Positions 1 through 64,000 of a DNA stretch of 64,000 nucleotides are shown piece after piece. A model generated the notes under the pieces. The model made no database searches, was not told the DNA's origin, and was given only the letters and a program-made list of their open reading frames with translations. Source of the stretch: Arabidopsis thaliana (Eukaryota; Streptophyta; Magnoliopsida; Brassicales; Brassicaceae); assembly GCF_000001735.4 (NCBI RefSeq), contig NC_003071.7:1995001-2059000 (forward strand). The letters are read 5' to 3'. The position numbers were made by a program, and so were the translations under genes. Within the stretch, counting starts at the first letter, position 1; every line of letters starts with the position of its first letter.

Positions 1-546
1 CGGAGGAGGGGGCCACAGACAGACCCGGTCCATAAGGGCCATTGAAGCAATAGATTTAGGCCTCAATATTTAATGGCTTTTTACTTTAAATTTATTTTGA
101 GTCCTTTACCATAAATATATTTTTAGAGCCTTTTAAGATTTTGTTTAGGCATTTAGATACAAACTAATTAGTATCTCTAATAGTGAAATTTGATTTATTG
201 TGAAATGTTTTTTCAAAATTGGACTTTTCAACATTTTTTGGGATTTATTTTGTTGTTTAAGTGTATTTTTGAAATTTGTTTTGTTGTTAAAGTGTATTTT
301 TAGAGGTTTAATGTATATTTTATTATTATTTATGATTTTTCATAATGTATAAAAAGGACTGTTTTTAAGCTTTGCTTAAGGTATCAAGATATGTTTGATC
401 AGCACTGGCCACAGACTTGACGCATATGGAGGAGTGGAGGACGTGGACCATGTGGTGGTCACGGTGGTGGAGGTGGCTACGGAGGAGGATACGGAGTTGG
501 AGGACACATGATTAACGAACCAGTTCGGACTAAACCGGGTGTTTAA
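1..546 (+). pseudogene. Glycine-rich protein pseudogene, 3' part, split by a hAT insertion
   Basis: Bases 1-19 and 416-546 join into the second exon of a GRP like the one at 21,226-21,527: the same Gly-Gly-Gly-Gly-His run followed by Leu-Asp, then Gly/His/Tyr repeats and a tail ending NEPVRTKPGV before the stop at 544-546. It is dead for three visible reasons. A 388-bp transposon interrupts it at 20-407, a frameshift lies near 435-440 (the 5' and 3' parts are in different frames), and one Gly of the repeat is Arg. The 5' part lies outside the window. Its 3' UTR still matches the intact genes, with an AATAAA at 703-708. Confidence 0.85.
20..407. mobile_element. Non-autonomous hAT-like element (388 bp) with 8-bp target duplication
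   Basis: The insert begins CAGACCCGGTCC and ends CACTG, the CAG...CTG termini expected of hAT elements. It is flanked by the 8-bp direct repeat GCCACAGA at 12-19 and 408-415. Removing the insert and one repeat restores the GRP reading frame across the junction, which confirms the boundaries. The terminal inverted repeats are badly decayed beyond the first few bases. It has no coding capacity and is AT-rich inside. Confidence 0.8.
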
Positions 547-885
547 AACTATATAATATATTCAGCACCATCCATGATTGCATCAATATATGCAATTATT
601 TATTATTTTTATGCATATAAATAACCATGGTGAGTTTGTAATGCAGTGCTTTCAAAAATGTTTGGAATAAAGTTTCACAATACTAATTTCCGCTGCTCGC
701 ACAATAAAATCGTTTATAGGTCATGTAACTCTCTTTCACTTTTTTCTTGTAACATATTTATTTTCTTATTTATAATGTTGGAAATTTTTCTTTTAAAGAA
801 AATTTTACCAAAACCTAGAGACTAAGACTATCAAGGTTTTGCATATACCTGCACTTAAAAAGTTCATTAGACATACGAAAGTTCC
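547..885 (+). other. GRP 3' UTR and duplicated 3' flank
   Basis: This stretch matches the downstream regions of the GRP genes ending at 21,527, 31,882 and 35,320. It has the ACCATGGTGAGTTTGTAATG block (626-645), the AATAAA signal, and a flank with CCTAGAGACT, a GGTTTTGCA block and a TACGAAAG block (to about 880). The GRP duplication unit therefore includes at least 300 bp of 3' flank. The similarity stops at about 885, where element 1 starts. Confidence 0.75.
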
Positions 886-2867
886 GTAAAGAGCCGGTTC
901 AGTTTCCTTAACCGTTTTCTGGTTTCAAAATAATTTAAATATTTAAAATTATTAATTTTAAAACTTAAATTAAATAAAAAAACTGTCTTCTTCGAGAAAG
1001 CAGAACAGTTCCGATGAAACGAAGAGTGATTTCGAAGAACCAGAGAAATTCCGACAAAACTGAAACACAATTCCGATTGAGGCTCTGTTCGAGTTCGAGT
1101 CGTTGCTAAAGTGGAGAAAATTTCGATAGAGTTCGTGTTAAAGTGTGGAACAATAATACAATTTTTGGGTTTATCGATTGACTGTTCAGAGAAGAGCTCT
1201 AATGGCGGCGACGAGGAAGAGTAGTCGGCGGCGAGGAGTTTCGGATATTGATGAGGCATCGGCGGCGACGACAAATCAGGGTTAGTTTTCCCTAACTTCG
1301 TTTGGAGAATGATTTGATTCAAAATCTAGGTTAATTTTAGAGATTTCAACTCAGAAATTTTCAATTGACAAAGGGGTTTTTGGTTTTTTCCGCCAAAAAC
1401 AGTTGATTGAGTATAAAAGGTTTCGGTGTACGTGTATATGAATATCGAGTTTATGTTTAGTTGGTATTTGAATATAGTGTACGTGTTAAGAACTTCTTCG
1501 TCTTGTTCAACTTTCAGGAAGTACTTCTAATGATCCGGGTGAATTACCACAGAGGTTGTTTGCACTCGATCACTACCCTAGCAAGGCGAAGATAAATGCG
1601 TACTCCAGACCGGAGTACATTGGTCAAATAGCAGTTGCGCTTAAGGACACACCAGAAATGACGTTCCTTCTAGATTCTCCATTTGGTGACCTCTTTAGGA
1701 TCCCTACTAACAAGGCATCCTTTTCTGGTAAACTTGTTCTTGGGTTAATATGCCGTCAGTTAGTTACAAAGAAACGTTATGAGATGTGGATGGTATTCGC
1801 TGGTCATCCTATTAGGCTAGGATTAAGAGAATGGGCACTTATAACTGGTTTGGAATGTGGAACCTATCCTAAAAATAAGGATGTAGAAAATGTTATGCAG
1901 CGGCAGGAAGGTGAAAATACAATTTGGGCTACTCTGTTTGGAGATGATAAAGCTGATCCAACAGTTGAAGAATTAAGGGATAGATTGATTTCTGAAACTG
2001 ACATGCCTGCATGGAAGAAATTAGCTCTCGCCCTAATTATCATTGTGGATGGGGTGCTAATATGTGACAAGTCTCCTCCTTTGAGACCAAATGAGATGAC
2101 AGTTGAGCTGACGAAGAACCTTGATTTCTTCTGTAAATATCCCTTGGCAAGGACATCATTTCTGCTTACTTTGGAGCGTATCGCAAGTTTCAAAGGAGAG
2201 ACCGATGTTCAAAAACTCCGGAGTGGTTGCAAGCAACATTCTTATGCACTCCATGGCTTCCCACTTGGACTCCAACTCCTCGCATTCAAAACTATCCCGT
2301 CTATTGCTAGTCTTCTACCTTCTGAAGGAGATACCGCCATCTTTACAGAGAGGACTATTAAAAACCTTTCCAAACTGCGTCCAATCAAGACATCCACCAT
2401 ATTGGCGTGCGAGTCTGCTGAAAAGGTTTGTGCAGTTGTTGTTGTACGTACATTGGTATAAAAAAATGAAGTACATACACTCTGAAATTAACAATGATCA
2501 TCTATGTAGGTGGATATCCCATATATTATGGACCCAGCAGACAGTAATTGCCCAAAATCTTTTGTATGGAGGAAAGAAAAAGAGGACCCAAGAGTTGATA
2601 ACATTTTAAGGATGTTGAAATCTGGGCAGGAGTGGGATGAGAAAATGTGGGTTGGAGGCGATGATGCGCCTAAGAAGCAAGTCCGACCATCAGCAACTGG
2701 AGAGAGAGGTAACCATATCTTTTCATCGTATAAATTATATCAGAATTAGGTTCCTCTAAGAGTAGTAATGCATGATTTAACCGTTTAATATAGTTATTTT
2801 GAAGAGGCAAAGACGGGTGGCAGATCCTGTTGAAAACAAAAAAAGGAAAATTAGTCACTCTGATAAT

Positions 2868-2948
2868 GGTGAAGGTGGACCCAGTGGTGGTGATGGTGAA
2901 GGTGGACCCAGTGGTGGTGATGGTGAAGGTGGACCCAGTGGTGGTGAT
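2868..2948 (+). repeat. 27-bp coding minisatellite x3 in the ULP gene
   Basis: There are three near-perfect copies of a 27-bp unit encoding GEGGPSGGD, at 2868-2894, 2895-2921 and 2922-2948, in exon 4. The unit keeps the frame. Element 2 lacks the array at the matching place, so it expanded after the copies separated or was lost there. Confidence 0.85.
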
Positions 2949-4535
2949 GGTGAAGTTGGAGACGAAGCGTTTGATAAGTATGCGGTCGAATTGAGGCGTT
3001 TCTTCAAGAGGCAAACACAACTATTGGATAATAAATTTGAAGATTTAAAAGTATTTGTCCGTGAAGAGATACGTGCTGCTCTACAGTCCCAGGACCGAAA
3101 CGAAGAAGGCCCACGAGCATCCCACAAATCTGATTCACCATCTGAGAAAGTTGAGAGGGTGACCAAAACTGTTAAGAAGGTGAACAAAAGGGTTGAGAAG
3201 GTGAACAAAAGAGTTGAGAAGGCAGCTGAACAGGTACAGATAAAATCTGTAAAGAAATCCACCAAACAAAAACACTTTGTTCCAAGAAGATCTTCCAGGT
3301 TGAACAATACTCCCAAGAAGGCTGCAACTGGTAGTCTTCCTGTTGAGGTACGTCTACAGCATGTACCTTGTGTAAATACAATCCAAAAATAGGTTTTTAT
3401 TAAGTGTACGTACAACCAAATACTTAGGAATGCCTTATATTGGTGTTTATTCACAGGAGGTACCAGGCAATGATGGGGATGGCGAAGTTTCAGCAAAACA
3501 TACCGTCTCTGACTATGATATGGACAACATATATTTGGGTGGAGCATCATCAACTGAACAGGTAACTCACTTGTGTAATAGTCATGTTACAGTTTTTGCC
3601 TTATTGTACGTACATAAAGAAATATTACTGACCAATTGTATGGTTTTGATTTCGAAGGAGGAAGGAAGGAACTCGGAGATTGAAGAAGATTCTTCCAAGT
3701 TACACCAAAATGTCTCTGACTCTGTAATGGAAGACAATGTCGATCATGTTCCATCACCATCTCACCAGGTAACTTGTGTTCTTATTATTTCATTATTGTA
3801 TGTACAAAATATTTTATGTTCTTTATGTTCTTACTTTTGACATAACAGCCCGAACAAGGCATTCCTGATGGTGGTAACTTTGAAGAACTCCTGCCTGACC
3901 CAATACTGTCTGACCCAGCCATTGAGAAAATGTCAGATGATGTATCTTCCTCGTCCCATCAGGTACAGGAGTACGTACTACTAATTATAGTGTACGTACA
4001 GATGATTTCTAATTTGTATTGTTTGCATTTGTATAGGACGTTGCGAAAGGCCTTGGTGGTAATCGTGAAGAAGACGTTGTTGCTCCTGAGTCACAACAGT
4101 TGGAGGAGCCACAATCACCGGAGGTCAAGGTTAGGCAAGAAGTTGCTTTTAAAGTTACAGAAGATGGCAATCCCAGTGTACGTACAATGTTTTTGAAATC
4201 TGTTTCGCACCTTTGAATGTTTTGCTGTGAGTTTGACTAATAGATGGACATCCATCTCCATATAATGAGGTCAGGCTGAAACAATTTGTGGGGATGGAGA
4301 GGAAGCTTTGAAGGAGGCTAAATCTCCAAGCGTTGTAGATGAAGCCTTGGAGGTATGTGTTACTATTTTGCTATTTGTAACGCTTATTTGCCAATTAGAG
4401 ATATAACCAATTATTTGGTTACTAAATCTGAAGGACACTGCGTTACCTGGACTTGTTCCTCCGAGGACTGTAGGGGATTTTGATTATGAAGCGAATCTCA
4501 GTGACCTGTCTTCACCAACCGTAGTTGTTAGCAAG

Positions 4536-4828
4536 GTAAGTTCCTAACTAACTATAATATTACTGTCGGAGATATCATTTGATGTTTGTTATATTGTTTT
4601 CATTAGGTGCTTACTCAATTGAAGGACGATATTCTCGCAGAAAATGTATCTAAAATTCCTGAGAAGGTTGTCGTCCCTGAAGAGGTAATTTATTAGCTAA
4701 CTATTAATAACATTACTGTCGGAGTTATAATTTGATGTTTGTTAAATTGTTTTCATTAGGTGCTTACTCAATTGAAAGACGATATTCTCGAAGAAAAAGT
4801 ATCTGAAAAGGTTGCCATCCCCGAAGAG
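4536..4828 (+). repeat. Tandem duplication of one intron + exon unit in the ULP gene
   Basis: Intron 4536-4606 plus exon 4607-4684 repeats as intron 4685-4759 plus exon 4760-4828. Both introns carry an ACTGTCGGAG block and end GTTTTCATTAG. Both exons start GTGCTTACTCAATTGAA and encode VLTQLKDDILEEKVS-like peptides. The duplication preserves phase. Confidence 0.85.
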
Positions 4829-6454
4829 GTCAGTATATTATCCCGTGTACCTATTAATATTTCTACTAGACGGGCATATAGTGTACGTACTCTTGTAGTT
4901 GTTTCCATGACCAATCTAATTATATGATTTTGTGCTTGCAGACAGGAAAGAAGGACGATGTTGTCGAAGCGGGTGTTTCTCAAACTGAAGCAATCGTTGC
5001 TCCCGTAAATGAGAAAGAGAAGAAAAGTGTAAGACGGAGAGTTACCTTCTCCGATGACACAAAAAATGATGATAAAAAAGGTCCTGATGTAATATTTGTT
5101 GAGGAGAGAGAGGCAGGCCCGGAGGTTTTTGTTAAGGCTGGCGATTCGTTGTACAATCCTTTGGAGAAGGTTGAAGAAGCTAAATTCCAGAAATTATGCA
5201 ATATAATGCAAGGAGAAAAAAGGTATGCATCTGTGCATTCACACAATTATCTGTTTGTTTGTCAATCTTATATCAATCATAACTATTTCATATGTCTTAC
5301 TAATTTCAGGTGCCATACTCTTTTCGGCTTTCGAAAAGTGGGCAACGAATTCTTCATAACTCTAGCCGAGGCTAATGATTGGGTTGGCTCATACGTAAGT
5401 GACCATTAATTACGTACACTGTTGTAAGTGTACGTATATGTAATAATATGTTTTTGAAAGTACGTACATAACATCATACTTTTATGTACTTTTCAGCACA
5501 TGGAAATGATGGCACTCTTGATGTGGCATAAGAACGGGGAGCATATGAAGAGAAATCGGTATGTCGTGGTGGATCCCTAACTCACTTTCCTTCTGTCAAG
5601 CTGTGCCACTGCATTCAAATCCTGTCGTAACCCCGAGACTTTCAAATGGGACAAACATCTCACACGGTTTCCCAAGGGAGAATGCCTTAATTGTGAACCA
5701 CAGCTGCATTGGATCAGAGATGTCGACGTCATATTTGTTCCCATGAACTGGAAAGATGAGAAGCATTGGGTTGGGTTGGCTATATGCCTGGAACGTCGTG
5801 CTATTGAAATCATGGATCCTTTGCGTTCGCTTACGCGGGAGTCTGTGGTTAGGTCACGTATCCTTCCAATAATGGAGATGCTACTGTACCTAGTCAGAGC
5901 GACATGCAAAGATTATCTCGATAAGCCTTATCCCGTGACTCCTTTTACATACATAAGGAATCAACGTCTAGCACAGAATCCAACTACCGGAGATTGCGGT
6001 CCGTACGCGATGGAGTTTATTGAGTTGTACATGCTTAACACTCCTGTTGAGGACATGTTTTCGATTGAAGAAGATGATATGTACAACTTCCGTAAGGGTT
6101 ACACAGTCGACCTCTACGAGCATGGAATTGGGTCATTAACTTAGTTATTTGAAGTTGCAACTAAAGCAAACTTATGTGTTTTGTATGCCTTTTGGAACTT
6201 GTGTTTGGTTGTGTTTACATTTACTTGTTTGTTTTCTAAACAATTTATTACTTTTGGATGCTAAGCAACATTTTATGTAGTAATTAACAACGTACAAAAA
6301 CAAGATATCTTACCAAAGTAAGTACAAACTACGTGTCCACAGTACACGACTGTTGTGTATACAGGCGGTAACATTGATTTGACATCCATCAATGTAAAAT
6401 TAAATTTCTCATTGAATGTAACTGTAATTTCCCCAACAATATCTCCATCCGTGG

Positions 6455-6462
6455 TTATTAAA
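6455..6462 (+). promoter_or_regulatory. TATA-like box TTATTAAA upstream of gene A1
   Basis: GGTTATTAAA lies about 45 bp before the ATG at 6506. The same box stands 42-50 bp before the starts of B1 (7821) and A2 (52,683). This supports the inner ATG as start, because the upstream in-frame sequence would lie around the transcription start. Confidence 0.55.
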
Positions 6463-6505
6463 TGGGAGGAAGAATTTGACCTCTTCGGAGTATCTCATTT
6501 CTAAG

Positions 6506-7201
6506 ATGGTCAATCCCACTATTTCCGACGACTTGCTCGCTATGATAGCTAAGAAAGTGGCAGACAAAAGCTGGTTGGACCTTAAGCCACTGATACGATC
6601 TGGCACTTGTGGAAGAGACATTGTCTACCGACCGGATGTCCTTAAAGACGCTAACATCTACAGCTTGTGCCGTGTTCCCGATGACTTCCAAGTAGGAGGT
6701 GGCCATAATCCAACCGGACCCCAAGGAGAAGGCCGCAATCGACCATTTTTCAAAAGGTGCCTTCTCGCTAACAATTCGACGACTGTGTATAACGAAGCAA
6801 TACGTGTTCTAATTCATGAAACTGACATCAATGGAGCACTTAAGCTCATACAGCGTCATGCACCCGTCTGAGCAGATGCAACCATCGCCTGCGCCATCAT
6901 ATTTATATGTGCGTGGTATGATTATATGGGTGGGTTGTTTCTTGACCTCTACACACGCAACCATCATCCATAGGAGTCCGATTTCACCCGAGATTTGTGT
7001 GAGGAGTTCCTCGAGGAGATAAACAAGTTTAACCCGCCGTACAATAATACTTACGCTCGTTCGTTCTGTTATCCGATCAGCCATGGAATTAATATGCCAC
7101 AATGCGCCTACCATTGTTTCATGGTTTCTAGTGTATACCAGAACGTTTGTAACAAGTGTTACCTATGGTCGTGTGCTAGGCGAATTAGCCGAATGCTCTA
7201 G
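6506..7201 (+). pseudogene. Gene A1: F-box-like / Cys-rich protein (At2g35280-like), two stops
   Basis: This is the degraded counterpart of gene A2 (52,733-53,428). The N-terminus looks like an F-box (DDLLAMIAKK..DLKPLIRSG), followed by the family block GRDIVYRPDVLKDANI. The middle is helical, repeat-like (YNEAIRVLIHE.. GALKLIQRHAPV), and the C-terminus is Cys-rich (CNKCYLWSCARRISRML). TGA at 6869-6871 replaces the Arg codon of A2 and TAG at 6971-6973 replaces Leu. The frame is otherwise continuous to the stop at 7199-7201. F-box proteins normally recruit substrates to SCF ubiquitin ligases. That role is inferred here, and the F-box itself is weak. The family resemblance is from memory. Confidence 0.75.
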
Positions 7202-7383
7202 GTCTCTCATTTGTACGTGTGTTTGGTGTACGTACACTGTCACGTGTTTCAAGTTTGTTAGGTGTTTGGTCCTATGTATTTTGTTTTTGCTTCATTGAAA
7301 TTACCTATTATGTTGTTTTGTTTCCGTTTCCTTTAAATTCCCTATTTACAACTTCTGTGTCTGTTTCATGCGGTTTGGTTCTA

Positions 7384-7501
7384 TCGGTCATGAATAATAT
7401 ATTTCGGTCATGAATAATATATTTCTGTTGTCAAACTAAACTTACGGTTGTACTTGCATTCTAACAAGTACTTACATTCTAACAAGTACTTATATTCTAA
7501 C
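7384..7501 (+). repeat. Short tandem repeats in the A1-B1 spacer
   Basis: There is a 20-bp unit twice (7384-7403, 7404-7423; CGGTCATGAATAATATATT) and an 18-bp unit two and a half times (7452-7469, 7470-7487, 7488-7501; ACTTRCATTCTAACAAGT). The spacer also carries GTACGTAC cores at 7228 and 7738. Confidence 0.85.
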
Positions 7502-7820
7502 TATAAATGTAATAATAAATGTAAGGATATATGTCAGTCAATTGACGCAGAATGTCAGTCTTATTAAAGACGTGCCAAGCGTTAATTAATAAATACACTC
7601 CCACTTGTCATAATTGCCAGAACGTTTAGTCTTATAATAAATATACGTACACGTGTAACTCCTTATTAGACGTACATATATCAATCATTTAATATAAATT
7701 TCGTTCGGATTAGACCGCAAATATGAGAATTATATATGTACGTACACTGTTACTCTATACGTACATTTATTGACAAATTTATTGTAACCGCTATCTCCCC
7801 ATCCGACCCTCCCTCCTGGG

Positions 7821-7828
7821 TTATTAAA
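7821..7828 (+). promoter_or_regulatory. TATA-like box TTATTAAA upstream of gene B1
   Basis: The box lies in GGGTTATTAAAAGG, 42 bp before the ATG at 7870, at the same spacing as in A1 and A2. A conserved leader (GAGTATCTCATTTCTAA) follows it. Confidence 0.55.
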
Positions 7829-7869
7829 AGGACAATGATCTGACCTCTTCGGAGTATCTCATTTCTAAC

Positions 7870-8564
7870 ATGGTCAACCTCACTATTCCTGACGATTTAC
7901 TCGCAAAGATTGCTAAGACAGTGGTTCACAAATGCTGGTGGGACCTTCAGCCACTACTACGGTCAGGCAGACGTAGCAGAGATGTTGTTTACCGTCCGGA
8001 TGTCCTGAAAGGTGCTAATATTTTTAGCATGTGTGAGGATCCCGACGACTACCAAGTTGATGGCAGCCATCATCCATCCGGCGCACAAGAAGAAGGCCGA
8101 CATCGAGCCTTTTCAAAAGGTGTGTGGATGCTGGCAATCCGACTGCCATGTATTTTGAAGCTCTTCGTGTTTTAACGCATGAACGTGACACTAAAGGAGC
8201 CATCAACCTCTTACGACCTCATGTTCCATCACAAGTCCATGCTACACTTGCTTGTGCGATAGTTTACATAATTGACGGGAATGATTACATGGGAGCCATG
8301 TTTCTAAACCTATTCGGACGCAATCATTATTCTTTGGGGACAGAAGAGACACGGGATTTGTGTGAGGAGTTCCTGGAGGATTTAAAGAAGTTTTGCCCTC
8401 CATATAATAATACTTACGGATCGACGTTCTCTTATCCTAACAGCCATGGTATTAAAACTCCAGATTGCGTCCTACTTTGCTACATTGTATCTGGACCGTT
8501 CAAGAACGTGTGTAACTGTTGTTACCTCTGGTGGTGTGCTAGGCGAGTTAGCCAAATGCTCTAG
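7870..8564 (+). pseudogene. Gene B1: F-box-like / Cys-rich protein, one frameshift
   Basis: This is a paralogue of A1 and counterpart of B2. The first part is open from the ATG (IPDDLLAKIAK.. RDVVYRPDVLKGANIFSMC). Near 8,113 a single T is missing from the codons for the conserved Phe-Phe-Lys-Arg-Cys. The rest continues in another frame (MDAGNPTAMYFEALRVLTHE) to a stop at 8562-8564. The C-terminus has the family Cys pattern (CNCCYLWWCARRVSQML). The lost base is the only lesion I see, so inactivation may be fairly recent. Confidence 0.75.
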
Positions 8565-9339
8565 TCATATAAATCTACTAGTTATTTGAAGTTGTTATTT
8601 AATGTTATCGTCTAAGTTATGTTCCTAGTTCTTCTAATGCCGTTATGTTTCTATTTCGTTTTATCCTCTATGCGTGAAGTTGTTCAAGTTCTTGTAATGC
8701 TTCTATAAAGTTATGTTTCAATTTGTGCTTATCCTCTGGTTTACAAAGTTTCTCGGTTTAATGGTTTATTCGGATGTAAGCAATAAATTTGAAGTTTCGT
8801 AATCCATACTTCTTTCTGTACTTACATTATAACTTTAAAGTTACTATAAATGTAGGAATAAATATGATTGGATTGACGCAAAAGACAGTATTGTGATACA
8901 CGTGACCAGGCATAATAAATACACTCCAATTCGGCGTATAGGTTTATATAGACGTACACGTGTTACTAATGACGTACATGTAACTAATGAGTCGACGAGT
9001 TATCTTGGGTTTACATTAAAAATTACAAATTTCAATATAGACGTACATGTGTAAATCTAAACGTACATAAACCAATAAACTCGAAAATTGTAATTTGAAG
9101 TTTCAGTTTTAATCGGAAATAGTTTATAGTTTATTATTTTCATGTAAACACGAGTTAATGTCCAATATTAATACCACCTACAATATGTAAGTGGGACATC
9201 AAACATTTAATTAGTTGTCTCCTCGTCATTAGGTCTATATAACATGTACTCTGAGACAAGTCATCTTCTGCACACTTTTCATTGCTCTTACTACGCCATA
9301 TATAACCTAAACTCACAAATAAATCCCTCAGTCTCGGCA

Positions 9340-9969
9340 ATGGACGTCCCCACACCCCCACCGGCGGAAATTTACCTGGCCATTCAGCTACCTAACCCAC
9401 TCAGCATCCTCGTCAACTACTTACCCGTTTCCGTAACTCCCATTGAAACCCTCAGAGGTCTCGTTAGCACGCTGGAGCCGACCGCTATCAACATGGATGA
9501 GTTTATGACGTGACTTGATTTCGTGTTGCCGGAAACACCTTTCCGAACATATTTCACCCTCCTGCTTGAACGTGGAGCAAGGCCGGCGATTTACCTTGAA
9601 GGGGTTCGTTTAGCTTGCAATTTCGTTACGGTTGCTCATGGTTTAACCATGTTGAGTTCTATCTCGCCCATCGACGCTTACGCATGTTTCTCTCATGGTC
9701 TGTCCCTAACCGCAACTGGCAACGGACGAGAGGTTGAAGCCGTGAACGCGACTTTCTGGGATTTAGTGCCATCATTCGAAGCTGCAAACACAGTGGGGGA
9801 GTTGGTTATGTATCACATAAGTCGACTGCATGCTGAAGGAACTCGGTTGTGGAATCGTTCATGGAGGTTCGTGGTTTCACCAGACTGCTTGGGTCGTTGC
9901 AGCTACGGAGCCTGCTACCGCAATTGCTTCTTCTACTGGTATGCTAGGGAGTTGTGCATATTTTATTAA
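9340..9969 (+). pseudogene. Gene C1: diverged Cys-rich relative, one nonsense codon
   Basis: The third cargo gene has a different N-terminus (MDVPTPPPAEIYLAIQLPNP) but the same architecture: a helical middle with YLEGVRLACNF and a C-terminal Cys-rich end (CLGRCSYGACYRNCFFYW) followed by YARE, which aligns with the CYLW.CARR ending of A and B. TGA at 9511-9513 stands where the C2 copy has TGG (Trp). The frame is otherwise open to 9969. A TATATAA at 9236-9242 may be its promoter. I see no convincing F-box. Confidence 0.65.
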
Positions 9970-10387
9970 GGAAAGGCGTTCGTTCAGCATCTGATTTCCC
10001 ATTCTATGCATCGGCTATAATTTCGGGTTTTTGTAAAGCATATGTTTTCCTGTTATATGCTTCGGCTTTAATACTTTGGTTGTATGCTCTACTCGGTTTG
10101 TTGTTATGCTTTGTATTTCCTGCTCTTATTTGAATGTTTTTTTATTTCCTTGTTTTATTGTTTATGTTATGAATGGAACTAAGTTTGTTTATATTATACA
10201 TAGAGTACACCTATTTGAACGTACACAAACATAAATGTACGTCCATGGAAAGTCATTACAATTAGGCTGTATTTGTAATAAGTAAACTGTAGCAATTAAA
10301 AGGTAAAACTTTAGCATAAATGTAGGGATATGTTTAAATTTGGTTACAAATCTGTAGTTATTTAGAATAAAAGAAACAAGAGATAAA

Positions 10388-11337
10388 CTAATAGACAACG
10401 ATTCTGATTTCTTCCACTTCCGGTATATCCGGATTAGCAATGACTTTGGAGATGGGGCCATTGGTCACAGCCTTCAGTTTATGGATCCCGGTTAGACGCC
10501 ATGATACGAGAGCGATAATCTTTTGAGGACCAGTTAGCCGCTGGAAGAATCTTTGAAATTCGAAAGCTTGATCATTTTGTGCTTCACATTGAAGAACTTC
10601 CTTGCTATAGAGAATATATATTATACCAAGGATATAACAAACATATAGGAGAAAACATTAAAAAATAAACAACTTACTGTTTATCCATTATCTTAAAAGG
10701 AAGCTTCCACCCACGGTAGTCTTCGGTCAAGTTGCCAACCTCAATGAGCGCACCAATATATAACATCTGGTGTACATAATGAAAGATAAAAGCATTATGT
10801 GAACGTACATATTTACAAAAATGAATAGACAGTCAAATATACAAACCGACTAACACTCCGGTAGAAACTGTCCTCTCGATGATGTAGTCAAAAGGAGTAA
10901 AATCATAATACGGTATTGCAGGCAATCCCGAAACTTTGGTAACAATGGTCTGATCCATAAAACAGATCCGGTAGTCATGGGACGTTACGTGTATCCCCTC
11001 GTTGTGGAGACGAACTGAGAAAGTATTGATAACTATCCACTCATTTTCTCGGATACGGTCAGAGTAAAATGAAGCAAGGCGACGATTAATGGTACCCTCT
11101 ATGCGGGAACGCATTCCCTACAACAAATCATCATGATTAGTGATATGTACGGTATGTGAAAGTAAAAACGTTATAAAGACATTGGCGAAATATTACTCGA
11201 TTATCTGCCAAGATGAGACCCATGTCGAACTCATTTATTCCCACGCATTTTTGAAACACCCTGACCACAAAAGCGCGCATACTCCATCCGGTGATCATGG
11301 GACAAAGTTCGGAAATGACATGATATCCATCATCCAT
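10388..11337 (-). pseudogene. RPA70-like OB-fold (DUF223) gene, probably frameshifted
   Basis: The likely exons on the minus strand are 11337-11197, 11117-10847, 10766-10678 and 10604-10388. The product resembles replication protein A large-subunit-like proteins: an N-terminal OB-fold start (ITGWSMRAFVVRVFQ.. MGLILADNRG), then RENEWIVINTFSVRLHNEG and YRICFMDQTIV, and a second OB segment (IGALIEVGNL). Relatives bind single-stranded DNA. Exon lengths sum to one base off a multiple of three. Compared with element 2, exon 3 begins with about 4 extra bases in a TATATA run, so a slippage frameshift is likely. It lies divergent from the A-B-C genes and about 440 bp downstream of the transposase on the same strand. 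Confidence 0.65.
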
Positions 11338-11775
11338 GATGACAACAACAAAAACCAGAATAACCGACTTTCTGTCTTATTTGTGTGATGGGTGTGGACT
11401 TTTGTTTGAATGAATTAAGGGTGTTATCACCAGTTTCTTAAATAGATTTTAGAAAGACGCGATGATTGGTCCCAAATCGATGTAACGGTATACTAAAAAA
11501 ATGTAACCGTCAACTCTGTATAATTAGATGTACCCAATGTACGTACAAATGAAAACGTTTATCCAACGTACGTACAGAAAACAACGGGATTGACAAAAAG
11601 TTGAAAGATAATCAAATACACCGATAATACGAGGTCCACAAACGTACGTACATAAGGTAACGTACAGACAAAATAATATGTAATATTACTACATAGACTG
11701 ATCAAAAGATTTCCAAAAACGTACGTAGAACAGCTTCCAAAAGCACGGAGACGTAAACTCTAACCATCGCGAGGC

Positions 11776-14701
11776 CTAAATAGGGTTTTGGCATGTCTTC
11801 TTGTTATGTCCCGTTTTCCGACATCTTGTACACTGATTAGGAATGAGTCTTTTCTGCCTCTTTTTCTGAAAGTTAAAAAATGGTAAGGCGCCTAAAAGGA
11901 AGGAAAAATTGCATAGAAGTGAGGATGGGGGAAAATCTTACCCGGTTTTCCCTAGTAGATGGTATCCTTTTGGTGGGTGGTCTCCCAAGTGGTCGTCTGC
12001 TGCGTGGAGGTATGAGAATCAGGTCCGATAACTCTTGAGGAATAACAACGTCTTTTGGGTCCGGTATAGGTAAAACGGGTTCTTGGAAAGAATCAGAAAA
12101 CACTTGAAGGCTATACCACAATCCAACAACAGCCTTCGGGTTGATGCCAAAATGTATTGCAGTAGCTAGAGCATGCTCGCATGGGATTCTTAAAATTGTG
12201 TACCTAAGACAAGTACACGTACACTCATCTAGCACAACGTGAAAATGCTCACCAGTCTCTGAAGTAACTTGATAACTCCATGGCCCAGACATCATGACTG
12301 AGAACTTTCCTGACGCAGGCAAGCCTTGAAGGAAACGTTCATCTACCTCCGGGGTGACCAAAGAGTTACACTTCGACACTTTTTTCCGCCTTGCTGCAAA
12401 CCATTGCATGATGACCTCTCGGATGAACTCTAGCATATAGACAATTCGATACGCTTTTGCCTTCCTTAAGACATTGTTCATTGCCTCGGAGTTGTTGCTA
12501 GTCATGATATTGTACCGCTCCTCTTTGCAGTATGCCCTAGTCCAATGCTCAAATCCAACATCCTCTAAATACTTTGCGCATCCGGGGCTCCAACCTCTTA
12601 ACTCTTCAAAGTATTTTTCAAAATCTCTAACCCGATACGCTTTAGCGGCGCTAAAGAATAAACCAGACACACCGTACCTTGCGTAAGACACCGATATGTT
12701 TTGCTCCGGGTGTACTATACATGCTCCATGATGGGCTTTCGGGTACACCACACTAACGCCTTTATATATGGAAGAATGCTTGTCCGAGACAATCATCAAA
12801 TTGTCAGTATCTGGAACAATCTCTGATAATTTCTCAAAGAACCAAATCCATGAAGCATCGGTCTCGCCGTCAACAACCCCAAAAGCTAATGGAAAAATTT
12901 GGAAGTTCCTGTCTTGTGCACATGCTATAAGGAGGCATCCTTTGTAACGACCGACTAGCTGCGTTCCGTCTACAACAACGACTTTCCTCATATATTTCCA
13001 ACCTTTTATAGACGCCGAGAGAGAAACAAATACATATTTGAAGCGCTGGCGACCTTTAGCTTCAGGAGTGGAGTGGAGATGACAGATTGTACCGGGATTT
13101 GCTAATTGTAGAAGATACAGATATGTAGGTAAAAACCTGTAACTAGCCATATCATCACCCCTTATAGAGTTTACTGCAACCTCTCTAGCTCTCCATGCTG
13201 TAGAATATGAGATCCGAACATTAAGATCATTTAAGACCAATTGAGGCAAATCTACAGCTCTCGGACCCCCTTGCGAAGAACTATATCTATTCTTCATAAC
13301 CTCGCCTAAAAGCTTGTAAGTTGCATGTTTACGATAATCCTTTCGAGTCTTGATCTTGCAAACATGGATGGAATCATACCCTGTGATTTTGAAACATTTG
13401 GAATTGGGTATGACATGTGCAGTCAAATGCCATGAACAATTGCGATCTACGCAAACCATCTCTAATCTTTTAGGGCATGACCGAGTTTGTTTGTAGCGGA
13501 AGCACTTTTTGATTGCAACAAGTCGCATAGTCTGCTGTATGACTTGCTTGTTTTTGAAAACACTTCCCACATACAACGGATGACCTGACGTACTCAATTC
13601 AACTTCTGTCTCATCGACTCGAACATTGGCTAAATCATCGAATACAGGAGCCGCATCAGTATCGAGCAACTCATTCTCAGCATTAAGCAATGTAGAAAAC
13701 CCTTTATACACTTCGTAGGCTTCACCTGTTGTCACTAGACGGTCGTCAGATTCAATATTTAACCCACTTGCAGAAACCCCTTCTAGGACGACTATACCAT
13801 CATCTCCAGTTACGTTCTCAGCTATATCATCTGTGTGCTCAACTAATTCACCTTCGCATCTTGTCTCCTCTGCACTGACTCTAGTGTACGTACATTGGTA
13901 CAAACCATGTTGACACGTCGGGGATGGAGCAGAGGTTGGTGTACAGTCAACCAAAACACTAGTGGGTTCTACATGAGGTACATGTGTACCCGTCGACGTA
14001 CACGATGCCAATAAACGAGTGAATTCCCCTGGGGGTTCCACGGTTTGTTGAGTGTCATTCACGACGCCCTCCTCAATATGACCATTTCCATATTGTTCCA
14101 CAATCATGTCACCCCATTTATTGTAATCGTAATCTTCGCCACTACCTTCACTACCGTCTACTGTAGGGTCGAGGGTACTTCCACGGCTTTCACCATCGGT
14201 GTCATCGTCATGTACATCCATATCTTCGTCCTCTTCATTATCCTCGTCCTCATATTCATTCTCATCACCTTCATCTATGTCATCCTCCTCATCTACATTT
14301 ATATCTTCGTAAAAATTATGAGCTGCATCAACATTTGTAACCTCTGTCTCTGTATGGCCTCCCTTGCCGATAGGGTAAAAAGACACAAACAAGTTAACAG
14401 AAGGATCGCCATTACGAATCAACATAAATGTATCCAGGCTAATTTGATTCTCGATATATACTGGAGGGCGATTACTTGCTATCATATCAGACATCTTTCC
14501 AGACATCCAGTAACTTATTATAGGGTTCCATTCACTAAAGTTATAGCTGAAAACATCACATATTGTACTTGCCAAATCCGTGTACGTCGTTGTGTCTGTA
14601 ATACATACACAGTGTCCGAAACTTGCTCTTTCAGCTTCAAATTTCCAACCTTCTTCTTTGTATATCCACTCACCAACCATAATTAATACAGGTAACTCCA
14701 T
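11776..14701 (-). CDS. Mutator-like (MuDR) transposase, two exons
   Basis: Exon 1 is 14701-11942 and exon 2 is 11865-11776, for 949 residues. The N-terminus is followed by a long acidic stretch (runs of Asp/Glu around residues 135-170). The MuDR DNA-binding region lies near 375-445, with Cys residues in CFRYKQTRSCPKR and CSWHLTAH. The MULE catalytic core has Asp at about 578 (VVVDGT), Asp at about 640 (IVSDKHS) and Glu at about 739 (NNSEAMNN). A SWIM zinc finger follows at about 827-846 (CTCTCLRYTILRIPCEHALA), then an AT-hook-like RRPLGRPPTKR. The short second exon supplies a CCHC knuckle (CTRCRKTGHNKKTC), which is why I prefer splicing to reading through. No stop or frameshift is seen, so this is the only possibly active transposase in the window. 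Confidence 0.88.
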
Positions 14702-15501
14702 ACCTGCAACATAAATTCCTCAGGTCAGACCAACATTAAATACAAAAAAATCAGATCTTTTTGAAGGCTTTCATTTATGTCAACGAAGACAAAAAGAATC
14801 TCTAACAAAACAATTTATGTACTTATAAATTTAACAAAACAGAACATAGAACTTTCATTTATATCTACAAATACAAAAAGAATCTCCAACAAAACAATTT
14901 ATGAACCCAAAATTTTTTAAAAACGTATCATTACTTTCACATCACGTTCTCAAGTGTAATTAATAGGATTAACACGAATTTCTTACCCAGAACACAGATT
15001 GTCTCCCCTTCAATCCTTCAAACTTTGTAAAACAGCAACTGAAAACTTCAGATTCTTCACCGTAACACAATTTCGATTTTCGTTTCTTCACCGTAACACA
15101 ATTTTTCGATTTTTGTTTTTTTCCCAGAATTCTAATCTAAATTATCTAAATATCTTACAATATAATCTCTATTATAATAGGTAATCATGACTTTTAGTCT
15201 TGTCAAAACTTTTTAGCATTAAAAACTTCTGAGCCCAACCAATTTTAAATTTTTTTAATTCCAATCTCAAGTGTCAAATTCGCCGAAACCCAGAAATCAT
15301 TTAATGCATTTCTCGTCGATGAACAGTGTACGTACGAACCCGGTTCTTTTGGATTCCAACGACGCGGTCCGTACGTACAAACCGGGTTCAGTTTCGTCAG
15401 GGGCATTTTGGTCAGTTTTTGGCTTAATGAAAGGCCCAGCCCACAGTGTCAAAATCTGAAATTAAAAGTGGGTCAACGGCTACTGTGCGCAATTTAAACC
15501 C
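14702..15501. other. Right non-coding end of element 1
   Basis: This holds the transposase 5' leader and promoter and the right terminal inverted repeat. Two direct repeats of GTACGTAC + (G/A)AACC(C/G)GGTT lie at 15328-15345 and 15371-15388. A TCAGTTTTTGGC..AAGGCCCAGCCCAC block (about 15,408-15,440) also occurs at the outer end of the truncated third element near 36,950-36,995. Confidence 0.65.
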
Positions 15502-17115
15502 TTCTTAGAAATGAAGAAACAATAAGTTACCAAGTGTCAATTACTCATTTGATAAAACTTCTTACATAAATTCTAGAAAATGCTGGTTTGAGCGGCATTT
15601 GTGAAGAAATCATATTAAATGTTCTTGTCTCTGGCATAAGAGAATGTATAGGCATATGCAGTAGGGGATCTAGCCATTACTCTTGTACTACTTCAGTTTA
15701 AAGAATATAGTAGTGTATGCAGAAAGGTTTAAAATAATTGATGTGGCCATTTATGTAATAAAATTGCACTTATATTGGTCAATTATATGAGAGAACTCCA
15801 CAGTGAGCGTGTTTGGGCTGGAGTAATTTCATGATATATGACCTTCCCAAAATTGATTGTTGGAACCATGCGAGTGAGCACAAATCATGAAGAAATATCA
15901 TATAGTGATTTATAGGATCGGTAAACAAGTCTTTAAAGCCTCTCAGACATAGAAAACCGATTATCGAAAAAAAATAGGCCAACGGGCCCTAAAAGAGGAT
16001 ATAGTACTTGTAGAAACGGTGGCGTTACAACTCTTACAAAGGATGAGAGATCTATTTTTAAACAAATTTTATGGGGGCAATAAACACATTTTAAACTATT
16101 TTTATAAAGTTTGCTTCTAAAACTACAAGTAAATAAAAAAAAATCTAAAAATTCAAACAGGTTAATTGACTCCATGTGGACAATATACCTCCGCCCATGT
16201 GTATAACCCAAAACTTCTCAGCAAAAGAAAATAACCCAAAACTTCTCAGCAAAAGAAAAGAACAATGAAACGTTTATGTTTCATTATTAGGTTAAAAAGT
16301 ATCTTGAAGAAATGTGTGATCTATCTTTGCCGTTTCGTTAAATGCACTATGTTTCTTGAAGAAAAAGTAATTTGTTTTGTGTCTGAACAAGTAGTGAGAC
16401 ACGAAGTGTCGCGCGCGGTCACCAATAATGTTGTTGCATTCTCACCAAATGCTGTGATTCAATAAGCGAAACACATAATCGCAGAGGCAGAGCTTATTCG
16501 AGTGAGAGGAGCCACGAATCTTGGTATATGAAAGATTGAAAGTATATATATTTAAGTTTAAGGTTAGAAGAAGATATCATGTAACTATCATGTGCATAAT
16601 TAACATGATTTGCACATGTGAAGCCAAGTCTCGTAGAAGGAGGAAGAAGTTAACATTATTTAGTTTTTTTGAATTAATTAGGTTTCCTTTTATTAGTTTA
16701 AGAGAGACTAGGAAATTTTGTTTACAGAGCTATAAACTATGTAATCTCTACAGAGCTAACGAGTAAATCAACAGTTTCTCATCCTTAATTGTCTGAATGT
16801 TTTACCAGGTTTACCTTTGTGTTTGTGTTTGTGTGTGTGTGTGTGTTTTTGTTTTTTTTTTTGTTTTTTGTGTAGGTGTGTGCACCGTTTACCTTCTGTT
16901 AAATAGACAGTGCAACCCATATCGCAAAAATCACAATTCTTTAGCATCATTTGGGCAAATTTTACATGAATTGAATATCCAGATTGAAGTTCTATATAGT
17001 GAATTGATTGAGGGATGTATGTGGATCTTATATATTAATAGTGTGATCGATACGTAAGAAACAACTCCTAGCGATATATCTTAGAGACTAATATTTTAGA
17101 ATTGCCTAGAAACCT
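15502..17115. other. Non-coding stretch with a 28-bp tandem pair and a GT run
   Basis: I see no gene here. A 28-bp unit (ATAACCCAAAACTTCTCAGC plus GCAAAAGAAA overlap) is repeated at 16203-16230 and 16231-16258. A GT-rich microsatellite lies at about 16,818-16,846. All open frames are short and lack family features. Confidence 0.6.
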
Positions 17116-19310
17116 CATAACTTTTTTCGTGTAGAGAATTGCCAAATGTTGATCATTTAAAAAGAATTTAGGTTTTTGATATCGATGTGTCATATTTCTT
17201 TTAAATCATTCACATCAAAAAAGTGTTCGTTCCATATTTTGTTCCATTTAATTTTTGCCTGATTTTTCATATAACATAGTTATTCTATTTCAAAACACAT
17301 TAACGGTTATGTGAACGTATAAATTCTAAATTCTAACATCCATTATATAAAAATTAACGTAATGTAAAGAGCATTAATATGTTACCTAGGAAAAGATTGC
17401 TCTTCCCATAACATTTACAACTTATCATTTAAAACTATATAAGTCACAACATTTTTGTTTTTACTTAGTTTAATCCAAAATTTTGTTATCCCACCTAATT
17501 ATTCATTATTTCGATTTTAGTGGTACAACCTTCTAGATAATCTTTACAAATATTGACTGTGTCAAAGAAAAAAAGCAACCTTCCTTGGCCGTGAAAGTGA
17601 AACTTCGAGATATAGTCGGCAACCAGATCGATTCACTTCAGTAGTGATATACTTTCTCATCACTATTTTATTGTAATTTTAAATTGCATGCTCTCTATCT
17701 CTCTTTTGGACTTGGTCCGCATAATGATTCCGTTGTTTATGAGCTTATCACTTAATGAGTCTCATTTAAATTTATGCATTTTTGATAATTACGAAGTTCA
17801 TACCCAAATTTGGACCCTAGTCATCTCTCTATTGCAATCTGTAAATAGTAGAATTCGAGTTCGTATATGTATAAATGTTTCCTTGACCAGTTGTTCTTTG
17901 TTTGTTTTTTAAGCACAAGTCGCTTATCTTAACCTAAATTGTAATTTGTATGTCTTAATTGTAGAGGTATAGAAAGTATATAACGATTTGTTTAAAAAGC
18001 GTCAAATACTCGCTTTTCTTTTGTTCTTATTGTTAATGAAACTCTTATATAAGAACTATATTATTTTGGAAGTTACTTGATCTATTTTACCCGAATAATC
18101 AAACCCAACTAAAAATACCTTAAGAATGAGGACAAAGAGAATTAACAATACTCACCTTCTAAGCTTTTTTGCTAGCTTCAAAGTTTGCAACCGTACAACA
18201 ATATTCTATAGTGCTTAAAATCGGTTACAACCAACCACTAGAGCATTTATACTAATCTCCTAATCCTAAACCCTAGGATCTTCGAGAATCAACCACAAAA
18301 TCTTTCTTGTTCCACAAGCTTATTTCTTTCCATATATTGCGAGAAGAATATTCACCAGATCTTCTCGGACAAACTTCGTCTTTGATTACCAAGCCAAGTT
18401 AGATATATCTCAACTGTCTGATATGATTTGATTCAGTTTTTTGGATTCCAACAGTTTCGTGCAGTCTATGAATTCATTGTTGTCAAAATCTGCATATTCA
18501 CTCATAATTTTTTTTCGTGTAGAGAATTATCAAATGATGATAATTTTAAAAGAATTTAGGTTCTTGATATCGATGTGTCATATTTCTTTAAAATCACATC
18601 ACATCAGAAAAGTGTTATTTCCATATTTCGTTCCATTATATTTAATTTTTGCCCAATTTTTTCAAAACACATGAACGGCTATGTGAACGACTAAATTTCA
18701 AATTCTGACAGCCATTTATATAAAAATTAATGTATTGAAAAGATTGCTCTTCCCATAAAATTTACAAATTATCCTTATAAACTCATAACATTTCTTTTTT
18801 ACTTTAGTTTACTCCAAAATTTTGTTATCCCACCTAATTATTCATTATTTAGATGTTAGTACAACCTTCTAGATAATCTTTACAAATATTGACCGTGTCA
18901 AATAGAAAAAGCAAGCTTCCTTGGCCGTGAAAGTGAAACTTAGATCTCGTCCGCAACCAGATCGATTCACTTCAGTATAGTGATACTTTATCATCAGTAT
19001 TTTAGTATTTTCTTGTAATTTTAAATTGCATGCTCTCTCTCTCTCTTTGACTTGTTCAGCTTAATGATGCCGTTGTTTATGTGCTTATAACTTAATGAGT
19101 CTCATTTAAATTTATGTATTTTTGATAATTACGAAGTTCATACCCAAATTTGGACCCTAGTTGTCTCTCTATTGCAATCAGCTATATCTGTTAATAGTAA
19201 AACTCGAGTTCGTATATGTATAAATGTTTCCTTGACCAGTTGTTCTTTGTTTTTTTTAAGCACAAGTCGCTTGTCTCAATCTCAAAAATTGTGATTTGTA
19301 TGTCCTAATC
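17116..19310 (+). repeat. Direct repeat of ~0.8 kb (17,116-17,960 and 18,502-19,310)
   Basis: Two diverged direct copies share long blocks in the same order: TTCGTGTAGAGAATT, GATATCGATGTGTCATATTTC, CTTCCTTGGCCGTGAAAGTG, AACCAGATCGATTCACTTCA, ATTTTAAATTGCATGCTCTC and CACAAGTCGCTT. Small indels separate them. About 540 bp of unrelated AT-rich DNA lies between. Neither copy encodes a recognisable protein. The ordered blocks and TCTCTC runs could be an old duplicated promoter or 5' region, but that is a guess. Confidence 0.8.
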
Positions 19311-19329
19311 TCAAATAGTAGTTCGTAAT

Positions 19330-19809
19330 TAATGCAAGTTGCTGCCATTGTGGTTTATTCCCGGAACCTAGAGATCACATTTTCCTTCATTGCGAATTAA
19401 GTGAGGGGATTTGGATACAACCTTTTCACCTTTCCATTCACACTTGGGATGCTTTCTCAGTTTGGTTGGATTTAAAAAACCGTAGATCTCCAAGGTGTCT
19501 TCGTAGACTGATTGCTCATGCCACGCTATATGCAATTTGGACGGAACGAAACAACAGATATCACAACAATTCAACAACATATCTATGGATGCTCGATCTT
19601 GTTCAAGTGTCTTTATCGTCAAATCAGAGACGTAATCTTGGCAGATTTGGCTAAAATATGAGTAGAGCTTTTACTCATGTGTTTCCTTAAGCGGTTTCTT
19701 CCTTGTTTTTATCTTTTTTTGGCAAGGGATGTTCTTATGTTTTAAGTTTTTGTAACTTCTACAAACTTTCATTTAAATGTAATTAACATATTTATCAAAG
19801 AAAAAAAAA
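19330..19809 (+). mobile_element. LINE 3' fragment (zf-RVT end)
   Basis: Translation from 19,335 gives the reverse-transcriptase-associated zinc motif (CCHCGLFPEPRDHIFLHC) and the typical WTERNNRYHN.. end of plant L1 ORF2, with a stop at 19,652-19,654. A 3' UTR and an A-run at about 19,799-19,809 follow. It is 5'-truncated. AAATAGTA occurs just before (19,314) and just after the A-run, a possible short target duplication. It sits exactly at the end of the second ~0.8 kb repeat. Confidence 0.75.
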
Positions 19810-20486
19810 TAGTAATTTGTTCGCCAAGATTCTATGCAGAGAAAATCATTGAAGCTCTCCATCAAGAGCATGGAGAAGGAGAAGGAGGTGTCGTTTGTGG
19901 TAAATCTAATAAGGATCGAAAGGAATTATCCGTAATAGAATCGTCTATGTAACAGTTATTATAATTTGCAATAAATAATAAATTTTAAGACGATAAAAAA
20001 ATATTGTATAGATAAGTAGATAGATAGAATAAAGTACCAAATTAGCCAAAACAAAGTGCTAAGAAATTCACTAGAGTCAAATGCAAGTAGAAAGGATGTT
20101 AGCTAGCTACATGAATACACTCCGTGATTTGGATAATGCTTAGATAATTCTTGATGGACAGAGATATATACCCATGCAAAAGTTCCATTAGAATTATATA
20201 TCGTAGTCACGATGGCTAGCTAACCATACTTTTGCACCTCTAAAGTAAGTCCTCAGTAGTTTTGCTTCTACGTATTTCTCCTTTATGCTCTACTTACTCT
20301 TGTTCAGTGCATATAGATTTGTCTTTATCCGTCTGTCGGCAGATATTTCAAGAAAGATCCTTAACAAGTATATTAATGGTGAACGACTTTTCTGTCGTAT
20401 AATCATTCTTTAACAAAACGAAAATAAACATTAACAACCTAATATAATGATATTGTTCCAGGGCTGTGTTTATAGAATTATTAAAT
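19810..20486. other. Non-coding upstream region of the first intact GRP
   Basis: No gene or element is recognised. A short tract at about 20,340-20,400 (AAGTATATTAATGG.. CGACTTTTCTG) resembles a tract at about 30,815-30,840 upstream of GRP3, so part of the far-upstream GRP sequence is duplicated too. Confidence 0.5.
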
Positions 20487-20543
20487 AACTAGTGGAGTTG
20501 CCATTCACGTTGTTTCAAATGTAGTTACAATGAATCTAGCAAC
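20487..20543 (+). promoter_or_regulatory. Conserved GRP promoter module
   Basis: The block ACTAGTGGAGTTGCCATT.. GTTTCAAAT.. TTACAATGAATC is shared with 30,931-30,984 and with both copies at 34,338-34,518. It lies about 285-320 bp before the ATG in each case. Its conservation among paralogues with diverged surroundings suggests a regulatory function. Confidence 0.6.
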
Positions 20544-20726
20544 GGACGATAAGGGTCCGGACGCAACACGTATAATAATACTCTGATACTTATATTATTA
20601 CTACTTTGTTTATATTGTGATAAATTTCATTTAACTTTGCTTCATTTTGATAAATTATTATTTTCTTTTTATTCTACTATGGAGTAGTTTTTTTTACTTT
20701 TCTCATTCCCTATCCTCTTCGTTTTC

Positions 20727-20734
20727 TATAAATA
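20727..20734 (+). promoter_or_regulatory. TATA box (TATAAATA) of the first intact GRP
   Basis: It lies in TTCTATAAATAGAC, 80 bp before the ATG at 20,807. Confidence 0.8.
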
Positions 20735-20806
20735 GACAGCATGCAGCGTAAAATTTTACTCATCACTTACTTAACATACTAAGAGAGTTATTACAACTTG
20801 AAAAAC

Positions 20807-21527
20807 ATGGCATCCAAGGCTTTGATTCTGTTGGGTCTCTTCGCAATTCTTCTGGTGGTCTCCGAAGTTTCTGCCGCAAGACAGTCGGGTATGTAAAATT
20901 ATTTTTTACATTTCAGTCTAGCTAATTGAATTTGAACTAATTAACGTACCATTTGATAAATTTATCCAACTCTTTCGTACTTCCATTTTTTTTACTTTAG
21001 TTAAAAGTCAGAACACACTTCACCTAACCTAAGTGATGTGGAATCCTTGTAGTTTTGTGTAAATATGTTTCGAACGTATATTTTTAAAAACTATAGTTCG
21101 AGTTTATGTACTTATTTATAATTGAAAAAACATTTTAAGGTCGAAAACAAAGTTGAAGTCAGGAAGAAGAATTCACATTTGAACGTGATTAGAATGTCTT
21201 TGAAATAACATGTGGTTTTGGGCAGGCATGGTGAAGCCAGAGAGTGAGGCAACTGTGCAACCTGAAGGTTATCACGGAGGACATGGTGGTCACGGAGGGG
21301 GAGGCCACTACGGAGGAGGAGGCCACGGGCATGGAGGACACAACGGAGGAGGGGGCCACGGACTTGACGGATACGGAGGAGGACATGGAGGACACTACGG
21401 AGGAGGAGGAGGACACTACGGAGGAGGAGGAGGCCACGGTGGTGGTGGACACTACGGAGGTGGAGGACACCATGGAGGAGGAGGCCACGGGCTTAACGAA
21501 CCTGTTCAGACGAAACCGGGTGTTTAA
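20807..21527 (+). CDS. Secreted glycine-rich protein, His/Gly type (127 aa)
   Basis: Exon 1 is 20807-20888 and exon 2 is 21226-21527 (GTATGT..GGCAG intron). Exon 1 encodes a signal peptide (MASKALILLGLFAILLVVSE) with cleavage likely after the Ala-Ala that follows. Mature residues include a short acidic segment (MVKPESEATVQPEGY), then about 70 residues of GGHYGGGGG/GGHG repeats, ending GLNEPVQTKPGV. It has no Cys-rich domain, unlike the GRP3 type downstream. Such proteins are structural or signalling components of the cell wall; His-rich repeats may bind metal, which is only inference. An AATAAA lies at 21,727-21,732. I recall this as At2g05510, unverified. Confidence 0.92.
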
Positions 21528-21539
21528 AAGTTAAAACTA

Positions 21540-22182
21540 TAAAATAAATTCACCACCAGTCCACCATGCATAATTGCATCTCTATATACACTTATGTCTT
21601 ATAAGTATGCATCAAAATAAACCATGGTGAGTTTGTAATGCAGTTCCTTCAGAAATGTGTGGAATAATGTTTTATAATAATAATAGAATATCTCTCAGTT
21701 TGAATTATAATCTGTGCTGTTTGCATAATAAAATGGTTCTTAAGTTTTGCTTATTCATATTCTTAAGGGTTGGGGAAAGAAGAATATGGTAGGCTAGGGA
21801 TTTTTATTAAGAAAATACACCAGCACTTAGAAAGTTCAACAAACGTACGAAAATTTCTTAGATAATCTTGGTATAAGAATTGATTTCCAGTTAAAATTCT
21901 GCAAGTCTCACGGTCTCTTTCGCATAGGTGCAGATAAAACATATTTTCTCTACTATTAACTTTTTTTTTTAAAGAAATTACCTATCTTATTGTATAAAAT
22001 TGGATTTTCAAAGTTGCAAACTCACGTGATCGCAACACATGTCAAGTGAATCATAAGATATCGATACGTATTAAATTTAAATTTGTTAATATATTTAAAT
22101 ATAGAAATAGGAAATAGTTATAAATATTAATTTACGCACATATATAAACTATTTTTTTCTTAACTCGATAAAGAAAATTAAA

Positions 22183-22227
<45 letters not shown>

Positions 22228-22529
22228 CATATAGTATTTATGTGTATTATGGTTTAATTAAATTTTGATATGTATCAAAAAATCAAAAATTTAGCATGGA
22301 TATCAAACAAAATATTTAAATTCAGCAGGGATAGTAATAAATAAACAACATGTTTTGAAGTTCAAAATAACAATATAAGTTATTTAATAATAATAGTTAA
22401 GTGCATAAAAAGGTATTATTGTTGATTTTATACAATAACATGTATTTTCTTACTAATTAGTTTTTGTTAAGTTTTTAATTATTTTTAATCTTAACTAAGA
22501 TAGACATTTGATACAACTAAGACTGAGCA
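21540..22529. other. GRP 3' flank and AT-rich spacer
   Basis: To about 21,860 the sequence follows the GRP 3' UTR and flank (ACCATGGTGAGTTTGTAATG at 21,622-21,641). After that it is AT-rich without a gene, with an (AT)19 run at 22,187-22,224. Confidence 0.65.
22187..22224. repeat. (AT)19 microsatellite
   Basis: This is an uninterrupted AT dinucleotide run of 38 bp. Confidence 0.95.
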
Positions 22530-22537
22530 CATAGAAT

Positions 22538-22891
22538 AGGGGAGGACCCATTGAGAGTGAATGGGGTTCAGCTGACCCACCAAAAATCCAAATTTCTTTT
22601 ATGATCCTTTATGTTTTTCAATATCTTTCCTACTTTTTTCTATTTTGAACCCTCTAAATTCCAAATTGTGTGTGTTTTAACCCATAAAATTTTGTAAAAT
22701 TTCCAAATTTTCATGTTTTGACCCCATTGTATACATATTTTTTATTTAAAAAAATTGTGTTTGACCTTAAATGTTAAACTTTTCTTGTGTTTTTTTTATA
22801 TAAACAAAGCTCTTCTTGTTTTAAGAAAATTTAGTAGTTATGTTTAGTTATATTTTGACCCTGGTAAAAACAGATCCTTGGTCCACCACTG
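22538..22891. mobile_element. Non-autonomous hAT-like element (354 bp) with 8-bp duplication
   Basis: CATAGAAT flanks the element at 22,530-22,537 and 22,892-22,899. The left end is AGGGGAGGACCC and the right end reads inward as CAGTGGTGGACC, so the termini are inverted repeats of the hAT CAGNGGNGGACC kind, with the first base of the left end lost. The interior is AT-rich and non-coding. Confidence 0.8.
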
Positions 22892-23365
22892 CATAGAATT
22901 CAAATTTATTATGATAGAAACATATTGTTAAACTATATTGTGTGATGTCAAAATACAGTTTCTAAAATTATTTACCAAATAAAATTATAACAAATGTGGG
23001 GTTATCATTCTGAACTCAAATATAATCATTATTATTTAGTAAATATTTTTTATATCCACATGTTTACAAATCTAGAGAGAGAGAGGGATTTTTAATTCAA
23101 AATGTTTTTTTATTCTTTACTAACATTAAAAAGAAACTTATCTATATAAAATTGAATTTGTTTTCAAAAAAGAAAAATACTATGCAAGGTTTCGTGCATC
23201 ATTCACTTCTTAAAAAGTCTGAAAAAATATTATGTGAAAGAAGTTTTATAGAAATTTGCATGAAAAATATGATTGAAAACAAAATAATATAAACATCAAT
23301 AAAAAAACAAAATCTAGCCATCTAATTTTGTTTTCTATTTTTCTTTTGTTTATTTTTACCGGTTA

Positions 23366-25887
23366 TCTATACTATTAATTGGCAAGCATTGTGTGAACTA
23401 CAACGTTTGAGGGTTAGTTTAAAACTAATTAAATGAATGTTTATATGGGTAATATAGTAATTTAACAACTAATCCAAAATACATTAGTGAGCTTAATGGG
23501 ATGCATATTACAAAATTTTTATGAATTTTTAAAATTATAACAAATGTATGAGACCGAAGACCTGCTCGCTAACAAAAAATATGGATCTTTTAACACACAC
23601 GCACAATAATTCAAAAATGGAATTCATGTTTGAATTGAAATTAACTTCTGTTTAGAGATGCACTACATAAAAGTGATTCGACTAATTGTATTTGACTACC
23701 TTGAGCACCAAACTTTATTGTTCTTTGTGGCTGTACTTTGAAAAATATGATGCATAGATAATCATATATTATTTTCCCTAATCAGAAGGTTTTGAAGTTT
23801 GAACTATATAATATGTGCAGATATGCGCATTAATCGTATATAGTTACTATGTACGTACATATATATGCAATATGGTTCAGTTCATGTGACCACATGGAAG
23901 CAAATATAGATACGGAAGCAAATATAGATACGGAGAATTTTGTTAGTTTGTTATATAAATTGTTCAAAACTCTTTAAATCTAAACTAATATATATGGCAA
24001 TCATTTAAGGCGATAGAATATCCTATGTGCACGGTGTAAATCCTATGTGCACATTGTAAATTTGAACTTCACGGAGAATATCTACCAAACATAAATAATC
24101 TTTTTTCTTTTTTTATCAAAATAATCATTTAATATATTTAACAATTATCAACACTCTAAAATTACGGATCATTTGGTATCATATCGTAACTATAGAATAT
24201 TCGTTTATGGAAACCTAACCGCATGTATCTTAACTATTCCTATAAATACTGGTTCAAAGACGAAAGTAAAAAACCACACACACGTTTCGAGCAATCTCCT
24301 TTACTAATACCATTGCTTATACAAAAATGGCTGCATTTGCTTTGATCACGGACCCTGCTAACGTAAAGCCTTTCAAAACCGAATGAAAAATCCAAGTTAA
24401 GATTTTGCATTCATGGACTCAATACACACAATATTCATGAGAAACCATGGAAATGATTCTAGCTGATAAAAATGGAAGTATAGATTTTTGTTTAAATCTA
24501 AATTATATCAGGATGTATTTTTTATATTATTAACACAATTGTATTTCACTAATCAACATGGAACTTTGATACATGCTACTATTAAGAAGCAACAGATGAG
24601 AGCACTTCAACGGTTCATCTTACCTGGAGAGTGACGTAATGTTGAGAACTTTACACTCGCCAAGTCAATGGGAAAGTACAGCGCAACAAAACATGATTTT
24701 AAAATGTCAATGATTAAAACGACTACCATAAGTCGTGTTCCTGTTATTTCTGATGAAATTTACTTGTATGCGGGATACGTGTGGTATTTCATATTTTAAA
24801 AAATGTGTTGTAATATTTTTTTTATTAAATATATGATTATTTTATTGTTTTAGTGGTATATATTGTATTAAATAAATTATAATGTACACATAAAAATTTA
24901 AAATGTTATTTATGTGTGTAACTGAAGAGTAGATTAGAAGAAAAAAAATTAGATTGAAATATAATATAAGTCTGATTTAAAAAAAAATATTAGATAGTTA
25001 TAGTATCTATAACCCAAACTCATATCACATGGTTAAAATATTTGAGTTTAGTAGTATTTTTAAATTCGTAACAATCAAACGGCCAGACCGAGATCAAACT
25101 AAATTGAATTAATGGTCAGGTAGATTTATATTAAACTTGTGAACATTAAACTTGAAACTATCAAACAATATATAAACCCGTTAAAATGATTAAATACGTT
25201 TGCGAGAAATAGAAATATTTAGAGATAGGCGATAGAAGATACGTTCGGCTTGAATTTAGAGAGGTTTTTTGAGTTACCAAATTTTACACTATTTAAAATA
25301 TAATTTTCACAAATATACATTTCTATTATAAGTTTATAACTATTAGACTTCTGAAACTGTTAAAATTATTTGTTATGTAGCAAAAACAAACTATTTTTAT
25401 AAATAAAACACTAATATATGATACAAAAATGATTAAATCTTTAAATACCTAAAATTTCTATTCAAAATTTAAAAATAATAAAATAGAAAAAAATATGTGT
25501 ACCCAAGTAATTTTAAGAACAAAAGAAAAAATTACAATACAATGTTACTATTATGATATCTATGATATTATATAATACACTAACACAAAAAAAAAAAAAA
25601 AAAAAATCTTAATGAAAACTTTTTGAAAACAATATTATTTTTACATAACTTTCCACGCATCTTATTTTCAAATATATTTAATACAAATTTTTATCAAAAC
25701 CTTATGATAATACTTACAACCCGCATAATTTGCGGTTCACAACATTAGTTATTGTGTCATAAATAACACTATACACTTTTCTATGTACATAATAATTTAT
25801 ACATTACAATATCTTTTACTAAAAATTTGTTTAAATACATTTTTAAACAATATAAAATATCGCACGTACGTGCCGGTCAGAATCTAG
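23366..25887 (+). mobile_element. Non-autonomous Helitron (2.5 kb)
   Basis: The 5' end is TCTATACTATTAATTGG directly after a host A. The 3' end is a GCACGTACGTGC hairpin, an 11-base spacer and CTAG (25,884-25,887) followed by host T. These are the canonical Helitron 5'-TC, 3' hairpin, CTAG and A/T target features. It contains a dead RPA70-like gene, a known Helitron cargo. I see no Rep/helicase. Confidence 0.82.
24327..24775 (+). pseudogene. RPA70-like pseudogene inside the Helitron
   Basis: From the ATG, MAAFALITDPANVKPFK is the usual start of plant RPA1-like proteins, then an in-frame TGA where Trp is expected, then KIQVKILHSWTQYTQYS and ETMEMILAD. After an intron-like AT-rich gap a second exon encodes KQQMRALQRFILPGE, another TGA at a Trp position, then VENFTLAKSMGKYSATKH and ISRVPVISDEIYL. 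These are the first OB-fold segments of RPA70. TATAAATA lies at 24,241-24,248. It is distinct in sequence from the RPA-like genes of the MULEs. Confidence 0.8.
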
Positions 25888-26170
25888 TAAAAATTTGAAA
25901 TCAAAAACACGCATATATGTTTGCCAAAAGAACTATTTTATTTGCAAAACGTTTTTGCCTATCGTGAAAGCCCGTAGAATCTCCCGGCAATTGGGCTTAT
26001 TTTGATTGAGGCATATTTTTTTTCCAGCATATTTATTATATTAACTCAAATGAGTCAATGTTGAGAAATATTATTTACATATGTAATAAGATGCGGTTGG
26101 GTACGAACATTTCGTGCCAAATGATTCACTTTAACATTTGCACTTCGGGAAATTAAAGATAAATTGAAAA
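25888..26170 (-). repeat. Dispersed repeat copy (about 25,996-26,170), inverted relative to 46,735-46,900
   Basis: Read on the minus strand it contains blocks in the same order as 46,735-46,900: TTATCTTTAATTT, GTGCAAATGTTAAA, TTCGTACC.AACCGCATC, ATATGTAAA.AATATTTCTC. It is probably part of an unidentified transposon family, since the copies lie 20 kb apart in opposite orientation. Confidence 0.65.
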
Positions 26171-26200
26171 ATCAAACTCATCATTATCTTCTTGAATCGC

Positions 26201-27490
26201 TTATAGGTACGTAGTAAAGGCTGGCCACTTTGTTGGAGAAGACACTATCTTCACCAGGTCTGAGCAGTTTGTAAAAAATGTTACTTCTCGCTTATCTTGG
26301 CCAATCATGCATCTCATTGCCCTAACGAGTGTTTCCACTTCTGTGTGTAGACATGTGAGACTTCTTCGTAGGTTGGTCGCACCCATGGCTGGATGACCTC
26401 CTGATGGTAGTGTACAAAACCATCCCATGCCCGAGAACATATCAGTATCTTTCCAAGAGCCATCAATGAAACAATGATGTCCTAAAGGGTTTATGTTAAC
26501 CCGCACATCTATCACCAGGACATATAACAACCTCCAATTGGGCTAATGACCAAGCATTTGCTTTATTCTCTGCTAACTTAAGAATCTCCCTTGGATCACG
26601 ATAAATATTCTCGTGAAGTTTTTCATTCCGTGCTTTCCATATGTACCACATGATCCAAGGAAAACTAGAGCTATTTAAATCCGAAGGTATTCTCCTAAAT
26701 AAATGATCTATATTACCATAGATTGATGAAGATGGGAAGACTCCCAGGACCATTGGTGTTGGTAATAATGCACAAGTCTGAAGTGTTGGTGGACACTCAA
26801 AAATAGTGTGATTTATCGTTTCCTCTAGGGCCCCACACCTAACACATGTAATGTCACAATGAATATTTTTTTTTCCTTAAAGAAGAATTTACATGCACAC
26901 AACGAGTAATAACTTGCCAAATGAAATGTCTCTATTTTGGCGGGCATTGAACTTTCCAAGAGTGTGCTTGGAGGGGTTGTATGTTCGGGCCAAATTATCG
27001 AACTTGGTTTTCACCTAGAGACATTTGCTCCACATAATAGCCTGACTTAACCGTGTATTTTCCAAATTCGGTAAAGTGTCAACCCATTATATAAGGTTTG
27101 TTGTTTTTTCCTATGGGTAGTATAAATACCAAAGGAAGATCCTTGAGATCAAGAATATTCTGAATTAAGTCAATATCCCAAGTGTTTATCCGATCATCAA
27201 TCAAAATTATTGAAAAGAAGAGATTGGTTATGAATATAACCATTGTTTAAGGCTGGCCTCGGGGTTTGAGCTGGTATCCAGGGGTCATTCCATACTGAAA
27301 TTGACCCTCTGGAGCCTACTCGTTCAATAAGTCTTTTTTGAACCAGAGGTCGAGCAGATACTATAGTCCTCCATCCATAGGAAGGTAAGTATGATTTAAT
27401 TGGATCCATTCGATGTAATTTTCGATAATACCTCCCTTTAAAGACCTTAGCAAATAAGGAGTCAAGGATCATAATCAACCGCCACAATTG
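26201..27490 (-). mobile_element. Degenerate LINE ORF2 3' part with RNase H
   Basis: Minus-strand pieces in order are: the segment after the RT (27,487-27,197; LFAKVFKGRYYRK.., SYGWRTIVSARPLV, SISVWNDPWIP), a decayed zf-RVT region, the linker (26,753-26,496; MWYIWKARNEKLHENIYRD), and an RNase H domain (26,530-26,201; CFIDGSW, LHTEVETLVRAMRC, FFTNCSDLVK). This belongs to the plant L1 lineage that ends in RNase H and differs from the 41-46 kb LINE. Frames change between pieces. No A-tail is seen at the left edge. Confidence 0.8.
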
Positions 27491-30400
27491 TTTGCTAATA
27501 ACGAAGTATTAAAGACCATTATTCTCATTAATTCCATCGAAAAGCATACAAAACACCTCAAATCTGGTTCGTTGAGAGAAAGATCTTAAAACTTGGGTCT
27601 CGCAAAATTAATTAAATCTTAATATTTCTAAACTATTTTTTTATTAAGTTTTCAAAGAAAAAAAGAAAATATTTTTTGAGTTTCTAAAATGGAAAGGTGA
27701 GTTTCCATCACATATTTAGACATACAATTTTAGGAAACGCGTTTTCGTGAGTTTCCATCATGTTTCTATGAGTTTTTTTTTTCTAAACGTTTTGGAAACG
27801 GAAAACGTACTGCGTAGAGAATTTTCATGCAACATAAGACCAATGTTTCTTTCTTTCCTTCATAGGCACTGCCTGGTCGTAACAACTCCAATAATAACAC
27901 ATCGGATCTGATTGGTAAATTGATAATTAGCATACTAATAAAGGAAGAAAATGTCTATTATACTAGCGTAAACTTTTATTCTAGTTTTATGTAAGGTAAA
28001 CATTAACGCTGAAAGAAAAAAGAATGTGATTACAAAAGTTTTCAGCTCATTATGTTAGGTTCAGAGTAATCTAACTAAAAACGTTTTTTACTCTTCTTTT
28101 ATTCTAATACCAATCAGATCATCTATATTATATAAATCAAACTACCATCACTTAAAAAGGGAAAAATATTATATGAGGCTAAAATAAAAAATCCAAAAAA
28201 ATTTATTTAAGAAATTTGTAAACTGATATATAATTAAATATAATATGAAAATTCGTCGTTAACTAATTATTATGAAGTTTTTTCTCTCTTCTCTCTTTCA
28301 TACCTTTTAGAGAGAAAAACACTTTGATTCTATCGATTGGATTTTTCCCGTGAATAGCCGTCTCTAGTGAATCGAGTTTTTGTCCATCATCTTGTGGCTC
28401 CGTTAGCCAAGATAGCTAGCTTCTGTCTGGCAAATCTAGCTTCTATAAGCAGTTTTGGTCGGCTTTTATATTTGTTTTTAGTTTTTTTTTATAGATTTTA
28501 ATTGATGATTCGTTTTATAGATTTTAATTGATGATTCGTTTTAGGTGTTAGTCACTTAAAATCAATCTATCGACTTGTATCTCTGGAAGCTCGATCTTGC
28601 AAATCGCCTAAAGTAAAGAGAAGAAGAGTTGTTTCCAGCAAATTTGGATTGCCATAGCCGTCTCTAGTTGTTTTTGGTGCTTCGATCAAACAAAATTTTG
28701 TGAATTAATCAGAATTTTTCCTTTTTATCTTATAGGGTTGAATGATCTGTTATTGATTTACTTCTCTATGTCTATGCAGAATCTGGTGAAAAACAAAGTA
28801 AATCGATGTTTAAGAAATTTACAGCATCGATTGAGTTCACCAGAATCGGAATCGTTGACGACAAAGATTAACCGGAATGTTTAACGCATCTCTCATACGT
28901 GTCTGTTTTTATTACATTTTTGGATTGTAGGCCTGAACCTGTACACTTTGTTTATGAATCTTTAATAATAGATAAAATAAAACACTTATTATTCCGAGCA
29001 CGGGCTTGCATATGGTTCGGTTAAGTTCCTGTTTTTCATATCTTTCTTTTTATACGATTTGTCAGCATCATTCAGCCATCGTTATTGACTTGTTGCCTTT
29101 GAATTTTGTATCGAAACTAACTAAATAATTCATTGAACGAGTGAGACTCTAACACTTGCATGGTCTATGTTTCAGGAGAGCTTAGATGTGCCTATAATCA
29201 TCACTAACCACGAGACAGCTCACTATTAGCATTAAATGTTAATACACATTTCGTTTCTAAATTCTAACCTTTACGTGTTGGGTGGGATAAACAAACCCGA
29301 GACTCCACATTTTTCTACTAGCATTGACAATCTGTCCTTATCACAAGCTTAAAGGAGAAAAATTTGAACACATTTTTTTAGAAAAAGAAAAAAACAATTA
29401 TTGTTGTCATTAATAAAGTCGGTTAAATTATTTAACACAAATAATAAATAATAAAAATAAAGGATAAAAAAAACTATTTCGACATATAACATGTTTCATA
29501 CGAAAATATATAAATGATATGTTGTCCAAACATATAGTACTTTATAGGACTATCACTTTTGTAAGGATTTTGGAGATAACGACTACTAAGAACATTTTTA
29601 ATGGAAGATTGTATTGAAAATTTTGTGAGGTTATATTGGATGAAAAATTGACAGAACCCGTTTTGTGAAGAAATTTTTGAGAAAATGGAAAAGGTGGACA
29701 TGTGTTCACATGCATTTGATTGGATGTTTAGTTTTAATAAAAGAAAAAAAAAAAAGCGTATATTGTTATCTTTACAAAAGAAACTCGGATTTTCTTTCTC
29801 TCTATTTCTCGCACGAAGATAAAAACCGGTGAACTTTTGATTTCCTATGAGTTAACACCGTTTTATGTGTATATTTGTGGTATTTGAGGCTTCCAAACGC
29901 TCAATTTATTAATTTGACAGACGGTGTTGATTATCGCTGGAGGAAGATAAACCCATTCAGAGAATAACGAATCTGATTTGGAGAGTTTTCGTTGAAGGAA
30001 TGTCTAAATTAGGTATGAATCAAGCCATTCTAGCATGTATATGATAACTAAATATTGTATTTTCTAGTTAATATATGTAATTTTAATTTTATTTAATATT
30101 CTTAAGATAAATTTATCATGTTCAACATGTGCTACTGTATTTATCTAATCATTTTAAATTTGACTAATATTTAAAAATGCAATAGTTTTGCTTAAACTTA
30201 AATCAAAGTATTATTCCTATTTTCGAAAGTTTGTGTTGTTATTTATAGTATAATTACATTTATTTAATTTTTATAAAAAATATATTTTGCATAATACACG
30301 GTATAGTGATCCGGTATATGACCTGACGGGTTTTAATATAATACAAGACGGGTTTTATTGCGGAACGGGTTACATAACATAGCGGGTTAAAATCGATATT

Positions 30401-30930
30401 AATAAAAAATTAAAATATTTTTGACAAAAAATAATAATAATTAAAATACATCATTAGCCAACGCTTTGAAAAAGTTAAAATCTTCATTTTATTAATTTGT
30501 CAAAACCACCAATATTATTTTATGTTGAATTAAACTAATTTCATTAATTAAAATATATGAAACAGTTTTTTCGAATTTTAATGCGGATTAAAACCTAATT
30601 TTTTTTTTGTTATTTATAGTATTATATTTATTTAATTTTCATAAGAAATATATTTTGCATCCACTGAAAATATTTCAGTATTTTAGGTCCTGTAAATTTG
30701 CACCACTTTTTAAAGCCGTCCGTAAGTGTAGCCCTTTGATGATCTATTTATTGATCAGTATCACTTTACATAGGTTTAAAATATGTCGACTAAAAAAAGG
30801 GTCGTATCCATAACAAGTACCAAGAGTGGACGACTTTTCTTTTCTGTCCAAAAAAACAACAACAATGATAATCCAATAATGAAGTTTTTGCATATCAATA
30901 TTGTTTAATAAATTTATCGAAATATCCAAA
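27491..30930. other. AT-rich non-coding region with small repeats
   Basis: No gene is recognised. There is a 26-bp tandem pair (ATAGATTTTAATTGATGATT..) at 28,491-28,544, and a TCTATATTATATAAATC tract at 28,128 resembling a Helitron 5' end without a matching 3' end. A ~55-bp direct repeat (GTTATTTATAGTAT.. ATATATTTTGCAT) at about 30,238 and 30,608 flanks a CGGGTT-rich segment, probably a decayed element. Confidence 0.5.
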
Positions 30931-30984
30931 AGACTAGTGGGTTTGCCATTTATGGAGTTTCAAATTATTTACAATGCGTCCAAC
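30931..30984 (+). promoter_or_regulatory. Conserved GRP promoter module upstream of GRP3
   Basis: AGACTAGTGGGTTTGCCATT, then TATGGAGTTTCAAAT, then TTTACAATG.GTCCAAC. It is 286 bp before the ATG and matches the module at 20,487 and the pair at 34,338-34,518. Confidence 0.6.
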
Positions 30985-31130
30985 ATCCAACCAGAATAAG
31001 GGGACCGACGCAATTAAACTCATATATACTTAGACTTTTCTACTTTGTTTTAATTGTGATAAGTTCCTTTTCTCTTTATTGGATTACGGATAAGTTATTT
31101 GACTTTTCTCATTCCCTCCTCCTCGTTTTC

Positions 31131-31138
31131 TTTAAATA
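31131..31138 (+). promoter_or_regulatory. TATA-like box (TTTAAATA) of GRP3
   Basis: It lies in TTCTTTAAATAGAG, 79 bp before the ATG at 31,217 (86 bp from the start of the box). Position and context match TATAAATA in the paralogues. Confidence 0.7.
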
Positions 31139-31216
31139 GAGGCCATGCATGGTAACATTTTATGCATCACTTGTTTCTCCATAATAAGAGAGTTTTAAGC
31201 ATTTGAAACAAAAAAA

Positions 31217-31882
31217 ATGGCTTCCAAGGCTTTGGTTCTGTTGGGTCTCTTTGCTGTTCTTCTCGTCGTCTCAGAAGTAGCCGCGGCATCTTCTGGTACT
31301 TAAAATGATTTTATATATTTTAGTAGGATGTCTAATCTTCATTATACCTAATCTCAAAATATTCAAATGTTTTGTGCCAATATTTTGATAATCTTCAGTA
31401 TATGATGTTATAAATCTTTTGAAAACACTCTAATAGATTCGGACAGATTTTAGTATCGTGGAGAGGCATGTACGTTTACACGAACTAAACATTATGTTTA
31501 AAATATGTGTTGTTTTTGGACAGCCACAGTGAATTCAGAGAGTAAGGAAACTGTGAAACCTGATCAACGTGGCTACGGTGACAATGGAGGAAATTACAAT
31601 AACGGAGGAGGTTACCAGGGAGGAGGGGGTAATTACCAAGGAGGAGGAGGTAATTACCAAGGAGGAGGAGGTAATTACCAAGGAGGAGGAGGAAGATACC
31701 AAGGAGGAGGAGGACGGTACCAAGGAGGAGGAGGACGATACCAAGGAGGCGGTGGGCGACAAGGAGGAGGGGGAAGTGGGGGAAGTTACTGCCGCCACGG
31801 CTGCTGCTACAGAGGTTACAACGGCTGCTCAAGATGCTGCTCGTATGCCGGAGAAGCTGTTCAGACTCAGCCCGGTCACTAA
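31217..31882 (+). CDS. GRP3: Glycine-rich protein GRP3, Cys-rich C-terminus (145 aa)
   Basis: Exon 1 is 31217-31295 and exon 2 is 31524-31882. A signal peptide ([20 protein letters not shown]) is followed by an acidic/basic linker ([17 protein letters not shown]), then repeats of GGGGNYQ and GGGGRYQ (about residues 55-105). The Cys-rich C-terminus is [20 protein letters not shown], ending VQTQPGH. A secreted protein is expected. In Arabidopsis, GRP3 is reported to bind the extracellular part of the wall-associated kinase WAK1 through this Cys-rich end. The 145-residue length and the sequence fit GRP3 (At2g05520) as I remember it. AATAAA lies at 32,075-32,080. The neighbour at 34,755 is a close paralogue. 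Confidence 0.93.
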
Positions 31883-32494
31883 AACAATATATTAACCAAT
31901 CACCACCATGCATGTATTGCATTATGTATGTATGATTTTAAGTAAACCATGGTGCGTTTGTAATGAACTGCCTCAAGTTTTTGAGGCACTATAGATTAAG
32001 AAGAGAACTATGGGAATAAAGTTTGATTATGTAATGTTTTATGTGGTTTGAGTTGTAATACTTGCTGTTTGCATAATAAAATCGTTTGTAGTTTATGTTA
32101 ATCTCTTTCGTTTTTTTGTAACAGTGTTATATCATTATACATACGCTCAGGGTGGGCGAGAAAAATAGATGTAAATATGTCTCTGGCTGAGGAATTACAT
32201 TTCATAAATGAAAAGACCAGACACCTAGAGACTCTATTGAGGATTTGTCACCAACATTTCAAACTTCACTAAATATATGAAAGTGCCAGAAAAAATATCT
32301 TAGAAGATTTGATGTGCCCAAAGCTATTAAAACTCATAGTGTCAGTAACATCACCGGTATTCATGTTAATCGTTAGTCGTCCACTTGGCACCGGCACGCC
32401 GCATACCCCACCGGCCAATAATAATGAGATATTTATCTGTACTATTGATATGAAAAAGACTTTTCAAAAAGGAAAATATAATTTCTTGGTTTTC
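31883..32494 (+). other. GRP3 3' UTR and flank
   Basis: It contains the ACCATGGTGCGTTTGTAATG block (31,947-31,966), the GCATAATAAAATCGTTTGT polyadenylation region and the shared 3' flank (CACCTAGAGACTCTAT at about 32,221). From about 32,360 the sequence is unrelated to the other GRP flanks. Confidence 0.65.
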
Positions 32495-32497
32495 TTA

Positions 32498-33139
32498 GAC
32501 CCTTTCTAATGTTTTATTTTTATCTTCAAAATGAAAAATTGAATAGTGTATCTTTATATTTGAAGATATACAATTCACTTTGAATATGAACTTTATTATT
32601 TACAAAATAATCTTTCAAATTATAATAAGTATTTATTTTATACTAAAAAAATTATTTATTTTATTTTAGTCCAATCAAACTAAAATGCAAAAATATTAAA
32701 TGAAAAAACAAATAACATACCCAACATAAAACTTAAAATACATAATTAATGCTGACATTAAATATTAAAGACATAACATAGATTAAAAACTTATAATAAC
32801 ATAACATATACTACTAACATATATGTCTACAATTATACCATAAATATATGTTTTAATTAATTATATGTAATGTGATTTTCTTTATAATAATGTATTTTAT
32901 ATAAATTATTGAATTATTTCCTTATTATAAAATAAATAGGTTAAAGTTCATAAGTTTATATAGTAAAAGGTAATATTCATAATTAATAATAAAATAGAGA
33001 TAGAATATATTTAAGAATATTCTTTTTGAAGTAGAAAATGAAGGAAACCATTGAAAAAGTCTTTCTTCTTTTTTTTTCTTTAATTTTGAAGAAACTTTAA
33101 TTTTGAAGAAATATTTGAAGATAACCATTAAAGATGCCC
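32498..33139. mobile_element. Putative PIF/Harbinger-like MITE (642 bp)
   Basis: The left end GACCCTTTCTAATG.. ATCTTCAAAATGA and the right end (read inward) GGGCATCTTTAATGG.. ATCTTCAAATAT are imperfect inverted repeats. TTA flanks both sides (32,495-32,497 and 33,140-33,142), as expected for the 3-bp duplications of PIF/Harbinger. It is very AT-rich and non-coding. A 3-bp duplication is weak evidence. Confidence 0.5.
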
Positions 33140-33142
33140 TTA

Positions 33143-34337
33143 TAATAACAAAATAAAAAGTTGAGGACTGGCAAAACAAGACTCTTTACTAATCGGAGAC
33201 TTTCGTGTGTGTTTGTTTTTTTCTTTTGGCGTCGTCACGGAGAAACACCAAACGCCCCGTCACACTTGATAACTTGGATAGATAAGCAAGTCCGCAACCA
33301 ACTCACCACCATTTAACGTACGGGAGATCGAAGATACAACAAGGGCATGCACGACTGGTTCAAGACCAGAAACTGATCACTCTCGACTCAGCTTTCATAT
33401 TTGCTAAACGTTGCACAAGTGCTAAAAATATTATGGTTTTCTTTTGAATATAATTTAACATTATTTCAAAACAAAAAAATAAAAGGTAAATGAATTTGAT
33501 CCAAAGAAGAATCTTGTAATCCATAAGAAAATCAGAGATCAACACAAAATCCCGAGAAATCAACAAATAAATCCCGTTATCCAAAACATTATTCAACATA
33601 AACACTAGACAACGAGTCTCGACCGCTTGATTAATTAAAAATAGTTTGGTAATAATACGGAAAAAAGGACGAAACATAGTTTGATAGCAATCAGTTGCAT
33701 GGACATGGACGTAAACATGAATGTGTGTATGAAAGAGATCTTTAAAACTTATAGTTACGTCATTTTCCACAATCACTTTCACGAATACGAAAACAATCAA
33801 AATCACGTTAATGACATTGCCTGCGTTCAGGCCACGATAGTTATTAAAATGTTATCATATTCATTTCATAAAATGTTGTGGAACCTCTTGGAAGTGATTA
33901 ATCATTCTTTATCAGTGGGCTCGTTATATTTTTCTTAAAACGCACATGAGTTCGGGGTTAAAATCTTCTTTGAAACAACATGAGTTCAGATTTTAATTGG
34001 AGAGATCGAAAGTGTCAAAATGTGTTTATTGATGTGTTCGAAAGTGAGTACGAAACAAATTTATATTAGTATATATTTTTGTATGAAATAATTTATAAAT
34101 TTGATAATTTTGTATTTTTATCCAATTTCGCTAAATTTGATATTTTATCTGTATATAATAGTTTTTGATACAGTTATCAAATACAAATTCTGTTGACACA
34201 GTATTAAAACTAGAAAATTATTTTATTTATCGCCTATTTTAATTGCAGTGTTCCAGTCCAATAATGGAATTCTAATATATTTTTGTTTTTGTTTTTTAGC
34301 CAACGAATCTAGATGTCTATATGTGTGTGAATGCATT
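33143..34337. other. Non-coding spacer between GRP3 and the next GRP
   Basis: No gene or element is recognised with confidence. The open frames are short and have no family features. Confidence 0.5.
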
Positions 34338-34518
34338 GAGTTTAAGAAGTTAATAGAGTTTTTATAAAAGACTAGTGGAGTTTATCATTGATGGAGTTGC
34401 AAATTTATTTAACGTGAATCCAACAAGTGTTGAGTTTAAAAGGTTAATAGAGTTTATATAAAAAGACTAGTGGAGTTACCATTTATGTAGTGTCAAATAT
34501 ATTTACCGTGAATCCAAC
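34338..34518 (+). promoter_or_regulatory. Tandemly duplicated GRP promoter module
   Basis: Two copies lie at 34,338-34,424 and 34,432-34,518. Each starts GAGTTTAA(G/A)AAGTTAATAG-like, then AGACTAGTGGAGTT, and ends CGTGAATCCAAC. Single-copy versions stand before GRP3 and the GRP at 20.8 kb. A conserved CCAACCACCAACC(A)TAAGGG tract follows the second copy. The duplication may raise promoter strength, which is inference. Confidence 0.75.
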
Positions 34519-34663
34519 CACCAACCATAAGGGAACCGAGTTAATCGACGTGTACATATACTTTGGTACTTATCTCCTTACCTCTTTGTATTTACTGTGA
34601 CTAAAAAAATACATTCACTCTAGTGGACTACTGATTACTTTATTTAACTCTCTCTTCATTCTC

Positions 34664-34671
34664 TATAAATA
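34664..34671 (+). promoter_or_regulatory. TATA box (TATAAATA)
   Basis: It lies in CTCTATAAATAGTG, 91 bp before the ATG at 34,755. Confidence 0.8.
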
Positions 34672-34754
34672 GTGAATGTTTTGAGTAACATTTTATCCAT
34701 CACTTGATTCAGTTGTGTTTTGCATAAAAAGAGAAGTTTAAGCAGTTGATAAGA

Positions 34755-35320
34755 ATGGCTTCCAAGGCTTTAGTTCTGTTTGGTCTATTTGCAGTTCTTC
34801 TCGTCGTCACAGAAGTTGCCGCTGCATCCGGTACGTAAATATTAATGTTGAAACCTTATTATATGTAAGAGACCATCTCAACTATTTTTATAGCATGTTT
34901 TATATAGAGTATTTTCAATGTTGTCAATATTATTTTTAAAAGTCAAAATTAATTTACATTCGTATTTTTCATAGTTGGTTTAAGAGAAGAAATAGTTTTG
35001 AAATTTGGGAGAGTAATATCTTATGAAATTATGTGTTGTTTTGGATAGGTACAGTGAAGTCAGAGAGTGGGGAAACCGTGCAACCTGATCAATATAATGG
35101 CGGTCACGGCGGCAATGGAGGCTACAACGGAGGAGGAGGTTACAACGGAGGAGGAGGTCACAACGGAGGAGGTTACAACGGAGGAGGAGGATACAATGGA
35201 GGAGGACACGGAGGAAGACATGGTTACTGTCGCTATGGCTGTTGCTACAGAGGTTACCATGGCTGTTCAAGGTGTTGTTCGTATGCTGGAGAAGCTGTTC
35301 AGACTCAGCCTGGTCACTAA
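34755..35320 (+). CDS. GRP3-type glycine-rich protein, Cys-rich C-terminus (115 aa)
   Basis: Exon 1 is 34755-34830 and exon 2 is 35049-35320. The signal peptide is nearly identical to GRP3 ([20 protein letters not shown]). The repeat is [16 protein letters not shown]-like, Asn/Tyr-rich rather than Gln/Arg-rich, and shorter than in GRP3. The C-terminus [20 protein letters not shown] plus VQTQPGH is almost unchanged, so this end is the constrained part and the repeat is free to vary. A secreted protein and a receptor-binding role like GRP3 are inferred. AATAAA lies at 35,496-35,501. I recall this as At2g05530, unverified. Confidence 0.9.
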
Positions 35321-35699
35321 ATTAAACAATATAATAAGTTGACCACCATGCATGATTGTACCTAGATATACACTTACGTGTATATGACTATAGGTTAATT
35401 AATTATGGTGCGTTTGTAATGAAGTGCCTTATAAGTAATGGGAATAAAGTTTCATGTAATGTCTGTGTTTAAGTTGTGATCTGAGATGTTTGCATAATAA
35501 AATCTTGTTTGTTGTTTACACTATTATCTTAAGTTTTTGTGTAAGAGTTTTCCATTATCATACTTTCTAGGTCGAAGAAAAACACCTAGAGACTCTATCG
35601 AGGTTTTGCACACACGTACCTATACTTCCAAAGTTAACTAAATATACGAAAGTACCATAAATTATCTCACATTTGATGTGCCAAAAGATATTGGAAACT
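35321..35699 (+). other. GRP 3' UTR and shared flank
   Basis: It contains TATGGTGCGTTTGTAATG (35,404-35,421), the polyadenylation region, and the flank CACCTAGAGACTCTATCG.. (from about 35,583) to TTTGATGTGCC, as after the other GRP genes. Confidence 0.65.
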
Positions 35700-35708
35700 T
35701 ATTGTGTC

Positions 35709-35828
35709 AGGTTACTTGAGGCTCAGAAATTTGACCCTTTTGTGTCTCACAAGCTTGCACTGACTCGGTGTTTAGGTTTCAGTGCCTCCCAACGAATAAA
35801 AACAGTCGCTAAGTGTAGGGAGGAGTAG
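35709..35828 (+). other. Short exon-like open stretch of unknown origin
   Basis: After TGTGTCAG (a possible acceptor), 38 codons read LLEAQKFDPFVSHKLALTRC, continuing with LGFSASQRIKTVAKCREE before TAG at 35,826. The amino-acid mix looks protein-like, unlike the surrounding AT-rich DNA. I do not recognise the family. It may be a captured exon fragment next to the truncated MULE, or chance. Confidence 0.3.
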
Positions 35829-35997
35829 TTGAATGCCATTTAATCAGACTGGAAGATTGGTTAAGAGCTGAGACTAAAAATAAAGTTTGCATTTATGTTT
35901 AATTATATTGAAGACTAAATTTGTAATATTCTAAACGATGGTGGTACATGAGCAAGAGTTAATAAAAATTTATTTGGTTACTTGTAGCATTAAAGTA

Positions 35998-37050
35998 TCA
36001 TATTTATACAACAACTACTGTACAAACCTTTTCAACAGACTTGCGCATCAATATGCTGGATGTCTTGATCGGACGCAGTTTGACAAGATTATTGATAGAC
36101 CTCTGCGTAAAGACGTTGTTATCTTCTTCAGAAGGTACGAAATAGCAATGGACGAGATAATTTGGAAGGCAAAGAGTTGGAGTGCTAGTGGGAAGCGATG
36201 GAATGCGTAAGAGTGTTGCTTGCAACCAATCAAGAGTTTTTCAACATCAGACTCTTCTTTGAAACTTGCGATAAGATCCAATGTAAGGAGGAATGACGTC
36301 CTTCCTAGGGATATTTGCAGAAGAAATCCAGGTTCTTCATCAGCTCAACTGTCATAAATTTTGGTCTCATGGGAGGAGACGAATCACAAGTTAGCACCCC
36401 ATCCACAATAATTATGAGTGCCAAAGCTAATTTCTTCCATGCAGTCATGTCAGTTTCAACTATCAACTGATCTTTTAAATCTCAATTGTATGGCGGAAAA
36501 CACTTTAAACCCATTGATGAATTGAAGATTTCTGATTTGAAATGTCTAAAATTACCCTAGATTTCATATTACCAGATACCCTAACGAATTTTGAAATAAA
36601 AGTTAGAGCCATACTTGTCGTCGCCGCCGATGACACAGTATCTTCCGAAATTCCTCGCCGACTTTTCTTCTTCATCTCCGTCTTTTGAGTTCTTCTAAAA
36701 ACAGTAAATCGAGAAATCAAAAAATCCTTTAATTGTTAGACCCTTTAACACGAACTCGATCAAAATTTTCGCCACTTAAACAACAACTCGAACTCGAACA
36801 GAGCCTCAATCGGAATTCTATTAAGTTTCCGCCACTTAAAATTTTTGCTATTTAATTTTAAGTTTTAAAAACAAAACCGTAACCAAAAGAAACAAAGCAA
36901 CTGAAAGTGAACAGTCTCTGAGCAGTTGTTGTTGAAAGGTATTTTCGTCCAGTTTAGCCTAAATGGCTAAAACATCGAAGGCCCAGCCCACTCTGCCAAT
37001 TCCTAGAATAAAAAGACAATAATTATGGTGAAAATTCTTTATTTTGAATT
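35998..37050 (-). mobile_element. Truncated third ULP-MULE (5' end only)
   Basis: On the minus strand from right to left are: an outer region with AAGGCCCAGCCCAC (about 36,979-36,993) matching the inverted repeat of element 1; exon 1 of the ULP gene with ATG at 36,675 (MKKKSRRGISED.. SSAATT, like exon 1 of element 1); part of intron 1; then a deletion; then the second half of DUF1985 (36,450-36,020; ..CKQHSYAFHRFPLALQL, LVKLRPIKTSSI). Everything downstream is lost. The DUF1985 part is frameshifted. Its left edge at about 35,998 is placed by similarity and is approximate. Confidence 0.75.
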
Positions 37051-38153
37051 TGTCAATTCTAACCAGTACCATATCTCTATTGTTTTACTCATTAGTCTTG
37101 TTATTGTTCACAAATTTATTCCTTAGTTAAAAATTAAAATATATTCTACATTTATTATTCTTATAAATGACAATTAGTATAAGTAAATATAGCTTATCCC
37201 AAATATTCTCATTTTGGATATGTAAACTTTTTAATATTCCTTTTGTATTTTATTTTCTGATGAATAAATATCTTTTTCTCATGTAAAAATATACAACAGC
37301 AGAGATAAGTCCAATAAATTCAAGAGAAGCAAAACTGTACTATCTTATTCTTAACTCTTAGTATTCGAGTTCGATTACCAGAAAGATTGTTCTCAGTTTA
37401 CAAGAAGAGGCGTGTCTCCTGCAAAACTCTATACAAAACATTAAAACCCATGGAAAAAGACGTATAATTAAACTGAAATATACAAAGCATAAACAAAATG
37501 TCAGAAATATAATAAGTAAAGAATGGCAGAACTAGTATGGCATGTATTTACTTTTACATTTAGGTATTTAGTTTATGTCACCAGTATTCTATCTCCATTA
37601 TGAATGTTCAAGCTGATATTTATAAACTTCACCTCAACCAAGTTTGTATATGTAGTCAAGACTTTGCAGGACGGATAGATTATCCACTAGTCGATCTTCC
37701 ACAAGAACCATGTAGAGTATGGCTAGCTCCTTATAAACTTGCTATCGTAGCATGTTAAGTTGGAGTAATTATATCTATAATTGAACTATATTGTTTTACA
37801 GTCACCATAAGAATTGTAATTCCTACAACCATTTTTAATTCGCTCTTTCTGTTTTATATATTTTTGTGGTTAAAGTTACTTTTGCTAGATTTTGTTTGGA
37901 CATGGTTATTTTGCAAATCGAGTCATCTTTAACATTTCACCCCCAAAATAAACTTAAAAGTATTAAAAGAAGTAGTCCTAAATTAATAGGAAAAGGTCAT
38001 TAAAAAACAGCAAGAACTTTAATTATCAGGGTGCAACAATTTACAACCAATCCAACAACCAACCGTACAAGGGCCCTCGTGATGACCTATTTGCACTTAT
38101 CCACTCGTTTTGCAAAGTAGCATTTACTTGCACGTACTCTCTACCTTGTGATC
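37051..38153. other. Non-coding spacer
   Basis: No gene is seen. The tract CCAATCCAACAACCAACCGT followed by ACAAGGGCCC (about 38,047-38,076) matches the CCAAC..AAGGG promoter tract of the other GRP genes and probably belongs to the promoter of the next gene. Confidence 0.5.
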
Positions 38154-38161
38154 TATAAATA
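38154..38161 (+). promoter_or_regulatory. TATA box (TATAAATA)
   Basis: It lies in ATCTATAAATAGAG, 111 bp before the ATG at 38,265. Confidence 0.75.
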
Positions 38162-38264
38162 GAGGTTTTGCATGGGACACTATACTCACCAGTTCTTTCT
38201 TCCATATAAATTTTGAATACATTATATATAACAAAAATAGTATTTTAAGAGATCGTCGCCTACG

Positions 38265-38978
38265 ATGGCTTCAAAAGCATTGCTTTTTTTAAGTCTCATT
38301 GTTGTTCTTCTTATAGCTTCTGAGGTGGTAGCCAGAGACCTCGCTGAGAAATCGGCAGAGCAGAAAAACAATGGTACATAATAAAATTCAGACTAGTTTT
38401 ATTTTTGTTCCCATAAAGTTATAAATTACTCGAGATCGTTGTATATTTGTAACATAACGACCATGTTATTCTATAGATCACTTTCAAAGTATGGTTTATT
38501 GTACAAAGACCTAATCCTCCTTATTCACAACCCTTAATAATTTGGCCTGCTTTAATTACAAAAAAACTCATACTAATCACGAATCGCTCATGTTTATTAC
38601 AAATACTTTATAAAGTAGTGACAATATCTGAATATATCATTAAGCACAATTACTAATATATATTCATTTTGAGTAACAGAAAGAGACGAAGTAAAGCAAA
38701 CGGAGCAGTTTGGCGGGTTTCCAGGAGGAGGGTATGGAGGGTTCCCGGGAGGAGGGTATGGAGGAAACCCTGGTGGAGGATATGGAAACCGTGGTGGTGG
38801 ATATAGAAACCGTGATGGAGGATATGGAAACCGCGGTGGAGGATATGGAAACCGAGGAGGAGGATATTGTCGCTATGGTTGCTGCTACAGAGGCTACTAC
38901 GGTGGCTGCTTCAGGTGTTGTGCTTATGCTGGTCAGGCTGTTCAAACTCAGCCACAGAGTACTGAGCCGGGTCACTAA
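38265..38978 (+). CDS. Glycine-rich protein, Cys-rich C-terminus, diverged (135 aa)
   Basis: Exon 1 is 38265-38373 and exon 2 is 38680-38978. The signal peptide ([20 protein letters not shown]) is followed by a charged linker absent from GRP3 ([13 protein letters not shown] and [12 protein letters not shown]), then FPGGGYGG and GNRGGGY repeats rich in Arg. The Cys-rich end [20 protein letters not shown] is conserved with one inserted residue, and the tail [12 protein letters not shown] is longer. Its 3' flank differs from the other GRP genes, so it split off earlier. Secreted, with a GRP3-like partner inferred. I recall this as At2g05540, unverified. Confidence 0.9.
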
Positions 38979-39139
38979 AAGTCGTAAAATGATGCATATA
39001 TATCAATGATTCCTCAGGCTGTATAAAGGGAACAATTAAGATATAGTAATTACTAGGGTTGAAAAAGTCATTACAAAGATAAGAGATTGGTTTGTACTCT
39101 ATTGCTTATGTTTTATTTTTAAGTTTGTGTTGTAACAAA

Positions 39140-40218
39140 GGGAAAATGTCAAAAAAAGCCTCAACTTTCAAATTTGGGATGAAAAAAGCATGAACTTTTA
39201 AAATGTCATTTTAATCATGAAGTGTTTGTTGATTTCTCAATAAAATAGGTAAGTTTCGTTGACTGGGCCGTTTAAGACATGCCGTTAAATTTCCGTTAAC
39301 GGAATAATCACAGAGTTAACTTTCCGTTAGAAACCTAAAACGACGTCGTTTTAAAATTAAAAATAAAACAAAAAATGGCAATAGCCTATGCTCGTTCATG
39401 TGACATGTGAAACTCCTTACAAGCTTTTAAACCAATTTGCCACAGTAAAATTATTGTCTAGGTTCAGCAAACAAAGTTTATATCAAATATCTATCAAACT
39501 AAATTGAAACTACGAAAACTCCATTGTTTTCTCACGTTCGTAAAACCCAATCACATTTCAGTTTCAATGTTGATTGTTAGGTTTGCTATTCAAATCTGTG
39601 TTTTCTTCATCAAAAATTGAACATGAGCTTGAAATTACTATCTTATGGATCGAGATTCCGCTGGATCTCCTACTCTAGACTCACCAAATCAATATGAATT
39701 TTATTCTCAATTCAATTATTTTTCAAACCCAAATTAATGAATTATTAAAAATTCTGAGAAGGTGAACACCCAGGAGCTGGTTAATGCTCAAACCACGACG
39801 GATCTAGATTACGGAGAGAGAACTCCGACTCTAGAGGAATGAATGGAGGAGACGAATGAGAAGAAGAACTATGAAGAAGATGATATTTTAAGTATATATT
39901 TACTTTTGTTTTTCATTATATCAAAATGGAAGTTTGGCTTGAGTTCCTCTGCGTAGCGGTTCGAGTCTACGCTATAGCCATTTTTCTGTTTTATTTTTAA
40001 TTTTAAAACGACGTCGTTTTGGGTTTCTAACAGAAAGTTAACTCTGTGATCGTTCTGTTAACGGAAATTTAACGGCATATCTTAAACGGTCCAGTCAACG
40101 AAACTTTGCTATTTTATTGAGAAGTCAACGAAAACTTCATGATTAAAATGACATTTTCAAAGTTCATGCTTTTTTCATCCCAAATTTAAAAGTTGAAGCT
40201 TTTTTTGACATTTTTCCC
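39140..40218. mobile_element. Foldback element with ~250-bp terminal inverted repeats
   Basis: The left arm, about 39,140-39,390, starts GGGAAAATGTCAAAAAAAGC. The right arm, about 39,968-40,218, read inward starts GGGAAAAATGTCAAAAAAAGC. They stay alignable over about 250 bp, including the palindrome AAAACGACGTCGTTTT in each arm. The ~580-bp core is non-coding apart from a 31-codon frame. Long TIRs fit a non-autonomous Mutator-like element, but I see no 9-bp duplication. Its transcript would fold into a long hairpin, a possible small-RNA source. Confidence 0.8.
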
Positions 40219-40926
40219 AATAATCTATGTTCATGTGATAAAGTATGTTTGGATTCAAACTTTTTTAAATCATTGGGTCCTAAACTAATTAATATTGATA
40301 GTTTAATATATAATTTAATTATTTAGATATTTGAATTTGACTATTTAAGAAAAAACTTAACCATTTAAATGTTGATGTGTCATGATAAAATTATATACCC
40401 CCAACAAATTATAAACTAAAATTCTCTTAATTATATACCCCCAACAAAAATGCCTTTAGAACTTAAAAATCAAACCTCTACCTTCGCATCACCATCCGAC
40501 TTGTGTATTCAACTATCAATTGTTCATCTTCTTTCGTATTTAAAGCTATAAACTCTTAATTTTTGAAACCATATGAACCATTAAAATAAATTTGTAATTT
40601 CCAGACTTATATAATTTGTAATCAGAATTTAACCCCTCTTATCCCATGTTATTTTCTATTTTGTTAGTTTTCATTTATGTTTGTTACGTATATTCTTGTT
40701 GTATTTTTTTCACAAATTTTCAAAGACAATAGCAAAAAGGTACTTCCTTAGTTTTTGTTGAATTTCGTATACAAAAGAAAAACTATAAAATTTCATTACT
40801 TGGTTTCTGTTTTTTATTGAGAATATGTAGAAATTATCCAAAGAAATGAAAAGAATTAAGTAACTTAGCATGAGTTATAGTGATTTAATTTGTTAAGAGG
40901 GTAGATGAAATGATCTAATAAAACCT
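40219..40926. other. AT-rich spacer
   Basis: No gene is recognised. A short tandem pair of TTATATACCCCCAACAAA lies at about 40,392 and 40,432. Confidence 0.45.
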
Positions 40927-41069
40927 TTGTTTTTTTTTGTTTTTTTTTTGAATGTAATGTTAAATTATATTCAAAAAGAAAAGGTGTCTTTGGTACAACA
41001 AAGTGCAACGTTAGCTGAAAAGAGGCTAAAAAAGAAAGCTAAGAAGAAAACCTAAACATCAAATGAGGT

Positions 41070-44000
41070 TTATATTGAACATTGAGACTGAAACGAGAGT
41101 TGTAGCCCCTTGTTATAGCGACTATCACCACTGCTTCGAATTGTTGATAGCCTATTCCGGACTTGACTGTCGACCCATTTGATTAACAAAGGTGCTGAGG
41201 TTGGCTTCTCTCCATGTTTTCTTCTATTCCGTTCACGCCAAATAGTGTAGACCACGGTTTGGAAGACATATCGCACTACAAAGCTCTCTGTTCTGTCACT
41301 CCAAGGTGCAGAAATCGTGTTAAGTAGCGTGTGCCAGTTCGAAGTGTATCTTGTCTTGAATATATTTGCCGCTAGGTCTTTCCAAATGCGTGAGACAAAG
41401 CTGCAGGCAAAGAAGAGATGATCCCGGGTTTCTAGATCATTGTTGCAGAAAATGCATGTTACCGAGACGCCATTGTTCCATTGGTGCATTTTATCTCCCG
41501 TAGAGAGACGATTACGAGCTGCGAGCCAGACGCAAAAATATTGTTTCGGGGTATTATGATGAAACCAGATTTTGCGATACCAGTTTACCTCAGAAGCCTT
41601 TGAACGAATATGGTGCCAAGTTTCTTTTGTGGAGAAACTCGCTTTGTAGACATCGTTTTTTCCCTGCCATAGAACCTTGTCATCTATGTCGCTTCTCCTT
41701 GTTTTTGGTTTTCTAGTGCTTCTTCCATTTGATTTAGAATTTCAGCTCTATGCCTGCGACGTCGGCGTTTATCCCATGCTTCCACCACCGTCATTTGCCG
41801 CTGAATTCCCATATCAATCATTCCTCGATCCCCAACTTTCTCAACCATTTGACCCATGTTTGACCAATCATCATACCAGAATGAAGTGCAGTTACCTTTG
41901 TTCACTTCGACCTTACAAAAGTTTTTTGCCTTCTCCCTGAATTTAATAAGCTTTCTCCACATCCATGAGCCCAATGTTGTGTTCTCCTTTACAAACCAAA
42001 ATGTTTCGTTCTTTAATAGAAACTTTTCTATCCATTTGACCCAGAGCGAATTACCATGAGAGACAATTTTCCAGACCACTTTAAGACAACAAACGTCATT
42101 TGCCTCCTTCAAAGACCTTAACCCTAAACCCCCTTCTTTCTTGGGTTTACAAACATCATCCCAGGATACTTTAGCTTTACGCGGGTTTAAATCTTGACCA
42201 GACCAGAGAAAAGAAGAGCAGAGTTTGTCAATGTCTCGTATGCATTCCCGTGGTAACCTGAAAGCGAAGAGCCAAAAGTTGCAGATACTCCAGAGGACCG
42301 AAGATATGAGATTGAGTCTCCCAGCGTTAGAGAGGTACCTATGAGTCCAGGACCCAATTTTCCTCTTAAGTTGTTCTAACAGAGGAGCATAATCTGTAGC
42401 AGTGAGCCGCTTAGTAAGCAATGGTAGACCCAAGTATCTTACTGGGAGTTGACCAACCTCAAAGTGAAACTTTTCCTGAATTTCTCGCTGATGTGAACCA
42501 AGGTTACCCGCCATGTATATAGTTGACTTCTCCATACTTATACGCAATCCAGATTTTTTAGCAAACTCGTCAAACACTTACACTATTCCTTCAATAGATC
42601 GAGTCTTACCATCTGATAACACCATGAGATCGTCCGCAAAGCTAAGGTGGGTGAGCCCAATGTTTTTACATTTAGGATGGTAGCCGAATTTTCTTGCATC
42701 AGCCGCCTTTGAAGCATGCGAGAGAGAACATCCATACTTATAACAAAGAGGTAAGGAGAGAGAGAGCATCCTTGACGCAATCCTCGGGAGCTTTTGAAGT
42801 AGTCTGCTAGTTCACCATTAACCTGGACCGAAAAAGAGGCCGTAGTAACACAGAGCATGATCCAATGAATAAATTATGGGGGAAAATCCATGACAGAGAG
42901 AACGTTCTTGAGAAAAGACCATTGAACTGAATCGAAAGCCTTAAATGTCGATTTTTATTGCACAACGACCCGATATCGAATCTTTGTGGTAGTCCTTCAC
43001 TAGCTCTGTCGTGAGGAGCAAGTTCTCTAGCAAAAGCCTATCTTGAACGAAAGCAGATTGATTGCCCGCAATGAAGTTTGGTAGCAACCGTTTGAGCCTA
43101 TTGGCTATGATTTTCGATATGACTTTATAGATCACATTGCAGCAAGAGATTGGTCGGTAATCTTTCATTTCTATTTCCTCCAGCTTCTTGGGAATAAGAG
43201 CCAGAATTGTTGAGTTTACTCCTTTCGGTAAGAAACCCTTTTCAAAAAAAGATTTTATTGCTAAGACAAACTCCTCACCAATGATATCCCAAGTTGCCTT
43301 GTAGAATTCAGTTCTGTAGCCATCTGGCCCGAGTGATTTATCTTTTGGCATTGAGAAAACAACCCTCTTGATTTCCTCCTTTGTAACCTCAGTAGTAAGC
43401 ATACCTTTATCCTCCTCTGAACAACGAAATGTCATCAAAGTTTCTAGCTCGCATAATCATTTGGTATGAGTTGGAGAAATTCTCGAAAAAATCTCTCAGC
43501 TTCTACTTTAATTTCCTCCTTTTCAGACGTGATACTACCATCTGGCCTTTTAATCTCACGGATTGTGTTTTGAGCCGCTCTCGTCATGATCGCTCTATGG
43601 TAAGCTTTATTATTCTGGTCCCCAACCTACAACCAGTGAAGCTTAGCCTTCTGTTTCAGGAACTTTTCTTCTAGACCTGCAACCTTTACCCATCTGTTAT
43701 AGACCTCTGTTTCTTCTTCCATACTTTGTGGGGAAGGATTGTTTGCGTGTTGTTCCTGCTTTTTACAGAGAATGTCATAAGCCTCCTTTGACTTTGTTAC
43801 CAGATTTCCCAATCTTTCTTTAGCCAATTTCCAAATCCCTGGCTTTAAGATCTTTAGCTTTTTTGAAAAACGAAACAGAGTTGAAGTGGACATGAAGAGT
43901 GGTTCTGTTTTGTTCCAATGTTCTTTCACCATCGGCTTAAAATCCTCCATTTCTATGATCGCGTTGACAAACTTAAAAGGTTTTGGGCCTTTTACACTTC

Positions 44001-44727
44001 GTTCGGCTGCATCATTAAGCATTATCCTACAGCGTAGATGATCCGAACACCCCCCTGCTTCGAATACATTGTACGCCTGCGAAAACGACTGAGCCCAAAT
44101 ATCGTTCACCATCACTCTATCCAACTTCTTTAGTATGAGATCTTGTTCTTTTTTATTACACCAAGTGTATAACGGACCATGGGAAGCCATGTCTGAAAGA
44201 TCACATGAGCGAATCATTTGTTGAAAATCTCTCATTCCACTCGTCACCACCGGATTACTATCACAGTTCGAGTGTTCTTTCATATCGAGGGTCACGTTGA
44301 AATCTCCAAAAATTAACCATGGCTTACTACTAATTATTGGAGAGTCCTTGTGGTCTTGTAGTTCTGCCCATAAGTTTTTCCGTTCTTCCACAAAATTTGA
44401 AGCATAAACAAAGGAGCAGAAGAATTCCTCTAGTTGATCTTCTAACTTAACCGAACAAGTTATGAGTTGACCACTTTTGTAGAAAGGGGTAAGCCTCACG
44501 TTACTTTTCCAAAGAACCCAAATCCTGCCTCTCCTATTAAATTCATAATTTGTTAAAACCGACCATCCTGGAAACAACTTTTCACTCAGCTCCTGCATCT
44601 TATTCTCCTGGACCCGTGTTTCAAGTAAACAACCAAATTGAAAATTTTGTTCTTGAACCCATTTCTTTATGATTGGATGCTTTGCAGATTCGTTTAAACC
44701 ACTGACATTCAAGAAGAAACCCGTCAT
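41070..44727 (-). pseudogene. LINE ORF2: endonuclease, reverse transcriptase, zf-RVT
   Basis: An AP-endonuclease-like domain opens at 44,727 (NVSGLNESAKH, GCLLETRVQE, WLIFGDFNVTL, GGCSDHL). A stop at 43,627-43,629 replaces Gln in HWLQVGDQNN. The reverse transcriptase has KSLGPDGYRTEFYKATW, IPKKLE.. YRPISCCNVIYK (43,438-42,941), then RQGCSLSPYLF, and the active-site SFADDLMVLSDG at about 42,660. Frameshifts lie near 43,450, near 42,945 and between 42,860 and 42,578. A long thumb/linker part is open at 42,577-41,684. The zf-RVT end is CIFCNNDLETRDHLFFAC near 41,420. It lacks the RNase H domain of the LINE at 26 kb. Confidence 0.85.
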
Positions 44728-44873
44728 TTAGCGATGCTTTGGAGGGAGCCCTAAACTCTGACCACTAGGAGTGTGCCTAGTTGAAGGAGTAGAAGGATTG
44801 GAGAGCACTTTATGTGCAGACTTTGATCCACGGGGTAAAGATGCCCGAGGTGGCAGCTCTAAAACCCGTGACC

Positions 44874-46216
44874 TTACCACTGAGTTTTTTTTTCCTTATT
44901 TTCCACCTCTTGTGTTTGAGTATCCGCCTGTTTAGACTTCTCCTCAGGCTCGTGAGGTTCCATCTCTTTAGATATTTCCTCCCCTATATCCTCTGCGCCA
45001 CGAAGTACAAAGTATGAGTTTGATAAAATAGAAACTTCTCCAAACTTCAATCCTACATGACTTTTCCCGGGGCTAAGCGTAGTCTTAGGAGTGATCCATC
45101 CTTCATCCTCTCCTCTCTCTACCTCTACTTCCCCCGGAGCGTTAGATTGAATCTTAGGCACCTCATCCAAAGTTACATGAACAACTTCCTTAGCTTTTCC
45201 CGTAATTGGAGAGGATGGCTGAACTGGTTCTGAAGCAACTGCGGGAATGGTTACAAAATCACTATTCCCCGTGCTGGTTTTCTCAATAGATAAACATGTT
45301 TCTTTAAGATGACCCCATTTACCACATCCATTAAATCTCGGAGGCAGCCAAGGATATGAATATGTAATAACAGCATCGAGCTCTCCTTCTTCCTCACCCG
45401 TGAATACGTACTCTCTAGGTAGATCTTTTGTTAGGTCTGCTTCTATTAAGATTTGTGCTTCATCAAAACTCACACAAGCTTCCGTTTTTGGATGTAACCG
45501 TATTGGCTTACCCACTGCACTAGCCAAGAACTCCAAACCTTTATCAGTGAACATTGACGGGGGAACATCTGTGAGAGTAACCAAAAGCTGAATGGATTTC
45601 ATAGCTGGTTGAGAATCTTCTTGAAAAGGCGTCCACTTCGAGAGCACCATCGGAATGTCCATAATGTTCCACATTCTTCTATTCAGCACTCTCCTCCTCA
45701 TTGCCTCATTCCTTATGCGAAATTTGACTGTTGTTGCGTTTACTTCATACACATCAATTAAGTTTAAATTATCTCCAAATTTTATTCACAATCATGTGAA
45801 TCTTTCCCACATGCGGGGCCTTCGTACTAAGGAATCGACCAACCAAAAAATCCTCCCAGAGAGGTTTTGCACCTGCAAAAAACCTCTTTCGGAACAACCA
45901 CTCTTTCTTTACCATCAACTGCATCTACCACAAACTTTTGTTTTGTGAAGATATGTTTTTTTGCAGCGTTGAGCCATGATTTCTTAACTGGTGGAGACAC
46001 CACCTCAACAACTGTTGGAGTAGCATCTAGACCTAACGAGATCTGCTGGTCTGAAACTGTCTCACTTGTATCCGACACCAAAACCCCTTGCTCACCCTTC
46101 TTCGTATCATCAGATTTCTCCTCCTGACTCTCTAGAATCGGTAAACTGTTAGCCAAATCAATGGCCGACACCGAAACCTCACCGGAAGTGACTGGAGAGG
46201 CTGTCGGCTGCAGCAT
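44874..46216 (-). pseudogene. LINE ORF1 (DUF4283-type nucleic-acid-binding protein)
   Basis: The start is placed at the ATG at 46,216 (MLQPTASPVTSGEVSV), although the frame is open further upstream. The protein has the plant LINE ORF1 layout: a N-terminal linker, a DUF4283 region (FVVDAVDGKERVVVPKEVF and, after a frameshift near 45,870, RMWNIMDIPMVLSKWTP.. IQLLVTLTDVPPSMFTD), and a zinc knuckle (GCGKWGHLKETC). The first Cys of the CCHC knuckle is missing (Phe there), which probably kills nucleic-acid binding. A Ser/Pro-rich tail follows. Confidence 0.8.
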
Positions 46217-46474
46217 TCTTGCTTGGTACGCAAAAAAAACTAATCGCCTTTTTTTGTCTCCTGCCACGTCAGCCCTTTTTCTTCTTTTTAACCTTTGTCT
46301 TTCTCTTTCTTCTTTGTTTGATTTCTCTCTCGTTTTTACCACTCTTAGATAAATTATAGGTATGCTGCCAATCTCTCTCTTGATAAATCTAGGCTGCCAA
46401 GTGTTCTTCATATTGATGGGTTTTCTCTCCCTCATTTTGTAGATAATCTCTTTATTTCTTTGGTCGGAATTCAA

Positions 46475-46954
46475 TCTTTCTTAAATTTTTCGTTGTCATG
46501 TCTTTTTCTATAATTCTTTGTCACTTTCTTCCGTAACATGTTATTTCTTTGAATTACACGTAATAGCAGAATATCTCTCTCTTTAAAATGTTACTTTTTT
46601 GTATTACATGTTATTTATTAAGATCACATGTAATTTGTTTTTAAAACATGATTTTAATGTTAAAACACTTTATTTTTCTACGCTTTTCTTTAAGTATAAT
46701 ATGATTTTTTTTTATTAAATGACATGTTCTTTTAGAGCGATAAGAAAAAAATTACAAGTTTTTCTTTATCTTTAATTTTTCGTAGTGCAAATGTTAAATC
46801 AGATTCTTTAGTACAAAAAATTCGTACCGAACCGCATCATATTACCTATGTAAACAATATTTCTCAAAGATAACTCTTTTGAACTTAATTATTATTGGTT
46901 GACAAAAAAACATGTTTTTTTCACAAATAACAATACGCTACTGCATTTTTGTCT
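46475..46954. other. Spacer between the LINE and element 2
   Basis: It is AT-rich. Bases 46,735-46,900 are the inverted counterpart of the dispersed repeat at 25,996-26,170. No gene is seen. The target-site copy ATGTTTAAG of element 2 follows at 46,955-46,963. Confidence 0.55.
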
Positions 46955-47094
46955 ATGTTTAAGAAGAAATTTTCACAAAAGTGGACGAAAAAAGATTTGC
47001 TCTAACCGTTTGTCAAAGTGAGAACTGGTTTTCACGTTTTGTCTTTTCATTCAATTTCGGACCAAATTACCCTGGGAAAACTTAATAATGGCAC

Positions 47095-47180
47095 AAACCA
47101 AACCGTGCAGCAGTTCGTATCGGTTGAGTTGACGGCGTAAACCAAACCCTACAGCAGTTGGTTTCGGTTTAGTTGATGCG
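47095..47180 (+). repeat. Subterminal ~43-bp direct repeat of element 2
   Basis: Two copies lie at about 47,095-47,136 and 47,139-47,180. Both run AAACCAAACC.T.CAGCAGTT, then GT.TCGGTT.AGTTGA. Subterminal repeats are common transposase-binding sites in MULEs; that use here is inferred. Confidence 0.75.
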
Positions 47181-47471
47181 GTTCAGTTTTGAAAAAGACA
47201 AAAAAAAAAAACTGAAACGAAGAAACCCGAGAAAACGATAAAGAGAAGAGAGTAACGGAGAGATTTGAGAGAGAATCAGAAAGCGAAACGAAATTAAGTA
47301 TCCATTGCTTCAAAATTCAACATAACTTCGAATTGTTGGGTAGTTGAATTGAGCCACAGAACTCCCACATCCGGGGAAGTGAAAGTTAATGTTTTTCCCA
47401 GCGAAGCCAAGAGAAAGTTACTGTTTATTCCGGCAAAATTTGAACCTCCGGCGAGATAGCATCTTTAGCTA

Positions 47472-50400
47472 TGGCTGGGAATAAAGCTAACGACGAAGTC
47501 CCGAGGAAGCAGCATGGTCCAGGGAAGGAGAAGCGGGTATTAAGAGTTTCCCCGCGGAGAAAACGCTCTGCGACAAAGGCAACGGAGGAACTGGGTTAGA
47601 ATCTCTAATTTTCCGTTTGTTGTCTTTGGGTGTATCAGAATTGTAAAGCTTGTTTGATTAAAGGGTTAGAATTTGTCGGAATTTAGCATATCTTTAGGAT
47701 GAAAAATTGAGAAGTAGAATTGGAAATCTCTGTTTCCGCCAAAAATATGATTTTGAGTTATAATCTGGAAAATGTCTGTGTACGTACACTACTTCGGTTT
47801 GCTTAACAATATATGACTTTTAATTGCAGGTAGTCCAAGTGTTGCTCCGACTGAAGATCTTACAGTTGAAGAGTTACCACCAAGACTCTTTGCTCTAGAC
47901 CGGTATCCTTCCGAGACGAAGATGAACGCGTACTCTAAACTGAAGTACATTTTTGACATAGCAAATGTACTAAAGGGGAAACCAGAGATGCAGTTTCTTC
48001 TCGATTCTCCATTTGGGGAACTTTTTAAAATACCCAAAAACAAGGCATCTTTCAATGCTAAGCTTGTCCTTGGACTAATATGCCGTCAGTTAGTGACAAA
48101 GAAGGTGAATGAGATGTGGATTGTATTCGGCGGTCATCCAATTAGATTTGGATTAAGAGAATTTATTATCCTAACTGGGCTGGAATGTGGGAAGTATCCC
48201 AAGAAGAAAGACGTTGATGATGTTATCAGTGTGAAACCTGAGTGTGAGAGTGTTTGGAAGACTCTGTTTGATGAGAGGTTTGGGGACACGATTCCAACAA
48301 TTGCTGATTTGGTGAGCTGGCTGCAGGAGGAGGAAAGCATGGAGGGGTGAAAGCAACTGGCACTATCTCTTATTATTTTGGTTGACGGTGTGGTAGCGGC
48401 CCACAGTAACCCCAACAGGCCTACTTCGAAGACTGTCGAGATGACTAAGAACCTGGAGTTCTTCTGCAAATACCCATGGGGAAGGGTGTCCTTTACCCGT
48501 ACTTTGGGGAGGATAACAAATTTCCAAACTCCTTACGATGCTCAACAACTAATAAGGGGTTTACTTGTAGGGTCTTATGCACTCCATGGCTTCCCATTAG
48601 CTCTCCAGCTTTTAGCTTTCGAAACAATCCCATCAATTCTAAGCTAGGACCTGATGATGTACCTAACAGGACATTTGCTGAGTGGTCTATCCATCGTCTT
48701 GCCTCTCTGCGAGCAATCCGGACATCTCGCATTTTGGAGTGTGAGGCTGCTGATGAGGTGTGTTAAATTGTGTATGTACGTACATAATAAGTAAATGTAC
48801 ATTATCTATGGTTAACATACTTATTTGTGTAGGTTGAGGTCAACTATATTGTGAAACCAGCTGATAATGTTTGTCCTCCATCTCTTTCATGGGATGATGA
48901 AGTTGATGATCCAAGGGTTGATTACATTGAGGCACTGTTAATAGATGGGCCTCAGTGGCAGGAGGATGAATGGGTTGGAGGCTATGCTAGAGTACCAAAG
49001 CAGTTGCGCCCACCACAACTAGAAGAGACAGGTAAGTATAAGTATAAAGGTTGTTTACAAATTTTTTTGGTATTGCACCCAGAAGAAAACCAATTAATAG
49101 CAGCAACTGGTCTATTGTAGATGTTAAGAGGAAACGAAATGCACCGGGCCCGAGCCCTAAAGAACCTGCTATGAAAAAACAGAAATCTGAAATGGACTGT
49201 GATAAAGAAGAGAACGCTGAGGATTGTTTTGGAGAGCCTGTGCCTGAGAGGTTTATTGTTGAAATGAGGAGGTCTTTCAAGGAGCTGGAAGACCAAATGT
49301 ATCAAATGCATGAAGATATGAAAGACTTTGTCCGTGACCAGATACGTGCTGCCCTTGATCCAAAAGGCAAAAGGACAGAACAAACCATACCTTCCCATGA
49401 TTCGCGGGAACCACCTACTTCTATGGATAAGGCACCGGTTACTACGAAGAAGCCATCGAGAAGGATGTCTACAAAAGGAAGCACTGGAACGAGAAAGTCT
49501 TCAAGGCTGACTCGTGTTTCTCATGATGTGGACACTCCTGCACTTTCTGTTGGCTGTAATTCCAAAGAGGAAGATTTGGATGTCCCTGGAGTACATACCA
49601 CTGCTGTCGGCGGAAGAAGAAAACCTTCAAAGCCGAAGAAAAATGTTTCTTTTGCTGTTGACACTACTGAGCTACCTGATTCCAATAAGGAAGATATGCA
49701 AGGATTCATTGATGAACAGGTAAGTCATGTACGTACATTGCTAAATATTTTATAATCCATATGTATAACTGTACTGTCTGCTTCGATACATTATGGCGCT
49801 AATAATGAAAGTGATTTTACTGCAAATGATGGATTGGATTCTTCGGCCGCTGAAGAAGAGATATTAGACACTGGATTTTTAATAGTTCCTTATGCTGGAT
49901 CCACACAATCCCATCTGGTATGTCGTCTACTAATACTCTAAACAATCTGTTTAAATGGTGTACGTACATATTCGCTTAAGAAGTTAGTTAAACTATGTTT
50001 CAGGATAGAGGAAATGTTGTTGTTGGTAAGACTGTCTTCTTAGGTTCAATGTCTGGGACTGTCTATGTTACACAGGAAGAGAGGCCTGTGGAAGAAGCTA
50101 CTGTTGACACCGAGATGGAAGAAGTTCCATCTAATGTGTCTGCAATAGTTTCAGAGGTAGATCTTCTGGTAATCGTTATATACAGATTTCCATGACTATA
50201 TGCATATATATTACATTAATTTCTCCACTTATCTAACGCTTAACTCTATGGTAGCCTATGTTTCAGGATAATGGACCAAAGGATGTTGCCGAACCTGGCT
50301 TAGTTGGTACCCATACAGGGGCCGATGAAATAGCTGATGCTGACATAGAGATGGTAGACAATCCATCAGGTTTACCTTCAACATCTGCACACGTATGTGT

Positions 50401-52367
50401 TAGTCACTTGTTCTTTTTCCATATGTGTACGCCCATAAGACTTTGCAAATTATTTTTGTTTCAGAAAGAAGCAAGAGATGCCAGTGCATCGACTGAAGCT
50501 AATGGCAGCGACTCAGAAGAAACTTATGAGCCTTCTGATGGAGATACAACTCACGTACCTAGCACAAGTGTACGTACATTTTTGTCACTATGTTCTGTGT
50601 ACATATATATTGTTTCATACATTAGTAGAAAGTTTCTTTCCGATGATAAATTCTACAGGTTGAGGCGGCAGGAGAATCCAAATTAGTGACAGGGATGGAA
50701 GTTGAAATACCTGAGAAGACTCACAGTGATCCCCCGTCACCATTTCAAGTAGTTAACAATGTAAGCTAACTCTTGCAACAAATAAAATGTACTATTTACT
50801 GTTCAAATGTATAAAATTTATATTATGCAGGTCATACGGGAGTTGGATACCAAAGCCGTTGGTGATTTGGCTGCAGCTACTGATGTGGAGGTAACAATTT
50901 GTGTGTTTCAATTCCTATTTTCGGAATAGCATGCATAGGATTATATGTGTACATTATATAGATTTGTGTACGTTAACTTGCACAGGTAGTCATGGAAGAG
51001 CCGGGTATTGTCGAGGGGTCTGTAGGAACTGAGGATCCTAACCCAGGGTCAGATGAAGCAGACAAGACCGATATTCCTAAAAATAATGTATGTACCTATT
51101 TTAAACATAGAAAAACGTATGAAACTGTTGTTGACAATCATATTTGTTAATAGGATGAATCAGACAATGCTGCTGCTGTCGAAGCAAAAGAAGAAAAAAA
51201 ATCGTCCCCAAAGGTCCCAAAAAAAGTGAAGAAGCAACTTGTCTATGAACAGGATGATGCACATCCTCATGGTTTTAAGGCAAAAACAGTCTTGGTGCCC
51301 GATGTACCAACTCAACAGATAGAGGTTGTTATCAGGGCTGGAAATGTCTCATACAACCCCCTGGACATGGTTGACCCTTCAAAAGTAGAGGAATTCAGCA
51401 ATATCATTAAAGGACCCTCTATGTAAGTACATTATATTAAAATAGATTATTTAATATCTCAATCATCATTTTTCCAAGTCTTAAGGTTGTTATCAAATAT
51501 TTTTCTGGATTTACAGGATTCACACTCTTTTTCGGGTTTCGCAAAGTGCCCAACGAGTTTTTTGCGAACCTTCTAACACCTGGTGAATGGGTCGAAAGTT
51601 CGGTACGTTGCATTTATATACGTACATTCCTTGTTATAAATTGTACATAGATGATTAAATTTTTCGTGGAAGTGTACGTACACTGATATATTTTTTGAAC
51701 ATTTCAGCATTTAGAAATGATGGCAATGTTGATGTGTCACAAGAACGGGGAACAGATGATAGCAAACAGATGTATTGTATTGGACATGATGCTGACGCAT
51801 CTACTTACCAAGCGGGTGGGCGACTTCAAGAAGTGTATTAATAAGAACGGGTTCAAATGGGGTAAATTACTGTCCGACATTGCTAATGGAGTTCACATAA
51901 ACCGTGAACCCAATATGAAGTGGCTGAAGGATGTCGATGTTGTGTATGCTCCGATGAACTGGAAGAGTGAACATTGGGTTGCTTTGGGAATCAACCTTAA
52001 TGAACGGCTAATAACTGTGTATGACGCTTTAATATCGCACACGCGGGAGTCGGCTGTGAAGGCGAGAATGACTCCTATTTGCGAAATGATGTCGTACTTA
52101 GTCAGAGCGATGTGCCAGGATGTATTGATTTCTCCGTACTCAGTTGAACCTTTTGAGTATGTGCGTTGTCCTACCGTTGCTCAAAACCCAACTACAGGAG
52201 ATTGCGGGCCATACACGATGAAGTTCTTGGAGTTGCTTGCGTTTGGACACCCTTCTTCGGAATTGACAACCATTCGAGAAGCAGATATGGTCTTCTACCG
52301 TCAGAAATACTCGGTTGACATCTACGAGCACGGCAAGCGGGAGGTCGGTACTGTGCACTTGCTTTAA
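47472..52367 (+). pseudogene. DUF1985 / ULP1-type protease gene of element 2, broken
   Basis: Exons I can place are 47472-47595, 47830-48757, 48833-49031, 49121-49719, one ending at 49917, 50004-50156, 50267-50392, 50465-50569, 50659-50760, 50831-50890, 50986-51087, 51154-51422, 51517-51602 and 51708-52367. DUF1985 is in exon 2 (FGELFKIP, LVLGLICRQLVTKK). It carries TGA at 48348-48350 where element 1 has TGG, a 1-base frameshift near 48,640, and one surplus base around 51,517. The protease end is intact locally: His at 51,972, Asp at 52,023, Gln at 52,182, Cys at 52,203 (AQNPTTGDCGPY). Its lesions differ from those of element 1, so the two copies died independently. Confidence 0.85.
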
Positions 52368-52682
52368 TCGTCCAAGAACAATATTCTGGTTCTTTGCAAC
52401 CAATTATTATGAACAAACCTATCTTAGATATATGATTGCAACTACATTTAATTTGGAGATTGTCAGAAGTTAATTTAGTGTCCTCTATCATATTGTCGTA
52501 CACATCGTTCACTTCTAATTACATAATGTAAATGTGTACGTACATATCTATATGTCTCGTACACTGCATATTAACTTTATAACATAACTCAAGTGATAAA
52601 TTGATTTGACAGCCAACGCTTACCAACACAAGTATGACATTCATTTCAACCGTAATTGCCCCAACCAAATTCACAGTAGTGG

Positions 52683-52690
52683 TTATTAAA
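52683..52690 (+). promoter_or_regulatory. TATA-like box TTATTAAA upstream of gene A2
   Basis: It lies in GGTTATTAAAGTG, 50 bp before the ATG at 52,733, like the boxes of A1 and B1. Confidence 0.55.
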
Positions 52691-52732
52691 GTGAAGAAAT
52701 TACTGACGATCTCTGACTATCTCATTTCAAAC

Positions 52733-53428
52733 ATGGTTAACCCGACTCTTCCCGACGATTTACTCTCGAAGATAGCTAAGAACCTGGCTGACCAATGCTG
52801 GTCCGACCTTGGTCCACTGGTACGATCCGGCACTCGTGGAAGAGACATTGTCTACCGTCCGGATGTCCTCAAAGATGTCAATATTCTCACCTTGTGTAAC
52901 TCGCCCGATGACTTCCAAGCTGGAGGGGGCCACAATCCCTCCGGATCCGCTGATGAAGGCCGACATCGACCATTTTTCTTGCGGTGTTTTGCAGCTAATA
53001 ATCCCACGACCGTGTATTACGAAGGTATTCGTGTTCTAACGCATGAACGAAACATCAATGGAGCCATCAGGCTCTTACAGCGTCATGCTCCAGTACGAGC
53101 AAATGCAACACTTGCATGCGCCATTGTATTCATATGTGCTTGGTATGATTATATGGGCGGCTTGTTTCTACAGCTATTCACCCGCAACCATTATCCATTG
53201 GACTCGGTTGCCACTCGAGTTTTGGGTGATGAGTTCATCGAGGAAATAAAGAAGTTTGACCCTCCATACAGCAATACATATGGTCCTACGTTCTCTTATC
53301 CTACCAGCCATGGAATTAGTATGCCTCCTTGCGCCTTACATTGTTACATGGTATCAGGAGCTTTCCAAAACGTTTGCAACCGCTGTTACCTCTCGTCGTG
53401 TGCCAGGCGTGTTAGTCAAATGCTATAG
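52733..53428 (+). CDS. Gene A2: F-box-like / Cys-rich protein (231 aa), intact
   Basis: This is a single open exon. I chose the ATG at 52,733, which aligns with A1 and follows the TATA-like box; an upstream in-frame ATG exists at 52,634. The N-terminus (LPDDLLSKIAKNLADQCWSD) is F-box-like. Next come GRDIVYRPDVLKD, a Gly/His-rich loop (FQAGGGHNPSG) and RPFFLRCFAANNPTTVYYEG. A helical, Sel1/TPR-like middle (INGAIRLLQRHAPVRANATL) follows, and the end is Cys-rich (CALHCYMVSGAFQNVCNRC, SCARRVSQML). The family resembles the At2g35280-type F-box proteins. If functional it could be an SCF substrate adaptor in the nucleus, but this is inference. It is intact although the ULP gene next to it is dead. 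Confidence 0.75.
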   Translation: MVNPTLPDDLLSKIAKNLADQCWSDLGPLVRSGTRGRDIVYRPDVLKDVNILTLCNSPDDFQAGGGHNPSGSADEGRHRPFFLRCFAANNPTTVYYEGIRVLTHERNINGAIRLLQRHAPVRANATLACAIVFICAWYDYMGGLFLQLFTRNHYPLDSVATRVLGDEFIEEIKKFDPPYSNTYGPTFSYPTSHGISMPPCALHCYMVSGAFQNVCNRCYLSSCARRVSQML

Positions 53429-53830
53429 TTATTCCATTCTACTTTATATGTTTGTTTATGTTATCCGCTATGTCATGTTTCAAATTATGATAAGGCTTCT
53501 ACTATGTTGTTTATGTTTATGTTGAAATTATATTATTGCTTAAGAAATTTGCAAGGTGTGTTATGTTTCTCAAGTTGAATATTTTTCAGCCAAATTCGCA
53601 TATGATATTTAGTTCCCGCAGTAAATGTAAATTTGGATATTAAAATCTAAGCGTCCACAACTACGTACACGTGCATCTACCAAATAATACTTAAAGGTTT
53701 TTGGTTTGTCTCGGAAAACTAGATATGGACGTACACTAGCATGAGATATCAACTCTAACGTACACTAAAAAATAACACATGCAAACATATGAGGTCTTTG
53801 GTTTGTCTCATAAATGGTTATATTTATGAA

Positions 53831-54000
53831 TGGACGTACACTGATAGTACACTACAGCGTACACTGTTTGTTGGGTAAATGTAGAAATATAAATGTGGAC
53901 GTACACTAAAACGTACACTACAACGTACACTGTTTGTTGGGCAAATGTAGAAATGTAAATGTGGACGTACACTAAAACGCACACTAAAACGTACACGTCT
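53831..54000 (+). repeat. 65-66-bp tandem repeat built on ACGTACACT, A2-B2 spacer
   Basis: The units are 53,831-53,895, 53,896-53,961 and a partial 53,962-54,000. Each starts TGGACGTACACT, has two more (A/C)(C/G)GTACACT motifs, then GTTTGTTGGG(T/C)AAATG. It concentrates the element's GTAC motif in one array. Further single GACGTACACT and AACGTACACT motifs precede it at about 53,727 and 53,757. Confidence 0.85.
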
Positions 54001-54208
54001 AGTTTTAAGCTGTTATTAAAAAGAGGTTGCTCATAACAACAATAACAAATTATATATGGAATACTATTACGTTGATTTGACAATATGAAGACACATCATC
54101 ACTTAATACCTTTGCAATAAATACAACCATAACTTACCCAACCATATCTTCAATGATGCTTATTTAAGTGTTGGAATTTCATTTTGTTGAACCACCTTAC
54201 ACCTAAAT

Positions 54209-54904
54209 ATGACAAACCCAAATATTCCTGATGATGATTTGCTTGCGAAGATAGCCAAGAAAATGGCTGACAAATGTTGGTGGTACCTCGGACCTATGTT
54301 GAAATCCGGTCCTCGTGGAAGAGACATTGTCTACCGTCCGGATGTCCTCAAAGATGCAAACATTTTCAGCATGTGCGACGATCCCGATGACTTCTACGCG
54401 GCAGGCCACGATCCAAATGACATCAACTCCGAAGGTCGCTATAGACCATTCTTCAAACGGTGCTTACAAGCTGGTAACCCCACGGCTATTTACCATGAAG
54501 GACTGCGTCTCGTTACACATGAGTCTGACATTCAGGGAGCTATCCTACACTTAGAGCGAATCGCCCCAAGGAACGCCGCTGCAACCCTTGCATGCGCAAT
54601 TCTTTACATATGTGCTGGTAATGCTCACATGGGTGGTGTCTACCTTCGGCTCTTCGGAAGCAACCATTATGCTTTGGAATCGGAGGAGGCACGTGACATT
54701 TGTGAGGAGGTGCTAGAAGATATAAAGAAATATGGTAATACTTTAAAATACACATACGCTAACAGTTTTTTGTACCCGGAATGTGGTGACGTAAGCACTC
54801 CTGAATGCGCGGAGATGTGTTACATGAGATCGAGACTCTTCAATAATCTTTGCAACCAATGTTACATCTGGTTGTGTGCTAAACGGATTAGCCAGATCCT
54901 GTAG
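54209..54904 (+). CDS. Gene B2: F-box-like / Cys-rich protein (231 aa), intact
   Basis: One open exon, 783 bp after A2 and clearly its paralogue. The F-box-like start is IPDDDLLAKIAKKMADKCWW. The block GRDIVYRPDVLKDANIFSMC is shared with A and B1. RPFFKRCLQAGNPTAIYHEG leads into the helical middle (DIQGAILHLERIAP). The Cys-rich C-terminus has CAEMCYMRS and NLCNQCYIWLCAKRISQIL. It is full length and unbroken, while B1 has a frameshift. A TATTTAAG at 54,161 may be its promoter. Substrate-adaptor function is inferred; the Cys pairs suggest zinc binding. Confidence 0.75.
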   Translation: MTNPNIPDDDLLAKIAKKMADKCWWYLGPMLKSGPRGRDIVYRPDVLKDANIFSMCDDPDDFYAAGHDPNDINSEGRYRPFFKRCLQAGNPTAIYHEGLRLVTHESDIQGAILHLERIAPRNAAATLACAILYICAGNAHMGGVYLRLFGSNHYALESEEARDICEEVLEDIKKYGNTLKYTYANSFLYPECGDVSTPECAEMCYMRSRLFNNLCNQCYIWLCAKRISQIL

Positions 54905-55391
54905 AGCTCACATTCGCCACGATCCTGTCATATTTATAAGTTTTCCATGCAACAATATGTGAGCTTTTTACGTTGATTATCAGTAATGGAAGTTTGTAAA
55001 TGAAGACGAAAGGAAATTTGATTTGACGTCGTATAACCCATATCTAGAAGATTTCGCTCCATATTAATTACTCGTTGTCAAATACACTCTAGAAGTGACC
55101 TCCATCACACTCTCATTAATATCTCTATTAGACGTACACGGTTCCCGAGCAACGTACTCAATTGATTTGGCAGATAAATTAAGTAAGTTAATGTTTATTT
55201 GAAAAGATTGTTAGTAAATGCGTTGACCCCTAATATAGCACTATACATGAAGCCATATTGTTCCACTTATATGCAATACAAACAGACATCAACTCAACCT
55301 TCTATCAGAAAACGTAATGAGTATTTTATAGACGTACACGGCGCGATTATGAGAGGTACACAGTAGTTTGTTTAAATTAAAAGTTACCTAG

Positions 55392-55980
55392 GAATCCAAT
55401 TGCCAAACCCCATAAGCATACTTGTCAACTACCTCCCCGTCAGCCAGACTCCCATAGAGACGCTAAGGAACTTAGTCTACAGTTATAACATCAACACCCT
55501 TGCAATCGATGAATTCATGACGTGGCCGTCGTTACTCCAACCGGAGTCTACCTTCCGGCCATACTTCGAGCTGCTTGTAGAACGTGGATCCATCCAGGCG
55601 GTTTACCTTGAAGGTGTTCGCCAAGCGAGCAACTTCGTAAAGTAGCTCAGGGCCTTTCAGTCATGACAACGGTCGCTTTATCTGATCCCTTTGCTTGCTT
55701 CGCAACCGGTTTGTTCCTTACGTGTACCGGTAATCACTTGGATTTCCTCCCGATCAGCGAAAAGTTCTGGGAAATGACACCCACCCTTGAAGCTGGCCAC
55801 GCGGTTGCAGAGATGGTGATGTATCACATCAGCCAGCTTCACACTGAAAATGCTCGCCGCTGGGAAAGGTCTTGGAGGTTTGTCCACCCGCCGAGTTGCG
55901 TAGGGCAATGCACGTTCCATCATGGCTGCAGGGTTTGTTTTTTCTACTGGTACGCCAGGGAGATTGCTATATTCTACTAG
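55392..55980 (+). pseudogene. Gene C2: Cys-rich relative, 5'-truncated and frameshifted
   Basis: This is the counterpart of C1. The reading starts in mid-gene (IQLPNPISILVNYLPVSQTP); the first ~25 codons of C1, including its ATG, are absent. It continues through FRPYFELLVERG and YLEGVRQASNFVK, then TAG. Near 55,641 one base is missing, and the remainder (VAQGLSVMTTVALSDPFACF..) follows in another frame to 55,980. The ending CTFHHGCRVCFFYWYAREI matches C1. Confidence 0.75.
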
Positions 55981-56568
55981 AAGCAAAGCTGCTAAGGTTT
56001 AAGCTACTCTACTCGGCTCTACTCTCAAGTCTTTTGGTATGACGGATGCACACATATTTTGCAACACATGTGTATGCTTCGTTGAAAAAATTATGTTTTT
56101 TGAATCGTTCCAGTTTATTTATCTTATGAATTTCCCTTTATATAAACTGCCTGTCCTTTTTATGTTTCTGGCTGTTCAATGAATTACAACATTAAGTATT
56201 ACTAGATGTCTTCGTGTACGTACACTATATAGTACATTAAACTTGGTTTATCGTACATTGGGAAATTGCGTACACAACATAAGTATAAATCTAATAGTTT
56301 TTGATGTTGAAGGCACCAAAATTAATATACGTACACGATAGCGTACACCAGAAACTATACGTACATTGCGAGAGGATTTGAACAATAAAACAAGGCACGT
56401 ACATAAAACAACAAATTAGATTAACATTTAAACGGAAACAGGAAACAACAACGACTGAAATGTAGTTTGGTTCTTATGGAAACAACAACAACAACTGGGA
56501 AAGAAAACTTAATTGAAATGTAGTCTTATATTATATTAAAACGGAGAATAATGGTTAATTCCCTCTAG
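55981..56568. other. Spacer between gene C2 and the minus-strand chimera
   Basis: It holds the convergent 3' ends. GTACGTAC occurs at 56,216, with ATACGTACACG and ATACGTACATTG nearby (56,328-56,368). No gene is seen. Confidence 0.6.
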
Positions 56569-58475
56569 CTAAAAAACCACCATCGAGATATCCGCAACTT
56601 CTGGTCTGTCCGGATTGGCAACCACCTTTGAAATAGCACTATGGCTCTCTAGCTTCGGGTTAGACAGTTCAGTTAGAAACCAAAAGCTGAGTGCGACAAC
56701 AAAATTTCCCTTACCCAAACTCTGAAAGTAACCATCCAAGTACTCCGCCTGTTGATTGCGGGCTTCGCACTCCAAGACTTCATTGCTACGTTAGAAATAA
56801 GGACAGTTAGCGTTTAGAGTGACATTGTAAATAAAACAAATGAAAAGAACACTTACTATCTATCTTTTATCTTGAAACTCAGTTTGAGACCGTAATAGTC
56901 TGTAGTCAATGCGCCAACATCATCCAACACTCCAACGACATCTAGATGATGGAGAAACAAAGATAATAAACAAAAATATGAAATCCACACATTCAGATCA
57001 TTTAGGAGCAGCTGTGGTAAATCGACAGCTCGCGGCCCACCCTGCGTAGAACTGTATCTGCTCCTCACAACTTCCCCGAGGAGCTTATAATTAGCATGTT
57101 TATTGTAGTTCTTCCAAGAGTCGATGTTACACGTATGTGTCGTAGCATACGAAGTGATTTTGAAACTTTCTGAATCCTTCACGACGCGAGCAGTCAATTG
57201 CCATGGACAAGTCTCATCAACGCACACCATCTTCAATGTTTTAGGACATGACTTAGGTTGCTTGAAGCAAAAGCATTGCTTTATCGCTTGAAGAGACATT
57301 GTTTGTTGCAGGACTTTTCTATTCTTAAAAACACATCCAACAAACAAAGTTTCGCCTGTGGTGCTGATTTCAACCTGTGTCTCATCAGCTCGAAAATTGA
57401 GTAAGTCATCGAACACAGGAGCAGCATCGTTACCGAGATTCGCCAACTCGCCACCATGTAACTTAGGAAATTCATTATACACTTGGTAAGCCTCAGCTGC
57501 GGTAACTACCCCATTATCATTCTGTGTCCCAGTTGAGGAAGCTCCAATACCGTCGATCACTTCATCCCCGGTGACTTCGTCTATACAAATAAGATTGGAA
57601 TCCCTTTGCCCTTCGCAGCGTGTACCGTAACCCAATGGAGAAATTGTTTCTTCGCCAGGTACACTAAGACCAGTGTACGTACACGTTTCCAAGAGACGAC
57701 TGAATTCCCCTGTATCTCCGCCAGGTACACTAACACCCGTGTACGTACACGTTTCCAATAAACGACTGAATTCCCCTGGATGTTGAGCAGTCTGTTGAGT
57801 GAGACTGACGTCTTCCTCAAGATTTCCTTGTACATATTCTTCTACTATTACATCGTTCCACTTGTTGTAATCGTATTCTTCGCCAATACCTTCACTACCG
57901 TCTGTGGTAGGATACAAGGTACTTCCCCCAATAGATCCATCCACACCAAGATAATCATCACACCCATCATCATCTTCGTTGCCCTCCTCCACTTCATCCT
58001 CTTCTGTTGTATCGTCTTCAACATCGGCTTGCTCCTCTGCATCCTCATTATTTTCATCAATATTTGTAGCACTATCAAACACACGGTCACTTTCAGAAAC
58101 TTCACCATGAGACCTAGAGACAGTATTCCCGAACGCCTTCACTGTATTATTGAAAAAGACGAACAAGTTGAGAGAAAGATACCCACCACGAACCAAAAAA
58201 AACGTTTCGAGACCCATCTGACTGTCAATGTATACAGGAGGGCGTTTAGTATCTATCAGCACTGACATTTCTCCCGGCATCCAGTAGCTAATTATGGGAT
58301 TGATCTCGGTGGACTTCAAACTGAAAGCCTCTCGGAGTGTACGGACAAAGTCCGTGTACGTCATGGTTTCCTGAACGCGTACACAACGACCAAAGATGCC
58401 TTCCTCAGGTTCAAATTTCCATTCTCCTTCTTTGCATTTCCACTCACCGACCATAGTAAATACGGGAATATCCAT
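56569..58475 (-). CDS. Chimera: MULE transposase N-terminus fused to RPA-like C-terminus (611 codons)
   Basis: Exon 1 is 58475-56857 and exon 2 is 56785-56569; together they stay in frame for 611 residues. Residues 1 to about 500 match the transposase of element 1: N-terminal domain, acidic region, MuDR DNA-binding part (CFCFKQPKSCPKTLKMVC, CPWQLTARVV) and the end LPQLLLNDLNVWIS. The frame then runs through former intron sequence (YFCLLSLFLHHL) into the RPA-like C-terminus (DVVGVLDDVGALTTDYYGLK, splice, NEVLECEARNQQAEYL, ending ISMVVF). The DDE core, SWIM and zinc knuckle are gone. It may be expressed as a DNA-binding protein without catalysis, which could act as a repressor, or it may be an accident. 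Calling it a gene is inference. Confidence 0.6.
57654..57785 (-). repeat. 66-bp in-frame tandem duplication in the transposase part
   Basis: Units are 57,654-57,719 and 57,720-57,785. Each encodes 22 residues including GEFSRLLETCTYTG.SVPG. Each contains one GTGTACGTACAC. Element 1 has a single, more diverged version of this region. Confidence 0.85.
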
Positions 58476-59217
58476 AACCCACCTGCATCATAAATTCAGG
58501 AGACACACATTAAATGCAACTGAAAAATACTATACATATAAAAAACAAATGGAATGTCGATACTACACATTTATAAACCTAAATACCAATTATCATTTGA
58601 CTATTTCAAACAAACAAATATAGATTTTGCAAATTTTCTGATAAAAAAATGGAGTTCGAACACAATCAAGATCCTAATATGACATAACAAAAAACTTCTT
58701 AAAAGAACTTCATTACTTACACGAGCAATGCTTGTTTTGGCTCCAAACTTGGTACAAAAACAAGATCAACACTTCTTCAGCAGCAATGTACGTTCTCAAT
58801 AATTCTTTGTTCCTGGGTTCATCTTCTTTATCTCAACAATTTTTTTATTAATTATTATCAATAATTTTTTTAATATTATTTGATGTAATGATGATTTTGC
58901 ATTAATTGTGACAATAGTCACATCTAAACTTTTTGAGGGCATTAAATGTTGATGTCACTTCGGAATAATGGAAATAATCTCACTTGTAACGGAACCGAAT
59001 CGCGTCAACGTGAAACAAAAAATCTTCAACTGAACCGGAACAGTGTACTTAACTAAACCTGCTAAACTAAACCGTACATTTCAACAGTTACTAAGAGAGA
59101 AGCGCAAGGGCAGAAGCGTCATTTTGCAGGCAAAAAGACAAATGGTGAAAACCACATTTGACTTTGACAATCCATGAAAATAAAACATGGTCAACGGGTG
59201 TCGCCTGCAATTTACCC
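58476..59217. other. Right non-coding end of element 2
   Basis: This holds the leader and promoter of the minus-strand gene, then the right inverted repeat (about 59,100-59,217). Subterminal tracts rich in CGGTT/AACCG (58,990-59,075) mirror those at the left end (47,090-47,190). Confidence 0.7.
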
Positions 59218-59226
59218 ATGTTTAAG

Positions 59227-60517
59227 AGCTGTTTTGATTTTTTCACTCTCTCAAATACATTTGTTTCTTAAGTTTTCCGACTCGTGCTATTTTCTTAATT
59301 TTGTTTTTGAGTCAAAGGTTACTTACTAATATTACCCTTTTTATTTATTTTTAGTAAAATTGAAACCCAAAATTTCTTTTGCTTAATACTTAGATTTCAA
59401 TTCTGTTGTTTCATAAAAGCCAAAACGAAAACGAAAAACCAAAAAAAAAGGTTTTTGTTTCTAAACTTTTTGACATTTACAAAAACCTTAAAGAAATGTT
59501 TCGATTTATCCATAAAAGTGTTTACTTTCTATTTATGTTTTCTTGATTAAATTGAAACTTATTTCATTTGTTCTGTGATTTATAGGCAAGGTCACATCAA
59601 TCAAAACTGAGGCATTGAAACCTACGACGGTGTCTTTCCAATGGTTAAACTATTTTACTTCGAGCTCAATGAAATGCATAAACTACTACACTATTTGGTA
59701 TGGTCATAAAACTATGTAAGCATCTAAAAGAAAATTATGACCCCATAGCTAATTATTCTGGCTCTGCCACTAAGAAACGTGTAACCAAAATAACCTGATC
59801 CACCGTAGAGAACCCGACGGACAAGGGTGCATGTCATCCTTGCTGATCAAGGAAGCACAATGTAAGGAAAAAATTGTTGTTTACGTGCCTTTTTCCATGT
59901 AGCGAAAAAATTAAAGACAAATATTTTTCGGAAAAGCGAACAAAAGGTAACAAATTATTGTTTGTGTGGACAGTATGTACTTAGTTTAATCTCATTTTCA
60001 TATTAAACAAAATATTGAGGATGTTATTTGTGTTTACAGTATGTACATAGTTTAATCTCATTTTCGTCTATTTCTGCTATTCATAAAATAATTTTTTTTT
60101 ACGTTCTTGTATCAAGTGTAAATTTACGTCCATATGCATGGACAAGGTCAGTATCTGATGCCACCTTTACAAGGTAAAGCTATGTCCATTGTCCACAAGC
60201 ACAACTCTAACGAACATCGCAATATACATGTCAACACGAACACATGCAAATGGAAGCTACATGGTTTAAAAGAGTGTTCGTATATTGCCATAAGAAAAAT
60301 CCTCTAGTGATTAAAAGTACTCTAGAAAAATCTTGGTACGTGGCGACGCGTATCCTACGTGTTGCCTCCAGAGACTTGAACGAAGCTTGCAGACATATTT
60401 CCTGCTGCCAACTAAGTTGTTTCTGGTCATGATGTGCCCTCAAGATGCTTCACCACTTGGGTTTTCTTTAATATTTACCATTTCTTAGATGCTTACTCTT
60501 TGAGAGTAAGGTGCAAG
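59227..60517. other. Upstream region of the last GRP
   Basis: No gene is recognised. Near the gene, TACGTGGCG (about 60,340) and TACGTGTTG (about 60,356) carry ACGT cores like the ABRE/G-box family bound by bZIP factors. Function is inferred only. Confidence 0.5.
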
Positions 60518-60525
60518 TATAAATA
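60518..60525 (+). promoter_or_regulatory. TATA box (TATAAATA)
   Basis: It lies in AAGTATAAATAACA, 60 bp before the ATG at 60,578. Confidence 0.75.
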
Positions 60526-60577
60526 ACAAAAAACCAGGTGTGTAGGTCGTCAATTAATTTTGCATGTTGCAAAGACA

Positions 60578-61563
60578 ATGAAGATGAATTCGCGAGCTTT
60601 AATAGTTTGGTTTCTATTGTTGTCGGCTGTTTTCGCCATCAAGGTTGTTGCCTCCATCGATGACACAAAACAAGGTTATAGTCATATTCTTACTACTTCT
60701 TTTTGTATGATCTATCATATATTTTAACGGTATTTTTTTAATATTTAAAAGTTGGTGAAAACCAAGTGGAGGAGTCAAAGTCGACATGCAAGTATGGAAA
60801 TTGTGCACAGTATGGAGAGAATCATTTTGTAGAAACAGATGAAGTCCTTGATGGGGAAGAAGAAGAAGAATCCAAAAATAACCAAGGTGGAATTGGGAGA
60901 GGCCAAGGAGGACAAAAAGGCGGTGGTGGTGGTGGCCAAGGAGGACAAAAAGGCGGTGGCGGTGGTGGCCAAGGAGGACAAAAGGGTGGCGGTGGTGGCC
61001 AAGGAGGACAAAAGGGTGGCGGTGGTGGCCAAGGAGGACAAAAGGGCGGTGGCGGTGGTGGCCAAGGGGGACAGAAGGGCGGTGGCGGTGGTGGACAAGG
61101 GGGACAGAAGGGTGGTGGTGGGGGCGGCCAAGGAGGACAGAAGGGTGGCGGGGGCCAAGGAGGACAGAAGGGTGGCGGGGGCCAAGGAGGACAGAAGGGC
61201 GGCGGTGGCCAAGGAGGACAGAAGGGCGGCGGTGGCCGCGGCCAAGGAGGAATGAAGGGCGGCGGTGGCGGCGGCCAAGGAGGACATAAGGGCGGCGGAG
61301 GTGGTGGTGGCCAAGGAGGACACAAAGGCGGTGGAGGTGGTGGCGGCCAAGGAGGACACAAAGGCGGTGGAGGTGGTGGACAAGGAGGCGGTGGACACAA
61401 AGGCGGCGGTGGTGGCCAAGGAGGACACAAAGGCGGTGGAGGAGGTGGTCATGTTGGTGGAGGCGGCAGAGGAGGTGGAGGTGGAGGTCGTGGGGGTGGT
61501 GGAAGCGGAGGAGGAGGTGGTGGTGGAAGTGGCCGTGGAGGAGGTGGAGGCGGTGGGATGTAG
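60578..61563 (+). CDS. Large secreted glycine-rich protein with GQGGQKGGGGG repeats (302 aa)
   Basis: Exon 1 is 60578-60674 and exon 2 is 60752-61563. The signal peptide is MKMNSRALIVWFLLLSAVFA. An N-terminal segment has two Cys (STCKYGNCAQYGEN) and an acidic run (DGEEEEESKN). Then come roughly 20 repeats of GGQGGQKGGGGG, drifting to GGQGGHKGGGG and then to Gly-only runs (GGGGGRGGGGSGGGGGGG), ending in Met. The Lys-spaced repeat makes the protein strongly basic, unlike the His, Asn or Gln repeats of the other GRP genes. It lacks the GRP3 Cys-rich end and its flanks are unrelated, so it is a separate GRP class. It is probably a cell-wall protein. I recall this as At2g05580, unverified. Confidence 0.92.
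60900..61560 (+). repeat. Coding minisatellite of the large GRP
   Basis: The GGCCAAGGAGGACA(A/G)AA(G/A)GG(C/T)GG-type unit of 27-39 bp is repeated about 20 times with variable Gly-codon numbers. Length differences between accessions are likely. Confidence 0.85.
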
Positions 61564-62412
61564 GATATCTCTGCCTATACTAGCAAGTTTTTCTTTAAAT
61601 GCCAAGTGTTTACGTATATTAAACTATAATAAAGTTACATAAGCACGTATGAATCGCACCACTTTTCCGAATGTTTATAGGATCATGAAAGTTTTATGTT
61701 TCTCTAAACGTATTATCACAATATTATCTGTTAATAATCTGTCGGTGTTCAATATGATTTCATGAAAAAGGATAGAGCAACCAAAGAAACAATTCAAAAA
61801 GTATACAATGCAAATAATAGGGCATCAAAAGATGTTCAAGATGTTGAGCAAAGCAAAAGGACGTTCACGATATGGAGCAAAGCAAAAGGGAAGCGAATTG
61901 TTCCAAAGATAAATAAAACGGAACTTGATAACAAATAGAACATGAGTTCGTCAGATTTCAGACCAGTAGTCAGAGAATTTCGATTGGAGCAATGAATGAG
62001 GAATGCTACTTTTTTTTATTTTGAAATGTAACTTTATTGCAACAACAAAAATTCTTACTATTTTGAAAAGTTTAGAAATAAATCAAAGAATTTAAAGAAT
62101 TCAAAATGTTTGTGGAGAGTGGAAATATATAGACCAACTTGCTTAATTTTGGAATGCTTTTGGCCAGTAACTTTTTCGGCCTCACCAAGGGCTGTCTCCG
62201 AAGAATTGCTGTCTCAGCTGAAAATATAAAGAAGAGGAAGCAAAAATGCAAAACTTTTGAGATAGAAGATCTCATAGTATGGGGGGGGGGGGGGTGGTTT
62301 GCTGCATATAAGTCACGACCTAGACTTTGAAGAAGCTTGAAGAACATCATCAGCTCATTTATAGGTTTCTTAATAACACTAAAGTAACACAAATAGAGCG
62401 AACTTGGCCATC
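61564..62412. other. Non-coding region with a G-run
   Basis: No gene is recognised. GAGCAAAGCAAAAGG is repeated at about 61,844 and 61,877. A G14-like run lies at about 62,281-62,294, the only long poly-G in the window. Confidence 0.55.
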
Positions 62413-62420
62413 TCCAAAAA

Positions 62421-63025
62421 CAGTGGCAGGCCTAGAATGGTTGTTTACCAGGGTCATATTAAATATACTTAATTTATTCCTTTTTAAAATTATATAAATC
62501 TAAACTATAATTAAAGAATACACAAATCTTGTGCTTTTTTACAAAAGTTATTTGTAATAAAACATCTGTTATAAAAAAAAGAATAGCAGAATAATACGTT
62601 TTGACCCAAACCAAACAAAATCTGTGGAAAAACTAATAAAAATAAGGGGTAAAAGAGGGCTTGAACTCTTGTAATAGAGGTCAAAATGACATTTTTAACC
62701 AACTAAGCTAAGTTTACTAATCTGTCCGATATAATATAACTATTTACTCCCTTTGTTCCATAAAGTTTAATGTTTTGGGTTTTATTTTTGTTCTATGAAG
62801 ATTGATGTTGTAGGTTAATATTTTTTTTTTATTAGTAACCAATAGGGAGAAGAGAGAAGTAGAACTTATATTATTAAATTAACAGAAAAGTAGTAAAAGT
62901 AATATTAAAGTTACTTTTCTTAATTTATGTGAAAAAACCAAAACATCATTCTTTTAGGAACATAGAGAGTATAATTTAGAGGGGGTCATGTAAACCCCAT
63001 TCTTTTGATCGTGGGTCCGTCCTAA
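62421..63025. mobile_element. Non-autonomous hAT-like element (605 bp) with 8-bp duplication
   Basis: TCCAAAAA lies at 62,413-62,420 and 63,026-63,033. The left end is CAGTGGCAGGCC; the right end read inward is TTAGGACGGACC, the decayed counterpart of CAGNGGNGGACC. The element sits inside a 38-bp tandem repeat (AGTAACACAA.TAGAG.GAACT) whose two halves now flank it, about 62,384-62,420 and 63,032-63,070. Removing element and duplication rebuilds the repeat. Confidence 0.8.
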
Positions 63026-63075
63026 TCCAAAAAGTAACACAACTAGAGTGAACTTGACTATCTATATTAGATATA

Positions 63076-64000
63076 CTAGATGAGTACCCACGCTACGCGT
63101 GGGTTTATTTTGAAAATTGTTAAAAAATATTTATATTGATTGTTATTTTTGCTAATTTATGTTTATTTTTGTATTGTTAATAAAACTAGATCCATAATAT
63201 ATATTTACAATTTTTATAGTTAGATTCATTTGTAACTCGTAATATCAATTTCTAATTTTCATGTATAAAGCTGATTATTTATAAGATGTTAATATTTTTT
63301 CACTATCATGAATTCATATAACAACAATATATGATATTTTGATATAATTATGTGTAACCATGTTACTTGTGTGGTCTAAAATTTACCTAACTCGTTTATA
63401 AATAAATCAATTCCTTGTTTTATGTACTTCAACAACATTGTAAGAAGCTCATGATTAAAGTTTGGATTGACTTCAACTGAATAAAATCTGAAGAGTATTC
63501 GTATGAAAAAGGGGTATGAAGAAAATAAAAAGATAACAAAAATTGAATTTCATTTAAGTCAACACTTTTAAATCTTTTGTCATTGCATATATCAATATTA
63601 GAAATATGATCGTGTCTTGAATGATTTGACAATTGTCTAACTTGATTATAAATAAACTATTTCTGGTTTTATATATTCTCCTGATATAATACTCCAACAA
63701 CATTTTTATAGGCTCATGATTAAATATATAGAATTGATATAAACTGAACAAGATTTCAAGAGTTTTCATATAAAAAAAATAAAAAGAAAGCAAAAATGAA
63801 AGTATCATTTAAGTCAATACTTTTAGATCTTCTGTCATTGCATATATCCATATAAGAGAAATGATCGTTTATTAAATTATTTGGTAGGTCTTATGTTTTA
63901 AAGGTTTATAATAGTGTATTAAAAACATTTAGTCATTATAGAGTAGTGATTATTGCTATAAAAAAAATAATAATAAAATTATATAATGAAAGTAGTGCTT
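63076..64000 (-). mobile_element. Helitron, 3' end on the minus strand, extends past the window
   Basis: On the minus strand the end reads ACCCACGCGTAGCGTGGGT (a perfect hairpin), a 7-base spacer and CTAG at 63,079-63,076, then host T. This is the standard Helitron 3' terminus. The rest to the window end is AT-rich and non-coding, with two similar ~140-bp stretches (about 63,420-63,600 and 63,660-63,840; AACATT.TA..AGCTCATGATTAAA to TCATTTAAGTCAA.ACTTTTA). No 5' end is in view. Confidence 0.7.

Follow-up and report, generated by a model that had tools for sequence, protein, structure and literature searches.

The available text of two papers on KAONASHI elements, or KI-MULEs, describes non-TIR MULEs in which a Ulp1 protease gene runs opposite to mudrA (PMC2528002, PMC13317346). 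In VANDAL21/Hiun, with its genes VANA, VANB and VANC, a DUF1985 gene faces MURA and a motif lies in non-coding tandem repeats, as given in the accessible portions of the reports (PMC5735166, PMC10398659); the VANC21 motif is there published as YAGTATTAY (PMC5735166). The available part of a further source puts MULE target site duplications (TSDs) at 8–11 bp and gives 9 bp for VANDAL elements (PMC6446971). Both arrangements recur in the window, the 64,000-nucleotide stretch of Arabidopsis thaliana DNA analyzed here, in two diverged collinear copies of an element with the gene order DUF1985-Ulp1, A, B, C on the forward strand and RPA-like, MURA transposase on the reverse, so that the Ulp1 gene opposes the transposase in each. 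We give a probability of about 0.75 to the reading that these are two decayed six-gene non-TIR MULEs of the KAONASHI/VANDAL kind, encoding a putative anti-silencing VANC-like protein whose predicted target is ACGTACA.

The copies matched each other by tblastn at E-values from 3.5e-136 (transposase) to 1.3e-17 (last RPA exon), which together with profile matches bears out the description in an earlier note on this DNA of two well-diverged copies in the same order and orientation; chance collinearity was rejected. The span 886..59217, under which that note had listed both copies, was rejected as a single feature: it comprises two separate elements with their own boundaries, ~31 kb apart, and the intervening 31 kb lies outside both except for a DUF1985 fragment at 36006–36828. 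Copy 1 (subfamily II) occupies 886..~15501, with approximate ends taken from its flanks and from alignment with a sister locus at C2:4.87 Mb, the alignment running from 891 to 15518; the flanks of this pair yielded no clean TSD. Copy 2 (subfamily I) occupies 46964..59217 and is bounded by the 9-bp TSD ATGTTTAAG, recognized by flank comparison (left, 46955..46963; right, 59218..59226). Movement of the set as one unit is supported by 9-bp TSDs in six of the six copies with both ends recovered, a sample in which the left end was missing for three of eight sisters and to which copy 1 and its own sister contribute no TSD. Copy 2 has no terminal inverted repeat, the best ungapped match of its two 40-base ends being 15/40. 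Neither window copy is intact. In copy 1 the damage falls in ULP, A, B and C, and the RPA and transposase frames are open; in copy 2 it affects DUF1985, C, RPA and the transposase.

The copy 1 MURA transposase (11876..14719, reverse strand) is open over 948 codons and retains the DDE domain and SWIM finger (PF10551, 9.1e-18; PF04434, 2.4e-8); that of copy 2 (56859..58487, reverse strand) is shortened to the N-terminal half, 543 codons, and matches neither. Next to the transposase there is no VANB-like gene, its place being taken by the RPA-like gene; in the presumed VANB exon of the presumed VANDAL21 locus, a zinc finger was looked for and had no Pfam support. The copy 1 RPA-like gene (10390..11338, reverse strand) has four exons encoding ~235 aa in our splice model and matches PF02721, the first OB fold, at 2.2e-39, and more weakly RPA70 DBD-A/B (E = 0.17), whereas copy 2 keeps only the last exon (56572..56790, reverse strand). 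The product is probably a single-strand-DNA-binding protein; the role in host repair suggested by the earlier note found no evidence in its favor.

The VANC-like gene of copy 1 (1490..6141, forward strand) consists of a DUF1985 part (1490–2458), a charged middle and an Ulp1 catalytic exon (5488–6141), with matches to PF09331 (2.2e-29) and PF02902 (4.5e-57); the catalytic exon has one stop and retains the H, D and C motifs. In copy 2 (47817..52364, forward strand) the DUF1985 part (47817–48644; PF09331, 5.7e-18 and 7.9e-11) has one stop and the Ulp1 exon (51699–52364; PF02902, 2.3e-72) is open. The ULP exon matched nothing in the PDB at E ≤ 0.001. By its domain content this gene is VANC-like (DUF1985 plus Ulp1), so that "ULP capture" was too modest a description; the proposed link to silencing is likely.

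The motif ACGTACA occurs 44 times in copy 1 and 38 times in copy 2, against shuffle means of 1.8 and 1.3 and shuffle maxima of 7 and 5, and its density is 20–39 per 10 kb in all 18 sister loci (L009–L026). Only 6 of 35 merged sites in one copy and 6 of 28 in the other fall in stretches alignable between the two; therefore the motif persists longer than its surroundings. As a control, the same method applied to the presumed VANDAL21 locus returned AGTATTAC (16 vs. 0.27 expected), i.e., it recovered the published VANC21 motif, and no ACGTACA was found there. It is improbable that ACGTACA is instead a splicing, promoter or transposase-binding repeat. Such a role would fit copy 1, where sites are found no more than 60 bases past the high-coordinate end for 4 of the 12 marked coding stretches, and 12–15 bases inside a fifth; but the majority of sites are spread over spacers and introns from one end of the element to the other (37 of 44 outside marked coding in copy 1, 31 of 38 in copy 2), partly in tandem arrays. 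These arrays are at 53831..53996 in the A–B spacer of copy 2 (66-bp and 12-bp units), at 8951..8990 in the B–C spacer of copy 1 (a short repeat), and at 57645..57778, a 66-bp repeat inside the copy 2 transposase frame. The control argues in the same direction, as does the different motif, CTGTACA, of a third subfamily that has a ULP gene and whose transposase is related.

Under the preferred reading, the DUF1985-Ulp1 protein would work like VANC proteins, binding ACGTACA arrays in its own family's introns and spacers and stripping DNA methylation there, so that the element genes are expressed and the transposase can move the element; motif and protein would coevolve through tandem-repeat turnover. 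More tentatively, the RPA-like protein may coat single-stranded DNA as excision, repair or copying proceeds. A, B and C may be TPR adaptors derived from the host, whether or not they have a functional F-box, and may assist either the VANC-like protein or the transposase by linking it to a host protein or by eliminating one. For all four genes the role is a guess based on family membership.

In copy 1, gene A (6467..7198) has two stops, gene B (7828..8561) is frameshifted across two frames (PF23310, 7.4e-5, under the cut-off) and gene C (9340..9966) has one stop; in copy 2, A (52733..53425; PF23310, 0.0019) and B (54209..54901; PF23310, 4.9e-6) are open and C (55376..55977) is broken, all six on the forward strand. 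The PF23310 score of copy 2 B was 26.6 bits against a cut-off of 27, and 27.9 bits in the genome search. Copy 2 A had 77 matches in the genome; protein searches with A returned 8 and 16 matches, the only named one (P0013) being Arabidopsis thaliana, and the AlphaFold model of A was unusable (mean pLDDT 39.5). The TPR_27 profile matched 15 of 15 A/B members at E ≤ 10 (best 2.1e-6); the cut-off was narrowly exceeded by some copies and missed by others, and no family matched C above its cut-off. No F-box was found in any of the 15 at that threshold, and classification of A/B as F-box proteins was rejected, so the earlier label "F-box-like" for all three genes does not hold; one third-subfamily relative matched F-box-like_2 at E = 0.094. 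Comparison of an A/B profile with six host TPR_27/F-box proteins gave a probability of 92.7, against 6.5 (not significant) with one host protein alone and 3 for gene C against host proteins. A, B and C are one paralogous family related to TPR_27/F-box proteins, a kinship that is the sole basis left for the suggestion of ubiquitin adaptors. Plant F-box/TPR_27 proteins, e.g., that encoded at C1:25342339, which we take to be At1g67623, share the TPR_27 region and C-terminal cysteines with A/B, but A/B lack a detectable F-box and C is more distant.

Every module type was found in the same order at 12 or more loci of this genome, copy 1 included, a lower bound in that transposase loci were taken from the PF10551 list, 150 of the 292 candidates were scored, and the table omits a number of weak or fragmentary matches together with most of those 150 transposases. 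Other ULP-MULEs of this genome are incomplete, with RPA and no A-B-C, or with F-type genes and no detected RPA. That note had held that members lacking A-B-C or RPA would count against it; such members exist outside the two subfamilies, and sister locus L026 has ULP, RPA and transposase and no A-B-C, so A-B-C may be dispensable.

Absence from L026 would suit passenger capture as in Pack-MULEs, in which pieces of host genes ride along with no benefit to the element, as would the stops in many copies, the dN/dS of 0.52–1.03 within subfamily I and the frequent gene capture by MULEs noted in the accessible text of two sources (PMC6446971, PMC13317346). We nonetheless consider it very improbable, given the common order at those loci, the A or B frames open in many copies, and median dN/dS between the subfamilies of 0.11–0.35 across all six modules (example-pair bootstrap upper limits 0.15–0.58), values from non-independent pairs that exclude frameshifted copies and those with large gaps or modules missing, and that skip stop codons. 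Judged from these ratios, every module is under long-term purifying selection; young copies have 0.26–1.03. With the TSDs, these medians support the earlier claim that the cargo has long traveled together. The set has not always been one traveling block, because between-subfamily dS varies from 0.62 for A to 1.72 for B; the genes in the B position of subfamilies I and II were not one lineage (AU P = 0.008).

We regard as rather unlikely the fuller proposal of a complete counter-silencing and transposition kit, comprising a motif-reading VANC-SUMO-type protease fusion, three co-opted TPR adaptors and the element's own RPA70 core. If true, adaptors derived from host F-box-type proteins would turn ubiquitin/SUMO control on silencing factors while the RPA70 core manages single-stranded transposition intermediates. 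The preferred reading, for its part, ties KAONASHI-type ULP genes to a concrete, predicted DNA code, ACGTACA. A, B and C offer a direct route to asking whether transposons recruit host ubiquitin/SUMO machinery against silencing.

Among known systems, the DNA-binding core of human RPA70 (PDB 1jmc) shares a DUF223 OB fold with the RPA-like protein and shows a weak collinear match to it over residues 43–231 ending IANPDIPE (E = 0.17), but the element protein is ~235 aa and transposon-borne. The presumed VANDAL21 locus likewise has a DUF1985 match in a gene that faces a MURA gene; it differs in having no Ulp1 match, nothing matching A, B, C or RPA below E = 0.05, and AGTATTAC rather than ACGTACA. 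KI-MULEs and Ulp1-bearing VANCs are already published, as the earlier note had said of ULP in MULEs; for the A-B-C plus RPA set we, like that note, found no description, in a search that fell short of the key papers. VANDAL1/2/22 with VANC1 are probably the same kind of element and perhaps the same elements (PMC10398659, PMC13317346, available text). There is an even chance that the locus is simply this published group, targets and gene set known: in those texts VANC1 reportedly acts on VANDAL1, 2, 22, 1N1 and 2N1 (PMC10398659) and anti-silencing Ulp1-bearing VANCs are reported (PMC13317346, citing Sasaki 2022). Such identity is compatible with the proposed mechanism and touches novelty only. 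Against it, KIU is one of three coding genes in the accessible text (PMC13317346). VANC-type elements are apparently able to keep four further genes under selection, of TPR adaptor and RPA core kinds that go unmentioned in the accessible texts. A KI-MULE, as there described, has one ULP among three coding genes; the elements here have six, A, B, C and the RPA-like gene among them.

Open frames from 1–16 kb of the window, searched by tblastn against 35–64 kb, gave a collinear series on matching strands (1511–2311 vs. 47823–48644, 5581–6126 vs. 51792–52334, 6467–7198 and 7840–8561 vs. 52694–53425 and 54206–54901, 9373–9966 vs. 55385–55977, 10391–10651 vs. 56572–56850, and 13205–14701 vs. 56976–58475), bearing out the claim of an earlier note that two copies share gene order and orientation: copy 1 (886 to ~15501, subfamily II) and copy 2 (46964–59217, subfamily I). 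Modules matched the Pfam families DUF1985, Peptidase_C48, TPR_27 (weakly), DUF223 and MULE/SWIM. Because both DUF1985 and Peptidase_C48 were matched, the ULP gene is a DUF1985-Ulp1 gene, so that the protease noted earlier stands for the Ulp1 part but the gene is fuller than claimed; both copies retain the Ulp1 H, D and C motifs. Copy 1 keeps its RPA-like and transposase genes open, with damage in the ULP exon (one stop), A (two stops), B (frameshifted) and C (one stop). In copy 2, A, B and the ULP exon are open; there is one stop in DUF1985, C is broken, only the last RPA exon is present, and the transposase is shortened to 543 codons, without DDE.

Other features accompany these copies in the window. 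A third-element fragment (36006–36828, minus strand), comprising the DUF1985 region and its 5′ side, has 76–81% identity to subfamily II, and a LINE-like remnant (41070–46480, minus strand; reverse transcriptase, endonuclease and DUF4283 matches) adjoins copy 2 on the left. There are glycine-rich repeat stretches at 21273–21503, 31583–31776, 35108–35227 and 60868–61539, three of them downstream of a common signal-peptide-like start (20803, 31213, 34751); 60742–61560, which holds the last, had no Pfam match. An inverted repeat (39140–39375 and 39982–40217) has 236-nt arms, 93% complementary, with a 606-nt gap, and a tandem duplication (17122–17839 and 18510–19179) has pieces 88–94% identical at 1.34–1.39 kb spacing.

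Searching the genome (119,662,809 bases, 7 contigs), in which the window spans C2:1995001–2059000, gave 77 A-type, 33 C, 101 ULP-exon and 76 RPA-exon matches, which are matches rather than genes. Clustering of hand-entered coordinates, whose counts are a lower bound, yielded at least 12 loci, copy 1 included, with ULP, F-type (A/B-like), C, RPA and transposase genes, and further partial loci besides. At all 12 full loci ULP, two F-type genes and C lie in that order on one strand, and RPA and transposase on the other. The proposed conserved six-gene set thus holds at these loci but not throughout: sister locus L026 (C1:9.0 Mb) has transposase, RPA and ULP but lacks A-B-C, and modules differ outside the two subfamilies. 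In some ULP-MULEs (e.g., C2:3993258–4002635, C5:11007132–11015471), ULP and the RPA-like gene share a strand and there is no A-B-C match; some of these loci have transposase on the opposite strand. At C5:7.03, C3:14.77 and C4:1.98 Mb, ULP and one F-type gene face a second F-type gene and transposase on the other strand, with no RPA detected; the first two (L027 and L028), with one F-type gene per strand, belong to a third subfamily.

The 28-row tree recovered A and C, and not B, as clades; a single B clade, its members named beforehand by the finding itself, was rejected (AU P = 0.008). Profile comparison joined A/B to C (probability 95.9, E = 5e–9) and to six TPR_27 proteins of the genome (92.7, E = 4.3e–7), with a probability of 3 for C against the same six; a smaller A/B profile scored 6.5 when compared with the single protein at C1:25342339, which has both TPR_27 and an F-box. 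These two profile matches and that domain pair make it probable from sequence that A, B and C descend from F-box/TPR_27 stock. Their description as F-box-like survives as probable descent, F-box function being putative: at E ≤ 10 all 15 A/B members matched TPR_27 and none matched F-box. For the copy 1 RPA-like gene, varying two donors gave six open models of 231–246 aa; the 235-aa model matched DUF223 (2.2e–39) and, weakly, human RPA70 DBD-A/B (residues 43–231, E = 0.17).

The claim that the cargo has long travelled with the element was supported by dN/dS on the modules (Nei–Gojobori; pairs non-independent), between-subfamily medians for the six modules falling within 0.109–0.352: A 0.296 (42 pairs), B 0.176 (60), ULP exon 0.260 (40), RPA exon 0.352 (56) and transposase 0.109 (20). 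For C the median was 0.138, with only one of 40 pairs unsaturated and a pooled pN/pS of 0.368; DUF1985 gave 0.31–0.38 between subfamilies. Values within subfamily I were 0.65 for A and B, 1.03 for C, 0.52 for ULP exon, 0.64 for RPA exon and 0.53 for transposase, and within subfamily II 0.41, 0.31, 0.26, 0.56, 0.59 and 0.74 for A, B, C, ULP exon, RPA exon and transposase. Low values between and higher values within subfamilies show long-run selection on each module, with decay of young copies. Median between-subfamily dS was uneven (A 0.62, transposase 1.20, RPA 1.24, ULP 1.64, B 1.72), which means that modules were exchanged or have had unequal histories.

Copy 2 is flanked by the target site duplication (TSD) ATGTTTAAG. 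Five of eight sisters examined (L009, L010, L011, L013, L017) had 9-bp TSDs, each different, and no left end of the family was found in the stretch fetched for the other three (L012, L016, L026); all six copies with both ends recovered therefore have TSDs. No clean TSD was seen at copy 1 or its sister at C2:4.87 Mb. The 40-base ends of copy 2 matched at best at 15 of 40 positions, hence no inverted repeat there.

Counts of 7- to 10-mers against first-order expectation ranked ACGTACA, GTACGTACA and overlapping words first or close to first in each copy; they were missing from every top list for 16001–36000. ACGTACA occurred 44 times in copy 1 (shuffle mean 1.77, maximum 7) and 38 times in copy 2 (mean 1.33, maximum 5), or at 35 and 28 sites once palindromic TGTACGTACA, counted twice, was merged; the highest count for any CG-holding 7-mer in 300 shuffles was 12 and 10, respectively. 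Three sites lay in the remainder of the window, and 37 of the 44 and 31 of the 38 lay outside marked coding stretches. All 18 sister loci (L009–L026) had 20–39 per 10 kb, loci L001–L008 had 0 or 1 in ~3.3 kb, and L027 and L028 of the third subfamily had one each in 9,951 bases, with CTGTACA in its place (22 and 19 vs. ~1.2 expected). As positive control we used a locus at C2:10.0 Mb where a DUF1985 gene faces a MURA gene, which we infer from its genomic place to be VANDAL21/Hiun; the same k-mer method recovered AGTATTAC (16 vs. 0.27 expected), with ACGTACA absent there. The published VANC21 motif is YAGTATTAY (PMC5735166).

KI-MULEs, Ulp1-bearing VANCs with anti-silencing activity, and VANC1 acting on VANDAL1/2/22 are described in PMC5735166, PMC10398659, PMC6446971, PMC7385966, PMC13317346, PMC12312487 and PMC2528002. 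Judged by titles and abstract openings, no published description of A-B-C plus RPA in a MULE was found; as far as we have seen, this stable cargo and the predicted ACGTACA motif are new, although ACGTACA may already be in print for VANC1. By sequence we class the element as a KAONASHI/VANDAL-type MULE whose VANC-like protein is predicted to read ACGTACA, and its ACGTACA-bearing tandem arrays (8951–8990 in copy 1; 53831–53996 and 57645–57778 in copy 2) resemble the VANC targets described in PMC5735166.
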